DNA from: Taiwanofungus camphoratus
Lineage: Eukaryota > Basidiomycota > Agaricomycetes > Polyporales > Taiwanofungaceae
Assembly (NCBI GenBank): GCA_003999685.1
Contig: CP021227.1
Location: 434,001 to 498,000 of the forward strand
Direction of reading: 5' to 3'
Length of the DNA: 64,000 bases
Part shown: positions 1 to 64,000 of the stretch, one piece after another
How the letters are laid out: each line of letters opens with the position of its first letter
How positions within the stretch are numbered: position 1 is the stretch's first letter
The notes under the pieces: model-generated
The model's database searches: none
Seen by the model: only the letters and a program-made list of their open reading frames with translations
Told to the model about the DNA's origin: nothing
Program-made: the position numbers and the translations under genes

Positions 1-925
1 GTTCGACTCCAGCTTCTTGATCAGCGGCCGGTTGTCTCTTTCGTTTTATTCCGTGGGAAAACCGTAGCGGCTGTAATACAAGCTATCAGAACTCTTGCCA
101 TACCATACCATACCATACCATAATAAAATTATACCTGATCAAAGGCGTCTTTGGAGATCAGGACACCTGTACTGCGCGCGAGAGGTTCTTCTTCGTCCTT
201 CTTGACCTCAATATAGCCCAGATGCCAACCCCAGTGTTTGTGCTGCCATCCTCTCGGTGTACTCCACGCTAAGTCTGGCTTGAGCGTGCTAAAGTTCCCT
301 CGCGTCTCCGTGTCTTGCATGTTCACGAATACCGACCGCACTCTACACATACGTCGAGCATCCGAGAATGGATTTCCTTCTTGGAAATGGCCGGAAACCA
401 CTTGCCGCCGCAGATGTTCCAGAATATTTTGCAGGTAAGGATAGCTCAATCTCTCCGGGGATTGCAAATAGGAGTTCATAGCTCCGACAGGGAGCGAGTA
501 GCTCTGCAGTCCTGACAGCACTGGCATGTCCTTCGGAGTAAAGTCCCAGACGGTGCGAATAAATTCATGGACTGGCAGTCCACGATGAATCTTGTCTACG
601 AATTCGGTCTGAACGTATTCCTTGACAGCGCCATCATATATCAAGCCATTTTTTCCAATCACATTATGGATGGCCCTGGACTTGAGCGGCGTATGCTGCA
701 GTGCAGAGCCTGTGCAGTGACCGCTAAATTGAGATTTCCGAAAACATGGAATTACTGTCACATACCTGCTGAATGTCGGTTACGTTTAGGTGTTCGAGGG
801 CAAGGTGTGCCATCAGGCGTCGAATGACATTGTGCGACTATCTGTGGAGGGAAGTGAGGCGGAAGAGGGGGTACTTGGTCGTTGGCCTCAGCCAATTCGG
901 CGCTCGTGTACTGAGTCTGAGACAT
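1..925 (-). CDS. FunK1-type protein kinase A, copy 1 (5' part only)
   Basis: This is the N-terminal part of a fungal-specific FunK1 kinase; the rest lies beyond the left window edge. Exons read leftward: 925-766, 709-135 and 70-1. GT-AG introns of 56 and 64 nt sit at the same places as in the two other copies (34564-37238 and 59372-62043). The start is the ATG at 925, giving a protein beginning MSQTQ; an in-frame ATG 23 codons upstream is possible. Exons 1 and 2 are open here, unlike copy 3, which has a stop at codon 87. The kinase core with HRD and DWD motifs is not in this fragment, so the family is assigned by near identity to copy 2. FunK1 proteins are a family expanded in basidiomycetes and mostly without known substrates. 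Whether this copy is whole cannot be judged. Confidence 0.85.
98..122. repeat. Pentanucleotide microsatellite in kinase A intron 2
   Basis: Five copies of CCATA (TATGG on the coding strand) lie inside intron 2 of kinase A. All three kinase A copies in the window have five units here, although such arrays usually change length quickly. This fits recent duplication or conversion. Confidence 0.9.
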
Positions 926-2043
926 TGTAGTGTAGTAACAGAAATCGGAGGGTAGTTCACGGTAGCGGATCCAAAAGGGGTAAAATGAGGTCATCCTTGA
1001 TGTCTTGACCTTCTAAGTAGCCGGTATGGCAGTCAAAGCTTGTGTGGCCAGGTCAAGATGTGGCCCGCGGTGGCGATAGACGCGTCTCTGGGCGGAGAAC
1101 AATGCGACACGATATTCACGTGATCGCGTCACGTTTGTATCCCAGCAGGTTTGTTCACCTACACTTGCTAGAACCACCTCGTTCTCGATGCAACCTCACA
1201 CACCTCCTCAGAGAGATCGATATCCAAATCCAAAATCGGCTCGCCAAGATGCCAAATTGAATTGATCTCTCCCCAGGCTTTCCGCATTTGGCTCTGTCCG
1301 AGTTGGCACCTCTTCTTGCAAGTTGCTCAGCCGTCATGTAGCACAGGATCAACGACACCGACAAAACACAATTGATGCACGTATCAGTGCTAAGTACTAC
1401 GGAGCTACCTCAGTTTAGAGCACGGTATGGAATGTTGACTATAACATGGCTAAACGCAGTCGATGGCCCCATTCGTGAGTTGTCAAAGATCTCCTTCGGG
1501 CAACCGTTTAGTATGAAAAGAAGTCGCTACGTCGGGAACATGCCTGAGAACATGCTATCGCTGCCACCATTTTGACTACTGGCGTCTCCGCCGTCATACA
1601 ACGATGAGTATCAGGGACATATCACAGGTTGGTTTTCGTGTTATTTGTTTGATAGCCCTGCTATTGCAGACCGCCAGGAAGGGGGCTCGTATATTTTGTG
1701 TCAAGGAAGATCATTCCCGGTGCGCGGGACGCTCTTATGCTGGATGAGGCTATCGATGACTTGTCGCATCGGAACTAGTGGAACTGGCCCGAATGACCGA
1801 TCATCGTAGTCGATGGTCTAATTTTGTTTCATTAATAGGCTCGAGCTTAAATTCGTCAGGTTTCTCCACCGCGTCCTTGAGAGCTATCGGTGTTCTCTTG
1901 GCTGATTGTCCTGAGATGGTTGTTGGACTCATTCATTGAAGACATCCCGCACGACCTTCTTGAAGCGCGGTGGGTTTTCCCTGCTATAGTCGTGCCCGCG
2001 TGCACTCCACAGACACGCTATGGCACAGGACCCCATCACGGCC
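926..2043. other. Spacer upstream of kinase A copy 1; part of a direct repeat
   Basis: No gene is supported here. The stretch is nearly the same as 62044-63401. The right-hand copy carries a 231-bp inverted-repeat insertion (62459-62689) and about 27 extra bases near 63096 that are missing here. The first few hundred bases upstream of kinase A are also shared with 34180-34563 in inverted orientation, so they probably include its promoter. Reading frames here are short and not conserved in frame. Confidence 0.6.
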
Positions 2044-2246
2044 CCAGCGGACTGTCTATGGACATAATGAAGTATTGGGACGGCCGGCTCGTGCGATTTG
2101 TGTGCTGTGAGCGCAAGCAGGGCGGCGGCCAGGGTGGCCAGGGTGCGAACCCGTTGAGAATGGTCATTTGGGGTGTAGTGCTCGAGGCGACAGGCGACGA
2201 CGGGCTCGAGGGTACGGCAGAGGAAAGCGCATGTCGATGTTGCTAG
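2044..2246 (+). pseudogene. DUF1769 gene relic (last-exon fragment)
   Basis: The translated fragment matches the last exon of the intact DUF1769 gene at 41268-41531, including the MKYWDG core followed by a VRFVCCER stretch and a GDD-LEG region near the end. Earlier exons are not recognisable, so this is a truncated relic and not a gene. A sister copy lies at 63402-63603 in the direct repeat. The relic sits between kinase A and kinase B, as the DUF1769 tail does in the other copies of this locus. Confidence 0.8.
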
Positions 2247-3106
2247 ACCGGTGAGGTATCAACGCCGTAATGATACGGCTTGCCTGCATATCTCGCCGAC
2301 TGTCAAATTGTGGCAATCAAACCCCTGCCCGGGTGACTAAATAATGTCTTGACGTTGAATCGAACCGAGATAATTGTAAAGCAAACGATTTCGCTATGAT
2401 GTGAAGAATTGCCTGTAGTTACTTATATCACGCTGATTAGCCAAGATACACGCCGCTTAGGACGAACGCACGAAGAGTCTTGTACGTAAATGCAACTAAC
2501 TGTACTTCACACTGACAACACGCACTGTCACGCCGCTGCATGCGATACAGCCCAGCACTACCGCCCGCTTCGTCACCTTGCCTGAGGCTGTAACTCTTCT
2601 GTCTTGAGGCAGGTCTTGATTTTAGGCCAGTCAAACTGATAAAACGGTACTTGCTACTGGCAGCTAGTACATGCAGATCTAGAAAGAGCCCATGGTGACC
2701 TGGTGGTACTCAATACTTACAAGAAAGAGATGGTGTTGGCACGCTGATATCCGAATAAATTTGTAGGATCTCTGTATGTACGTATGATTCGCACTGAAGT
2801 CTTAGGATTGAGCAGTTCTCGCAGTATTACTTAGTCCTTTCGCGACGATAGTGATTTTGGTCTCACGAATTCCACTTGATGTCACTCATCAGTACTTCAT
2901 CTACTTATGTAAGCACCTCGGGTCATCGACTGGCACACGTGACCGTGGCTCGTCGCGAGCCACCCTCCCCATTGTCGCGAACTAATATACTGACCCTATT
3001 GTAGCACAGCAGCAAAGCGCAAATTCGTGGCCACCTTGACCGTGGCCCATCTTCCTGTAGTATTTAGGGCTACTTGCATACAACACCAAGGTAAGCACTG
3101 GTCATC
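2247..3106. other. Spacer between DUF1769 relic and kinase B copy 1
   Basis: No gene is supported. 2247-2644 continues the direct repeat with 63604-64000. A short stretch near 2695-2745 resembles the spacer behind kinases A and B near 58615-58680, which marks an old rearrangement junction. The rest, which probably holds the promoter of the plus-strand kinase, shows nothing else recognisable. Confidence 0.5.
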
Positions 3107-5649
3107 ATGACTTCTTGGCCAACAACTCTCTTAGACTCACCTCTGAAATCAAAGATAGCGGGGTTCGACCAATTTTCTGCTATACCCAGTCCAGGAATCA
3201 TTGAGGTACGAAGAAGACTGAAAGAAGACATGGAAGGAAAATTCGTGAAGTTATCGTATGATGAATTCATGACGGAATTTGTGCCGCTGCATTCTCGACA
3301 AGTGCGTTATCGACCGAAGTACCAGAACGCTTTCGACCGTGTATTCCCGCAATCGCTAGTGAAACACGTTGAGAATGACCTTTATCGACCATTTGTACGT
3401 CACGACTATGGACTACCGCTCTCTTTTCACTAATGATCCATGTAGGTTGACTGTGTGAAGAAAGCCAAGCTCTGCCCAGGATACAAGTTCGTCCTGACGC
3501 CGCATAAAGCTGATGAAGGGGATGAGTCGATGCAGAAAGTGGACGCCGGTCTTTACCTCCAGAAGGATGCTCCGAAGGATGGTAGACCGCACTGGTCGAA
3601 GCAGAAATTGTGGATAGAGTGGAAGAAGGAGACGGAAGTAGATGATCCTCTGGACGACAAAGGGCCTCCGTTTGAAGCCCTGTCTCAGCAAAGACAAAAG
3701 AACCGGGGCCAAATCATCTCGTACGCGGCGAAAGTCTTCGCGCATCAGCACCGATCGTTCTTCTTTACCCTCATGATCCTCTGCAATCACGCCCGGATTT
3801 TTCGCTGGGATAGATCTGGTGCAATTGTGACGGAAAAGTTTGATTATCATCTGTATCCCGAGAAGCTTGGGGAATTTTTGCGGCGCTTCTCGGCGCTTTC
3901 TGACGAAGAACAAGGATACGACCCAACTGCCTGCATATTAGCGAAGAACTCCAAGGAATACAAGATGATGACCGATATGGCTCAGTCCGGGATGCGAGGG
4001 CTACGTCAGGGAGTATTTTGCAAAGTCTCTTGAAGGAGATTGTACACGTTGGAAGCTGTCAGTCGAGGAACAATTACAGGCGACATCCAGTGCATCAAAA
4101 TCAACGACAAAGCGAACACGCAAACGAGATTTTTTGGTTGGCAAGCCTCACTTTTTGGCATCAGGCATGGCAGGTCGTGGCACTCGTGGATACGTCGCAA
4201 TTGATCGCAAGACGCGAAAATTTGTATTTCTCAAGGACGCATGGAGGGTCAATCTTCCTGGTATCGACAAGGAAGGTGACGTGCTTCGGGTTCTGAACAA
4301 GGAAGGTGTCCAATATGTTCCGACACTGGTTTGCCATGGCGATGTCGGTGAGCAGCGTACAATCACGCAACGGATTTGGGAGCAGAATTATGAAAAAGAC
4401 AAAGGGGATCAAAATCCTTTCTTGAACGATGCGAGACGGAACCCTCTGAAGGCCCACACGCATTATCGTCTTGTGACTGCCGAAGTAGCCCGCCCGTTGA
4501 GCGACTTTCGAGACGGTCTGGAGCTGGTTACAATGATTTACGATTGTATGAACGGTGAATGAAACTACTCTCTTTGATTATTATGTGAGCTCATGAGTTG
4601 GGACCTAGGTCATATGCAAGCCCTAGAAAAGGCCGGGATCTTGCATCGGGACATCAGTGCCGGTAATCTACTGATCGTGGAAACGACAGACGCTGTTGGA
4701 AACAAGATACGAAAAGGCATCTTGAATGACTGGGAACTCTCGAAGCCATTACCGAAGGACCTAAACGAGGAAGGTGAACATGATTCTGGAAATGGACAAA
4801 GACAGCCAGATCGCACGGTGGGTTCTGACAATTTTGGGGAGCTGATTCACCAATTTTTCACACTGTTTCCCACAGGGAACATGGCAATTTACGTCTGCTA
4901 TGTTATTGAATCACTCAAATAAGGCTGTTGAAATTCAAGACGAGCTCGAGTCCTTTTTTCATGTTCTCCTATATAACGGAGTCAGACATCTACGGCACAA
5001 CTGTGAAGACGTCGGCGCCTTTCTCTATGAGTTCTTTGACGCAGCCCGACTTTGTGGTGGAAATTACATTTGTGGCAAAGATAAAATGAGTGCCATGCGG
5101 CACGGACTGATCACCCTTGGCAATGAAATCAAACTTCGGTTTGAACATGACGATGCTAGCAAGAACCATCCCCTAAATGCAACTATCGATCGGCTATTGA
5201 AGTGGTTTAAGGCGCATTATCATGTGGCTTTTTCCGATGGAGATTCTGCCGCGTTACCCAGTGGAAGTGAGACTCCGCAAGACCAAGCACAGAGACTTGA
5301 CAGATTGGGGGATAGGCTCTTGATAATAGCTCAAAATGCTGCAAACGCAGACCCGAACGTCCTGCGCGAGGAGGAAATGATGGACGAGAACGCAAGAGCG
5401 CAGCTAGATCAAGACCGCATTCTAGCTAAACGTCTGCATTCGCATCACGAGATGTTCACTTTCCTGGGAAGTTCGTTGCTAAATGGTTGGCCAGCCCATG
5501 ACAAGGTAGGCGATCTTCTTCCTAAAGACTATCGCTACAAGAGAACTGGTGGCACGAAACGAGATAGCCGTGCCATGGACAACGTCGAGCTCCCGAAGGG
5601 CAGTAAACGGTTGAGAACATCAACCTCTACCCCATCCGCCATGCTATAA
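3107..5649 (+). pseudogene. FunK1-type protein kinase B, copy 1 (one frameshift)
   Basis: A FunK1 kinase with four exons: 3107-3394, 3446-4554, 4609-4817 and 4876-5649. Introns are 51, 54 and 58 nt at the same places as in the intact copy at 38179-40634. The catalytic loop reads HRDISAGN and the metal-binding motif reads NDWELSK, the FunK1 form of HRD and DFG. The N-terminus starts about 35 residues before the Met used by the other two B copies, so this copy may keep the ancestral start. Exon 2 changes frame near 3992-3999: the upstream half reads on into a short tail, while the conserved frame resumes at the GYVREYF region. No intron explains the shift. It is a probable pseudogene unless the shift is a sequencing error. 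Confidence 0.85.
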
Positions 5650-6738
5650 CGTATTGTCATGACGAGTGGCTCGATTCAGCATCGGGCTTCCAACCAAACA
5701 TTTCAGGAGACGAAAGGGGAAGCCAAAAGAACTTCGAAGTGCTTGATATGATGCTGTTCGTCTCCAGTGCTTATGCAAAGTAATTTATTCAATTATTTCC
5801 TGGGCTTGTCGTTGTTACTCTTACATTCATGCTTTCTGTACTTTGACTGGTTGCGATTATCTGTAACTCGTTTAGCGCCTTCTAGACCCCAATTGCATAA
5901 TTATAATACTGTACAGTAGCCATCGAACTGAGCAGAAAGTGGTTATTCCGGTACAACCTCCGCAGGCTCCGGATCTCCAGGTTCACTCCCAGATGTGCGC
6001 GCGTATATGTAAACATCGTTTCTGGTATATATTGAACCTACACATCCTCTTCTATCTCCCTCTTGATGGCATCTTTAGAGGCCTTTGTTTCGAGTTCAGT
6101 GTAAGTGGTTGTATCTACGCTAGCCTTATTGTACTTTGCTGCAGCCTCGGTCCCACATGCATGCTTTTTTAATGACCAGGAAAATCCTGGCTGAGTCGTG
6201 GCTGCTCAGTGGCGGATCGATGATTGAGCGATGTGACTGTTGCATTACCAGACCTTCTTGGGTATAGTAGATAGCATTGAATTGGGATAACCATTCTGTT
6301 CAATTCACAAAGCCACCATCGGACCGCTTGCGATGAATAGGAACCTCCCCCGAATTTCACCTCATAGGTTCCGCAACCGGAAGCTACGGGTTCTGCGCAT
6401 CGCGGTAGCGCACAGTAGGCAGGTCAAAAAAGGTCAAAATGAACTGTTCAGTACCAGCGTGTGGACTGCATTGTGGAAAATGTAGGTGTCAAATGTGTCA
6501 TACCGGTACGGCTAAGTGCTCAGTACACCAAGCACTTGCACCGAATCAACCTCGCTCAGACAATGTAACCAAAAACAGTGTGCATTTAGACCATGGTCAG
6601 GAGATACCACGAATTATATAGCTGGAAACGAGCGTGTGAACCTCAATGAAGTTCAAAAACCGAAGGGGAATTAAGATCGACGGACATGAAGTACGTTTCT
6701 AGCCATCGGAGACCAAAAGGTCGCATGCCATCAACGTC
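5650..6738. other. Spacer between convergent kinase B copy 1 and GH5 relic
   Basis: The first 180 bases or so are homologous to the sequence after the other kinase B copies (about 58431-58610) and probably hold the 3' UTR. Beyond that I see no conserved reading frame or repeat. Short open frames at 5939-6621 lack supporting signals. Confidence 0.5.
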
Positions 6739-8481
6739 CTATCGTGACCTCAGCATTAGCAACCCTGGTTGGTTCATGTCTCGCGGCAAGTACGCCGAGA
6801 AATCAAATGCCGCTTGAGCATTGAGCGCATTTCGAGACGCCTGCCTCAGGGTCTCCCATGAAGCATCACCAATCCCGATCTCGTAGTCTGTGCTGTACTG
6901 TAATGTCCTCCAGAATTAGAACCCACTGGGACGACACGAAATCTTATACTTACGTGAGGATCCGCGTTAGGAAGCACCTGCCAGTAAAGTCAAGGCACGC
7001 CCGCCCCATCAATCTGGCTAGCCAAGTTGGTGATGTTGGAGTTGCGCGTGCTCGCAGACAGTGCAGAACCGGATGGGCAGTCATTGTTCGACGTGTCAAA
7101 GTAGCATGCGCCCCTGACAGTTTCATGGCACACGTAGCAGTGAATGTCTACAAACCGAACCTAACGAACAATTCACGACGTTCCACTCTTCGAACAGCAG
7201 CATCTTGCCGGCTGACTGAGCCTGCTGGACATAGGTCTGAATAGCTGACGTTGACAAGTCACTAGTCCTATAGCCGTGAATAGAGATAACATCCAACGCA
7301 CCACAGTTCAGGAAGCCGGGCCGAACAGATTCAGCTATCCAAGATTCGCCACCCGTCGTGACAAGGATCTGATACCATTGCACAGAGACACTGGTCAGTC
7401 CTTCTGCACAAGATTGCAAAGCATAATAGATTATCGCGCGCCGCTGTCATCGCCCAGTTGATTTTTGATGGTTGTCGCCCAGTCACACTGCCTGTGATCA
7501 TACGAAATATCACAACGATGGTCAAAACTAAATTCAGACAAATTGGTTACCACTGCTGATGGCCCTGAATGCACTGCTGACCCTGAAGACGATGGACATC
7601 GTGAGCCTATGTGCGATAATGCTATAGCGATACCGTACCTTTCCAATCATCGCCTTATTCTCTGCCTCGAATGCAAAAATATAATCGCTCAATTCCTTCC
7701 ACGGCTTGCCGACCGTGCTGTGAACGTGGTTGACGACGTGCACCAAACGAGCATCAAATGCCTGTTGAGGCAAGGATTGCTCGAAATCTCCTGTGCCGTA
7801 TTCACGACCGTACACATCCCCAGCTTGGAGAGCATTGAAACTGTGCATAGAAATCAGGAGCTGACGGAATAACGTTAACACCAATCAGTCAGTCCGATGA
7901 TAAATCTCGAAATTATAAGCCTGAATTACCTTGATGCCATAAGAGTGGGCCACTACCATAAAGTCGTCAAGACGCTGGAGGACGGTGTCATCGTAGCAGG
8001 ACGTGTCTCCGTTACAGATCTGGTTCGGCTCAAGGTCAGGGAACGTGTTGACGTTCGTCCCCTGAACAGTCACAAAAGATAGCGTTAGGGCGATCAGTGC
8101 CTATGGATGAATAATAGATGACTGCGCACGACATTACCTGTTGAGACAAAGACTGACCATCAAGCCAGACGCGCAAGACTTTCATTCCGGCATCGGAAAG
8201 GCCTCTGACAGCGCAACACAAATCAGTCCCTTTCTGCAATGCGATAGTTGAAGATGTGAAAACTATGTGCAGAAGCGTCTCTTTCCCTCGCCCCCTACAG
8301 ACGACCAGAAATATGGATGTGTTCACCAGAAGACTCACTGGAGTATAGTCGTACTGTCATTGTCGTTAAGACCTGAAGCGTAGTACAAGTTTGAACCCGC
8401 GAATGAGTTGGCCGTTTGGCCAACTTTCAACCCCAGAAGGGAGACGCATAAAAGCTTGGCAAATTTCCTAGACAGGAACAT
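6739..8481 (-). pseudogene. Secreted GH5-family glycoside hydrolase, probably dead
   Basis: Starting at the ATG at 8481, the first exon encodes a signal peptide followed by the N-x-FAGSNLYYA motif typical of fungal GH5 enzymes (mannanase/glucanase-like). Exons supported by GT-AG borders and phase are 8481-8339, 8204-8138, 8061-7930, 7860-7639, 7113-6954 and 6897-6739; one or two more lie between 7600 and 7165 with uncertain borders. Family landmarks are GMKVLRVWLDG (second exon) and the nucleophile motif FEEW near 7185. Two changes argue against function. The acid/base motif, normally Asn-Glu, reads Asn-Lys at 7659-7654. A TGA stands at 6992-6990 where the family has a Trp before LYWQVLPN. 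The substrate cannot be assigned from sequence alone. Confidence 0.75.
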
Positions 8482-10040
8482 TATTCAAAAGAGATGGGAC
8501 TGGAAAGAAGAAAGGAGATATGCTGGGGATGTCCCTGTGTCGATGACCGCCCCTTTATATGTGGGTATGAGCCAACAAGCTTGAAATCGAGACATGTGTT
8601 CGTCCAGAATCACGTTGATGCGCTGACTCGGAAGTGTGGCATGAAAAAACCAGTAGTTGCCTGATCCGCGAGTGAAACACCGTATGACAGATTCTGCTCA
8701 CCTCGGTAAGCAGCATGGGTACGATCGATCGATCTTATAGCGGAAAGATATCGCCGGCATTACCACCCGACAGGACAGACCATAAGTATGTCGATAATCA
8801 TCTTGATATGCGATCTAGCAGCCATCAAGTTCAAGAACTGGTAGAACGAACGATTGGACGACTTTGCCAGCACTGAGCAGAAGTATATGCACGTATTCGC
8901 AACCTGCTCAATTGTTTATAAATAAACTTGCTTTCCAAATCGTCTGCTGCAACTGTGAGATTGTAAGTATGTTATTGTGCACCTGCGAAGTCGATTGAGG
9001 CCGGTAGACTCTTGGGCCTGGGCAACTTCCAGGTGTTGTTGATAGATCCAGATGTCGTGAACGATCAGATTGTTGTCAAGCTGTGCGATCTTCTGCAGCG
9101 ATGTAAACAAGCTGTGCAAGTGTGCAGTTCATTGTCAGTGCGTCCATACAAACTGTTCCATCGTCCTGGAACCACAAAGCTGCAAGGTCAGGACTCATAT
9201 AGCGTCGGATTCTCTGGCGGTCGACCATGAGATCGTCTCGTCTATTACCGTAAAAGATTGTCTTCTCCTCGCCTCAGTCATATTACCATGACCAGCATCC
9301 TTGTACTCGGCGACAGATCCCCCATTGACCTTTGTTGCTTCGTTGTCATACCACTGCGGGTTCCTGTAAATTTGCTCAATCACAGTATATTAATACGTGT
9401 TGAGCAGGCTATCCTTTCCAAAAATTATAGGTTCTGGGCAGTCTCGTCCATGTGCACTGCGCTGGAGGAGGCATCAATCCGTAAATCAGGCTGACATTTG
9501 TTTGCATCAGAGAAGACCACATCGATATTGGAGGACATATTTTATAGTGGGCTCCCACATGTTGCTTCAAGGTGTATAGAGGTGATGAGTTTACCGAAGA
9601 GAGAAGCACAATAAACTCGTGGACGTTTGAAGGACGTGATTCTCGTAGTGATGGTCTGATACCGCCGTTGATGCATGACTCAAGTAGACTGGCAGAAAGG
9701 TTGAAACTCAAGAGCATGGGCTTGCAAATGGAAGTGGACCATGAGTCGAGGTTAAGAGGCATGGTATTGCTTATGACAGTATTCAAGCTGGTCTTTCGTA
9801 GTTGAACCAGAAATGGGGGGAGTAAACAACATGTATCGTCGCTTCATGTGCATCAGATTCATGAAGAAATACACTAGTTTCCTCTAATTTGGCCTCGATA
9901 GCATCCCAACTGTCAGACAGGCCCCTATCAATAGTTCTTGATGTGAAGCTTTCACGATATTTTCTTACATCCATTGTCATGCAGGCAATCCCGGGACTTG
10001 AGGCTTGAAGAGCTCAGATCGCAAAACGTCAGATCTTGTA
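8482..10040. other. Unrecognised region with minus-strand coding-like fragments
   Basis: 8482-8900 is the upstream region of the GH5 relic. From about 9980 down to 8940 the minus strand holds consecutive open stretches (9980-9783, 9786-9409, 9383-9195, 9119-8916), with possible splice acceptors near 9384. The peptides have no motif I can name, and no single intron set joins them cleanly. This could be a decayed gene of unknown family or chance. Confidence 0.35.
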
Positions 10041-10126
10041 CAGTTGATTCGGAAATTCTTGGGAGACGCGTCTCGGCGGCGTTCATAAATACGAATAAAT
10101 CAAATAAATCAGAATAATCATAAAAT
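10041..10126. repeat. Left terminal inverted repeat of the mariner element
   Basis: About 86 bp, matched in inverted orientation by 12985-12948 plus 11377-11332. In the first 65 bases the two repeats differ at about six sites, each a CpG in one copy and TpG or CpA in the other. Confidence 0.85.
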
Positions 10127-10876
10127 CATTCCTTGTACACACGTTCACTTCTACAGTCTATTTTCTACAGTATATACTGTTGTCTAATGTCGCAAGCATC
10201 TCCCAAAACTTCAGGGCAGCACGATCACTTCAAAGTGCCTGATGTCACGACTTGGTTGAGATGCAGCAAGCCATAGATGCAACAAACGAGGCGCTTTTAC
10301 CAGCCAGAACAACACCTGTCAATCGTCATGCAGACTGGATGAAGGTCAGGAGACTGAAGAGGAGGGGGGAGATGAAGACGAAGTGATCTCTCAGGCAGCG
10401 ATCGCAGACAACGAAGATAACAAGAGTAAGTACATCTGAATCTGTGGAGGAGAATATGATAGGAGCCTCTGAAGGTGAGTATCAGGAATCCTTTACCAAG
10501 GTATGAACCTGTACTTACTATTCTTATAGCTTCACCCCGCTGCGGTCACACAAAGCTCCGGATCCGCTCAAGAGATGGTCCCCCCGGTCCCGGCTTGAGA
10601 GACTTTTATTACCTTCGTCAGTAATCTTATAGCACCTAAGTCTCTGCTCATATCATTCTACTTATTGATGGTATATGTGTGACACCTGTATTTGCACAAT
10701 GTTCAATTATAGTACAGCCATTTAATATGACTTGTCTTTTCAGGAGTATCTACTATGTGTGACCCAACCCCTTACCTTTGGAGAATTGACAGCAGGCAAG
10801 CATCCCTTCATCAATGCAATCTCCGGAACCTCAGCCTCTTGTAGTTTCTTCTAATTTCGGTACATAGAGTAGTGGA

Positions 10877-11330
10877 CTAGCCCTTCATCAGATATCCAAG
10901 CACTGTATAGACATGGAGGAAGGTCAAAAAACATACCAGATCATTAACTACCCAATCATAGAACTCTTCTCCGTCTATTGAACCTTCAACAACACGAAGC
11001 ACAATGTATCTGGCCAAGGAGAGAGTGGGTAGAATGCTATAACGAACCCCTCGATCAAGTGGCATCATTTGTGATGCACACTCTTCTGCAGGTGCTCGTC
11101 CATATCGGCAGAAGACAGTTCGCCCATCCTTGCTGGACATGCCCATGCTGTTGATAATTGTCGACCCACTGGCTCATGCTCTGCGGCAAGACATCCAATG
11201 CTTCTGTGATATGTGGGAGTTCCCAGCCTTCCTGGAGGAGCCCTAAAGATCGCTGCTTCATCTCTTCGCTTATCCATCGACAGACCATAGCAAAGTAGAG
11301 CAGTTTACCAAGAGGAGAGGTCATAGACAA
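10877..11330 (-). pseudogene. Tc1/mariner transposase fragment
   Basis: The minus strand encodes a helix-turn-helix-like segment (RWISEEMKQRSLGLLQEGW, then a region like SVxRWVDNYxxHG) typical of the N-terminus of basidiomycete Tc1/mariner transposases. In another frame a segment with RVVEGSIDGEEFYDWVV resembles the region before the second catalytic Asp. The frames are broken and the catalytic DDE core is incomplete, so it is a relic inside 10041-12985. Confidence 0.75.
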
Positions 11331-11377
11331 TTTTACAATTATTCTGATTTATTTGATTTATTCATATTTACGAATGC

Positions 11378-12943
11378 TGATAGGTCCGGTACGACTCCAT
11401 GCCCCAAATTCATGTATTTTCGGTCTCCCACCCCTTTCTCGGAATGTATTGCTGAGTTTCGGAAGTCCAAATGTTGTAACAAGGACAGAGAGCTCTATTC
11501 AATCACTAGGGAGTGCTCTAACTCGGCAGGCAGTTGCGCTGTATGTGTCTACTCACGCTTTGGCAATCCGGCCTTTCTATCCGGGAAGAACAATGGGATT
11601 TCCGATGATAGAAGGTCTGCCTGACACTCCGGAAGCCCTATTGAAGAGAAGTAGTCCCTCACGCTCTAGAATGCATGCCTGCCGCCTCACCTAGCATCCT
11701 CCTGACCTCTGACGACTCTGGGCCTTTGGTTGAGATCAACTGAGAAAAGCCACTTCGGTTTTCGGTCTTCGGTCCTTGGTTCTGGTCCTCGGTCCCTCGG
11801 TCTGAAATCCCGGCCTCTTGTTCATGACATCCATATGATCCCTTGGTATGGCCTAGACCACCTACGCATCGGCTTGATGATTCAACACTCTTAGATCCCT
11901 GTTCCCCTCCAAGGCCTGGTTAGATAGCCCACCTTCCATATGATGATCTCTAGATAAGCATCCCTCACCTTGTGCCATTCCCCCGTAACCTTTCTACCGC
12001 ATTCAGTGTCCCTGTTTCATGTCCTACTTCAGTTTAGTTCCCCATATGGTATGCGGATCGGATCCTAGATTTTACAATTTTCGGTTTGTTTTCAGTTTCT
12101 TCGGTTTTATTTTGCGTAAGATACTTTGACACCACGGACCCCTTATGTAGTCTCCTGTACCTACCAGATGACAGAGAAGATACGTGCTCCCGTCTTGTCT
12201 TGCAGAATCTACAGACTTGTCCCCCAGAGTTCAGATTTGGGTTTCCTCTGCTCTAAGGCTTCCCTACAGTCTGACAAGGTTCCTCTACATCATATCTACG
12301 CCTATCGCCAGCCAGCAGTCCTATTATATTGTATATCGCAGCAGTTCTACATCACCTACGTCCTACGTTTCCAAAGTTGGAGTAACTTTGGTCTGAGTAA
12401 CCAGTCCCCCTCCTCCTCCTCATCCGGCGTGCCTCCGCCCTCATTATACCCCATAGGCACGTGTTGCGCACAGTCTAGTCTATCAGTCATCGCCTACGCC
12501 AGCCCTACGCACCATTCCTACGACTTCAGCCCTAAGCAGTATCCCCTCTTCCGATTACATCGGTTTTCGGTTTATCTTTCAGTTCTCGGTTCACTACCAG
12601 GACGCCCTCAGTTCCTTCGACTCCTTTGCACCTGGCCGGCATTCGACCAGCCTGCTGCCATTGGATTAGAAGACCACACTCTTACCTTCCCGGGACTGTC
12701 CACACCTCGGCATAAGACCCTGTCATGCAGGATTCATTGGCCCCTTACTCCTCTGCACACACTAGACTTTTAGGCCCCTGACAGTGGTCTAGGTAGTTTC
12801 TCTGTCATGTCCCTTCACTCACCTTTCCCTCTGATATCCTTCACAGGTACCCCACCGCTTTAGCTCTCTCCCTACTCATTGGGACGCGTCAGACCTACTC
12901 CCTAGGTTCATCCCCTCGGTCCAGGACTCCCTAGGTCGTATCA
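11378..12943 (+). mobile_element. R0: diverged 1.6-kb non-coding element with TGAT...ATCA ends
   Basis: It starts TGATAGG, ends CGTATCA, and is flanked by a 4-bp duplication ATGC (11374-11377 and 12944-12947). It sits inside the right inverted repeat of the mariner element. It shares end structure and size with R1, R2 and R3 but is well diverged from them internally, so it is an older or separate subfamily. The long plus-strand frame at 12126-12773 is low-complexity and has no recognisable domain. An LTR-like or non-autonomous retroelement origin is inferred from the TG...CA ends. Confidence 0.7.
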
Positions 12944-12985
12944 ATGCTGCCGAGACACGTCTCCCAAGAATTTCCAAATCAACTG

Positions 12986-13291
12986 TAATTGAGATATATA
13001 TCACTAGCAATCAGCATTCCAATTTACCGATTCAAGAAAGTCTACTTGTGATGTTGCCCAAACCTGTTTTCAGTCAACCCAAGACTAGCTCTTAAGCTGT
13101 GAAGTGCTCGACAAGCACGCTGATCTCTTTTAACAGCATCCTGCCCCTGCGTTAGTCCAGGGCAGCGTTCCGTTATTCACATTCAACATAAGTACCACAT
13201 TATGCATGTCAACAGTAATCCTCTCCACCCTGGGCTCGCAAGTAAATGTTTCGTATCCTATCCATCGATCGCCAGGTTTTTGATGGCACGT
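12986..13291. other. Spacer between mariner remnant and R1
   Basis: Unique sequence of about 300 bp. No gene or repeat recognised. Confidence 0.5.
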
Positions 13292-15525
13292 TGATGAGTC
13301 CCGTAGCCTCCTGGGCCCCGAATCGCGATTTTAGAAGCTTTCTAATCCCCCAACTGACCACTCTAAGACTCTTCTACAGCCTACGACAGGAGGGATAGGT
13401 CCCTATAATATTCCTAATGCCCCCTTTCCTTCCTAAACCCTCCTAACACCCTACAAAGTCTTGCGAAGTCACGCGAGGTGCTACGAGGTTTTGAATGCTA
13501 GACGCGAAGTCCCTAACTCCTGCTAAGTCCACTATCGGACACTGCTGGCCCTCCCATACTGTTCCATTGGATCTAGGTCCTATCTACTACGTCACTCATC
13601 CCGGGCTTAGCTAAGAAGTTTTAGCTAAGTCTCTCCTAGCTCTTGTGATTGCAGCTACCTCCGATAGGCTCCAAAACGGTCCAAAGTTTCGGAAGTTGGA
13701 CTTAGGAAGCCTTGCGCACCCCATGGGTCTCGATCCTATGCCATAAGGTCATCCTAGGGCGTATCCATATGGCCCTCCACCCAGTTAGGACACCTCCTAC
13801 CCCGATTAGGCCAAGTCCCACTGCTAAGAACTTTGTGTGCTCTTAGCCCACTAAGATAGGTGATCACGGCGCATGGCTGCTCTCGGATAGTCATCTCGCC
13901 CTCGTGAATGAAGTTGGTCACCTTTCTACCGTACGTAGTTCCCCTGTTTCAGCTCCTATTTAGTTCCTATCCTCCTCGTGTTCACTTCGGAGCCCATGCG
14001 CTTTAGTACACATTTCGGACTCGTAAGGATCACTTCGTGCAAGAATAGTTCACCTCACGCTCCCCTATTTAGTCAGAGGTAGTTTACTATGTACGAGAGA
14101 GACCCCTCAGTGCACACTTCTCTCTTTGGAATACAAGTTCCCCTGTAGCTCCGATCTCAGGAAAGCGTCGTGAGTACAACCTTAGGAATGGTCCTAAGGC
14201 CCCTAAGTCTCCACCCCAGCTCCGTTTCAGTACCTTTGAACTACGTCTACGCTCGCAATATATCTACGAACCACGTCTACGCTTCCCGAACTACGCACTA
14301 CGATCCACGAAGTCGCCGTGACTTCGCACCTTTCAGCACCTCATATAGCATCTACCCGGTGGGCCTCCGCCTTAGTTATACCTGATACAAGCTGGTATCA
14401 ACGACCGGAAAGCCTCGAACGTGAGGACCTGGCTACTAGAGATAGTAGTGAGGCTTTAGGGACACTGCGTATGTCCTCCTGGGCGAAGTCGATAGAGTCG
14501 AGCGAGTACTCAGGTACGAAGCGAGAGGTCGCAAGATACGAGTATAAGATTGCTAGTGGTAACTAGCTACTTGGTAACCAGATCGAACTTAAGGTCCGAC
14601 CTACAAAGTACACGGCCTTATATACGTATTCTACTCTGCGCACGGACCATGGCACGTGGTCGAAGAACCAGCATGAGTAAGCGTAAGTAAGGCGATATGA
14701 GTCATCGGGCCGTATTAGCAATCAGTAAGCGTAAGACGGAATGTGTAAGCGGGGCCCGATACGAGTCAGAGTCCATGAGTAACCGGGGCCCGTCCGGGGC
14801 CCGTACCATAAGCAGCGATGAGTCAAGACGCCACGCAAAGAAGCTGGGCCTACCCGAGGCCCTTCCTAGAAGCGAAAGGTCACGGGACCGATCCGTGGTC
14901 CGACCGATAAGATATGCGATAAAAGAAATTGTATCAATACCCTTAGGCTCACGTTGCATCATCCCTACGTCCTACGAATAGCCCTACGACTCTCCCATAG
15001 CCTTAATTTCAGGCTATAGTACATCTTCCTACGCCCTCAAACTCTCCGACCTCTCCTACAGGTCTCCTGCGCTAGCCAAACCTTGCCCACCTCGCTCTAA
15101 CAAACCTCTAAGCCTTACACCCTTTAGCTAACTCTAGCTAAAAGGACTTCGCAGCAGTCTCGTACCCTCTGCCACTTAGTAGAAACTATAGTCCATTGGC
15201 TTCTCGCTCCCTAACTCCATACAGCCTATGAAGTCAGCTCATGCGATTTAGCTAAAAACTTCGAAGGACTTTGCAGAATCTTGAAGAACTTCGCGTACTT
15301 CAGAGGGCCTCGCAAGGCCTTAGGGATCGTATAGCACTTAGGAACAAGATCCTGTTGTGCAGGACCCTTGACCCCTTACTCCCCCACTTACAAAAACAAG
15401 ACATACAGGTTTCCCGGTATCATACAGGTTGTAGCTCCTACCCTCACATCCTCACAGTTATCACACTACCCCACAGCCACGTTGCGGAGCACTCCCTAGG
15501 TACCAGGGTCCCCTAGGTCGTATCA
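13292..15525 (+). mobile_element. R1: 1.7-kb non-coding element carrying a nested solo LTR
   Basis: It starts TGATGAGTCCCGTAGCC, ends GTCGTATCA and has a 4-bp duplication ACGT (13288-13291 and 15526-15529). It is closely related to R2 (47683-49287) and R3 (52277-53876). The extra length is mainly a 554-bp solo LTR at 14383-14936. No coding capacity is seen. It may be a solo LTR of a large-LTR family or a non-autonomous element. Confidence 0.8.
14383..14936 (-). mobile_element. Solo LTR of the Ty3 family B, inside R1
   Basis: A 554-bp LTR with TGATAC...GTATCA ends in inverse orientation, flanked by a perfect 5-bp duplication ATACC (14378-14382 and 14937-14941). It matches the LTRs of the full element at 26508-33608. 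R2 and R3 are uninterrupted at the same site, which proves insertion after R1. Confidence 0.9.
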
Positions 15526-16362
15526 ACGTGCACCCAACACGGCTGGCTCGCTGACGGTGCGGCCTTAAGACACTGGAGTCCTGAGGCTGGTTGACATAAC
15601 CTGACAGCAGTTGGAGTATCGCCTTGTGCGCAGTGAGGGAGATATGCTCCACTGAGATCGACTGGTGAAGATGTGTCTAAACCCAAGCCCACAATCAAGC
15701 GCAGGCTCGCCATGGTGCATTGCGCTTGCTTCTCTTCTGATCCTCCTCATCTCCCACATCAGGCTCTCTCATGCGTACCTGGACAGCCCAATTTCCAGTG
15801 TGCTCAGCGACGTGGGCAATGGCAGCACGACATGTCAGGAAATAGTGGGCGGAATTTTGAGCGCGTCCAAGGTGTTTTACCCTGGTGCGTCTTTGCTGGT
15901 TGGTGTTACGATGTCAGGCTGAGGGCACGGGAACCTCTGATGATGGGCAGCGGACACGCAGTATGGATTTGACGTGTACCATTATGCGATGTCGAGCAGC
16001 TTGAGCGCAGCGTGCTCTGTCGAGCCGGGATCAGTGCAGGACATCGGGGTCATCGTGTGTCTACTGGCTCCTGCATCTAATGTTGTGCATATGCTGACAG
16101 TATGAATGCGATATGTTGTGGGTAGTTACAGATCATGGGAGACACCGGAACGCTCTTCACTGGATGGTTTCTTCTTATTACCGATCCTACCCTCATTTCT
16201 CCTATCTCCTAATTGAACACCTCCTTGCGCAGGTTAAGTCCGGTGGGCATACCATGGACCCAGGCTTTTCTTCCACGGCCGGTGTGTAAATCGCCTTGGG
16301 GCGTTTTGACCATGTGATATATCATAATGCAAGCCAGACTGCAGAAGTTGACATGGGCCTGA

Positions 16363-16862
16363 TGTTACCGGGGGGTTCACCCTGGTAATGCTGCAGAAGC
16401 TTGGAGCAGTGTGCAGCGAAGGGTCGAAGAGGAGCGACGGTGACGACAAGTCACGATCCTCGGTAGTCTTCAACTACAAGCCCTATGTAGTCGCAATAGT
16501 CTTTATGGGCTTCTTCTGGTGCGAGAAGATGTGTAAAGAAAAGCATGTATTGGTACTAATGCGTAGTACACTTTAGAAAAGGATGAACGAAGAGAATACG
16601 ACTAGGGGAACCTCCAGCAGTGGGACCCTCCTTTATACTGCCACCACCAACCCCCAGGTATACTAGCAGCCCCCCAGAGACCGCATAAGGCAAGAGGAGT
16701 CAGCGGCCCGAAAGTACATAACTACCATGGCGTAAGTGGGGATGGTCGGCCCATCAGTCAATCTGGGTAAGTAAGGTGTGGAAGGGATGCCGCGCGTCCA
16801 TGGTGTGACAAACAAAGGGAAAGAAAAAATGAACAAGTCTCTGGTCCTACCCGACGGTAACA
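16363..16862 (-). repeat. LTR of element C (3' LTR by element orientation)
   Basis: 500 bp with TGTTAC...GTAACA ends. Direct repeat of 24159-24659. Confidence 0.9.
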
Positions 16863-17800
16863 CTACCCCCGTCTCCTCTCAGGTGTCGCCCTGACACCTA
16901 CCTTCATGACCTGGTAGCTTCCTCGTCAGGCTGCTTCGACCCACTGATTTCCGACCAGGCGGCCCCTGCCTTGGGGCATTGGTTGGTGTCGTGATCGTCA
17001 GCAAAACAATCCAGACAGCGAGGTGGGACGAAAGGCTCAACAGCTGGCTCCCCCAATCGTGGCCGGTGGATGCAGTCGGCAGCAACATGATCGAGGCCCA
17101 TGCAGAATTCACAGGCCCCAGTCCATCGGTTCAGGGGGCGGCACTTGAGGTGGAGACAAACCGTCCACTCATCCTGCGTGGAGGGGGCTGGGCGTGTGAT
17201 GACGGAGGAGGGTGATAGGAGATGCTCGAGGGCGGAGACAACGTCGGTACGAAGGAGGAAATTTAGATGGGAGCGCGTCGCATTACAGGCCTGCCAGTAC
17301 GATATACCAATTTCCCGGATGGGGCTGGCCCACCACTTAGCTTCATCATGCTCTCCCTTCTCCCTCTCCCCTCTGTACCCCCTTATTACCTGATCAAGGT
17401 GTAAGACAACCTTGGCCTGATGTCAAAAGATGGCAACCTGGGCCGCAAGATCGGGCCAGACAACGAGGGCGGTGTCCACCACCGGGCGTAGTCGTTCATT
17501 GGCCAGCACCCATCCAAGATGGTCGGCGGGGGTCAGAAAGTTGGCGGCGAGGCCAGATGTTGCTTGGCGAGGTAGGGGGACAACAATCCCCTCGGCGAAG
17601 TTGGGGAGGTTCTGCGGTCCCCGAAGAAAGGGATTCAGGGTGTGGGCGTTCCCTGCGGTGAGGATGGAGGTGGCAAGGCAGGCTCGGGCGGCATTGGTTC
17701 GATGGGACATGGTGGGAGGCGGCCTTGAGATGCTGCGGAATTGCTCTTTGCAGGGCAGTTGAACAGTTGCCAACTGGGTTGATGCCTAGGTGGTTTGCCT
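16863..17800 (-). pseudogene. Element C: region after integrase with a zinc-knuckle-like motif
   Basis: Downstream of the integrase/chromodomain part there is about 0.9 kb before the 3' LTR. It holds a minus-strand open stretch near 17423-17773 and a Cys-rich motif CLDCFADDHDTNQCP near 16990-17040, which fits a CX2CX4HX4C knuckle. Element B has a comparable reading frame in the same relative place (32502-32756). Confidence 0.5.
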
Positions 17801-17900
17801 TCTTATAACGCCTCATCAGGTCAGGAGAATGCCATAGATCGTCTTCCTTCTGCCAGGTGCTGGCAGAGACCGGCCATCCCTTTCATTTGATGAGAAACTC

Positions 17901-20900
17901 CTATTTCTCACGTCGGGCACGATGCCCGTGGAGGGCCTCGACTTCGTACTCTTCTTCCCCCTCAACCAGATCAGGTGGTGATTTCAGAAAGTTGGGTCCG
18001 TGTTCTGCTGTTTCTCTGTATGGGGTGAGCAGTGATGCATGGAACACCGGGTGAATCTTCCAGGTTCTCGGGAGCTGTAGCTTGTACGTCAGTGGTCCCT
18101 TGGCTTCCATGATCTTGAAGGGTCCAAGCCGTTTTGGGTCAAATTTCTGACTTATTGTCCTTAGCCGGAGGTTCATGGCTTCTAGCCAAACCTTGTCACC
18201 TTCCTGGAAAGGTTTCCAGGGAAAAGGGGTTCATTTCTCCATCAGCTTCTGGGCTAGCTCTTGCGCTGCAAGAGCCTCTTTGCGGAATTCAGAGATCTGG
18301 GTCAGGTGGTCTTGGAGCGTGGGGTATTTGTCAGAGGGTCGTGGAGATCTGATGGCCTTCGGGTCGTACCCCATGGTGAGCTTGAATGGCGATTCCTTCC
18401 TTCCAGCATGCGGCACCTGGTTGTGTGCGAATTCGAACTCGGGGATGTGTTTGACCCAGGTGTGGGGGTCATTTGTGCATAGGATTCTCCAGGCCACCTC
18501 CAGTTCCTGGTTGACCCGTTCTGTACTCCCATCTGATTGGGGGTGGTAGGCAGTGGACATTGCCACCTTGACTCCTGTCAGCTTACACCATTCTTGAAAT
18601 GCGGCCGCTGCAAACTGTGGCCCTCGGTCGGATATCATCCGGTCAGGTAGGCCATATCGCCTGTATACATTGAGGTGTAGGGCCTCTGCCGTCCCTACCA
18701 CATCTATGTTCTTGGTGCAGGGTATGAGCACAATGCCCTTGGTGAGTTCTCTGTCAACTACTACCATGAGCGCATTGAAGCCCTGTGACTCTGGTAGATC
18801 AGTGATGAAGTCTACCAATATGTGAAAGAATGGCCTTGAATTCGGTTCTGTGGGGATGGCCATCAGGGGGGGTTTCGTGGGGTGTGTGTTGATCTTGCTC
18901 TCCTGGCATTTGGCGCACCTCTCAACATATTTCTCGATGAATGAAGACATTCCATGCCAGAACCAGTCCCTTCGGGCGATGGCCATTGTACCTTGTGCCC
19001 CTGGGTGTGCCATTGCTGGTGTGTCATGACAGAGTTGAATGACTTCTTGGCGCAGATCATCATCAGGGGGTACGTAAACTCGGTTTTTGTATAAAATTAG
19101 TCCCTTCTGAATGTCCCAGTCTGCCAGCTTTGTGTGCGCAAAGCCTGTGCCCTTGAATGGCGGTACCTTCCCCCGTTTTAAGGCGTCAATCGTCTCGATG
19201 ACCATCCTGTCACGAGTACAACATTCACGTATCTTTTCGATGATTGCAGTGTTGGTGGTGTTGACAAAGAGGTCTGTTGGTAGCAGGATGACATCTTCGT
19301 TGTCATGCTTCCCTCCTGGGTGGTCAGGTCACCGGGAGAGTGCATCGGCGACTATGAGTCGACTGCCTTTTTTGTTTAATAGTTGCAGGTCAAATTGTGA
19401 CAGGAATAACTGCCATCGGGCCTGGCGTCGGTTGAGTCGTTGTGCTTCTCGGAAATAGATGAGGTTCTTGTGGTCGGTGATCACCGTGACCGGGTGTCCA
19501 CTTCCCTCAAGGTGGTGGCGCCATTCCTCAAGTGCTCGGACAATGGCCAGCAACTCTCTGTCATATACTTGATAATTCCGCTCCGCTTCTTTCAGGCTCT
19601 TCAAGAGGAAAGCTATAGGGTGTAGCCACCCTTCCTCATCAAGTTGTTGAAGCACTGCACCAGTGGCTACCAGAGAGGCATCGGCCTCAATGGTGAATGG
19701 TTTGGACGGGTCGGGCATGCGGAGGATAGGCATGCTCTGGAAACACCGTTTGAGCTCATCAAAGGCCTCCTGGCAGGCTTTGGTCCAGTTCCACTCCACG
19801 CGCTTCTTCTTGATGACATTCAAGAGGTGAGCAATGTGGGAGAAGTTGTGGATGAAGTGTCGGTAGTAGTTGGCGAGACCCATGAATTGTTCTACATCCT
19901 TGACCCTGGTAGGAATGGGCCAATCTGCGATTCCTGCCAGTTTGTCCTTGTCCATGTGCACCTGTCCAGGTGAGATGGTCATTCCCAAGAAGTCAACTTC
20001 GACAACATCGAACGCGCATTTCTCTGGCTTTACAAATAGGTCCCATTCCTGCAGCCGTTGTAGAACACGTCTGGTTCGTTCTCGGTGGGCTTCCATATTG
20101 TCAGAGAAAATGAGGATGTTGTCTATATAGATTGCGATCCACCCCTCGGCAAGCATGTCCTGGAATGCATCATTCATCATTCACTGAAACGTGGCCGGCG
20201 AGTTGCACATCCCAAAGAACATGACAGTGGGTTCGACGATCTTGTCCTGATTCCCATGTTTGACCATGAATGCTCCTTTCCATTGGTCGCCCTCTCTGAT
20301 CCGGATGTTGTTGTACCCGTTTCGGAGGTCTAATTTAGTGAACACAGTGGCCCTTTGGAGCCTGTCGATTAGCTCTCCTATGAGGGGTAAGGGGTAGGCA
20401 TCTTTGATTGTGCCTTTGTTCAGGTATCGGTAGTCCTGGCATGGGCACAAGGTACCATCCTTTTTTTTGACAAAAAAGGCTGGTGACGCCATAGGTGAGT
20501 TCGATTTCCGGAGATAGCCCTTGGCCAGGTTCTCTTCCAGGAATTTGTCCATCGCCGCCTGTTCATTTGGAGACAAAGGAATTACGGCGCATTTCCTGGG
20601 GACGAAGTCTGGCCTTAATTCAATGGCATGGTCCCAGGGCTTGGATTCTGGGAATCGGTTGGCGGCCTCCTTTTCAAACAACCATTTATAGTCCCACAGG
20701 TATTCTGGGACGAGGTCTTCTATGGATGGGGGTGGGTCCTTGGGGATCACCAATTCCGTGAGCTCTGGGGCATTCCATATCATACGTGGGGAGTCAGAGA
20801 AGTGTATTAGTCGATTGAGCCCTACTTGTGGGGGCTTTAGGGCCTGCAGTAGCCCGTCTTCATGAGTGAGCAGCTGCTCTTTCTGTTGGAAAATCCCCAG

Positions 20901-21464
20901 GACCCCTTCTCCTTGTGTGTAAGCACACATTATGTCCAAAAGCTCCTCATCGTCTTCATGAATGGAAGCTCGACACAGGGGAATTCTGTCTGTTGTGGGT
21001 TGGCTCATGATCCAGGCATAGTATCCTTGCCATTCTGTGAGTCGAGCTTGGTCAATCTCGATCGTTCCTTCTACCCAGTCAATGCGTGGGTTGACTTGTG
21101 CGAGCCAGGGGTTGCCGAGTACTACATCGAGCGTTCCAATGTTTGAGACGTAAAAGTTGGTTGGGATGTCATTCCCCTCTAATTGTATACTTCCTTCGAC
21201 TCTGTGGGTAATCGGTCCCCCTTTGTTTGTAGAGCCATCAATGGTGGTTGAGGTTACTGTCCTGGGAAGCGGTCGAGTGGGGAGTCCCCACTTCCTTACG
21301 AAGTCGGGGTGAATTAGGTTGGCGTCAGCCCCACTATCCAACAAGGGGCATGCGGCGACGGCTTTCTCTCCTACTATGATGTAACCTGGTAAATAAAGTG
21401 TATTGCGCTTGCGCGTTCCGGTAATTACATTTCGTACAGAGAGTTTAGGCAACTTGTGCGTCAC
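17901..21464 (-). pseudogene. Element C pol: protease, RT, RNase H, integrase, chromodomain-like end
   Basis: Minus-strand segments carry LLDSGADANLIHP (aspartic protease, near 21350), FFGMCNSPATFQ (reverse transcriptase), an RNase H segment and an integrase core with a following VFHASLLTPY motif. The last part resembles the start of a Ty3 chromodomain (EYEVEALHGHR). The reading frame is broken; treated as a fossil. Confidence 0.85.
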
Positions 21465-21591
21465 GTCGGGTCACCTTACAGAAAATCCGCAAAGTCGTGG
21501 TGCTGAGAGAAGTGGGGGAATCTGACTCCTTTCGTTTCTTGCCCCTGCTCCTCCTGTTCAGAGGCTTCATCATCCGCCTCGTTTTCATCTT

Positions 21592-24121
21592 TCACGTTGG
21601 CCCTTCAGTTTGGGGGTCCTGTTCCCCGACCTGAGGTTCGCTCTGGGCAGTCTTTGGCCAGGTGCCCCTTATTGTGGCATTTGTAGCAGGAGCCCGTCCT
21701 TTGGTCTTGCAAGCGCTGATGGTCTGGCTTTCCACTGTCAAATGCCTTGCTGCGACTCGTGGAGGGGTTTTCGAAGTTCTTTGAGCGGCATCGATGGCCT
21801 TGTTGTTTCGATAGGCCCGGTCCCATTGGGCAGCAGCTTCCTTCCATCCTTCTAGGGTTGTGGGGGCTACATCTCGTTCCATGATTCAGACTTGCATGGT
21901 GCTGGGTAGTTTTTCTCAGTACCAGGCCATGAGGGCACTCTCTTTGGTGATTTCTGCCCTGCGGGCCAGTTGGTCGAACTCCTCGTTGAAGTCGGCAATG
22001 GGTTTGTCATAGGTGTAGACCAAGTTCTGTAGTCCGATGGCTGCAGAAACCTCCTCCTCTATTACCCCGAACCTTTTGATGAACTCGAGAGCGACGTTCC
22101 TGAAAGTGCCGTACCCCCGGCTCACTCCTCGGATGAGGGGTGTTACAAGGCGGTGATGGTGCGAACTTACATTTTCATTTCTCTTCACTATACCAGACTA
22201 GCGGGTCGTGTACACTTACAATTATCACCATTATTCCTGACGGGCTGACCGTCACCCGCTTAGTTATGGACTGTTCCTCAGAAGGGACCACTTGGGCCTC
22301 TGACTTATGGACGCTTAGGTGCTGGTACCCGTGGGAGTGAGGGCTGGCTTGCCCTAAACCCACCATAGTACTTAAGGGGTTGGCTCACTGTGGAGCACCC
22401 CAATCTTGTCCTCCTTAGTTACACTGTATACTTTGGTGCCGTCGTTACCATTTGTACTTTACAACTGGGCTTAGGCCCCTATACCTTCGTCTATTCAACG
22501 GGTCGCCTTAGACCATCTAAATCCTTGTGACTACACTAGGATTTAGGCTGTGACTTAGCCCGCAACTCTCTCGAGACCGTTGGGCTAGCGGTTGAAGACT
22601 TAGACGTGTACTCGTCGTCAGCCAGGCTGACTCCTCGTTTACACTTCACGCCTGACTACTCAACGACCCCCCCGTCACGGTAGTCACCTACGGGCGTAGA
22701 CCCCCGTAACAAGGGGGTGGGGTTTGAGTGCCCTTTCAGTAAAAGTATCGGCCCAAGCACCGGCATGGCCTTCGAGGTGGCCAAGGAGATTGCCGACCTT
22801 TTCTCGTTCGGAAGCGGAGGCCCATCGCTCGGTGTCGAATCTTTGGGCAAACTGGATGAGGAAGTGTCGGGCATCTTCTCGTTTTCCAGAGAACTTAGTA
22901 ATTTCTGGCTCTTTTCGGTCTGGTATCCGTGCAGTTCCTTGTGGGAGGGGCATTCCTCCAGGAGGCTGCCCCCCTCCAGGAGGTCCTCCCCCAGGGGGTC
23001 CTCCTCCCCCAGGTGGTCCCCCTCTACCGGATGGTCCTCCTCCACCGGGCACTCCTCCGCCGGGTGGTCCTCCTCCACCAGGTGGTCCTCCTGGGGGTCC
23101 TCCACTTTCATCATAAGGTGGCCCTCCCTCGAGGGGGCCTTCTTCCCCCAGCCCATCGTTGGGGGATGGCCCTGATTCCCCTATTCCTGATCGGAAAGAG
23201 CTCAAGCCACGGGGCATTTCTGAGGTGGAAGGGGATGTTTTTCCTGTCCCTTCAGTCTCCATTTGTCGTTCTGTCCGTTCAATGTCAGGATCGGTCAGTT
23301 CTGAGCCGGAGCCTTCATCAGAAGGTGGGTCGGTTTCGTCAAAGGTTATCCAGTGGGCCTGGATGAGGGCACGATTGGTTGGAGTACAAGGTTCGAAATC
23401 ACTTCCCCTGTAGAGTGCAAAGTCGTAGCAGTGAGGGCACGGTTGCGTTGAGCAGACCCTCCAGTTAGAAGTCTTCGTGTAATGTCGGTGTACGTCCCGA
23501 TTGTTCTCCGCTTGATAACAATGAGCTTTCCCAGCACACGTCAGGGTCGACCTCCACCTCGTTTTGGAGGATGGATCCAGCTTGCCACTGGCGATAGAAA
23601 TCTCAGACGCTCAGTAGCCTTTGATATAGGTTCACAATTATGGGAACGGCCAACTGAAGTGAAAAACGTGGGTTTGAGAGCACCTTCTGAGCAGTGAGGA
23701 TACAGTGGTCAAGGACTTTGTCAAAATCTTCAGAGGGAGTGGGAGGCAGAGGTCAGCTCCCTTCCCTACTTGTCAGCCTGTCGTGATTTTCTAATACAGC
23801 TTGCCAAGCGTCGCTGGCTCTGGAGATGCGGGAATGGGTGTAAAGAATCAGCTCCCTCTGTTCGGCTGGGAGGAAACTGGTGGAACTATCGGCGTGGAGA
23901 ATGGCTCTGAGGTTGCGCTCGGCTCGATCCAGGACCTCTTCTAAAGTTGGGAGAGTAGGGTCAAATGCTGCGTGATCCAGCTCTTCTTCTTGTTCGTAGT
24001 TGATATCAAAAGGTCGTTGATAATCCGTGGTGATCAGTACTAGTCCTATGAGTACGCTGACCTCGCCTTCTTCGAGACCGATACGGGTCTTTTTAGGCAC
24101 TGTCTTCTTGTGACCTCTCAA
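21592..24121 (-). pseudogene. Element C gag region, split by a solo LTR
   Basis: The minus strand encodes a Gly/Pro-rich N-terminal segment, a gag core (FSGKREDARHFLIQF near 22890) and a CCHC knuckle CYKCHNKGHLAKDC near 21680. The solo LTR at 22141-22711 separates the core from the knuckle part. Fossil, not coding. Confidence 0.8.
22141..22711 (+). mobile_element. Solo LTR of family D, in element C gag
   Basis: 571 bp, TGTTACAAGG...CCGTAACA, with a perfect 5-bp duplication AGGGG (22136-22140 and 22712-22716). Other copies: 25624-26194 and 54480-55051. No internal region of this family is in the window. Confidence 0.9.
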
Positions 24122-24158
24122 ACCTGGACAGGTTCGGGTTTGTGGAGTCGTATCCTAG

Positions 24159-24659
24159 TGTTACTGGGGGGTTCACCCTGGTAATGCTGCAGAAGCTTGG
24201 GGCAGTGTGCAGCGAAGGGTCGAGGAGGAGCGACAGTGACGACGAGTCACAACCCTCAGTAGTCTTCAACTACAAGCCCTATGTAGTCACAATAGTCTTT
24301 ACGGGCTTCTTCTGGTGCGAGAAGATGTGTAAAGAAAAGCATGTATTGGTACTAATGCGTAGTACACTTTGGGAAAGGATGAACGAAGAGGATACAACTA
24401 GGGGAACCTCCAGCAGTGGGACCCTCCTTTATACTGCCACCGCCAACCCCCAGGTATACTAGCAGCCCCTCAGAGACCGCATAAGGCAAGAGGAGTCAGC
24501 GGCCCGAAAGTACATAACTACCATGGTGTAAGCGGGGACGGTCAGCCCGTCAGTCAATCTGGGTAAGTAGGGTGTGGAAGGGATGCCGCTCGTCCATGGT
24601 GTGACAAACAAAGGGAAAGAAAAAAACGAACAAGTCTCTAGTCCTACCCGACGGTAACA
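24159..24659 (-). repeat. LTR of element C (5' LTR by element orientation)
   Basis: 501 bp; direct repeat of 16363-16862 with about 5 percent divergence. Confidence 0.9.
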
Positions 24660-25623
24660 GGTACTCGTGGAAGACGAACCAGCATGGCCTCACAATTGAC
24701 ACAGTGCAAGCATTCAGACTCATGCTTCCAAATGGGATGGTTGTATATATGTCAGAGGCAGAGCACCCTGATTTGTACTTTGATTTGAGAGTAAGTTTAA
24801 TGGAGCCCTGTTTGCCATCAGCCATTTATTGTAAATTATAGGGAGGATTTAACAATTTTTACATGGCCAAAGGATGGCGTGTTCGAGCGAAGACTTAACG
24901 GTAATGCCAGGACATTGTCATGAAATTTATATTCAGGGGGTTCCCGCAGACTGAAGTCTAGATACATTACAGAACTGCTCCCCCCTTGACTTTTACTTGA
25001 CCTAATCGTGGGTTGGCAGGGAGGTGTGAACCTCATTTTGGGCGAGTACTTCAACGCTGTGAACATGGCAACACTCAACTTCTACGCAAACGTCTCAGAC
25101 CTGAAGGCCGCGATCATCACAACGTACAATTACGCTCAGGACTATGTACGTACATTTCCGCCTCGTGCATGCACAACTTCATCCGCATGCTGGTGACTTG
25201 GGTTACTGGTGCAAACTCATTTTTGAACGGACAGAGCCTTGTCTCGATGCAGATGTTCTATGATGCACTGACACCACTGCTGGGTGTCTTCAATGAGTTC
25301 CTTGTGATCCCGGCTGTGGAGACAGATGTTTTCACATGCTCGTTTCTCTTGCTGGTCCAGGCATCTGCCTCAAACAGCACAATCAATACCCGGTCAGCCT
25401 AAATCTCTACACTAGTCTCCTTATGAGTTTTCACTAATCCCTTGATGCATACCATCCACAGCAGATACTACCACACTGTCCCCTTGGTTGATGTGACATT
25501 GTCCATACTCACAGCTATCATGAACCAAACTACAGTGAGCTATCTACGATGGCTTACATGACTAATTACCAGCTCAACTTCATGCATGCTTTCCTGTGCT
25601 CCATATACAGTACTGGGGCCCAC

Positions 25624-26194
25624 TGTTACAAGGCAGTAATGGTGCGAACATACATTTTCGTTTCTCTTCACTATATCGGACTAGCGGGTCGTGTACACTT
25701 ACAATCATCACCATTATTCCTGACGGGCTGACCGTCACCCGCTTAGTTATGGACTGTTCCTCAGGAGGGACCACTCGGGCCTCTGACTTATGGACACTTA
25801 GGTGCTGGTACCCGTGGGAGCGAGGGCTGGCCTGCCCTAGACCCACCATAGTACTTAAGGGGTTGGCTCACTGTGGAGCACCCCAATCTTGTCCTCCTCA
25901 GTTACACTGTGTACTTTGGTGCCGTCGTTACCATTTGTACTTTACGACTGGGCTCAGGCCCCTATACCTTCGTCTATTCAACGGGTCGCCTTAGACCATC
26001 TATATCTCTGTGACTACACTAGGACTAAGGCTGTGACTTAGCCCGCAACTCTCTCGAGACCGTTGGGCTAGCGGTTGAAGACTTAGACGTGTACTCGTCG
26101 TCAGCCAGGCTGACTCCTCGTTTACACTTCACGCCTGACTACTCAACGACCCCCCGTCACGGTAGTCACCTACGGGCGTAGACCCCCCGTAACA
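25624..26194 (+). mobile_element. Solo LTR of family D, in a FAD/BBE exon
   Basis: 571 bp with a perfect 5-bp duplication CCCAC (25619-25623 and 26195-26199). The host reading frame continues across it when one target copy is ignored, so the insertion was clean. Confidence 0.9.
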
Positions 26195-26293
26195 CCCACA
26201 ACTTGCCAGTTCCTCAGGGCTGTTCATCAGTTATGCTGTCAAGCCTTTTTTGCCATCAATTCTCACACATGGTGCACCCTCTGCTGTCTTTTT

Positions 26294-26420
26294 CATTTAT
26301 GAATGATAATCTTTTGTATGCTTTGTATCCATTTTACAATTATACTGACAGTTACAATTATACTGTCAGTATAATTGTAAAATGGATACAAAGCATACAA
26401 AATATTATCACCTATAAATG
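26294..26420. repeat. Foldback (palindromic) repeat in the FAD/BBE gene
   Basis: A near-perfect palindrome with arms of about 58 bases around an 11-base centre (26352-26362). The arms differ at only a few sites. It is AT-rich, has no coding capacity, and looks like a foldback MITE or a very strong hairpin. It lies between two coding pieces of the broken oxidoreductase, perhaps in a former intron. Confidence 0.85.
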
Positions 26421-26507
26421 ACACCACTGCCTCTGTGTACCCACCAACATGTGTGCGGCACTTCCTTCCACTGGATGTCTATCTCTCCTGGGCCAATGCA
26501 TCCACGG

Positions 26508-27061
26508 TGATACAATTTCTTTCATCGCACATCTTATTGGTCAGACCTCGGATCGGTCCCGTGACCTTTCACTTCTAGGACGGGCCTCGGGTAGGCCCAG
26601 CTTCTTTGCGCAGCATCCTGACTCATTGCTGCTTACGGTACGGGCCCCGGACGGGCCCCGGTTACTCATGGACTCTGACTCATATCGGGCCCCGCTTACA
26701 CATTCCGTCTTACGCTTACTGATTGCTAATACGGCCCGATGACTCATATCGCCTTACTTACGCTTACTCATGCTGATTCTTAGACCACGTGCCATGGTCC
26801 GTGCGCAGAGTAGAATACGTATATAAGGCCGTGTACTTTGTAGGTCGGACCTTAAGTTCGATCTGGTTACCAAGTAGCTAGTTACCACTAGCAATCTTAT
26901 ACTCGTATCTTGCGACCTCTCGCTTCGTACCTGAGTACTCGCTCGACTCTATCGACTTCGCCCAGAAGGACATACGCAGTGTCCATAAAGCCTCACTACT
27001 ATCTCTAGTAGCCAGGTCCTCACGTTCGAGGCTTTCCGGTCGTTGATACCAGCTTGTATTA
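26508..27061 (+). repeat. 5' LTR of element B
   Basis: 554 bp, starts TGATAC. Direct repeat of 33055-33608; further copies are solo LTRs at 14383-14936 and 53910-54452. Confidence 0.93.
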
Positions 27062-27162
27062 AAAGATCGAACTTACGCTAAGTCGCCCCTAGTCTTATCT
27101 AGTAGGGCTAACCGTTAGACATCACGTCTACCATCGAGACAATCAACCCCACCGCTTGGGGA

Positions 27163-28485
27163 TTGCCGACTCAAGTAAACAACGCGCCGCTTCTGTACGA
27201 TCGTCTTCGTTGGACTTTCGTTGACCAGAACCTCGATCTGATCTACCCGAACTCCCCACTAGAGTGGGCAGGGACAATTTCGAATCGACGAGCACAGGAG
27301 AAACTAGCCTCCTATTTCCGACGTAACCCTCCGCCAGACGGAAGAGACCCAGCTGGTTTCTTTCCCGCGTCGATACCTTCGACACCGTTGATAGCCACCC
27401 CGATCACTCCCACGTTCCCATCACTCCCTTCTACGCCCATAACCCCTACCACCCCTACCACGATGGCTACTATCGCAACAATGACCAGGGCGGAGCTCAA
27501 GGCGCTCATAGCGCACCTTGCGGCGCAACAGCAACAGGGGAGTCGACCCCTTAAGCTCGACATTCCTGCACCGGAGCTGTTCACCGGGCAAGGAGAAGAT
27601 CTGGAGCGTTTCCTCCAGCGGGTGGAGCACTACCTCACTGCCACCAACAACCAAAGGTTAAGCGATGATGCAAAGATCGCTTACACAGTCGCTCTCATGA
27701 AAGGAGGGCAGAATGCACGTATCTGGCGCGATACGTTTTACGAACGGGCCGCAGAAGGGCATGCTCCCTACGCTAGCTGGGACGTATTCAAGGCAAGCTT
27801 GTGACTCGCATTCCCCGAGCACGAAGGAGTCCAGCGGGCTCACCAGGTGCTAATGGAGTTGCCGGCCAAGCAACTAAACAAGAAGACCAGGGTCAGTACA
27901 AAGATGTACGTGGAAAGGTTCCGACTCCTGGCAGAGAAGGCCAAGTTAAAGGACGCTCTCGTGAGCCTCCAAGGCCAACGCACCGAGAACGATTACCCCA
28001 CGCTGAGGGCAATCTTCATCAAAGGTCTGGACCGCCAGATCTACACGACACTCGCAGGCCGCACCAATATGGAACGACCCAACTCCATGGAGAAATGGTA
28101 CGCTGACGTTCTTCACCTCGACGCTGTCTATAGGGGGATCGACCAGACCCTCTCCACCACTACCGACGTCGACTACGGCGAACCCATGGAGGTGGACGCA
28201 CTCGTTACCCCGCGCCCCACACCGTTCACCAAGAAGTGGGAGGACGGATGCAACCTCAGCGAGAAAGAAAGGAAGTACCACATGGACAATCGTCTATGTT
28301 TCTACTGCCACAAGGGAGGGCACGCGGTGCGCAAATGTCCGAAGAAGACGGCCAAAACTGGCCAAAAGAGTACCTCGAAGGAACCCGAGGCGCGATCCCC
28401 CATGGATTTCCGTTCGTACATCAAAACGCTCTCGGCAGATGAGAAAAGGGCGATGTTCGAAGAGTTAGGAACGGAGGATTTTTAA
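27163..28485 (+). pseudogene. Element B gag
   Basis: The N-terminal part is rich in Pro/Thr/Ile repeats. It is followed by a Ty3 gag core (FTGQGEDLERFLQRVEHYL near 27585) and a CCHC knuckle CFYCHKGGHAVRKC near 28300. Fossil; reading frame interrupted. Confidence 0.85.
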
Positions 28486-28568
28486 AGGGGCAGGGTGAGC
28501 CGACGCAATCACTGCCCGTATCCATTTCACTGTCCCGTGTTGTACTTGTAGTCCGGAATGACAGAGCT

Positions 28569-31500
28569 TTGCACATTCCGATTACTGTGGGACGAAAAGC
28601 CGTCGAAGCCCGCGCCTTCATCGATAGTGGCGCATCGGGAATATTCGTGCATCCACGATTTGTTAAGGAACACAAGTTACGGACTGAGGCGCTACCACGC
28701 CCGATACCGGTGTTCAACGTGGACGGCACTGCCAACAAGCAAGCACTCATTAACAGACGAGCCTTGCTATCGTACAAAATCGGGAATGAGCCCCGGTTTG
28801 TCAAAGCATACGTGGCCAGTATAGGGAACGAAGACGTCATCTTCGGACATACATGGCTCAAACTCGAGAACCCCAGTATCGACTGGAAGGGGGGTCGTGT
28901 GGAACTGAAGCACCACATGACCCTACAGGAATCGCGAGAGTGGAAGAAGGGGATCATCGCGCAACGAGTAGCACGACTGGAGCTGAAGAAACTAGCTGAA
29001 CGAGAACAGAAAGAAGCCCTGGATCCCATGCTAGACTATGAGGTAGACTGGTCAGCACCCCCTTGTCCACAGGTAGCGGCATTCCTTGCCGAACGAGAAA
29101 AACGCCTCAAAGAACAATGGCAACCCACCATTGAGGAGGTAGAGGACGAAGGAGACTTCGAGGTGATCGACACCATGTCTCCTGTCTTACCGACGACAGA
29201 CATGTCTAGGCAGACGGCACGCCGCGACACCCCCGTCGCACCCCGGGTAGAAGAATCGGTCAACGGTATCACTTTGGATCAGGCGATGGAAACGATTGAC
29301 GACGATGAACTAGTTATAGCGTTCATCGAGGGAGACGATCGGATCACGACATATGGACGAAATTCGCACCCAGCGTATCGAGACGCACCTCTTACGGAAG
29401 AGAAGTACCCTTTTGACGGATCCTATCGTCGTCTCGAAAACGGTCTTATCTGGCAGGTCAAGCATGACATCGGTCGACTCACCACGTCCACGGAACTCGC
29501 TATCAAGGAACACGCCAAGAAAGAGGAGAAACCGGTCACGGAACTCGTCCCCGAGTACCTCCACGATCTCCTCCCGGTGTTTGACAAAGCTAAGGCGGCG
29601 AGACTTCCCCGGCATTCGGAGTTCGACCACGAGATAAATCTCAAGCCGGATTTTAAGGACTTCAAGCAGTCGACGTATTCTCTTAACCGGGATCAACGAG
29701 CGGAACTGGACAAGTTCCTCAAAGAGAATATAGAGAAGGGATACATTCGACCGTCCAAATCGCCACTCGCAAGTCCGTTCTTCTTCGTGGACAAGAAGGA
29801 CGGCAGATACCGACCTTGCCAGGACTATAGGGAACTCAACGAGGGAACGATCAAAGACAGATACCCTCTTCCCCTCGTAACAGAGCTTCTGGAACGCCTC
29901 AATAACGCCACGATCTTCACGAAAATGGACCTTCATCAAGGATACAACAACCTTCGCATCAAGGAAGGTGACGAGTGGAAAGCGGCTTTCGGTGTTCCAG
30001 CAGCTGGGGAAGGACCTCCCTCATTCTACGAACCCCTGGTAATGTTCTTCGGGATGTGCAACTCACCGGCAACGTTCCAACGGATGATGAACACGGTCTT
30101 CGCAGACATGCTCAAGGAAGGATGGTTGGCAATCTATATGGACGACATCCTTATCTACTCGACAGACCCCGAGGAGCATAAGAAACGGACACGGCGAGTT
30201 ATCGAGCGACTGCGGGATACCGATCTGTATCTCAAACCGGAGAAATGCAAATTCGACGTGCAAGAAGTCGAATTCTTAGGCATGATCATTAGACCCGGAC
30301 AACTCGCCATGGACCCAGTCAAGGTAGCCGGCATCAAGGATTGGCCGATACCTAAGAACCTCAGGGAGGTTAGATCGTTCATCGGATTTGGGAACTTCTA
30401 CCGTCGGTTTATACACAGCTTCTCGCATCTGGCCCAGCCTCTGGTCTCGCTTACGCGAAAGGACGTCAAATGGCACTGGGACGATGCACAGCAGGAAGCT
30501 TTCGAGGCGCTGAAGAAAGCTTTCCTGGAACAACCGGTTTTACAGATGCCTGACCCAGAGAAGCCGTTCGCATTGGAAACGGATGCATCGAAATTCGCCA
30601 CAGGCGCCGTCCTCAGGCAAAAGGACGACAACGGCGATTGGCATCCTTGCGGTTATATTTCCCAGAGCATGACGCCAGCGGAACGAAACTACGACGTCTA
30701 TGACCGAGAACTCATGGGCGTCATGAGGGGACTCAACGAATGGAGTCACCTTCTCATCGGAAGCCCGTATCCAGTCACGATTTATAGCGACCACAAGAAT
30801 CTGACATACTGGAAGACGGCACGGAATCTGAATCGAAGGCAAGCGCAATGGGCTCTCCGCTTGTCCGAATTCGATTACAGGTTAATTCATGTCCCGGGCA
30901 CACAAATGGTGCAAAGCGACGCGCTCTCCCGACGCCCCGACCACGACGACGGTTCATCGGACAACCAGGATGTAACCGTCCTACCAGACAAGGTATGGGC
31001 AGCAGCAATTGACATGAGTCTCAAGGCTTCCATCGCGGAAGCATGCGTAAATGACTCAATGTATACGGAAGGGATGCGCAATGCACGAAACGGCTCAAAT
31101 GACCACTGGACGATTCAAGACGGAGACCTCCTCTACGATAATCGGGTGTATATTCCCCTGGATGAGGATCTACGACGACAAACGGTCTCGAATTATCACG
31201 ACCTCCCCTCCGCCGGCCACCCTGGAATTCAGAAGACTCTCTCGTCTATTCGACGAGACTACTGGTGGCCTGGAATGGCTGACTTCGTCACATGATACGT
31301 CAAAGGTTGCGGCACTTGCCAGCAAATGAAAGTTAACACGCACCCCACCCGACCGGCCCTACTCCCGATCAAATCCGCGCAGCACGCCACTCCGTTCAGT
31401 ACATTCTGCTGCAATTTTATTACAGATTTGCCGACTTCGGAGGGCTACGATTCAATTTTGGTCATTGTGGACCACGACCTTACGAAGGGGGTAATTTTCA

Positions 31501-32453
31501 TTCCATGCAACAAGACGATTGACGCATCAGGAACAGCTGAGGCATTACATCACGAGGTGTACAAGTGGTTTGGTCTTCCGGACAAGATCATTAGCGATCG
31601 AGGACCACAGTTCGCATCAAAGGTATTCCAGGAGCTCTGCCGTATGACCGGAGTCAAGTCGGCTATGAGCACCACGTTCCACCCTCAAACGGATGGAGAA
31701 ACGGAACGAGTCAACCAGGAACTGGAGATCTACCTGCGATGCTTTACAAGCAACAACCCGGACAATTGGTCAACGCTGCTAGGCTCAGCACAATTCGCTC
31801 ACAACTCACGTGAGCATTCAACAATCAAGGCGTCACCCTTCAAGGTCATGATGGGCTATGAACCTCGAGGGATTCCCGTCGTACACCCCGGATCGGACAC
31901 ACCGGGCGCTGCTTATCAACTGCGGAACTTGCAGAAGATTCGGGAAGACGCACACTCAGCAATGGAGCTAGCACAGGCGGTGTTAGCAAGACGCATGAAA
32001 CCCAGAGGAACGGGTTTCCGCAAAGGACAAAAGGTATGGCTAGACTCACGGAATCTAAAGCTGCCATACCCGACGAGGAAATTGGCTCCCAAGCGCGAGG
32101 GACCCTTCGAAATCACGGACGTTCTAGGACCAGTGTCTTACAAGCTGAAACTCCCGACGACATGGCGAGTGTACCCCGTTTTCCACGCCGCACTTCTTTC
32201 GCCATACACCGAGACGGACACGCATGGTCCCAACTACACGAAACCACCACCGGAGCTTATCAGTGGCGAAGATAACTACGAAGTCGAAGCTCTGGTCGGA
32301 CATCGTGAGAATCGCCGAAGGAACCGCCGAGAGTACCGAGTCAGGTGGAAAGGTTACTCATCTGCCGATGACTCATGGGAACCGGAAGAGAACTTAGCCG
32401 GTACTGCGGACGAGCTGCTGGACGCATATAAGCAGCGCAAGAACTTACGGTGA
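28569..32453 (+). pseudogene. Element B pol: protease, RT, RNase H, integrase, chromodomain
   Basis: Landmarks in order: protease DSGASGIFVHP near 28623; RT with FFGMCNSPATFQ and the catalytic YMDDIL near 30138; RNase H with ETDASKFATGAV near 30580; integrase zinc-binding and DDE-type core; then a chromodomain ([20 protein letters not shown]) near 32340-32400. The domain order and chromodomain make it a chromovirus. Nearly whole; treated as a fossil. Confidence 0.92.
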
Positions 32454-32501
32454 AAAAAAAAAAAAAAAGGGAGTCGCATTTTCACCCCACTCATCGCTCG
32501 C

Positions 32502-32756
32502 ATGTCTCAGTCAAACGGTCCTTCATCCTCGTTCACTCGCTACGGTCCATGCTACCTCTGTGGTAGCACTCGTCACTCGCACAGGACGTGCCCCAACTAC
32601 AAATGTCTCCGCTGTAGTCGCCCGTCGCCTGGGCACCTTACGCGCGAATGCACCGCCGTCAATTACGCATTCGCCAACGACCCGGAACCGCCGTACCATC
32701 CAGAGTGGTTCCTGCATGTCGTTAAACTGCGAGGGAACGACCGTGCACGTCGTTAA
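32502..32756 (+). CDS. Element B: small double zinc-knuckle frame after integrase
   Basis: An 84-codon frame between the integrase/chromodomain end and the 3' LTR, starting MSQSNGPSSSF. It carries two Cys/His knuckles: CYLCGSTRHSHRTC (CX2CX4HX4C) and CLRCSRPSPGHLTREC (CX2CX6HX4C). Standard Ty3 elements carry their knuckle in gag, which this element also has at about 28300. A nucleic-acid-binding accessory protein is inferred. It could also be a captured or duplicated gag tail. Confidence 0.65.
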   Translation: MSQSNGPSSSFTRYGPCYLCGSTRHSHRTCPNYKCLRCSRPSPGHLTRECTAVNYAFANDPEPPYHPEWFLHVVKLRGNDRARR

Positions 32757-33054
32757 ACTACACCGTACGACCGACATGTCGTAAAACTGTAAAGTTCGAG
32801 CTGAAAGGATGCTCACGGTTGGAGGGGTCATCCCCTATGGGTTCAAGGGTCATCCCTTATAGGTCGCGGTGAAACACCCGCTCGTTACTTCCAGGAAAGT
32901 TTTTCAAGTTCGTCCTCGGAAGTTTGTCAAGTTCGTCCTCGGAAGTTTGTCAAGTTCGTCGACGGTCACCAAAAGTTTGACTCGGAGAAACTCGACGCGT
33001 CCCCATTGGAGTTTAGTTGATTGACCAGGCGTTCAATCATAAGTAGGGGGGTAA

Positions 33055-33608
33055 TGATACAATTTCTTTCATCGCACATCTTATTGGTCGGACCTCGGAT
33101 CGGTCCCGTGACCTTTCACTTCTAGGACGGGCCTCGGGTAGGCCCAGCTTCTTTGCGCAGCATCCTGACTCATTGCTGCTTACGGTACGGGCCCCGGACG
33201 GGCCCCGGTTACTCATGGACTCTGACTCATATCGGGCCCCGCTTACACATTCCGTCTTACGCTTACTGATTGCTAATACGGCCCGATGACTCATATCGCC
33301 TTACTTACGCTTACTCATGCTGATTCTTAGACCACGTGCCATGGTCCGTGCGCAGAGTAGAATACGTATATAAGGCCGTGTACTTTGTAGGTCGGACCTT
33401 AAGTTCGATCTGGTTACCAAGTAGCTAGTTACCACTAGCAATCTTATACTCGTATCTTGCGACCTCTCGCTTCGTACCTGAGTACTCGCTCGACTCTATC
33501 GACTTCGCCCAGAAGGACATACGCAGTGTCCATAAAGCCTCACTACTATCTCTAGTAGCCAGGTCCTCACGTTCGAGGCTTTCCGGTCGTTGATACCAGC
33601 TTGTATCA
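33055..33608 (+). repeat. 3' LTR of element B
   Basis: 554 bp, ends GTATCA, preceded by a G-rich polypurine tract near 33040-33054. Confidence 0.93.
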
Positions 33609-33831
33609 CATGGATGTGCTCGTGTACTCTGCAGCCAAGGACACCACTCTGAAGCAAGCAGCAGGTGAAGTGGGAGAGGGTATTGTGAGCACACTGCTGT
33701 ATCCTAACTATGCAATTTATGGGACCCCGCTGGGTGCGATGTATGGTTCAAATGTAGATACGCTGGGTTTACTGACAGCGCAGTACAATCCTAGGAATGT
33801 GATGGGTCTTGCAGGCGGGTGGAAGTTCTAA

Positions 33832-34563
33832 GTCATAACTATGGGGGTGAGGCCCGGAATGCATGGTAATGGGGATTATATACTATCCACAAGTGCGAGT
33901 ATACATATGTTGTCAGCTCAATAACTTCGTGCGCAGTGTCGCAGCCATAATTTGGGAATCATGGGGCACATCTACAGTCCGTACTAGAGAGTACCCTGTC
34001 AACTTGGAATTCTCCTCCAGATTGCGCATGTCCTTCCGGAATAGACGTGAAAACCTGGGATCAGACTAGAGGTAATTCAATCTGGGAGAGAGATCTAGAT
34101 GTCAACAACTTATACTTGCACCATTTAGCACGTGGCCGTAACTCGTCGCAAGTGTCGACAGCAGTCCGTCGAGTTTTTAGTGCCAACTCGGACAGAGCCA
34201 AATGCGGAAAGCCTGGGGAGAGATCAATTCAATTTGGCATCTTGGCGAGCCGATTTTGGATTTGGATATCGATCTCTCTGAGGAGGTGTGTGAGGTTGCA
34301 TCGAGAACGAGGTGGTTCTAGCAAGTGTAGGTGAACAAACCTGCTGGGATACAAACGTGACGCGATCACGTGAATATCGTGTCGCATTGTTCTCCGCCCA
34401 GAGACGCGTCTATCGCCACCGCGGGCCACATCTTGACCTGGCCACACAAGCTTTGACTGCCATACCGGCTACTTAGAAGGACAAGACATCAAGGATGACC
34501 TCATTTTACCCCTTTTGGATCCGCTACCGTGAACTACCCTCCGATTTCTGTTACTACACTACA
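33832..34563. other. Spacer; left border of the inverted duplication at 34180
   Basis: 33832-34179 is unique and probably holds the 3' end of the FAD/BBE gene. From 34180 on, the sequence is the inverted copy of 62429 downward and of 1-1310, so the duplication border lies at 34180. 34180-34563 is the shared upstream region of kinase A. An in-frame ATG at 34495 is an alternative start. Confidence 0.7.
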
Positions 34564-37238
34564 ATGTCTCAGACTCAGTACACGAGCGCCGAATTGGCTG
34601 AGGCCAACGACCAAGTACCCCCTCTTCCGTCTCACTTCCCTCCACCGATAGTTGCACAATGTCATTCTACGCCTGATGGCACATCTTGCCCTCGAACACC
34701 TAAACGTAACCGACATTCAGCAGGTATGTGACAGGAATTCCATCTTTTTGGAAATCTCAATTTAGCGGTCACTGCACAGGCTCTGCACTGCAGCATACAC
34801 CGCTCAAGTCCAGGGCCATCCATAATGTGATTGGAAAAAATGGCTTGATATATGATGGCGCTGTCAAGGAATACGTTCAGACCGAATTCGTAGACAAGAT
34901 TCATCGTGGACTGCCAGTCCATGAATTTATTCGCACCGTCTGGGACTTTACTCCGAAGGATATGCCAGTGCTGTCAGGACTGCAGAGTTACTCGCTCCCT
35001 GTCGGAGCTATGAACTCCTATTTGCAATCCCCGGAGAGATTGAGCTATCCTTACCTGCAAAATATTCTGGAACATCTGCGGCGGCAAGTGGTTTCCGGCC
35101 ATTTCCAAGAAGGAAATCCATTCTCGGATGCTCGACGTATGTGTAGAGTGCGGTCGGTATTCGTGAACATGCAAGACACGGAGACGCGAGGGAACTTTAG
35201 CACGCTCAAGCCAGACTTAGCGTGGAGTACACCGAGAGGATGGCAGCACAAACACTGGGGTTGGCATCTGGGCTATATTGAGGTCAAGAAGGACGAAGAA
35301 GAACCTCTCGCGCGCAGTACAGATGTCCTGATCTCCAAAGACGCCTTTGATCAGGTATAATTTTATTATGGTATGGTATGGTATGGTATGGCAAGAGTTC
35401 TGATAGCTTGTATTACAGCCGCCACGGTCTTCCCACGGAATAAAACGAAAGAAACTACCGGCCGCTGATCAAGAAGCTGCAGTCGAACCACCAGCAAAGC
35501 GGTCTCGTTCGAATGACCATGTCAGCTCACCAGTGGACCACATTGCGAAACGAGTGCTCACGGGAGACGAAGTACGATCGGCCAAGTACATGAACGAGAT
35601 CATGTCTCACGGTGTGCGGTCTTATGCCACCGGCTTCATGGTCGAAAATACCACTGTGAAGCTGTGGTATGGTGATCGGATGGGTATCGTACAGTCCGAA
35701 GCATTTGACTTTCGTGAAGAACCGCACTTGCTGCTTCTTTCTGTTGCAGCCATCACGTTCGCCGATCACTTACGAATGGGCATCTGTCCGTTTGTGAAGT
35801 TTCCGACGACGGCTTACGACAGTTACATGGGTGTGAAGCTTGAACTAGACGACGGACTCGCCTTGAACCTGTCCAAGGAACCTCTTCCAAAATTGAAATT
35901 TTTGATCGACAACGAAAGGAAGGTGGCCACTGATTTTGGTGCTGTTGGTCGAGGCACGACGATAGTGCCTGTGAAGACGACGGGCACTTCTGCGAAGTTA
36001 TTTGGACGGGAGGATCTAGTGGCGAAGCTGGCATGGCCGTCTGCCGAGCGTGAAGCAGAGGATAACTTTGTTCGGATCATCCGGTGCAAGCTCAAGGAAC
36101 ACGCACCGCAGTACCTCGACCACGTAGTCGACATGAAGTGCTCGTTGACCGGTACCATGGCCGAAATGGGCCTTCCCAGAGCTCGTATGGAGGATCTTTC
36201 GCCATTCGACGAACGCGTGTTTCGACTGATGGTCATGAAGCGTTACGAGCCGCTCCACCTTGTTAACGGCGTCGACGAGTTCAAACTGGTGTTCGTCGAT
36301 GTTGTACGCGGTGAGCTCCTTTCTGATGTCCGCCATTACATTTGTGTTGACGGATGGTTGTGGTTGTGGTAGCTCATCATTGGGTGTGGGAGACGGCAGG
36401 GGTTTTGCATCGTGACGTGAGCGCGAACAACATCATGTTCTACAGAGGAGGCAACGACAATCGTGCTATGGGGGTACTATGTGACTGGGACCTGGCGATG
36501 ATGAAACCAACAGAAGGGGAGGTTGCGAAAGAAGAGGAAGAAGAAGAGGACGACGACGAAGATACAGCGGCTCCCATTTGTTCACCCACAAGTCGGGATC
36601 AGCCTGACAAAAGTTTGCCTGAAAAGAATGGAAAGTCGGACGTGCAGAAGGCAGCTGTGCCCGAGTCCGGCAGCAAGCAGGAAGGAACACACAACGCCGC
36701 CTCGAAGAAGGTGGGTACAGCCGAGCAGCCTTCAAAGCGTCCTAGATATCGCACCGGCACGGGCCCGTTCATGGCGCTTGACTTGCTTTCTGCATCGAGG
36801 ACGCCTCTGCATGTCTACCGTCACGATCTGGAATCGTTCTTCTTTGTTCTCGCATGGGTGTGCGCTGTGTTCGATCCTGTCAACCATAAGTTTGGGCACC
36901 TCACGGCCTGGGAACAGCCTCAATTGGAAAAGATCGGCGACAGCAAGAGGAACTTTTTCCGCAACGGAGACATATTTGATCAAACATTTTCGCGCTCGCA
37001 CCGTGACTACCAGGAGCTCTGTCGAGTATGGGTCGGGCCGCTTTATGTCATATTTCGCGATATCGCCATTTGGAGCCAGCAGATAGACACGCTGCGGAAC
37101 AAGCGCAGGTTCGCAGTGCGTCTTGGAAACGAGCAATGGAGAGATTCGATGAACAACGAGATAGCACAGCTGAAAGCGAGGATCAAGAGCTTAATCACCT
37201 ACGAAACGTTCATGAAATGTCTTGGCGAAACGGTATAA
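34564..37238 (+). CDS. FunK1-type protein kinase A, copy 2 (intact)
   Basis: Four exons (34564-34723, 34780-35354, 35419-36310, 36373-37238) with GT-AG introns of 56, 64 and 62 nt give an 830-residue protein. The FunK1 kinase core is split: N-lobe-like residues in exons 2-3, then the catalytic loop HRDVSANN at about residues 555-562 and the metal-binding DWD at about 580-582 in exon 4. Between DWD and the C-lobe is an acidic Glu/Asp run (about 600-615) and a charged low-complexity linker. A basic patch (PAKRSRS) near residue 270 could be a nuclear signal. Compared with copies 1 and 3 it is nearly identical up to about residue 730, then its last 95 residues diverge sharply. It is convergent with kinase B. 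Substrate unknown. Confidence 0.9.
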
Positions 37239-38178
37239 TGTGCACATACTCCTTACGTCTGGGCCGTTGACCTCCAAACCACTCACTTCATGCTATTTTA
37301 CTGTCCAGATAGACGCGCGACACAGCCTCCGCTTTTGTCCTGGTATCTTCTTGCTCTCGTTGTGCAACATTGCGAGGACGCATTCACTGGTCATCCACTC
37401 GGCCCAAATGAATATACCAGGACAGGAATACGTGATACAAAGGTATCACCTGTGTGAGGATGTATGTCCTTGTGTTACCACGCACCGGCAGGTCAGCTAC
37501 CATGTAGATAGTCCTGTAGCCTTACATGTAGCAAGTCTTTTGTGTCGTATTGACACTCATGGCGCACCAAGAATGAATCCACCTGTTTTGCAGCTGCTGG
37601 AATGTAGCGTGTCCTTTGATAGAATTGAGCAAATGAAGCATGCACATGTGTGAACTATTCCGACCGTATCTTCACCAGCACTGAACTGCGGCTGGTGACT
37701 ATCGGTTAGTGTTGGGAAGGCAGAGATGGATTGAATCTTCTGCAAAGTACCAGGCAACTGAATTGTCGGGGTGGTAACAGCGGCCGGCGGACTGGAATGG
37801 ACTGAATGGCAGGAGTCTGCCAACAACACTACAATCGGTCCAAGCTGGGTCTAACCTCCGTATTCAGGAACTGGTCACAAGCACAATCGGCACCTCCACG
37901 TTGGAACAAGGACGTTCTCACAAAGTTGGTCCATGACATTGTGCCAACACAATCTCTTTCTTGTAAGTATGTAAGTATTGAGTACCAACAAGTCACCGGA
38001 AGGGTAACAGTAACGGGCTATAGAAAAAACTGGAATAAATTACTTTGCATAAATACTGGAGATGAACGTTAACACCATCGGCCAAGCAATTTAATATCTT
38101 TTGACTTGCGCTTTCGTCTCCTGAAATCTTTGGTCGGAAGCCTGATGGCCGAAACGACCCACTCGTCACGGCAATACG
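37239..38178. other. Spacer between convergent kinases A and B (left arm)
   Basis: Homologous in inverted orientation to 58431-59371, clearly less similar than the adjoining gene bodies. Both 3' UTRs must lie here. I see no conserved reading frame or RNA gene. Confidence 0.6.
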
Positions 38179-40634
38179 TTACAGCATGGCGGATGGGATA
38201 CGAGCTGATGTTCTCAGCCGTTTGCTCTCCGGGAGCTCGACGTTGTCCATGGTGCGGCTATCTCGTTTCCTGCCACCAGTTCTCTTGTAGTGACACTCTT
38301 TACGCAGAAGATCGCCTGCCTTGTCATTGACTGGCCAAGAGTGGTCAGTCACCAACTCCGATCCTAGAACAGTGATCATCCTGTGATGCGAACGCAGAGT
38401 TTCGGCTAGAATTCGATCTTCATCGAGCTGAGTTCTGGCGCTCTCAGCTATCATCATTGCCATGCGTTCGTGGTCCAAGGTCCTGTTTCGATGCAATTCT
38501 GCCATATCTTGGGCTATTGTCAAGCACTGATACTCTCTCGCGCGTTGTGTTTGCGGATCCAGACCCTCACTTGCGCTGCTGGACGAGGTGGCAATTTTTG
38601 TGTCAGAAAAGGCTACATTGTAATGCGCCTTGAAGAACATCAACAATACGTCGATGATGTCGTTGAGGGGATGATTCATGCTAGCATCATCATGTTCAAA
38701 GCGAAGTTTGGTCCAATTGCGAAGGGTGATCCGTCCCTGCCACATGGCACTCATTTTCGCATCACCACAAATGTAATTGCCAGCATAAATTCGGGCTGCG
38801 TCGAAAAAACGGGACAGAAAGGCGCCGACGTCTTCACAGTTGTGTCGTAGATATCTGACTCCGTTATATAGGAGAACATGAAAGAAGGACTCGAGCTCGT
38901 CTTCAATTTCAGCGGCCTTATTTGCGTCATTCAATAACCGAGCAGACATGAATTGCCATGTTCCCTGTGGGAAACACTGTGAAAAACTGATCAATCAGAC
39001 TCAAACAATTGTCAAAACCTACCATGCGACCTGGCTGTCTTTGTCCATCCCTCGAAACATGCTCGCCTTCCCCATTCACATCCTTAGACAACGGCTTCGA
39101 GAGCTCCCAATCATTCAACATTCCCAAGCGTACCATTTTCCCAGATTCGTCAGTTTGCTCTACAATCAGCATATTACCGGAACTGATATCCCGGTGTAAA
39201 ATCCCGGCCTTCTCTACCGCCTGCATGTGACCTTGGTTCCATTAGTCAATGCGTGGACTCAGATATTATGAACCCGTACGGAAATTGAATCACCTTTCAT
39301 GCATTCATAAATCGTACACACCAGCTCGAAACCATCCTCGAAGTCGCTCAGAGGACGGCCTACTTCGGCTGTGACAAGACGATAATGCGTGTGAGCCTTC
39401 AGAGGGTTCCGTTTCGCATCGTTCTCGGAAGCATTTCGATCCCCTCTGTCTTTTTCATGATTCTGCTCCCAAATCCGTTGCGCGATTGTACGCTGCTCAC
39501 CGACATCGCCATGGCAAACCAGTGTCGGAACATATTGGACACCTTCCTTGTTCAGAACCCGAAGCACGTCACCTTCCTTGTCGATACCAGGAAGATCGAC
39601 CCGCCATGCGTCTTTGAGAAATACAAATTTTCGCGTCCTGCAATCTATTGCGACGTATCCGCGAGTGCCGCGACCCGCCATCCCTGAAGCCAGGAAATGG
39701 GGATTCCCAACCAGAAAGTACCGTTTACGTGTTCGCTTTCCCGTCGACGGTGACCTTTCAGATGTTTCCTGCGCTTCCTCCTCGACTGACAGCTTCCAGC
39801 GTGTACACCGTCCATCAAGAGACCTCCTGAAGTACTCTCGAACATAATCCCCGGATCTCAAGCCGCGCTGCGCCATATCGCTCATCAACCGGTAGTCCTT
39901 TGTTCCCCTGCCTACTACCGAGGCAGTAGGGTCGTGACCCTGCCCTTCATCCGAGAGACAGCAGAACCGCCATAGAAATTCCCCGAGCGTTTCGGGATGC
40001 AGATGGTAATTGAACTCCTCCGTGACGACTGCACCAGATCTGTCCCAGCGAAAGATGCGAGCGTGATCACAGGCAATCGTGAGGGCGAACAAGAACGTTC
40101 GGTGCTGATGCGCGAAGATCGTCGCAACATGCGCAGCCGTCTGGTTCACATCTCGTTGTCGTTGAGATGCGACTTCAGGCTCGGGCCTTTTGTGGTCCAC
40201 CAGATCGCCAGCTTGGGTTTCCTTGCTCCACTCGACCCAGAGTTTCTGCTTGGACCAGCGTGGTCTACTACCATCCTTCGGTGCGTCTTTTTGAAGATAA
40301 AGACCAGCGTACGCCTTCTTCACTTCGCCTTCTTCGTCAGGCTTGGATGGTTTCAGGACGAACTGGTAGCCAGGGCAGAGCCCTGCTTTCTTCACACATT
40401 CAATCTGCATAGAAACATCAGTTGCAACAGGGTGAGACCTAAGAGTTGTATTCCGCAGTTGGGACATACAAATGGTCGGCTGAGATCCTTCTCAACGTGC
40501 TCCATCTCAGATTTTTTGAACACACCGTCGAAAGCTTGCGTGTACGTGGGCCGGCGGCGCGCTTGTCGAGGATGCAGCGGCACGAACGCCGTCATGAATT
40601 CGTCATACGGTAATTTTACAAACTTTTCTCCCAT
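38179..40634 (-). CDS. FunK1-type protein kinase B, copy 2 (intact)
   Basis: Four exons on minus (40634-40470, 40404-39294, 39231-39023, 38964-38179) with introns of 65, 62 and 58 nt encode 756 residues. The catalytic loop HRDISSGN is at about residues 438-445 and NDWELSK at about 465-471, the FunK1 variants of HRD and DFG. After the kinase core come [11 protein letters not shown] and [13 protein letters not shown], both common in FunK1 proteins, then a basic C-terminal tail. The start Met at 40634 is the first in frame; copy 1 reads about 35 residues further upstream, while here an in-frame stop precedes MGEKF, so the N-terminus is shorter. It is the only one of the three B copies with no disabling change. 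Kinase A lies tail to tail on its left. Confidence 0.88.
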
Positions 40635-40937
40635 GTTTTGTTTGCGTCTCAGTAACTACGGACTGGCGATAGCCACGAATGCCTGCTGAACTGCGTTTCC
40701 CGAGTGAGCAAAGGGACCATACGAAATGGCGTGGAGACGAGTGCTTACCTGAGGGTTGCGTGTAGCCCTTCAGGTGCCACGGTAGAGCAGAACACGCTGG
40801 ATTTCATGTTTGTGGCTCAAGGCGGCCAGTGGCCAGTGGCCACGATTGTTGACTGTGTAACTTGACCGCACATAAAGACAAGTCGCGGTCACGTGCGGAG
40901 GCGGCCATTTCGGGAAATGCAACTACGCCAGTAATTA
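40635..40937. other. Upstream region of kinase B copy 2
   Basis: Inverted homologue of 55680-55982. It probably holds the promoter; no distinct motif is claimed. Confidence 0.5.
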
Positions 40938-41062
40938 CATCAGGAAAAAGCATGTAACTATGTAGCTGGATGTGCTACCTTCCCGATCTATAGCACGATA
41001 TGGCGTTATAGATTTAGTTGTAGCTGCTGTAGCACCAGGAGTTACCCTGATTTTTCCTGATG
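40938..41062. mobile_element. 125-bp MITE with TA target duplication
   Basis: Ends are CATCAGGAAAAA and TTTTTCCTGATG, perfect inverted repeats that continue imperfectly to about 25 bp. TA lies on both sides (40936-40937 and 41063-41064). The right arm of the inverted duplication (about 55670-55690) has the empty site with one TA. Stowaway/Tc1-mariner-like by size and target. Confidence 0.9.
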
Positions 41063-41267
41063 TAATACTACCAGTCTCTCCAAACAACCCTCATACGTCA
41101 CCATGCCTTCTGAAATTGAAGGATTCAAATGAAAGCTCTCGCACCGCTTTACAGATCCCGAGGCTTTTTTTATTCACATATTTGATTGATACAATTTGAC
41201 GGACAATAACGCACGAAGGCAAGTCATATCGTTATAGCGTTGTCACTTCCCCACCGGTCCAGCAACA

Positions 41268-42346
41268 TCAGTATGCGCTTCCCTCCACGGCGCCCTCCAG
41301 CTCATCGTCGCCCGCCGCCTCGATCACGACACACCAGAACACCCTCCCCCACGGCTCTGCGCCCTCGCCACCCTCGCCAGGCCCCCGCGCGCGCTCACAG
41401 CACACAAACCGCACGGGCTGGCCGTCCCAATACTTCATCATGTCGATCGCCAGCCCGCCCGGGAGGCGCAGGTCGACGCCGTGGGCGCCGAAGCGCAGGT
41501 AGTCGTAGCAGAAGTCGGCCGTGATGAGGTCCTGCGGCGCGGATGAGCGGGGCTGGACGTGCAGGGCTGCGCCACGGGAGCACTCACCGCGGGGCCGAAC
41601 TCGACCGCCTTCCTCCGCGCGCGGTCCCGGAAGAAGGACTGGCGGCGGGCGGAGCTCTTCGCCGCCGCCGCCGCCCCCGCGCCTTCGTCACTCGCGAACC
41701 GCAGCGACGGCGTCTTGTTCTCCACGGGCGTCTGGGGCGGGAAAGGCGGTGCCTGCGCGTCACCCTCCAGGCGGGTGTGTTCCAGGTAGGGCATGGTCGT
41801 GATGAGCGGGGACAGCGCCCACGGCATCGACGGGGACGCCAAGTCCTGCTCCAGCGTAGGGTCCATGTAGCTATCGGGGGGGTGGGGGGGTGAGCGAACG
41901 CAGAAACCGGTCAGACCTGGCGCTGGAAGGCGTCTGCTCACCTCATGAACTTGAGCGCGGCGCCGAACCCCCAGGGCAGCTTCAGCGGCCGCGCGAACGT
42001 GTTGCCAAACAGGATGTCGTCCGCGGAGTGCGGCTGCAGGAACCTGCCTGCGCCGCCCATCGATTCGGGTGCGGCATGTCAGACTCAGGAGCACACACCC
42101 ATGGGCGGCGTTTCCGCGTGCGAGGCGTACCTTACCTTGTACCTGAATGCTCCACGTCACACCGTCCCGCTTGTCGAAGTAGGCGCTGTCGCCGGGCCCG
42201 CCGCTGGGATCTAGGAAGCCCTTGATGTACACCGCGACCCGGCCCTCGAAGGCGTCGCTCTTGATCTCGACGGGTACGTCCGAATTTACGGACACAGGGG
42301 CAAGCTCGTCGACGGAGGGACCGGCGAGCACGCGCAGACGAGGCAT
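41268..42346 (-). CDS. DUF1769-family (Duc1/UPF0590-like) protein, intact
   Basis: Four exons (42346-42136, 42047-41942, 41870-41588, 41531-41268) with introns of 88, 71 and 56 nt join in phase to a 287-residue protein. It starts MPRLRVLAGPS, continues with FEGRVAVYIKGF and WSIQVQGRFLQPHSADDILFGN, and ends with DFCYDYLRFG and MKYWDGQPVRFVCCER. These match my memory of the DUF1769 fungal family, which is named Duc1 in fission yeast and is linked to the cell cortex; the role here is unproven. The coding sequence is GC-rich. The 3' part (from 41870 down) belongs to the inverted duplication and reappears truncated at 45391-45960. Shorter relics are at 2044-2246 and 63402-63603. No lesion seen. 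Confidence 0.82.
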
Positions 42347-43149
42347 TCTTCCAATTTCTGCGAATTCTTAAGACTAGGATGCAGGAGGTGAGTTGGCATG
42401 AGGGTTCGAGAACGGCGAGCCAAGTACTAGTCCGGCTACTCGAAGATGGCCAAAGTTGTAAGGTCGGTTGCCAAACGGGTGCGGTGCAGGCGCTGCCACT
42501 GACATGGAGGACACCGCCTGGCACTAGCAGCCTGTTCTGGTCAACGAACGGCATTCCCCGGGCGGTGGCGGGCGTTCCATATGGGGACAGTACGTCATTG
42601 TCAGGATGATTGTGGATCGCTGGGTGAATGCAGCAAGATGGACGCAAATCGACGACACCGATCGTGACTTAATACTTTCTGAGTCATGTGCGTGTGAGAC
42701 AAGTGTCACAACTTGGCGGACATGGGAGGGATGCGGTGCAGTCGTGTTTTGTGTCGTAGAGGGGCGTTCGAGCTACGCCCACTACAGGAATGAAAGCAGC
42801 GACGAAAAAGAAAAAACAAAGTGTACCCTACGATGCGCAACAATAAGGCTGTAAACTATGTATCGGGAATATATATCCTACGTGGAAGCAAATGCCTCGA
42901 GCTGCACACACAACATGAGCAGTTGGTGTCAGCGAAGTGGAACCTGGCGTGAATGCCGATGGCGTGCAACAACAGAGTCCGTAGTCCGACGGGGAAGTAT
43001 CCAGCATCGTGTCTACACGAACGCCATGAAAAAAAAAAAAGCCGAAACGCACGCATTGTCCCAATATCCCAATACCCCAACACAAACCAAACCAAGCTAA
43101 CCAGAGCCCAACCCAAACCAGAACCCGTCAAAGAAAAAACACAGCGCTA
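42347..43149. other. Spacer between DUF1769 and DUF7729-type genes
   Basis: Upstream region of the minus-strand DUF1769 gene and downstream region of the next minus-strand gene. No conserved reading frame or repeat recognised; a 12-A run lies near 43029. Confidence 0.5.
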
Positions 43150-44684
43150 TCACCACCCCGCCCCCACGACGGCCAACACGGCCACGAGCACCGCCCACAC
43201 ACACACGCCCCTCCCGCGCCCCGCCCTGCTCACCGCCTGCTCCTCCTCCTGCACGTACCCCCTCCCGCACGCCGCGTCCGCCGCGCGCGCCGCGCCCGCA
43301 TACGTCGCGCGGAGGCCCGTGGCGTTCAGGCCCGCGCGCACGTACTCCGCCATGACGTCCTGCGTGCACGCGCCGCAGCTCGGCGTGCCCGTGCCCGCGC
43401 CCGCGCGCGGGAGCGGCGCGCCGAGCGGGAGCGCGTAGAACGACACGTCCGCGAAGCGCGGCGCGGCGCGGACGGCGTCGAGGTAGCAGTACGCGTTCGA
43501 CGTCGTGTTCGGGAGGCACGCGACCGTGCGCAGGAGCGTGTAGGATTGCAGGCCTGCGGTGCGGATGGAGGGGGGGCGTGGGCGTGAGCGTGGGCGCGGG
43601 GGATGCAGGGAGGGGGGAGGGGGGAGGGGGAGGGGGGCACGTACCGAGGAGGGCGTTCGCGACGAAGACGTTGTCCGCGCGCATCTCAGCCGCGCAGGCT
43701 GTCTGCAGCGCCCCCGCGAACGATGCCATGTTCTCCGCGCACTGGTCCGCGCTGAGGTCCGTGTTGCACGTCCCCCACACGATCGCGTTGAGCAGCGTCA
43801 GGTTCGTCTGCGCCTGCGGGTTGGGCGCGGCAGTCAGGAGTGTCGAGCGGGCATCGTCAGTCGTCAGTCGTCGACCGCTGAGCACAGGCACCACGACGCA
43901 CCTTGATGAACGCAGACGAGCTCTGCACGAGCAGCGAGAACGCGCGGCAGGACCGGAACGCGGCCTGCTCGGTCATGTTCTGGAAGAACACCTCGCAGCT
44001 CTCTGTCGAAAAGTTATTTGACAGCGTTGTGTCGAACGCTTGCGGGAACGGCGTCGGCAGCACTGGCGGCGTCGCTGGGATCGTGGGGACTGCTGTGGTC
44101 GATGACAATGGTGGAGACGAGGCGGATGAGGCAGACGAGGTGGTGGGTGTAGACGGTGTTGACGGGGCTGATGACGACGACGACGACGACGACTGTACAG
44201 ATGGGAACACGATGATGCTGTCTGACGCACCCGCACCGCTGCCCGAATCCTGTGGCTCGGGGGACCTCTTGTGATTGTGCGGATGCCAGTCAGACAGCGT
44301 CGCCGCCCATGTCACCCAGTCCGAGGGGCGGCTGGGTGCGAGTGCGTCGAGGGCGGCAGGGTGCGTGAGATAGCGCGTGGAGAGCGTGACCAACACGAGA
44401 GCAGCAGGGACGAGGAGGACGGTCCAGCGTGTGTGGCGCGCGGTGCGCTGCTTATCAGCGACGGCGCGAGCGTGGGGACGCTGAGCACCGACGGCTAGAC
44501 TTGGGCGGACGGGGGACGGTCCAAGGGGGGACTCGGAGGTGCTGGAGCGGGAGGGCGAGGACGTGGGCGAGGTCGCCGAGGAGCCAGACGAGGACTCGTC
44601 TGCGTGACGGTGGTCGGTGAGGTTGTGCGCACCTTGGTGTGTGAGCGTGCGGGGCGGGGCAGGCGAGGGCGGGGGAGTGAACAT
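43150..44684 (-). CDS. DUF7729-type secreted or membrane-anchored fungal protein
   Basis: Three exons (44684-43902, 43813-43645, 43553-43150) with introns of 88 and 91 nt join in phase to 451 residues. Start chosen at MFTPPPSPAP (44684); an in-frame Met 15 codons upstream (44729) is possible. A Ser/Pro-rich cytosolic N-terminus is followed by one membrane segment at about 87-106, a Ser/Thr-rich stalk, then a Cys-bearing domain with FFQNMTEQAAFRSCRAFS, IVWGTCN and SNAYCYLDAV motifs and spaced cysteines as in the fungal DUF7729 domain. The C-terminus is hydrophobic (about 434-451), either a GPI signal or a second membrane segment. It lies in the single-copy spacer of the inverted duplication. 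Very GC-rich; intron 2 is C/T-rich on the coding strand. Function unknown. Confidence 0.8.
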
Positions 44685-45390
44685 GGCGAGGCCGAGGTGG
44701 GCAGTGGGACGCTGTCTTCTTTTGTCCACGGAGAGGCACGGGGCCTGCTCGAAACGAGTGTGCTATGAAACGAGTGACGCTGCACGGGCTGGGCCGCGGA
44801 TGCAGAGCGCGCAGAGCACCTGAAACGGAAGGCAGCCAATGTTAGCGGAACGCGAGGGGGCAGCGCGTGCAGGACTCACGTATATCAGGGAATGGCAGCA
44901 AGACAGCCTGAGCGCAGAAAGCAGAGGCACGAGCGCGCGACATGAAAAGATCAGCGCGGCCGTGTTTCTCCTTCGTTCTCATGGGCTAGGAACCGCTGCC
45001 AATCTGGGTCTGTCCCCTGCGATGTCACCCCGGGCCTCGACTCGCCGCTCGATCGCCGTGTTCCTGTCAGACGCGTCTCGTCCAATCACACAGCGCAGAG
45101 CAGGCCTGGACCCCGTCAGAACCCGCCGGCTGGCACGTGCTCTCATCTCACCAGGGAAGACCGCTTCAGCCACAAGTCATGGTCTCGGCCAGAAGGACAG
45201 GGAGAGGATGTGTGCATGCACCTGAACTACGTACACACACAAAACAAGGCATTACATGCTGTATCGGGAATGATTCAATGATGGACGCTGCCAATTGGAG
45301 AGTGACATAGCCACAATATATTCTATCACTCACAGATGGCAGATCCTCTGAAGCTCTGATGTCTCATACAGTTATCATGTCCGCACTCAT
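44685..45390. other. Upstream region of the DUF7729-type gene; spacer
   Basis: No supported gene. The right border of the spacer and start of the right duplication arm lie near 45391. Confidence 0.5.
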
Positions 45391-45960
45391 CCCCCGATGT
45401 AGACCCCACCCTGGAACAGGACCTGGCGTCCCCGTCGACACCGTGGGCGCTGTCCCCGCTCATCACGACCATGCCCTACCTGGAACACACCCGCCTGGAG
45501 GCCGGCGCGCAGGCACCGCCTTTCCCGCCCCAAACGCCCGTGGGGAACAAGACGCCGGGGCTGCGGTTCGCGGCGTGAGGCGGCGAGGAGCTCCGCCTGC
45601 CGCCAGTCCTTCCTCCGGGACGGTGCGCGGAGGAACGCGATCGTATTTGGCCCCGCGGTGAGTGTCCCTGGCATAGCCCTGCGCGCGCTGCGCCGCTCAG
45701 ACCTCCTCACGGCCGACTTCTGCTACGACTACCTGCGCTTCGGCACCCGCGGCGTCGACCTGCGCCTCCCGGGCGGGCTGTCGATCGACATGATGAAGTA
45801 TTGGGACGGCCAGCCCGTGCGGTTTGTGTGCTGTGAGCAGGGGGTCGGCTAGGGTGGCGAGGGCACAGAGCCGTGGAGGAGGGTGTTCTGGTGTGTCGTG
45901 ATCGAGGCGGCAGGCGACGATGAGCTGGAGGGCGCGATGGGGGGAAGCGCATGTTGATGT
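45391..45960 (+). pseudogene. Truncated DUF1769 gene copy (exons 3-4)
   Basis: Inverted copy of 41870-41268. It starts inside what is intron 2 of the intact gene, keeps exon 3, the following intron and exon 4, and has no 5' exons. Exon 3 has an early stop after LRFAA, and other small changes disturb the frame. It is the product of the duplication breakpoint cutting the gene. Homology continues past the coding end to 46162, where the LINE composite is inserted. Confidence 0.88.
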
Positions 45961-46147
45961 TGCTGGACTGGTGGGAAAGTGACAGCGTCATAACGATACG
46001 ACTTGCCTCCGGCCAAATTATAGCAATCAAATCTCTGGCCCGGGTGGCTGGATTTGGTCTTGATGACTCAAGGAGAGTGATGCGGAGAAAAGAAGCATCA
46101 GGATCCGTGCGAGAGCTTTCATTTGAAGCCTTCAACCTCAGAAGGCA

Positions 46148-46162
46148 TGGTAACGTATGAGA
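46148..46162 (+). repeat. 15-bp target-site duplication, left copy
   Basis: ATGGTAACGTATGAG, repeated exactly at 55637-55651. The uninterrupted locus in the left arm (around 41090) has a single diverged copy. It marks the ends of the LINE composite. Confidence 0.88.
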
Positions 46163-46297
46163 TGATGATGATGATGAAATCAGCATTTATATACCGCCAC
46201 AAGCAAACTAGTAACCGCTCCTCTGGTTGCTACCACCAACGGCTGTCTTTTTCCCACGCTTAGAAAAGCAGAAAGACGGTATCACAGTTGAATAAGC

Positions 46298-47682
46298 ATG
46301 CCTAAGGACGAGGCCATAGGCCAACAGGGACACGGACCTAGTCCGTACCCCAAAAAAGCAAACAAGAGTGTAAAGAGTATAGTAGAAAAAGGGACAACGA
46401 GAATGGAAGCTGAAAATGCAGTGACCACGCCGAGTACCCCGAAAAAACAGACGATAACCAAGAGGATCAGAGAGAGACTATCTAGAACCCCTACAAAACC
46501 CAGACATGAGGGGAGCATGGAAGGAATAATAATATCAGGAGAAGATAACAACACCAGAAAAACACAGGGGCCTGAAAGAGACGATGTGAGCATAGTATCA
46601 TATGAGGGACCTACTGATGTCGGCACCGGCACGGACATATTTGACACCAGAAGAGAAGCAGAACAAGTGATGGAGATGATAACAGAGATAGAGAGAAGAG
46701 AGACCAGAAAGAGCACAATGAAAGACCTAGAAGAGGCAATGGAAAGAGCAGCAGAGATTCTGGGGCAAATGTCGAGCCACACTGAGTTCACACCGTCGAT
46801 TCTCGAGAAGGCAACCATAATTGCACAGAGGCTGACTCCAGGAATAGATAACCTTACTGGTACAGGCCCACTAAGACGACAAACGCAAAAGGTCAGCGAG
46901 AAAAACTCAAAGAAGGGGACAAGTACAGGAACGGAGCACCTGGCACAAATCGCAGCATCGCTCGTAAAGCTCACAACAAGAATGGACCAGATCGAAATGC
47001 AATTATCAATCCCGGCACCAAGACTCGCCCAGGGAGAAGTGACGAACAAGGACCTAGACAACAACAGAAAGGGAGCATTGGGGACAGAGGCAACCGAAAC
47101 AAAGAGACCAGCTCAAACAGTGAGTGACTCACCGAAGATAGCTAACACTCGAGCGACCACCAGACCAATAATTCCAAAACCCCGGAATGCGACAGCGGAG
47201 TTGTCGAAGGGCAAAATCCTTCCGACAAATCCACTTGCAGCCCACCACCCATCGCGCCTCATTGTAGAAATACAAGACGGCCTACCAGAGGGCAAAAGGC
47301 CCAAAGAAGCAATCACAGTTCAAGATATCAACGAACGGTTACAGAAACATGAAGACAGCAAACACTTATGAGTGGTAAATATAAAGTATAATCCCCAGAA
47401 TAACTGCATAGTCTTTGTACACGCTGACCAGCGGGCAACAGAACTGATCCCCTTTGCTGATAGATTCACAGATTTGATAGCCAGAGACCGAGCAACACAA
47501 GTCAGAGCAGACCGCCCATGGTACAAAGTACAGGTGAACGGGGTAAGCACATGGAATCACACACGACATACCCACACCGGAAGAAATACACCAAGAGCTT
47601 GTGGACAATAACCCGGACTATGCAAGAATGGAGATCCTCCAGCTACCAAGATGGATACGACATCCCTCAGACCTCAAGACGC
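46298..47682 (+). pseudogene. LINE ORF1 (gag-like), interrupted
   Basis: Starts MPKDEAIGQQGHGPSP. The first 357 codons are hydrophilic and highly charged, with helix-rich stretches. A TGA at 47369-47371, probably a former Trp codon, interrupts a frame that continues with VVNIKYNPQNNCIVFVHA. A shift near 47560 moves the conserved reading (VDNNPDYARMEILQLPRW) to another frame. R2 then truncates the ORF at 47682. The later part resembles the gag-like N-terminal region of basidiomycete LINE polyproteins; no zinc knuckle is left in the remaining part. Confidence 0.75.
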
Positions 47683-49287
47683 TGATGAGTCCTGTAGCCT
47701 CCTGGGCCCCGAATCGTGATTTTAGGAGCTTTCTAATCCCCCAACCGACCACTCTAAGACTCTCCTACAGCCTACGACAGGAGGGATAAGTTCCTATAAT
47801 ATTTCTAACGCCCCCTCTCCTTCCTAAACCCTCCTAACACCCTACGAAGTCTTGCGAAGTCACACGAGGTGCTACGAGATTTCGAATGCTAGACGCGAAG
47901 TCCCTAACTCCTGCTAAGTCCACTATCGGACACTGCTGGCCCTCCCATACTGTTCCATTGGATCTAGGTCCTATCTACTACGTCACTCATCCCGGGCTTA
48001 GCTAAGAAGTCTTAGCTAAGTCTCTCCTAGCTCTTGTGATTGCAGCTACCTCCGATAGGCTCTGAAATGGTCCGAAGTTCCGGAAGTTGGACTTAGGAAG
48101 CCTTGTGCACCCCATGGGTCTCGATCCTATGCCATAAGGTCTTCCTAGGGCGTATCCATATGGCCCTCCACCCAGTTAGGACACCTCCTACCTCAATTAG
48201 GCCAAGTCCCACTGCTAAGAACTTCGTGCGCTCTTAGCCCACTAAGATAGGTGATCACGGTGCATGGCTGCTCTCGGATAGTCATCCCGCCCTTGTGAAT
48301 GAAGTTGGTCACCTTTCTACCGTATGTAGTTCCCCTGTTTCAGTTCCTATTTAGTTCCTATCCTCCTCGTGTTCACTTTGGAGCCCATGCGCTTTAGTAC
48401 ACATTTCGGACTCGTAAGGATCACTTCGCGCAAGAATAGTTCACCTCATGCTCTCCTATTTAGTCAGAGGTAGTTTACTATGTACGAGAGACCCCTCAGT
48501 GCACGCTTCTCTCTTTGGAATACCAGTTCCCCTGTAGCTCCGATCTCAGGAAAGCGCTGCGAGTACAACCTTAGAAACAGTCCTAAGGTCCCTAAGTCTC
48601 CACCCCAGCTCCGTTTCAGTACCTTTGAACTACGTCTATGCTCGCGATATATCTACGAACCACGTCTACACTTCCCGAACTACGCACTACGATCTACGAA
48701 GTCGCCGTGACTTCGCGCCCTTCAGCACCTCTTATAGCATCTACCCGGTGGGCCTCTGCCTTAGTTATACCCTTAGGCTCACATTGCATCATCCCTACGT
48801 CCTACGAATAGCCCTACGACTCTCCCATAGCCTTAGTTTCAGGCTATAGTACATCTCCCTACGCCCTCGAACTCTCTGACCTCTCCTACAGGTCTCCTAC
48901 GCTAGCCAAACCTCGCCCACCTTGCTCTAACAAACCTCTAAGCCTTATGCCCTTTAGCTGACTCTAGCTAAAAGGACTTCGCAGCACCTACGAAGTCAGC
49001 TCGTGCGATTTAGCTAAAACTTTGAAGGACTTCGCAAAATCTCGAAGAACTTCGCGTACTTCGGAGGGCCTCGCAAGGCCTTAGAGATAGTATAGCACTT
49101 AGAAACAAAGATCCTGTTGTGCAGGACCCTTGACCCCTTACTCCCCTACTTACAAAAACAAGACATACAGGTTTCCCGGTATCATACAGGTTGTAGCTCC
49201 TACCCTCACATCCTCACAGTTATCACACTACCCCACAGCCACATTGCAGAGCACTCCCTAGGTACCAGGGTCCCCTAGGTTGTATCA
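47683..49287 (+). mobile_element. R2: 1605-bp non-coding element in LINE ORF1
   Basis: TGATGAGTCC...TTGTATCA with a 4-bp duplication ACGC (47679-47682 and 49288-49291). Very similar to R3 and R1. No coding frame of note. Confidence 0.85.
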
Positions 49288-52246
49288 ACGCACCAGATGG
49301 ATAACCGAAACTTTAGAATCAGCAAAGACAAAGGACATCTGGAGCTTCCCGAAATGGGGCAAAGGTGCACAGACATATCCATCACCGGCAATCTCAAGAG
49401 GACCAGACAAACCACCCGCAGTCCAGCACAAGGATAAGTGCAACACCCTACGAGAAGAACTTTTCCAACCCCCACCACCGCTTCAAGGGGTGCAATTCCC
49501 TGATCTAACGACCGCTGCAGTAGATGACTTTATACACATACCGACTACAAGAGAGGAGGTAAGGAACGCAATCTATGATCAGGGAGCTGATAAAGCACCA
49601 GGCATAACCCAGAACACATTCCGTGCAATCAGATGGACCTGAGAGGTGAGCCCGGAGACAATATCAGCACTAATGCACCATTGCATAAAGACAGGATACC
49701 ACCCCAAGGCGTGGAGAAAGACAATTGCGGTAGCGCTACCAAAACCAAGAAAACCGGACTACTCTAACCCATGTGCATACAGACTGATACAACTTCTTGA
49801 GTGTCTAGGCAAAGTCCTCGAACGCATTGTGGCCACTAGATTAGCATACCTGGTCACAACACACAACCTAGTCCCAGCAAACCAATTTGGAGGCAGACCA
49901 TGTAGTTCCACAGAAGATGTGATACTGACATTCGTGAATGATGTAGAGGCAGCACACAACCATGGAAAGGTAACGTCAGCACTTACGTTCGATATCAAAG
50001 GATTCTTCGACTTCGTTAATCATAAACGACTACTGACGGTGATGCGAGAAAAGAGAATACCAATCCAATTGGTGCGTTGGACCGCATCCTTCCTATCAGA
50101 ACGACAAGCAGCGATATGTCTGGATGGTATTCGGGGTGAGATGAAACTAGTGGAGAATGGGATCCCCCAAGGATCACCAACGTCCCCTATCCTATCAATC
50201 ATCTATGCAGCAGAGGTACTAGAAATCTTCCAGGCCAAAGCTGAAAATGACAGACATGCAAAGGCCGCAGGACTCAAACTACCGGACAACCCAACGGTGA
50301 CAAATCTAATCATGTTTGTAGACAATGAAAAACTGTACGTATCCTCTGAATCATTAGATACTAACGTGCATATCCTCAAGATAGGCTACAAAGTTGTCGA
50401 CAAATGGCTAGAGAGCGTTGGGCTCGCACCAGACATGGTAAAACGAGAACTAATGCATTATTCCAAATGCAGACACAAACCAGGAGACTTGCCTGCTATC
50501 TCACTCCCGGACGTCAATGGGGACGAGAGAGAAATAAAGGCAGAGACAAACATCAAATGGCTAGGGGTATATTTTGATAGGCGACTGACATTTGATTTTC
50601 ACGTAAAGCAGATAGCAGGAAGAGCGGAAAAAACAGTGAATGGTTTGGGGATGCTCGCAAACACAGTTCGAGGCCTTTCGCAAGAACACCTGAGGACACT
50701 GTACATAGCATGTGTCAGGCCAACAATGACATATGCTAGCGCAGCATGGTGGACAGGGAAGCAACTCCATGTAAACTGTCTGAAACAAGTACAACAACGG
50801 GCTCTTCGACTAATCTGTGTGGCCTTCCACACAACCCCTATTATAGCATTGGAGATAGAAGCAGCCATCTCCCCTATCAGACAACATTTAGAACTAACAA
50901 GTGACAGAGCAGCTATTCGATTGAACAAACTAACGCCCTACAGTCCTATTCTACACAGATTACCACAAACATGGAGGATCCTCAAAGTCGAAGCCCCACC
51001 GCCACCGCTACCAACGCACATAAAACCTACACCAAAAAGAAGGAAACCAACAAAGACGACACGACTATGCAAACTGGCACTCCGATTGGACCCTCTAGAT
51101 GAAAGAATTCTCCCCCTATGCCTACCACCATGGAAGAAGACAATACCAGACTTCAATGGCCGCCTAAAAGTTACACCAGCAACAAAAGGCACATCAAAGG
51201 ATGATGCCTCACTAGAACACATCCTAAAGGTAGGAGCGTTCGCTAACTCACCCCAACACTTACTTGTGTATTCAGACGGCTCCATGCTGGAGACAAGAGG
51301 AAGCAGAAGAGTGGGGGGGGGATATGTAGCCCTAAAGCAACACATACCAATCTCCTCAAGGAAGATCGGGCTAGGTAAAAAAGCAGAAGTATACAATGCA
51401 GAGCTCGCCGGTTTATCATGGGCAGCGAGAGACGTTGCCACATATATTCGAGAAACTGACCCAGGCATAAAGCACTTACATTTCTACGCAGATAACACTT
51501 CAGCTATCAAGACAATCTTCGAACCAAAGGCAGGATCAGGCCAAGGACACGCAAGGATATTCCAAGAAATCACGATCACCTTCCTAGAGGCACATCCAGA
51601 GAACACCATCGAAGTAGAATGGACCCCAGGTCATAAAGGCATACGAGGCAACGAACTAGCGGACCAGTTAGCCAAGAAAGCGACAGAACTCAATGGAGGA
51701 CCAACGAAGGCCACAAGATCTCACATGCTACACAGAGCCAAAGAAAGAGCCGAAGAAGAATGGGTAAAGACATGGAAACACACCACACCTTCAGGCAGAT
51801 ATGCCACTGCAAACTGTCTTCAACCACAGATGCACCCCCGAAAGCTGTTCACAACACTCCCGAGAGAGGTATACGGAAGACTAGTGCAATGCCGCACAGA
51901 TCATGGGTTCCTAGGCGAGTACTATGATCAATTCGTACCGTCTGAAACAGTTGAATGCCCTTGCGGAGCCAAACGACAGACCAGACAACATATATTACAA
52001 CACTGCCCTAGATACAAAAGGTACAGACACATACTACGGAAAACTAGTGAAACCATCAAACTACCAATCATCCTCGGCACGCAAGAAGGGATTGAAGCAC
52101 TAGGATGGTTCATCAAGGCAAGCGGAGCAATGACAAAGAGTGGCGAGAGAAAAGGGGAAGGGGAACAGAGGCATGAGGATGAGGAGGAAGGAGCAAGACA
52201 GAGCGACGTCGAAGAAACAGAGGGTGAAGAAGAAGACAAACGATAG
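49288..52246 (+). pseudogene. LINE ORF2: reverse transcriptase and RNase H
   Basis: Starts in the segment before RT (RWITETLESAKTK). A TGA at 49640-49642, where relatives have Trp, splits it; from 49646 a frame of 866 codons stays open. RT motifs are LTFDIKGFFDFVNH, NGIPQGSPTSP and FVDN near 50320. The last is normally FVDD, so a catalytic Asp is replaced by Asn. RNase H motifs follow: YSDGS, NAELAGL, YADNTSA and a PGHKGIRGNELAD segment. The C-terminus has a Cys/His cluster (CPCGAKRQTRQHILQHC) and an acidic tail. Non-LTR elements of the Tad/jockey group with RNase H have this order. Upstream endonuclease absent. Not functional by these changes. Confidence 0.88.
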
Positions 52247-52276
52247 AACGGCCAGAACATGGTGCTCACTACACGG

Positions 52277-53876
52277 TGATGAGTCCCGTAGCCTCCTGGG
52301 CCCCGAATCGCGATTATTAGGAGCTTTCTAATCCCCCAACCGACCACTCTAAGACTCTCCTACAGCCTACGACAGGAGGGATAAGTTCCTATAATATTTC
52401 TAACGCCCCCTCTCCTTCCTAAACCCTCCTAACACCCTACGAAGTCTTGCGAAGTCACACGAGGTGCTACGAGATTTCGAATGCTAGACGCGAAGTCCCT
52501 AACTCCTGCTAAGTCCACTATCGGACACTGCTGGCCCTCCCATACTGTTCCATTGGATCTAGGTCCTATCTACTACGTCACTCATCCCGGGCTTAGCTAA
52601 GAAGTCTTAGCTAAGTCTCTTCTAGCTTTTGTGATTGCAGCTACCTCCGATAGGCTCCAAAACGGTCCGAAGTTCCGGAAGTTGGACTTAGGAAGCCTTG
52701 TGCACCCCCATGGGTCTCGATCCTATGCCATAAGGTCATCCTAGGGCGTACCCATATAACCCTCCACCCAGTTAGGGCACCTCCTGCCCCGATTAGGCCA
52801 AGTCCCGCTGCTAAGAACTTTGTGCACTCTTAGCCCACTAAGATAGGTGATCACGGCGCATGGCTGCTCTCGGATAGTCATCCCGCCCTTGTGAATGAAG
52901 TTGGTCACCTTTCTACCGTACGTAGTTCCCCTGTTTCAGTTCCTAATTAGTTCCTATCCTCCTCGTGTTCACTTCGGAGTCCATGCGCTTTAGTACACAT
53001 TTCGGACTCGTAAGGATCACTTCGCGCAAGAATAGTTCACCTCATGCTCCCCTATTTAGTCAGAGGTAGTTTACTATGTACCAGAGAGACCCCTCAGTGC
53101 ACGCTTCTCTCTTTGGAATACTAGTTCCCCTGTAGCTCCGATCTCAGGAAAGTGCCGCGAGTACAACCTTAGGAACGGTCCTAAAGTCCCTAAGTCTCCA
53201 CCCCAGCTCCGTTTCAGTACCTTTGAACTACGTCTGCGCTCGCGATATATCTACGAACCACGTCTACACTTCCCGAACTACGCACTACGATCTACGAAGT
53301 CGCCGTGACTTCGCGCCCTTCAGCACCTCTTATAGCATCTACCCGGTGGGCCTCTGCCTTAGTTATACCCTTAGGCTCACGTTGTGTCATCCCTACGTCC
53401 TATGAATAGCCCTACGACTCTCCCATAGCCTTAGTTTCAGGCTATAGTACATCTCCCTACGCCCTCGAACTCTCTGACCTCTCCTACAGGTCTCCTACGC
53501 TAGCCAAACCTCGCCCACCTTGCTCTAACAAACCTCTAAACCTTACGCCCTTTAGCTAACTCTAGCTAAAAGGACTTCGCAGCATCTACGAAGTCAGCTC
53601 GTGCAACTTAGCTAAAACTTCGAAGGACTTTGCAGAATCTCGAAGAACTTCGCGTACTTTGGAGGGCCTCGCAAGGCCTTAGGGATAGTATAGCAATTAG
53701 GAACAAGATCCTGTTGTGCAGGACCCTTGACCCCTTACTCCCCTACTTACAAAAACAAGACATACAGGTTTCCCGGTATCATACAGATTGTAGCTCCTAT
53801 CCTCACAGTTATCACACTACCCCACAGCCACGTTGCGGAGCACTCCCTAGGTACCAGGGTCCCCTAGGTTGTATCA
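52277..53876 (+). mobile_element. R3: 1600-bp non-coding element in the LINE 3' region
   Basis: TGATGAGTCC...TTGTATCA, flanked by ACGG and ACAG (a 4-bp duplication with one change). Same orientation as R2. Confidence 0.8.
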
Positions 53877-53909
53877 ACAGCAACACACCATCCCCAACAA
53901 CTCCTCATA

Positions 53910-54452
53910 TGATACAATTTCTTTTATCGCATATCTTATCAGTTGGACCTCGGATCGGTCCCGTGACCTTTCGCTTCTAGGATGGGCCTCGCGTAAACCC
54001 AGCTTCTTCACACAGCATCTTGACTCATCGCTGCTTATGGTACAGGCCCCGGTTACTCATGGACACTGACTCATATTGGGCCCCGCTTACACATTCCGTC
54101 TTATGCTTACTGATTGCTAATATGGCCCGATGACTCATATCGCCTTACTTACGCTTACTCATGCTGATTCTTAGACCACGTGCCATGGTCCGTGCGCAGA
54201 GTAGAATACGTATATAAGGCCCTGTACTTTGTAGGTCGGACCTTAAGTTTGATCTGGTTACCAAGTAGCTAGTTACCACTAGCAATCTTATACTCGTATC
54301 TTGCGACCTCTCGCTTCATACTCGAGTACTCGCTCAACTCTATCGACTTCGCCTAGGAGGACATACGCAGTGTCCATAAAGCCTCACTACTATCTCTAGT
54401 AGCCAGGTCCTCACGTTCGAGGCTTCCCGGTCGTTGATACCAGTTTGTATCA
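53910..54452 (+). mobile_element. Solo LTR of Ty3 family B in the LINE 3' region
   Basis: 543 bp, TGATAC...GTATCA. Flanks TCATA and CCATA (one difference). More diverged from element B than the solo LTR in R1, so older. Confidence 0.85.
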
Positions 54453-54479
54453 CCATAACACAACCAACACACACCTGTG

Positions 54480-55051
54480 TGTTACAAGGCAGTAATGGTG
54501 CGAACATACATTTTCATTTTTCTTCACTATACTGGACTAGCAGGTCATGTACACTTACAATTATCACCATTATTCCTGACGGGCTGACCATCATCCACTT
54601 AGTTATGGACTGTTCCTCAGAAGGGACCACTCGGGCCTCTGACTTATGAATGCTTAGGTGCTGGTACCCGTGGGAGTGAGGGCTGGCTTGCCCTAAACCC
54701 ACCATAGTACTTAAGGGGTTGGCTCACTGCGGAGCACCCCAATCTTGTCCTCCTTAGTTACACCGTGTACTTTGGTGCCGTTGTTACCATTTGTACGATA
54801 CGACTGGGCTTAGGCCCCTATACCTTCGTCTATTCAACAGGTCGCGTTAGACCATCTATATCCTTGTGACTACACTAGGACTTAGGCTGTGACTTAGCCC
54901 GCAACTCTCTCGAGACCACTGGGCTAGCGGTTGAAGACTTAGACGTGTACTTGTCATCAGCCAGGCTGACTCCTCGTCCACACTTCACGCCTGACTACTC
55001 AACGACTCCCTGTCACGGTAGTCACCTACGGGCGTAGACTCCCCCGTAACA
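54480..55051 (+). mobile_element. Solo LTR of family D in the LINE 3' region
   Basis: 572 bp, TGTTACAAGG...CCGTAACA. Flanks CTGTG and CCGTG (one difference). Confidence 0.85.
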
Positions 55052-55270
55052 CCGTGCACCAGGGGAACAATACCGACTTGCGCCCCTGGAAGAAGACCAA
55101 CCCCAACCACAAACTTCTCCATTGTACCCCCTTATGCAAGCAACTTTCCTGATCTCACACAGGATAATATGCCAGTTCAGACCATATATGCAACAAAAAC
55201 AACCGTGGTAGCCCTATTTTATTCCGATACCTAACAAGAACCACATACCCAACAGAGCCAAAACCCCCAC

Positions 55271-55620
55271 CCATGCATCTACTATATCCCCCCATAACCG
55301 AACTCGTCGCCTTCCAACCTCTTAGAATGTTTCTGGCATAGTATAGAACAGTGGCGCATTCTAATGTCTACTATTTGTACCTACCGGGAAACACCACGTC
55401 TTAGCACTAGTTTGCTTGTTGCGGTATATAAATGCTGATTTCATCATCATCATCAACAAGCAAACTAGTGCTAAGATGCGGTGTTACCCAGGATATACAA
55501 AATAGTAGGTATTAGAATACGCTACTAATCTACTAGTACACTACTTTCGAGTAGCATTTTGGGGTTGGTGGACGAAATCGGGTTCGGTTGTGAGAGTAAT
55601 ATAGTAGATACATGAATGAC
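55271..55620. repeat. Long inverted repeat in the LINE 3' UTR
   Basis: Two arms of about 150-165 bp (about 55271-55420 and 55455-55620), imperfect, most similar close to the centre (near-perfect for about 30 bp around TTAGCACTAGTTTGCTTG). The centre (about 55421-55454) is the reverse complement of the element's 5' end at 46163-46200, including the ATG-triplet run. It would form a strong hairpin in RNA. Confidence 0.8.
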
Positions 55621-55636
55621 TGTCTTGTCTCTGTTG

Positions 55637-55651
55637 ATGGTAACGTATGAG
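55637..55651 (+). repeat. 15-bp target-site duplication, right copy
   Basis: Exact repeat of 46148-46162; right border of the LINE composite. Confidence 0.88.
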
Positions 55652-55982
55652 AGTTGTCTGGAGAGACTGGTAGTAGAACTGGTAGTATTAATTACTGGCG
55701 TAGTTGCATTTCCCGAAATGGCCGCCTCCGCACGTGACCGCGACTTGTCTTTATGTGCGGTAAGTTACACAGTCAACAATCGTGGCCACTGCCGCCTTGA
55801 GCCACAAACATGAAATCCAGCGTGTTCTGCTCTACCGTGGCACCTGAAGGGCTACACGCAACCCTCAGGTAAGCACTCGTCTCCACGCCATTCCGTATGG
55901 ACCCTTTGCTCACTCGGGAAACGCAGTTCAGCAGGCATTCGTGGCTATCGCCAGTCCGTAGTTACTGAGACGCAAACAAAAC
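55652..55982. other. Upstream region of kinase B copy 3
   Basis: Inverted homologue of the region before kinase B copy 2, lacking the 125-bp MITE. No gene recognised. Confidence 0.5.
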
Positions 55983-58430
55983 ATGGGAGAAAAGTTTGTA
56001 AAATTACCGTATGACGAATTCATGACGGCGTTCGTGCCGCTGCATTCTCGACAAGCGCGTCGCCGGCCCACGTACACGCAAGCTTTCGACGGTGTGTTCA
56101 AGACATCTGAGATGGAGCATATTGAGAAAGATCTCAGCCGACCATTTGTATGTTCCAACTGCGGAATACAACTCTTAGGTCTCACCCTGTTGCAACTGAT
56201 GTTTCTATGCAGATTGAATGTGTGAAGAAAGCAGGGCTCTGCCCTGGCTACCAGTTTGTCCTGAAACCATCCAAGCCTGACGAAGAAGGCGAAGTGAAGA
56301 AGGCGTACGCTGGTCTTTATCTTCAAAAGGATGCACCGAAGGATGGTAGTAGACCACGCTGGTCCAAGCAGAAACTCTGGGTCGAGTGGAGCAAGGAAAC
56401 TGAAGCTGGCGATCTGGTGGACCACAAAGGGCCCGAGTCTGAAGTCGCATCTCAACGACAACGAGATCTAGACCAGACTGCTTCGTATGTTGCGACGATC
56501 TTCGCCCACCAGCACCGAACGTTCTTGTTCGCCCTCACGATTGCCTGTGATCACGCTCGCATCTTTCGCTGGGACAGATCTGGTGCAGTCGTCACGGAGA
56601 AGTTCAACTATCATCTGCGTCCAGAACTGCTCGGCGAATTTCTATGGCGGTTCTGCTGTCTCTCGGATGAAGGGCAGGTCACAACCCTACTACCTCAGTA
56701 GTAGGCAGGGGAACAAAGGACTACCAGTTGATGAACGATATGGCGCAGCACGGCTTGGGATCTGAGGATTATGTCCAAGAGTACTTCAGGAAGTCTCTTG
56801 ACGGATGGTGCACACGCTGGAAGCTGTCAGTCGAGGAGGAAGTGCAGGAAACATCCGAAACGTCGTCGTCGACGGGAAAGCGAACGCGTAAACGGTAATT
56901 TCTGGTTGGGAATGCTCACTTCCTGGCTTCAGGCATGGCAGGTCGTGGCACTCGCGGATACGTCGCAATAGATTGCAGGACGCGAAAATTTGTATTTCTC
57001 AAAGACGCATGGCGGGTCGATCTTCCTGGTATTGACAAGGAAGGTGAGGTGCTCCGGGTATTGAATGAGAACGGTGTCGAACACGTCCCGACCCTGGTTT
57101 GCCATGGGGACGTCGGTGGGCAGCGTACCATCACGCAACGGGTTTGGAAGCAGAATTATGAAAAAGACAGAGGGGATCGAAATGCTTCCGAGAACGATGC
57201 GAAACGGAACCCTCTGAAGGCTCACACGCATTATCGTCTTGTCACGGCCGAAGTAGGCCGTCCTCTGAGCGACTTCGAGGATGGTTTCGAGCTGGTGTGT
57301 ACGATTTATGAATGCATGAAAGGTGATTCAAATTCCATACGGGTTCATAATATCTGAGTCCACGCATTGACTGATGGAACCAAGGTCACATGCAGGCGGT
57401 AGAGAAGGCCGGGATTTTACACCGGGATATCAGTTCTGGTAATATACTGATCGTAGAGCACACGGACGAGGATGGGAAAAAAACATGCTGGGGAATGTTG
57501 AATGATTGGGAGCTCTCAAAGCCTTTGTCTAAGGATCTGAATGGTGAAGGTGATCATGTTTCCAGGGATGGACAAAGACAGCCAGACCGTGTGGTGAGTT
57601 TTGACAATTGCTTGGGTCCAATTGATCAGTTTCTCACTGTTTCCTGCAGGGAACATGGCAATTCACGTCTGCTCTGTTATTGAATGACGCAAATAAGGCC
57701 GCTGAAATTCAAGACGAGCTCGAGTCCTTCTTTCATGTTCTTCTATATAACGGAGTCAGGTATCTACGACACAACTGTCAAGACGTCGGCGCCTTTCTCT
57801 ATGAGTTCTTTGACGCAGTCCAACTTTGTGGTGGATTTTACATTTGTGGCAAAGATCAAATGAGTGCTATGCGGCACGGACTGATCACCCTTGGCAATGA
57901 AATCAAACTTCGGTTTGAACATGACGATGCTAGCAAGAATCATCCTCTTAACGATCTCATCGATGACTTGTTGATGCGGTTCAAGGCGCATTACAATGTA
58001 GTATTTTCTGACGCAAAACTTGCCACCTCGTCTAGCAGCGCAAGTGAGGGTCCAGATCCGCAAGAACAGGACGAGAGAGAGGATGAGTGCTCGACAATAG
58101 CTCAAGATATGGCAGAATTGCTTCCAAACGGGGCCTTGGACCACGAACGCCGGTCAACAAGGATAGTTGAGAGAGCCAGAACTCAACTCGATGAAGATCG
58201 AATCCTAGCCAATACTCTGCGTTCGCATCACGAGATGGTCACTCTTCTAGGATCGAAGTTGCTAACTCCCCGCTCTTGGCCAGTCAATGACAAGGCAGGC
58301 GATCTTCTGCGTAAAGAATGTCACTACAACTGGTGGCAGGAAACGAGATAGCCGCACCATGGACAACGTCGAGCTCCTGGAGAGCAAACGGCTGAGAACA
58401 TCAACTCGTGTCCCAACTGCCATGCTGTAA
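55983..58430 (+). pseudogene. FunK1-type protein kinase B, copy 3 (decayed)
   Basis: Exon layout matches the intact copy 2: 55983-56147, 56213-57322, 57385-57593 and 57650-58430. HRDISSGN and NDWELSK motifs remain in exon 3. Three changes disable it: a one-base loss near 56678 in a G run, a stop codon at 56896-56898 where copy 2 has Tyr, and a loss of about five bases near 58330 that shifts the last 40 codons. Splice sites are kept. Copy 2 is its closest relative, so decay followed the inverted duplication. Confidence 0.88.
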
Positions 58431-59371
58431 CGTATTGCCGTGACGAGTGGGTCGTTTCGGCCGTCAGGCTTCCGACTAAAGATTTCAGGAGACGAAAGCC
58501 CAAGTCAAAGGATATTAAATTGCTTGGCCGATGGTGTTAACGTTCATCTCCAGTATTTATACAAAGTAATTTATTCCAGTTTTTTCTATAGCCCGTGATT
58601 GTTACCCTTCCGGTGACTTGATGGTACTCAATACTTACATGCTTACAAGAAAGGGGTTGGGTTGGCACAATGTCATGGACCAACTCTGTGAGAACGTCCT
58701 CGTTCCAACGCAGAGGCGCTGATTGTGCTTGTGACCAGTTCCTGAACACGGAGGTTAGACCCAGCTTGAAGTTAGACCAATTGTAGTGTTGTTGGCAGAC
58801 TGCTGCCATTCAGCCCATTCCGGTCCGCTGGCCATTTCTACCACCCCGGCAATTCAGTTGCCTGGTACTTTGCAGAAGTTTGCCTTCCCGACACTAACCG
58901 ATAGTCTTTTTTTGCTTCACCGGGTTTAGCTAACCGATAGCCACCAGCCGCGGTTCAGTGTTCAGGATACGATCTGAATAAATTCACACATGTCCTTTGA
59001 TAGACCTGAGCGAAATGAAGCATGCACATGCTACATTTCAGCAGCTCAAAATTTGGTGGATTCAGCTGAGGCATTCTTGGTGCGCTATGAGTGCTAAATA
59101 CGACACAAAAGACTACATGTAGGGCTACAAGACTATCTACATGGCAGCTGACGTGCCAGTGCGTGGAAGGACGTACGTCCTCACACAAGCAACACCTTTG
59201 TACCACGCCCTGGCGTATTCCTTTAAACCGAGTGGATGGCCAGTGAATGGAGCCCTGGCAATGTGGCACAATGAGAGCAAGCCGTGGAGGCTGTGAATCG
59301 CGCGCGTCTATATGGACACGAAAATAGCATGAAGTGCACGTCAGGGGGGTCAACGACGGACCATGTGTGTA
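58431..59371. other. Spacer between convergent kinases B and A (right arm)
   Basis: Inverted counterpart of 37239-38178, noticeably more diverged than the kinase A body. Short frames on minus at 58537-59353 are partly mirrored in the other arm, but the frames are not kept. Confidence 0.55.
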
Positions 59372-62043
59372 TTATGCCATTTTCCCAAGACAATTCATGA
59401 ACATTTCATACGTGATCAAGTCCCTGGACTGGGCCTTCAGTTGTATGATCTCGGCGTTTATGGCATCTCTCCATTGCAAATCTTTAAGCGCTACTGCGGC
59501 CGCGCGATTGCTCCGCAGAGTCTCTATCAGTTGGTTTCGGATGGCGATATTATTGAATCTGGTATATAGAGGCAAGAGCCACCTCTGCACAAGCTCTTGG
59601 TAGTCCGAGTGCGAGTGGACAAACATGGCATAGAAGATATCAATGCTGCGAAAGAAATTCCTCTTGCTGTCACCGATTTTTTCCAATCGAGGCTGTTCCC
59701 AGGCCGTGAGGTGCCCAAACTTATGGTTGACAGGATCGAACACAGCGCACACCCATGCGAGAACAAAGAAGAACGATTCCAGATCGTGACGGTAGACATG
59801 CAGAGGCGTCCTCGATGCAGAAAGCAAGTCAAGCGCCATGAACGGGCCCGTGCCGATGCGATATCTAGGACGCTTTGAAGGCTGCTCGGCTGTTCCCACC
59901 TTCTTCGAGGCGGCGTTGTGTGTTCCTTCCTGCTTGCTGCCGGACTCGGGCACAGCTGCCTTCTGCACGTCCGACTTTGCATTCTTTTCAGACAAACTTT
60001 TGTCAGGCTGATCCCGACTTGTGGGTGAACAAATAGGAGCCGCTGTATCTTCGTCGTCCTCTTCTTCTTCCTCTTCTTTCGCAACCTCCTCTTCTGTCGG
60101 TTTCATCATCGCCAGGTCCCAGTCACATAGTACCCCCATAGCACGATTGTCGTTGCCTCCTCTGTAGAACATGATGTTGTTCGCGCTCACGTCACGATGC
60201 AAAACCCCTGCCGTCTCCCACACCCAATGATGAGCTACCACAACCACAACCATCCGTCAACACAAATGTAATGGCGGACATCAGAAACGAGCTCACCGCG
60301 TACAACATCGACGAACACCAGTTTGAACTCGTCGACGCCGTTAACAAGGTGCAGCGGCTCGTAACGCTTCATGACCATCAGCCGAAACACGCGTTCGTCG
60401 AATGGCGAAAGATCCTCCATACGAGCTCTGGGAAGGCCCATTTCGGCCATGGTACCGGTCAACGAGCACTTCATGTCGACTACGTGGTCGAGGTACTGCG
60501 GTGCGTGTTCCTTGAGCTTGCACCGGATGATCCGAGCAAAGTTATCCTCTGCTTCACGCTCGGCAGACGGCCATGCCAGCTTCGCCACTAGATCCTCCCG
60601 TCCAAATAACTTCGCAGAAGTGCCCGTCGTCTTCACAGGCACTATCGTCGTGCCTCGACCAACAGCACCAAAATCAGTGGCCACCTTCCTTTCGTTGTCG
60701 ATCAAAATTTTCAATTTTGGAAGAGGTTCCTTGGACAGGTTCAAGGCGAGTCCGTCCTCTAGTTCAAGCTTCACACCCATGTAACTGTCGTAAGCCGTCG
60801 TCGGAAACTTCACAAACGGACAGATGCCCATTCGTAAGTGATCGGCGAACGTGATGGCTGCAACAGAAAGAAGCAGCAAGTGCGGTTCTTCACGAAAGTC
60901 AAATGCTTCGGACTGTACGATACCCATCCGATCACCATACCACAATTTCACAGTGGTATTTTCGACCATGAAGCCGGTGGCATAAGACCGCACACCGTGA
61001 GACATGATCTCGTTCATGTACTTGGCAGATTGTACTTCGTTTTCCGTGAGCACTCGTTTCGCAATGTGGTCCACTGGTGAGCTGACATGGTCATTCGAAC
61101 GAGACCGCTTTGCTGGTGGTTCGACTCCAGCTTCTTGATCAGCGGCCGGTTGTTTCTTTCGTTTTATTCCGTGGGAAGACCGTAGCGGCTGTAATACAAG
61201 CTATCAGAACTCTTGCCATACCATACCATACCATACCATAATAAAATTATACCTGATCAAAGGCGTCTTTGGAGATCAGGACATCTGTACTGCGCGCGAG
61301 AGGTTCTTCTTCGTCCTTCTTGACCTCAATATAGCCCAGATGCCAACCCCAGTGTTTGTGCTGCCATCCTCTCGGTGTACTCCACGCTAAGTCTGGCTTG
61401 AGCGTGCTCAAGTTCCCTCGCGTCTCCGTGTCTTGCATGTTCACGAATACCGACCGCACTCTACACATACGTCGAGCATCCGAGAATGGATTTCCTTCTT
61501 GGAAATGGCCGGAAACCACTTGCCGCCGCAGATGTTCCAGAATATTTTGCAAGTAAGGATAGCTCAATCTCTCCGGGGATTGCAAATAGGAGTTCATAGC
61601 TCCGACAGGGAGCGAGTAGCTCTGCAGTCCTGACAGCACTGGCATGTCCTTCGGAGTAAAGTCCCAGACGGTGCGAATAAATTCATGGACTGGCAGTCCA
61701 CGATGAATCTTGTCTACGAATTCGGTCTAAACGTATTCCTTGACAGCGCCATCATATATCAAGCCATTTTTTCCAATCACATTATGGATGGCCCTGGACT
61801 TGAGCGGTGTATGCTGCAGTGCAGAGCCTGTGCAGTGACCGCTAAATTGAGATTTCCGAAAACATGGAATTACTGTCACATACCTGCTGAATGTCGGTTA
61901 CGTTTAGGTGTTCGAGGGCAAGGTGTGCCATCAGGCGTCGAATGACATTGTGCGACTATCGGTGGAGGGAAGTGAGGCGGAAGAGGGGGTACTTGGTCGT
62001 TGGCCTCAGCCAATTCGGCGCTCGTGTACTGAGTCTGAGACAT
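59372..62043 (-). pseudogene. FunK1-type protein kinase A, copy 3 (one nonsense codon)
   Basis: Exons on minus: 62043-61884, 61827-61253, 61188-60297 and 60234-59372, with introns of 56, 64 and 62 nt identical in place and size to copy 2. Catalytic HRDVSANN and DWD motifs are intact. A TAG at 61729-61727 (codon 87) replaces the CAG Gln codon of copies 1 and 2, a C-to-T change before A. Everything else stays open, so decay is recent or the site needs checking. The last 95 residues differ strongly from copy 2, although the first 730 are almost the same. Confidence 0.88.
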
Positions 62044-63401
62044 TGTAGTGTAGTAACAGAAATCGGAGGGTAGTTCACGGTAGCGGATCCAAAAGGGGTA
62101 AAATGAGGTCAGCCTTGATGTCTTGTCCTTCTAAGTAGCCGGTATGGCAGTCAAAGCTTGTGTGGCCAGGTCAAGATGTGGCCCGCGGTGGCGATAGACG
62201 CGTCTCTGGGCGGAGAACAATGCGACACGATATTCACGTGATCGCGTCACGTTTGTATCCCAGCAGGTTTGTTCACCTACACTTGCTAGAACCACCTCGT
62301 TCTCGATGTAACCTCACACACCTCCTCAGAGAGATCGACATCCAAATCCAAAATCGGCTCACCAAGATGCCCAAATCGAATTGATCTCTCCCCAGGCTTT
62401 CCGCATTTCGCCTCTGTTCGAGTTGGCACCTCTTCATGCAAGTTGCTCAGCCGTCATGCTCTGTAAAAAAGGATAGTCAACCTAGTCACAAATCTAGTCC
62501 CCAAATTGTACCAATGGACTAGCTAGTCATTTTTCTCAACCGCATCTATCCAAATTTGGAGAAAACAGTCATGCATCAAGGTGTAGTCGATTCAAGCGAC
62601 TAATGCGTGACTATGCTCCCTGATTTAGTCACGATAATAGTCTCCTAGCGCAATTTGGGGACTACGGTTAACTATCCTTTTTTACAGAGTGTCATGTAGC
62701 ACAGGATCAATGACAACGACAAAACACAATTGATGCACGAATCAGTGCTAAGTACTACGGAGCTACCTCAGTTGAGAGCACGGTATGGAATGTTGACTAT
62801 ATCATGGTTAAACGCAGTCGATGGCCCCATTCGTGAGTTGTCAAAGATCTCCTCCGGGCAACCGTTTAGTATGAAAAGAAGTCGCTACGTCGGGAACATG
62901 CCTGAGAACATGCTATCGCTGCCACCATTCCGACTACTGGCGTCTCCGCCGTCATACAATGACGAATATCAGGGACATATCACAGGTCGGTTTTCGTGTC
63001 ATTTGTATGATAGCCCTGCTATTGCAGACCGCCAGGAAGGTGGCTCGCATATTTTGTGTCAAGGAAGATCACTCCCGGTGCGCGGGGCGCTCTTCACGAT
63101 CGCTTTGCACTCTACATGTATGCTGGATGAGGTTATCGATGACTTGTCGCATCGGAACTAGTGGAACTGGCCCGAATGACCGATCATCGTAGTCGATGGT
63201 CTAATTTTGTTTCATTAATAGGCTTGAGCTTCAATTCGCCAGGTTTCCCCACCGCGTCCTTGACTGATTGTCCTGAGATGGTCCTTGGACTCGTTCATTG
63301 AAGACATCCCGCACGACCTTCTTGAAGCGCGGTGGGTTTTCCCTGCTATAGTCGTGCCCGCGTGCACTCCACAGACACGCTATGGCACAGGACCCCATCA
63401 C
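62044..63401. other. Spacer upstream of kinase A copy 3; part of the direct repeat
   Basis: Near-identical to 926-2043 apart from the 231-bp insertion at 62459-62689 and small indels. The frame at 62730-63161 is interrupted in the left copy, so it is not supported as a gene. Confidence 0.55.
62459..62689. mobile_element. 231-bp MITE-like insertion
   Basis: Inverted ends CTCTGTAAAAAAGGATAGT and its complement are perfect for 19 bp, then imperfect. GTCATG lies on both sides (62453-62458 and 62691-62696), with one extra T on the right. The left direct repeat (around 1336) has the empty site. No coding frame. Superfamily uncertain; hAT-like or Tc1-like are both possible. Confidence 0.85.
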
Positions 63402-63603
63402 GGCCCCAGCGGACTGTCTATGGGCATAATGAAGTATTGGGACGACCGGCTCGTGCGATTTGTGTGCTGTGAGCGCAAGCAGGGCGGCGGCCAGGGTGGC
63501 CAGGGCGCGAACCCGTTGAGAATAGTCATTTAGGGTGTAGTGCTCGAGGCGACAGGCGACGACGGGCTCGAGGGTACGGCAGAGGAAGGCGCATGTCGAT
63601 GTT
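63402..63603 (+). pseudogene. DUF1769 last-exon relic (right copy)
   Basis: Sister of 2044-2246, with the same MKYWD and VRFVCCER remnants and a further in-frame stop. Fragment only. Confidence 0.78.
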
Positions 63604-64000
63604 GCTAGACCGGTGAGGTATCAACGCCGTAATGATACGACTTGCCTGCATATCTCGCCGACTGTCAAATTGTGGCAATCAAACCCCTGCCCGGGTGAGT
63701 AAATAATGTCTTGACGTTGAACCGAGATAATTGTAAAGCAAACGATTTCGCTATGATGTGAAGAATTGCCTGTAGTTACGTATATCACGCTGATTAGCCA
63801 AGATACACGCCGCTTAGGACGAACGCACGAAGAGTCTTGTACGTAAATGCAACTAACTGTACACCACACTGACAACACGCACTGTCACGCCGCTGCATGC
63901 AATACAGCCCAGCACTACCGCCCGCTTCGTCACCTTGCCTGAGGCTGTAACTCCTCTGTCTTGAGGCAGATCTTGTTTTTAGGCCAGTCAAACTGATAAA
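63604..64000. other. End of direct repeat, continuing past the window
   Basis: Matches 2247-2644. No gene recognised. By analogy with copy 1, another kinase B may follow to the right. Confidence 0.5.

Follow-up and report, generated by a model that had tools for sequence, protein, structure and literature searches.

FunK1 is a greatly expanded family of fungal kinases whose role is poorly known. The genes described below match this family (PF17667) and its expansions, the difference being their chimerism between gene body and C-terminal tail; no report of body/tail chimerism in FunK1 genes was found by title or start of abstract, in a search outside which most subscription papers lay. The closest described structures are the flip/flop inverted repeats of Saccharomyces chromosome XIV, described as inverted pairs of paralogous genes that were repeatedly homogenised (PMC9731477). 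The present locus resembles them in that inverted paralogous pairs lie around other sequence and mobile elements sit in one arm (in Saccharomyces, in some strains), but in yeast the arms, 4 kb long, are nearly identical and a polymorphic inversion has been demonstrated (PMC9731477), whereas here homogenisation appears patchy. The second gene family involved, Duc1 (PF08588), is described as an ER–plasma membrane contact protein of fission yeast (PMC11449445). A homogenised inverted duplication is of a known kind, and the interest of the locus lies in the body/tail chimerism.

The window, that is, the whole stretch of 64,000 nucleotides of Taiwanofungus camphoratus DNA that was analysed, contains two inverted paralogous arms enclosing other sequence at 34180–62429, composed of the following features:

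34180..37238, plus strand: FunK1-A2, outer gene of the left arm, open over three modelled exons (start exon outside the model)
38022..40649, minus strand: FunK1-B2, kinase gene of the left arm, two long frames open
40938..41062, no strand: MITE-like element of the left arm only, with ends CATCAGGAAAAA and TA at both sides; the right-arm site is empty
41268..42346, minus strand: left copy of the Duc1/DUF1769 (PF08588) gene, four exons, open, 287 residues
41880..45390 (about 41.88–45.39 kb), no strand: centre without a second copy at the locus, holding the 5′ half of Duc1 and the DUF7729 gene
43100..44762, minus strand, extent approximate: DUF7729 gene, of which the frame 43860–44762 was tested
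45391..46161, plus strand: right-arm Duc1 fragment, 5′-truncated in intron 2
46162..55636, no strand: transposon nest of 9,475 bases in the right arm, several elements
55968..58587, plus strand: FunK1-B3, kinase gene of the right arm, frame broken near 56.7 kb
59375..62429, minus strand: FunK1-A3, outer gene of the right arm, one nonsense codon in exon 1; common to the inverted and direct repeats

The segment 34180–40937 aligned in inverted orientation to 62429–55689 with 91.3% identity over 6,810 aligned columns, far above chance, and 41090–41863 aligned likewise to 46161–45402 with 80.1%, which confirmed the inverted duplication proposed by the first-pass annotation. The gene order, C-B-A, is identical in both arms. 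The outer boundary falls abruptly at 34180: further to the left A1 and A3 remain alike while A2 diverges. The inner edge, placed by eye, lies about 10–20 bases ahead of exon 3 in intron 2 of the left Duc1/DUF1769 gene; the breakpoint had been assigned to this intron before, and the exon model (42346–42136, 42047–41942, 41870–41588, and 41531–41268) bore this out. The left Duc1 copy gave 226.3 bits with PF08588 over profile positions 1–243 of 246, a match to nearly the whole profile in an open gene; unlike the fission yeast protein (PMC11449445), Duc1 is here a bystander, the 3′ end of which was copied along with the kinase genes. The right copy carries a TAG within its exon-4 match and is a fragment, as are the Duc1 pieces in the direct repeats described below. 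The centre, with 57–69% GC across the 1-kb windows touched, has no second copy at this locus, and in this sense its description as single-copy was right. In the genome-wide search its Duc1 part (to 42476) found an 81% relative on contig C2, and for the rest no match was listed among the 40 of 58 candidates scored, very common words having been skipped.

The earlier view that the left arm is intact and the right one damaged proved right for the arms themselves, as A2, B2, and the left Duc1 are open and A3, B3, and the right Duc1 are damaged, but it does not extend beyond them: FunK1-A1, left of the block, is frameshifted, and FunK1-B4, right of it, has two long open frames. The right-arm interruption, previously taken for a LINE insertion, does contain a LINE-like frame (49643–52243) with RVT_1 reverse transcriptase and RNase H, but the 9,475-base insert is in fact made of several elements. 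A frame without a clear domain (46292–47368) lies upstream of the LINE-like frame, 52273–53878 is a second copy of part of the LINE-like element, 53909–54453 resembles the LTRs at 26508 and 33055, and further repeats are also present. The 15-base direct repeat ATGGTAACGTATGAG stands at both edges of the nest (46147–46161 and 55637–55651), so that both a reverse transcriptase and a target-site duplication at the insert edges were found; the element that produced this duplication is a matter of inference. Relatives of the MITE-like element of the left arm occur at many places in the genome.

The block had been presented as a single duplication, and this picture is incomplete, for it sits in a larger cluster of three FunK1-A and four FunK1-B copies with a 12-kb direct repeat that extends past both ends of the window and includes the right arm's kinase gene FunK1-A3:

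1..10014 in the window (start at −1737), no strand: direct repeat D1, with FunK1-A1 (minus strand), a Duc1 3′ piece at 2047–2352, and FunK1-B1 at 3215–5801 (plus strand)
59385..64000 in the window (to 71370), no strand: direct repeat D2, with FunK1-A3, a Duc1 3′ piece at 63409–63697, and FunK1-B4 at 64578–67158
62459..62690, no strand: MITE-like insertion in D2, with the target duplication GTCATG; the D1 site is empty

The identity of D1 and D2 is uneven, amounting to 98–100% in A, 95–99% between the genes, 99–100% in the first part of B, 96–99% later in B, and 90–92% near the far end. Against the PF17667 cut-off of 24.1 bits, the first long frames of B2 and B4 scored 90.4 and 93.0 bits, the exon matches of A1, A2, and A3 also exceeded the cut-off, and a relative of A2 from strain V7 reached 161.5 bits; the genome holds at least 169 PF17667 matches, counted exon by exon.

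The silent divergence between the copies is stepped. The A2 body, from 34180 to about 36930, is near-identical to A1 and A3, while its tail, at about 36938–37235, is old and differs from both. In all three FunK1-A pairs dS rises inside one exon from 0.008–0.042 in the body to 1.09–1.85 in the adjoining tail (Fisher p 9e-34, 5e-34, and 8e-25); for A2/A3 the values are 0.024–0.034 and 1.09. Between these two genes, identity falls from about 99% to 65% and, counted in steps of 100 columns, climbs back to 67–98% in the spacer leading to gene B. The A2/A3 tail thus predates the adjacent spacer, so that one of the two tails must derive from a further A-like gene. Near-identity between copies was found in the FunK1-A body and was absent from FunK1-B (B2/B3 dS 0.10–0.20), from Duc1 (dS 0.12 between left and right vs. 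0.31–0.33 to the C2 copy), and from the A tail. In FunK1-B, a run of 12 shared sites among 235 variable third positions links B1 with B2, and one of nine links B1 with B3 (permutation p 0.0002 each, three pairs tested); for B2 and B3 p was 0.03. The three-sequence recombination test supported exchange in none of three FunK1-A tests and, after correction, in none of 10 FunK1-B tests (12 possible; best p 0.015); the case for exchange in A is the divergence step and not topology.

Divergence of the tails by selection at the protein level was rejected, as silent sites jump too and tail dN/dS is about 0.2–0.3, a ratio indicating that the tails are constrained. No donor of a tail was found elsewhere in the genome, each of the three tails matching only itself and the other two (66–71%), a result that counts against the conversion reading given below. 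With the A2 tail as query, the remaining hits fell in the body part.

Probably, the locus is an older inverted duplication within a FunK1–Duc1 cluster that was patchily overwritten by ectopic gene conversion, its right arm being split later by the transposon nest. The original event would have duplicated, in inverted orientation, a segment made up of the 3′ half of Duc1, FunK1-B, and FunK1-A within the larger cluster, which also contains the 12-kb direct repeat. Its most likely source is the left arm, which is continuous with the intact Duc1 and with the GC-rich core that holds DUF7729, and the right arm would be a truncated, decaying copy. Conversion among the inverted and direct copies, which we favour over crossover or break-induced replication, may then have overwritten stretches of the kinase genes, mainly the 2.75-kb FunK1-A body, and halted where the old paralogues differ most; such a stop at old differences would account for a near-identical body being joined to an anciently different tail in one gene. 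We infer the direction of copying, the tract ends and their causes, and the timing. Transposons entered single arms, the 9.5-kb nest probably after the duplication. The first-pass annotation had named gene conversion among the possible consequences of this structure, a suggestion borne out by the stepped silent divergence.

The chimeras could also have been made by recombination itself, with crossover or break-induced replication breakpoints inside FunK1-A joining one body to three resident tails and little conversion afterwards. We hold this to be possible, if rather unlikely: the high identity of A1 and A3 begins at the body/tail switch and continues for more than 10 kb, as one long copied tract would, but the uneven 90–100% identity of D1 and D2 suggests further patchwise exchange. 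This scenario overlaps with patchy conversion and could hold for A1/A3 alone.

One inverted duplication decaying uniformly since, as the first-pass annotation implied, is very unlikely. The shared gene order of the arms would suit it, and Duc1 and FunK1-B concur at a silent divergence of about 0.1–0.2, but the A2/A3 body and tail values are incompatible with a single age; because silent divergence is stepped across Duc1, B, the A body, and the A tail, a single uniformly ageing event cannot apply.

Still less probable is an assembly artefact, in which mis-joined or cross-polished repeats created the arms or the chimeric genes. Near-identical repeats are difficult to assemble, but the arms differ by 9% and carry private insertions with clean target sites, and published T. 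camphoratus genomes, which may not include the assembly of this window, were assembled from PacBio data and are reported to be gapless (PMC8865532). Moreover, the V7 protein P0187 combines an A2-type tail with a FunK1-A body, as A2 does. Its tail differs at 2 of 93 residues from A2, 40 of 92 from A1, and 41 of 91 from A3; the differences from A1, A2, and A3 are 2, 1, and 1 of 184 residues in exon 1 and 5, 5, and 4 of 291 in exon 2. In exon 3, P0187 sides with A2 (and with A1) against A3, so that free mixing of body states is seen in exons 1–2 only, a point against the conversion reading. Since P0187 differs from the A2 of the window in exons 1, 2, and the tail, and this genome yielded no further tail of the A2 type, the protein belongs to a different assembly.

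A mobile element as the origin of the arm, suggested by the several copies and many transposons close by, was rejected as scarcely credible, because two queries (34180–35180 and 36700–37900) gave long A-type copies on this contig only and pieces of at most 216 bases elsewhere, the arm ends sit upstream of a kinase gene and within an intron, and an unsystematic inspection of the edges revealed no terminal repeats.

Chimeric genes also occur in three other FunK1 groups. Three-sequence tests were positive in 3 of 12 cases in the C5/C6 group (L053, a short frame, omitted), in 2 of 30 in C11, and in 21 of 100 (105 possible; every site of a single stretch, silent or otherwise) in C9/C5, where the switches sit elsewhere in the gene. 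A tentative and rather doubtful reading is that FunK1 genes form a recombining repertoire, in which exchange keeps the bodies alike and joins them to constrained old C-terminal tails, as in a recognition or specificity system; the chimeras of these three groups fit it, with the switches of C9/C5 differing in position. The locus carries signs that FunK1 copies, both inverted and direct, have exchanged sequence ectopically, with a sharp step of silent divergence in one exon. If homogenisation of the body with diversity of the tail were general, the FunK1 genes would merit consideration as candidate determinants of specificity in recognition or signalling.

Comparing the window (G000:C8:434001-498000 of a 33.19 Mb genome in 15 contigs) with itself confirmed that the two arms reappear inverted, as the first-pass annotation had it, and the comparison, once extended by 20 kb beyond either end, additionally revealed a direct repeat (D1/D2). 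The cluster contains three FunK1-A and four FunK1-B kinase genes, one open Duc1 (DUF1769) gene and three 3′ Duc1 pieces (negative coordinates and those above 64,000 lie in the flanks):

-1737..10014, direct repeat unit D1
59385..71370, direct repeat unit D2, whose first gene is common to D2 and the right arm
-1740..1309, minus, FunK1-A1
34180-37238, plus, FunK1-A2
62429-59375, minus, FunK1-A3
3215-5801, plus, FunK1-B1
38022-40649, minus, FunK1-B2
55968-58587, plus, FunK1-B3
64578-67158, plus, FunK1-B4
2047-2352, 45402-46161 and 63409-63697, 3′ Duc1 pieces
46162-55636, transposon nest of 9,475 bases splitting the right arm, with the 15-base repeat ATGGTAACGTATGAG at both edges
G000:C2:2899770-2903771 (contig C2), extra pair of Duc1 and FunK1-B (L063, L022; 81% and 77% identity)

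A search with a DUF7729 frame from the centre gave 99% identity to a Taiwanofungus camphoratus protein, with 87% of the query aligned; the source is thus this mushroom or one very closely related to it. The two genes of the C2 pair are in reverse order relative to the C8 arms, and the Duc1 copy there is decayed (two TGA codons within the match, altered start codon). A mismatch-repair-type gene adjoins the cluster, with MutS domains I and II in an open frame approximately 4 kb left of FunK1-A1 (L006:3275-4030, minus; window -6725 to -5970); we claim no link to exchange.

The earlier view that the left-arm genes are intact and the right-arm ones broken was correct; the split does not extend to the cluster as a whole, where A1 carries a frame shift in exon 3 and both long frames of B4 are open, the first matching FunK1. 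The left Duc1 has four exons and 287 residues (profile score 226 bits), and A2 is open across three modelled exons, the start exon lying outside the model. Since both long frames of B2 are open and a short stretch between them, in another frame, has an HRD-type motif (recognised by eye), B2 resembles a normal gene with several exons. On the right, the Duc1 fragment begins within intron 2 and has a TAG within the exon-4 match, exon 1 of A3 contains a single nonsense codon, and the frame of B3 is broken near 56.7 kb.

The nest comprises a reverse transcriptase and RNase H frame, whose element is present a second time in part, along with further repeats and a stretch resembling an LTR; the reverse transcriptase frame and the flanking repeat fit the later LINE insertion proposed earlier, but several elements are present, not one. 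The right arm was contiguous before the nest arrived. A MITE-like element is private to the left arm, and a separate one to D2, the matching sites in the right arm and D1 being empty. About 390 bases at the right end of the nest (55250-55636) form an imperfect self-inverted repeat (70%). Elsewhere in the window, an LTR retrotransposon at 26508-33606 (reverse transcriptase, integrase, chromodomain) is young, because its LTRs are 99.8% identical; its flanking five bases agree at four of five, and related LTR-like stretches lie at 14383-14942 and 53909-54453. A piece of the LINE-like element found at 47679-49289 recurs at 13287-15528, interrupted by an LTR-like stretch (14383-14936), that is, a nested insertion. 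An older LTR retrotransposon-like element (16363-24659) has end repeats 94.8% identical and a coding part in several separate frames.

In all three FunK1-A pairs, identity per 150 columns is 96-100% over 34239-36937 and 63-70% from 36937 up to the stop codon. Silent divergence (Nei-Gojobori with Jukes-Cantor, custom script) was 0.008-0.042 in the body, while in the tail it reached 1.26 (A1/A2), 1.85 (A1/A3) and 1.09 (A2/A3). Silent differences per sites in body versus tail were 6.0/452.8 versus 36.2/58.3 for A1/A2 (Fisher p 9e-34), 13.0/450.3 versus 39.8/58.2 for A1/A3 (5e-34) and 11.0/450.5 versus 31.3/57.2 for A2/A3 (8e-25). Selection on the protein as the sole cause of the step is ruled out, as silent sites step too. 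Tail dN (0.31-0.36) is only 0.2-0.3 of dS, thus the tails are conserved modules. Beyond the tail, A2 and A3 are alike again towards gene B (77-98% per 100 columns, with indels and one 67% window); the A1 flank is without likeness to theirs. The three-sequence recombination test was positive in 0 of 3 cases for FunK1-A, which counts against proof by topology, and the case for exchange rests on the divergence step.

The dS of Duc1 exons 3 and 4 (left/right 0.12, left/C2 0.305, right/C2 0.33) and of B2/B3 over three stretches (0.10, 0.19, 0.20) agree with one older inverted duplication; the FunK1-A body diverged more recently than this, its tail earlier. The FunK1-B genes look mosaic. In the first long frame, two 40-codon windows of B1/B2 have silent differences of 0.11 and 0.00, versus 0.34-0.76 in the other full windows; in the second frame, one B1/B3 window of 0.11 lies between 0.21 and 0.35. 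Among 235 variable third positions, runs of 12 (B1=B2, permutation p 0.0002), 9 (B1=B3, 0.0002) and 19 (B2=B3, 0.03) were found; 0 of 10 three-sequence tests on FunK1-B were positive after correction, which likewise counts against proof by topology.

Support from another strain comes from the database protein P0187 (AcV7_003931, strain V7; 853 residues, representing a cluster of nine sequences), which is 99% identical to A2 across the searched region including the tail, where it differs at 2/93 residues from A2, 40/92 from A1 and 41/91 from A3. In the exon-3 body it groups with A2 and A1, not A3 (no differences beyond alignment or intron-edge effects, one and four, respectively). In exon 2, it shows 5, 5 and 4 differences among 291 residues from A1, A2 and A3, and in exon 1, 2, 1 and 1 among 184, the single A3 difference there being its nonsense codon. 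P0187 matches A2 in the tail and is nearly equidistant in exons 1-2; the locus is thus marked by the tail and the adjacent body part, not by exons 1-2. No second A2-like tail was found in this genome and P0187 differs from A2, so it does not come from this assembly; four PacBio monokaryon genomes are described as gapless in PMC8865532.

D1/D2 identity, measured per 250 columns, was 97.6-99.6% over the FunK1-A body, 95-99% between genes, 99-100% in the first part of B, 96-99% in later B and 90-92% close to the far end, the match fading out near 10014/71370. This unevenness speaks for patchwise homogenisation. Our best reading is that an older inverted duplication arose inside the FunK1-Duc1 cluster and that ectopic gene conversion then overwrote the duplicated copies in patches, with tracts that would stop where the paralogues diverge. 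The main rival, long-tract copying by crossover or break-induced replication, concerns the A1/A3 part and overlaps with patchwise conversion.

Three further FunK1 groups were compared, C5/C6 (five loci), C11 (five) and C9/C5 (seven):

G000:C5, C6, C9 and C11, FunK1 loci of groups with chimeric members: L013-L015, L017-L019, L025, L030-L032, L034, L036, L051, L053-L056

In C5/C6, the body of L055 resembles L051/L053 and its tail and 3′ flank L056 (each 95-100% per window), and silent divergence swaps along with the partner. In C11, silent divergence in 60-codon windows was 0-0.14 in the first 360 codons and 0.03-0.51 later, with low values there in some pairs, for example, L030/L034. In C9/C5, switches occur on the 5′ side and mid-gene. 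After correction, three-sequence tests were positive in 3 of 12 cases in C5/C6 (four of the five loci), 2 of 30 in C11 and 21 of 100 in C9/C5 (all sites of one stretch). All three groups examined thus contain chimeric members, although the switch does not always fall between body and tail.

The locus is a further instance of an already known kind of structure, its nearest known counterpart being the Saccharomyces flip/flop inverted repeat (PMC9731477). For the family, these patterns faintly hint that FunK1 genes form a recombining repertoire in which tails are exchanged.
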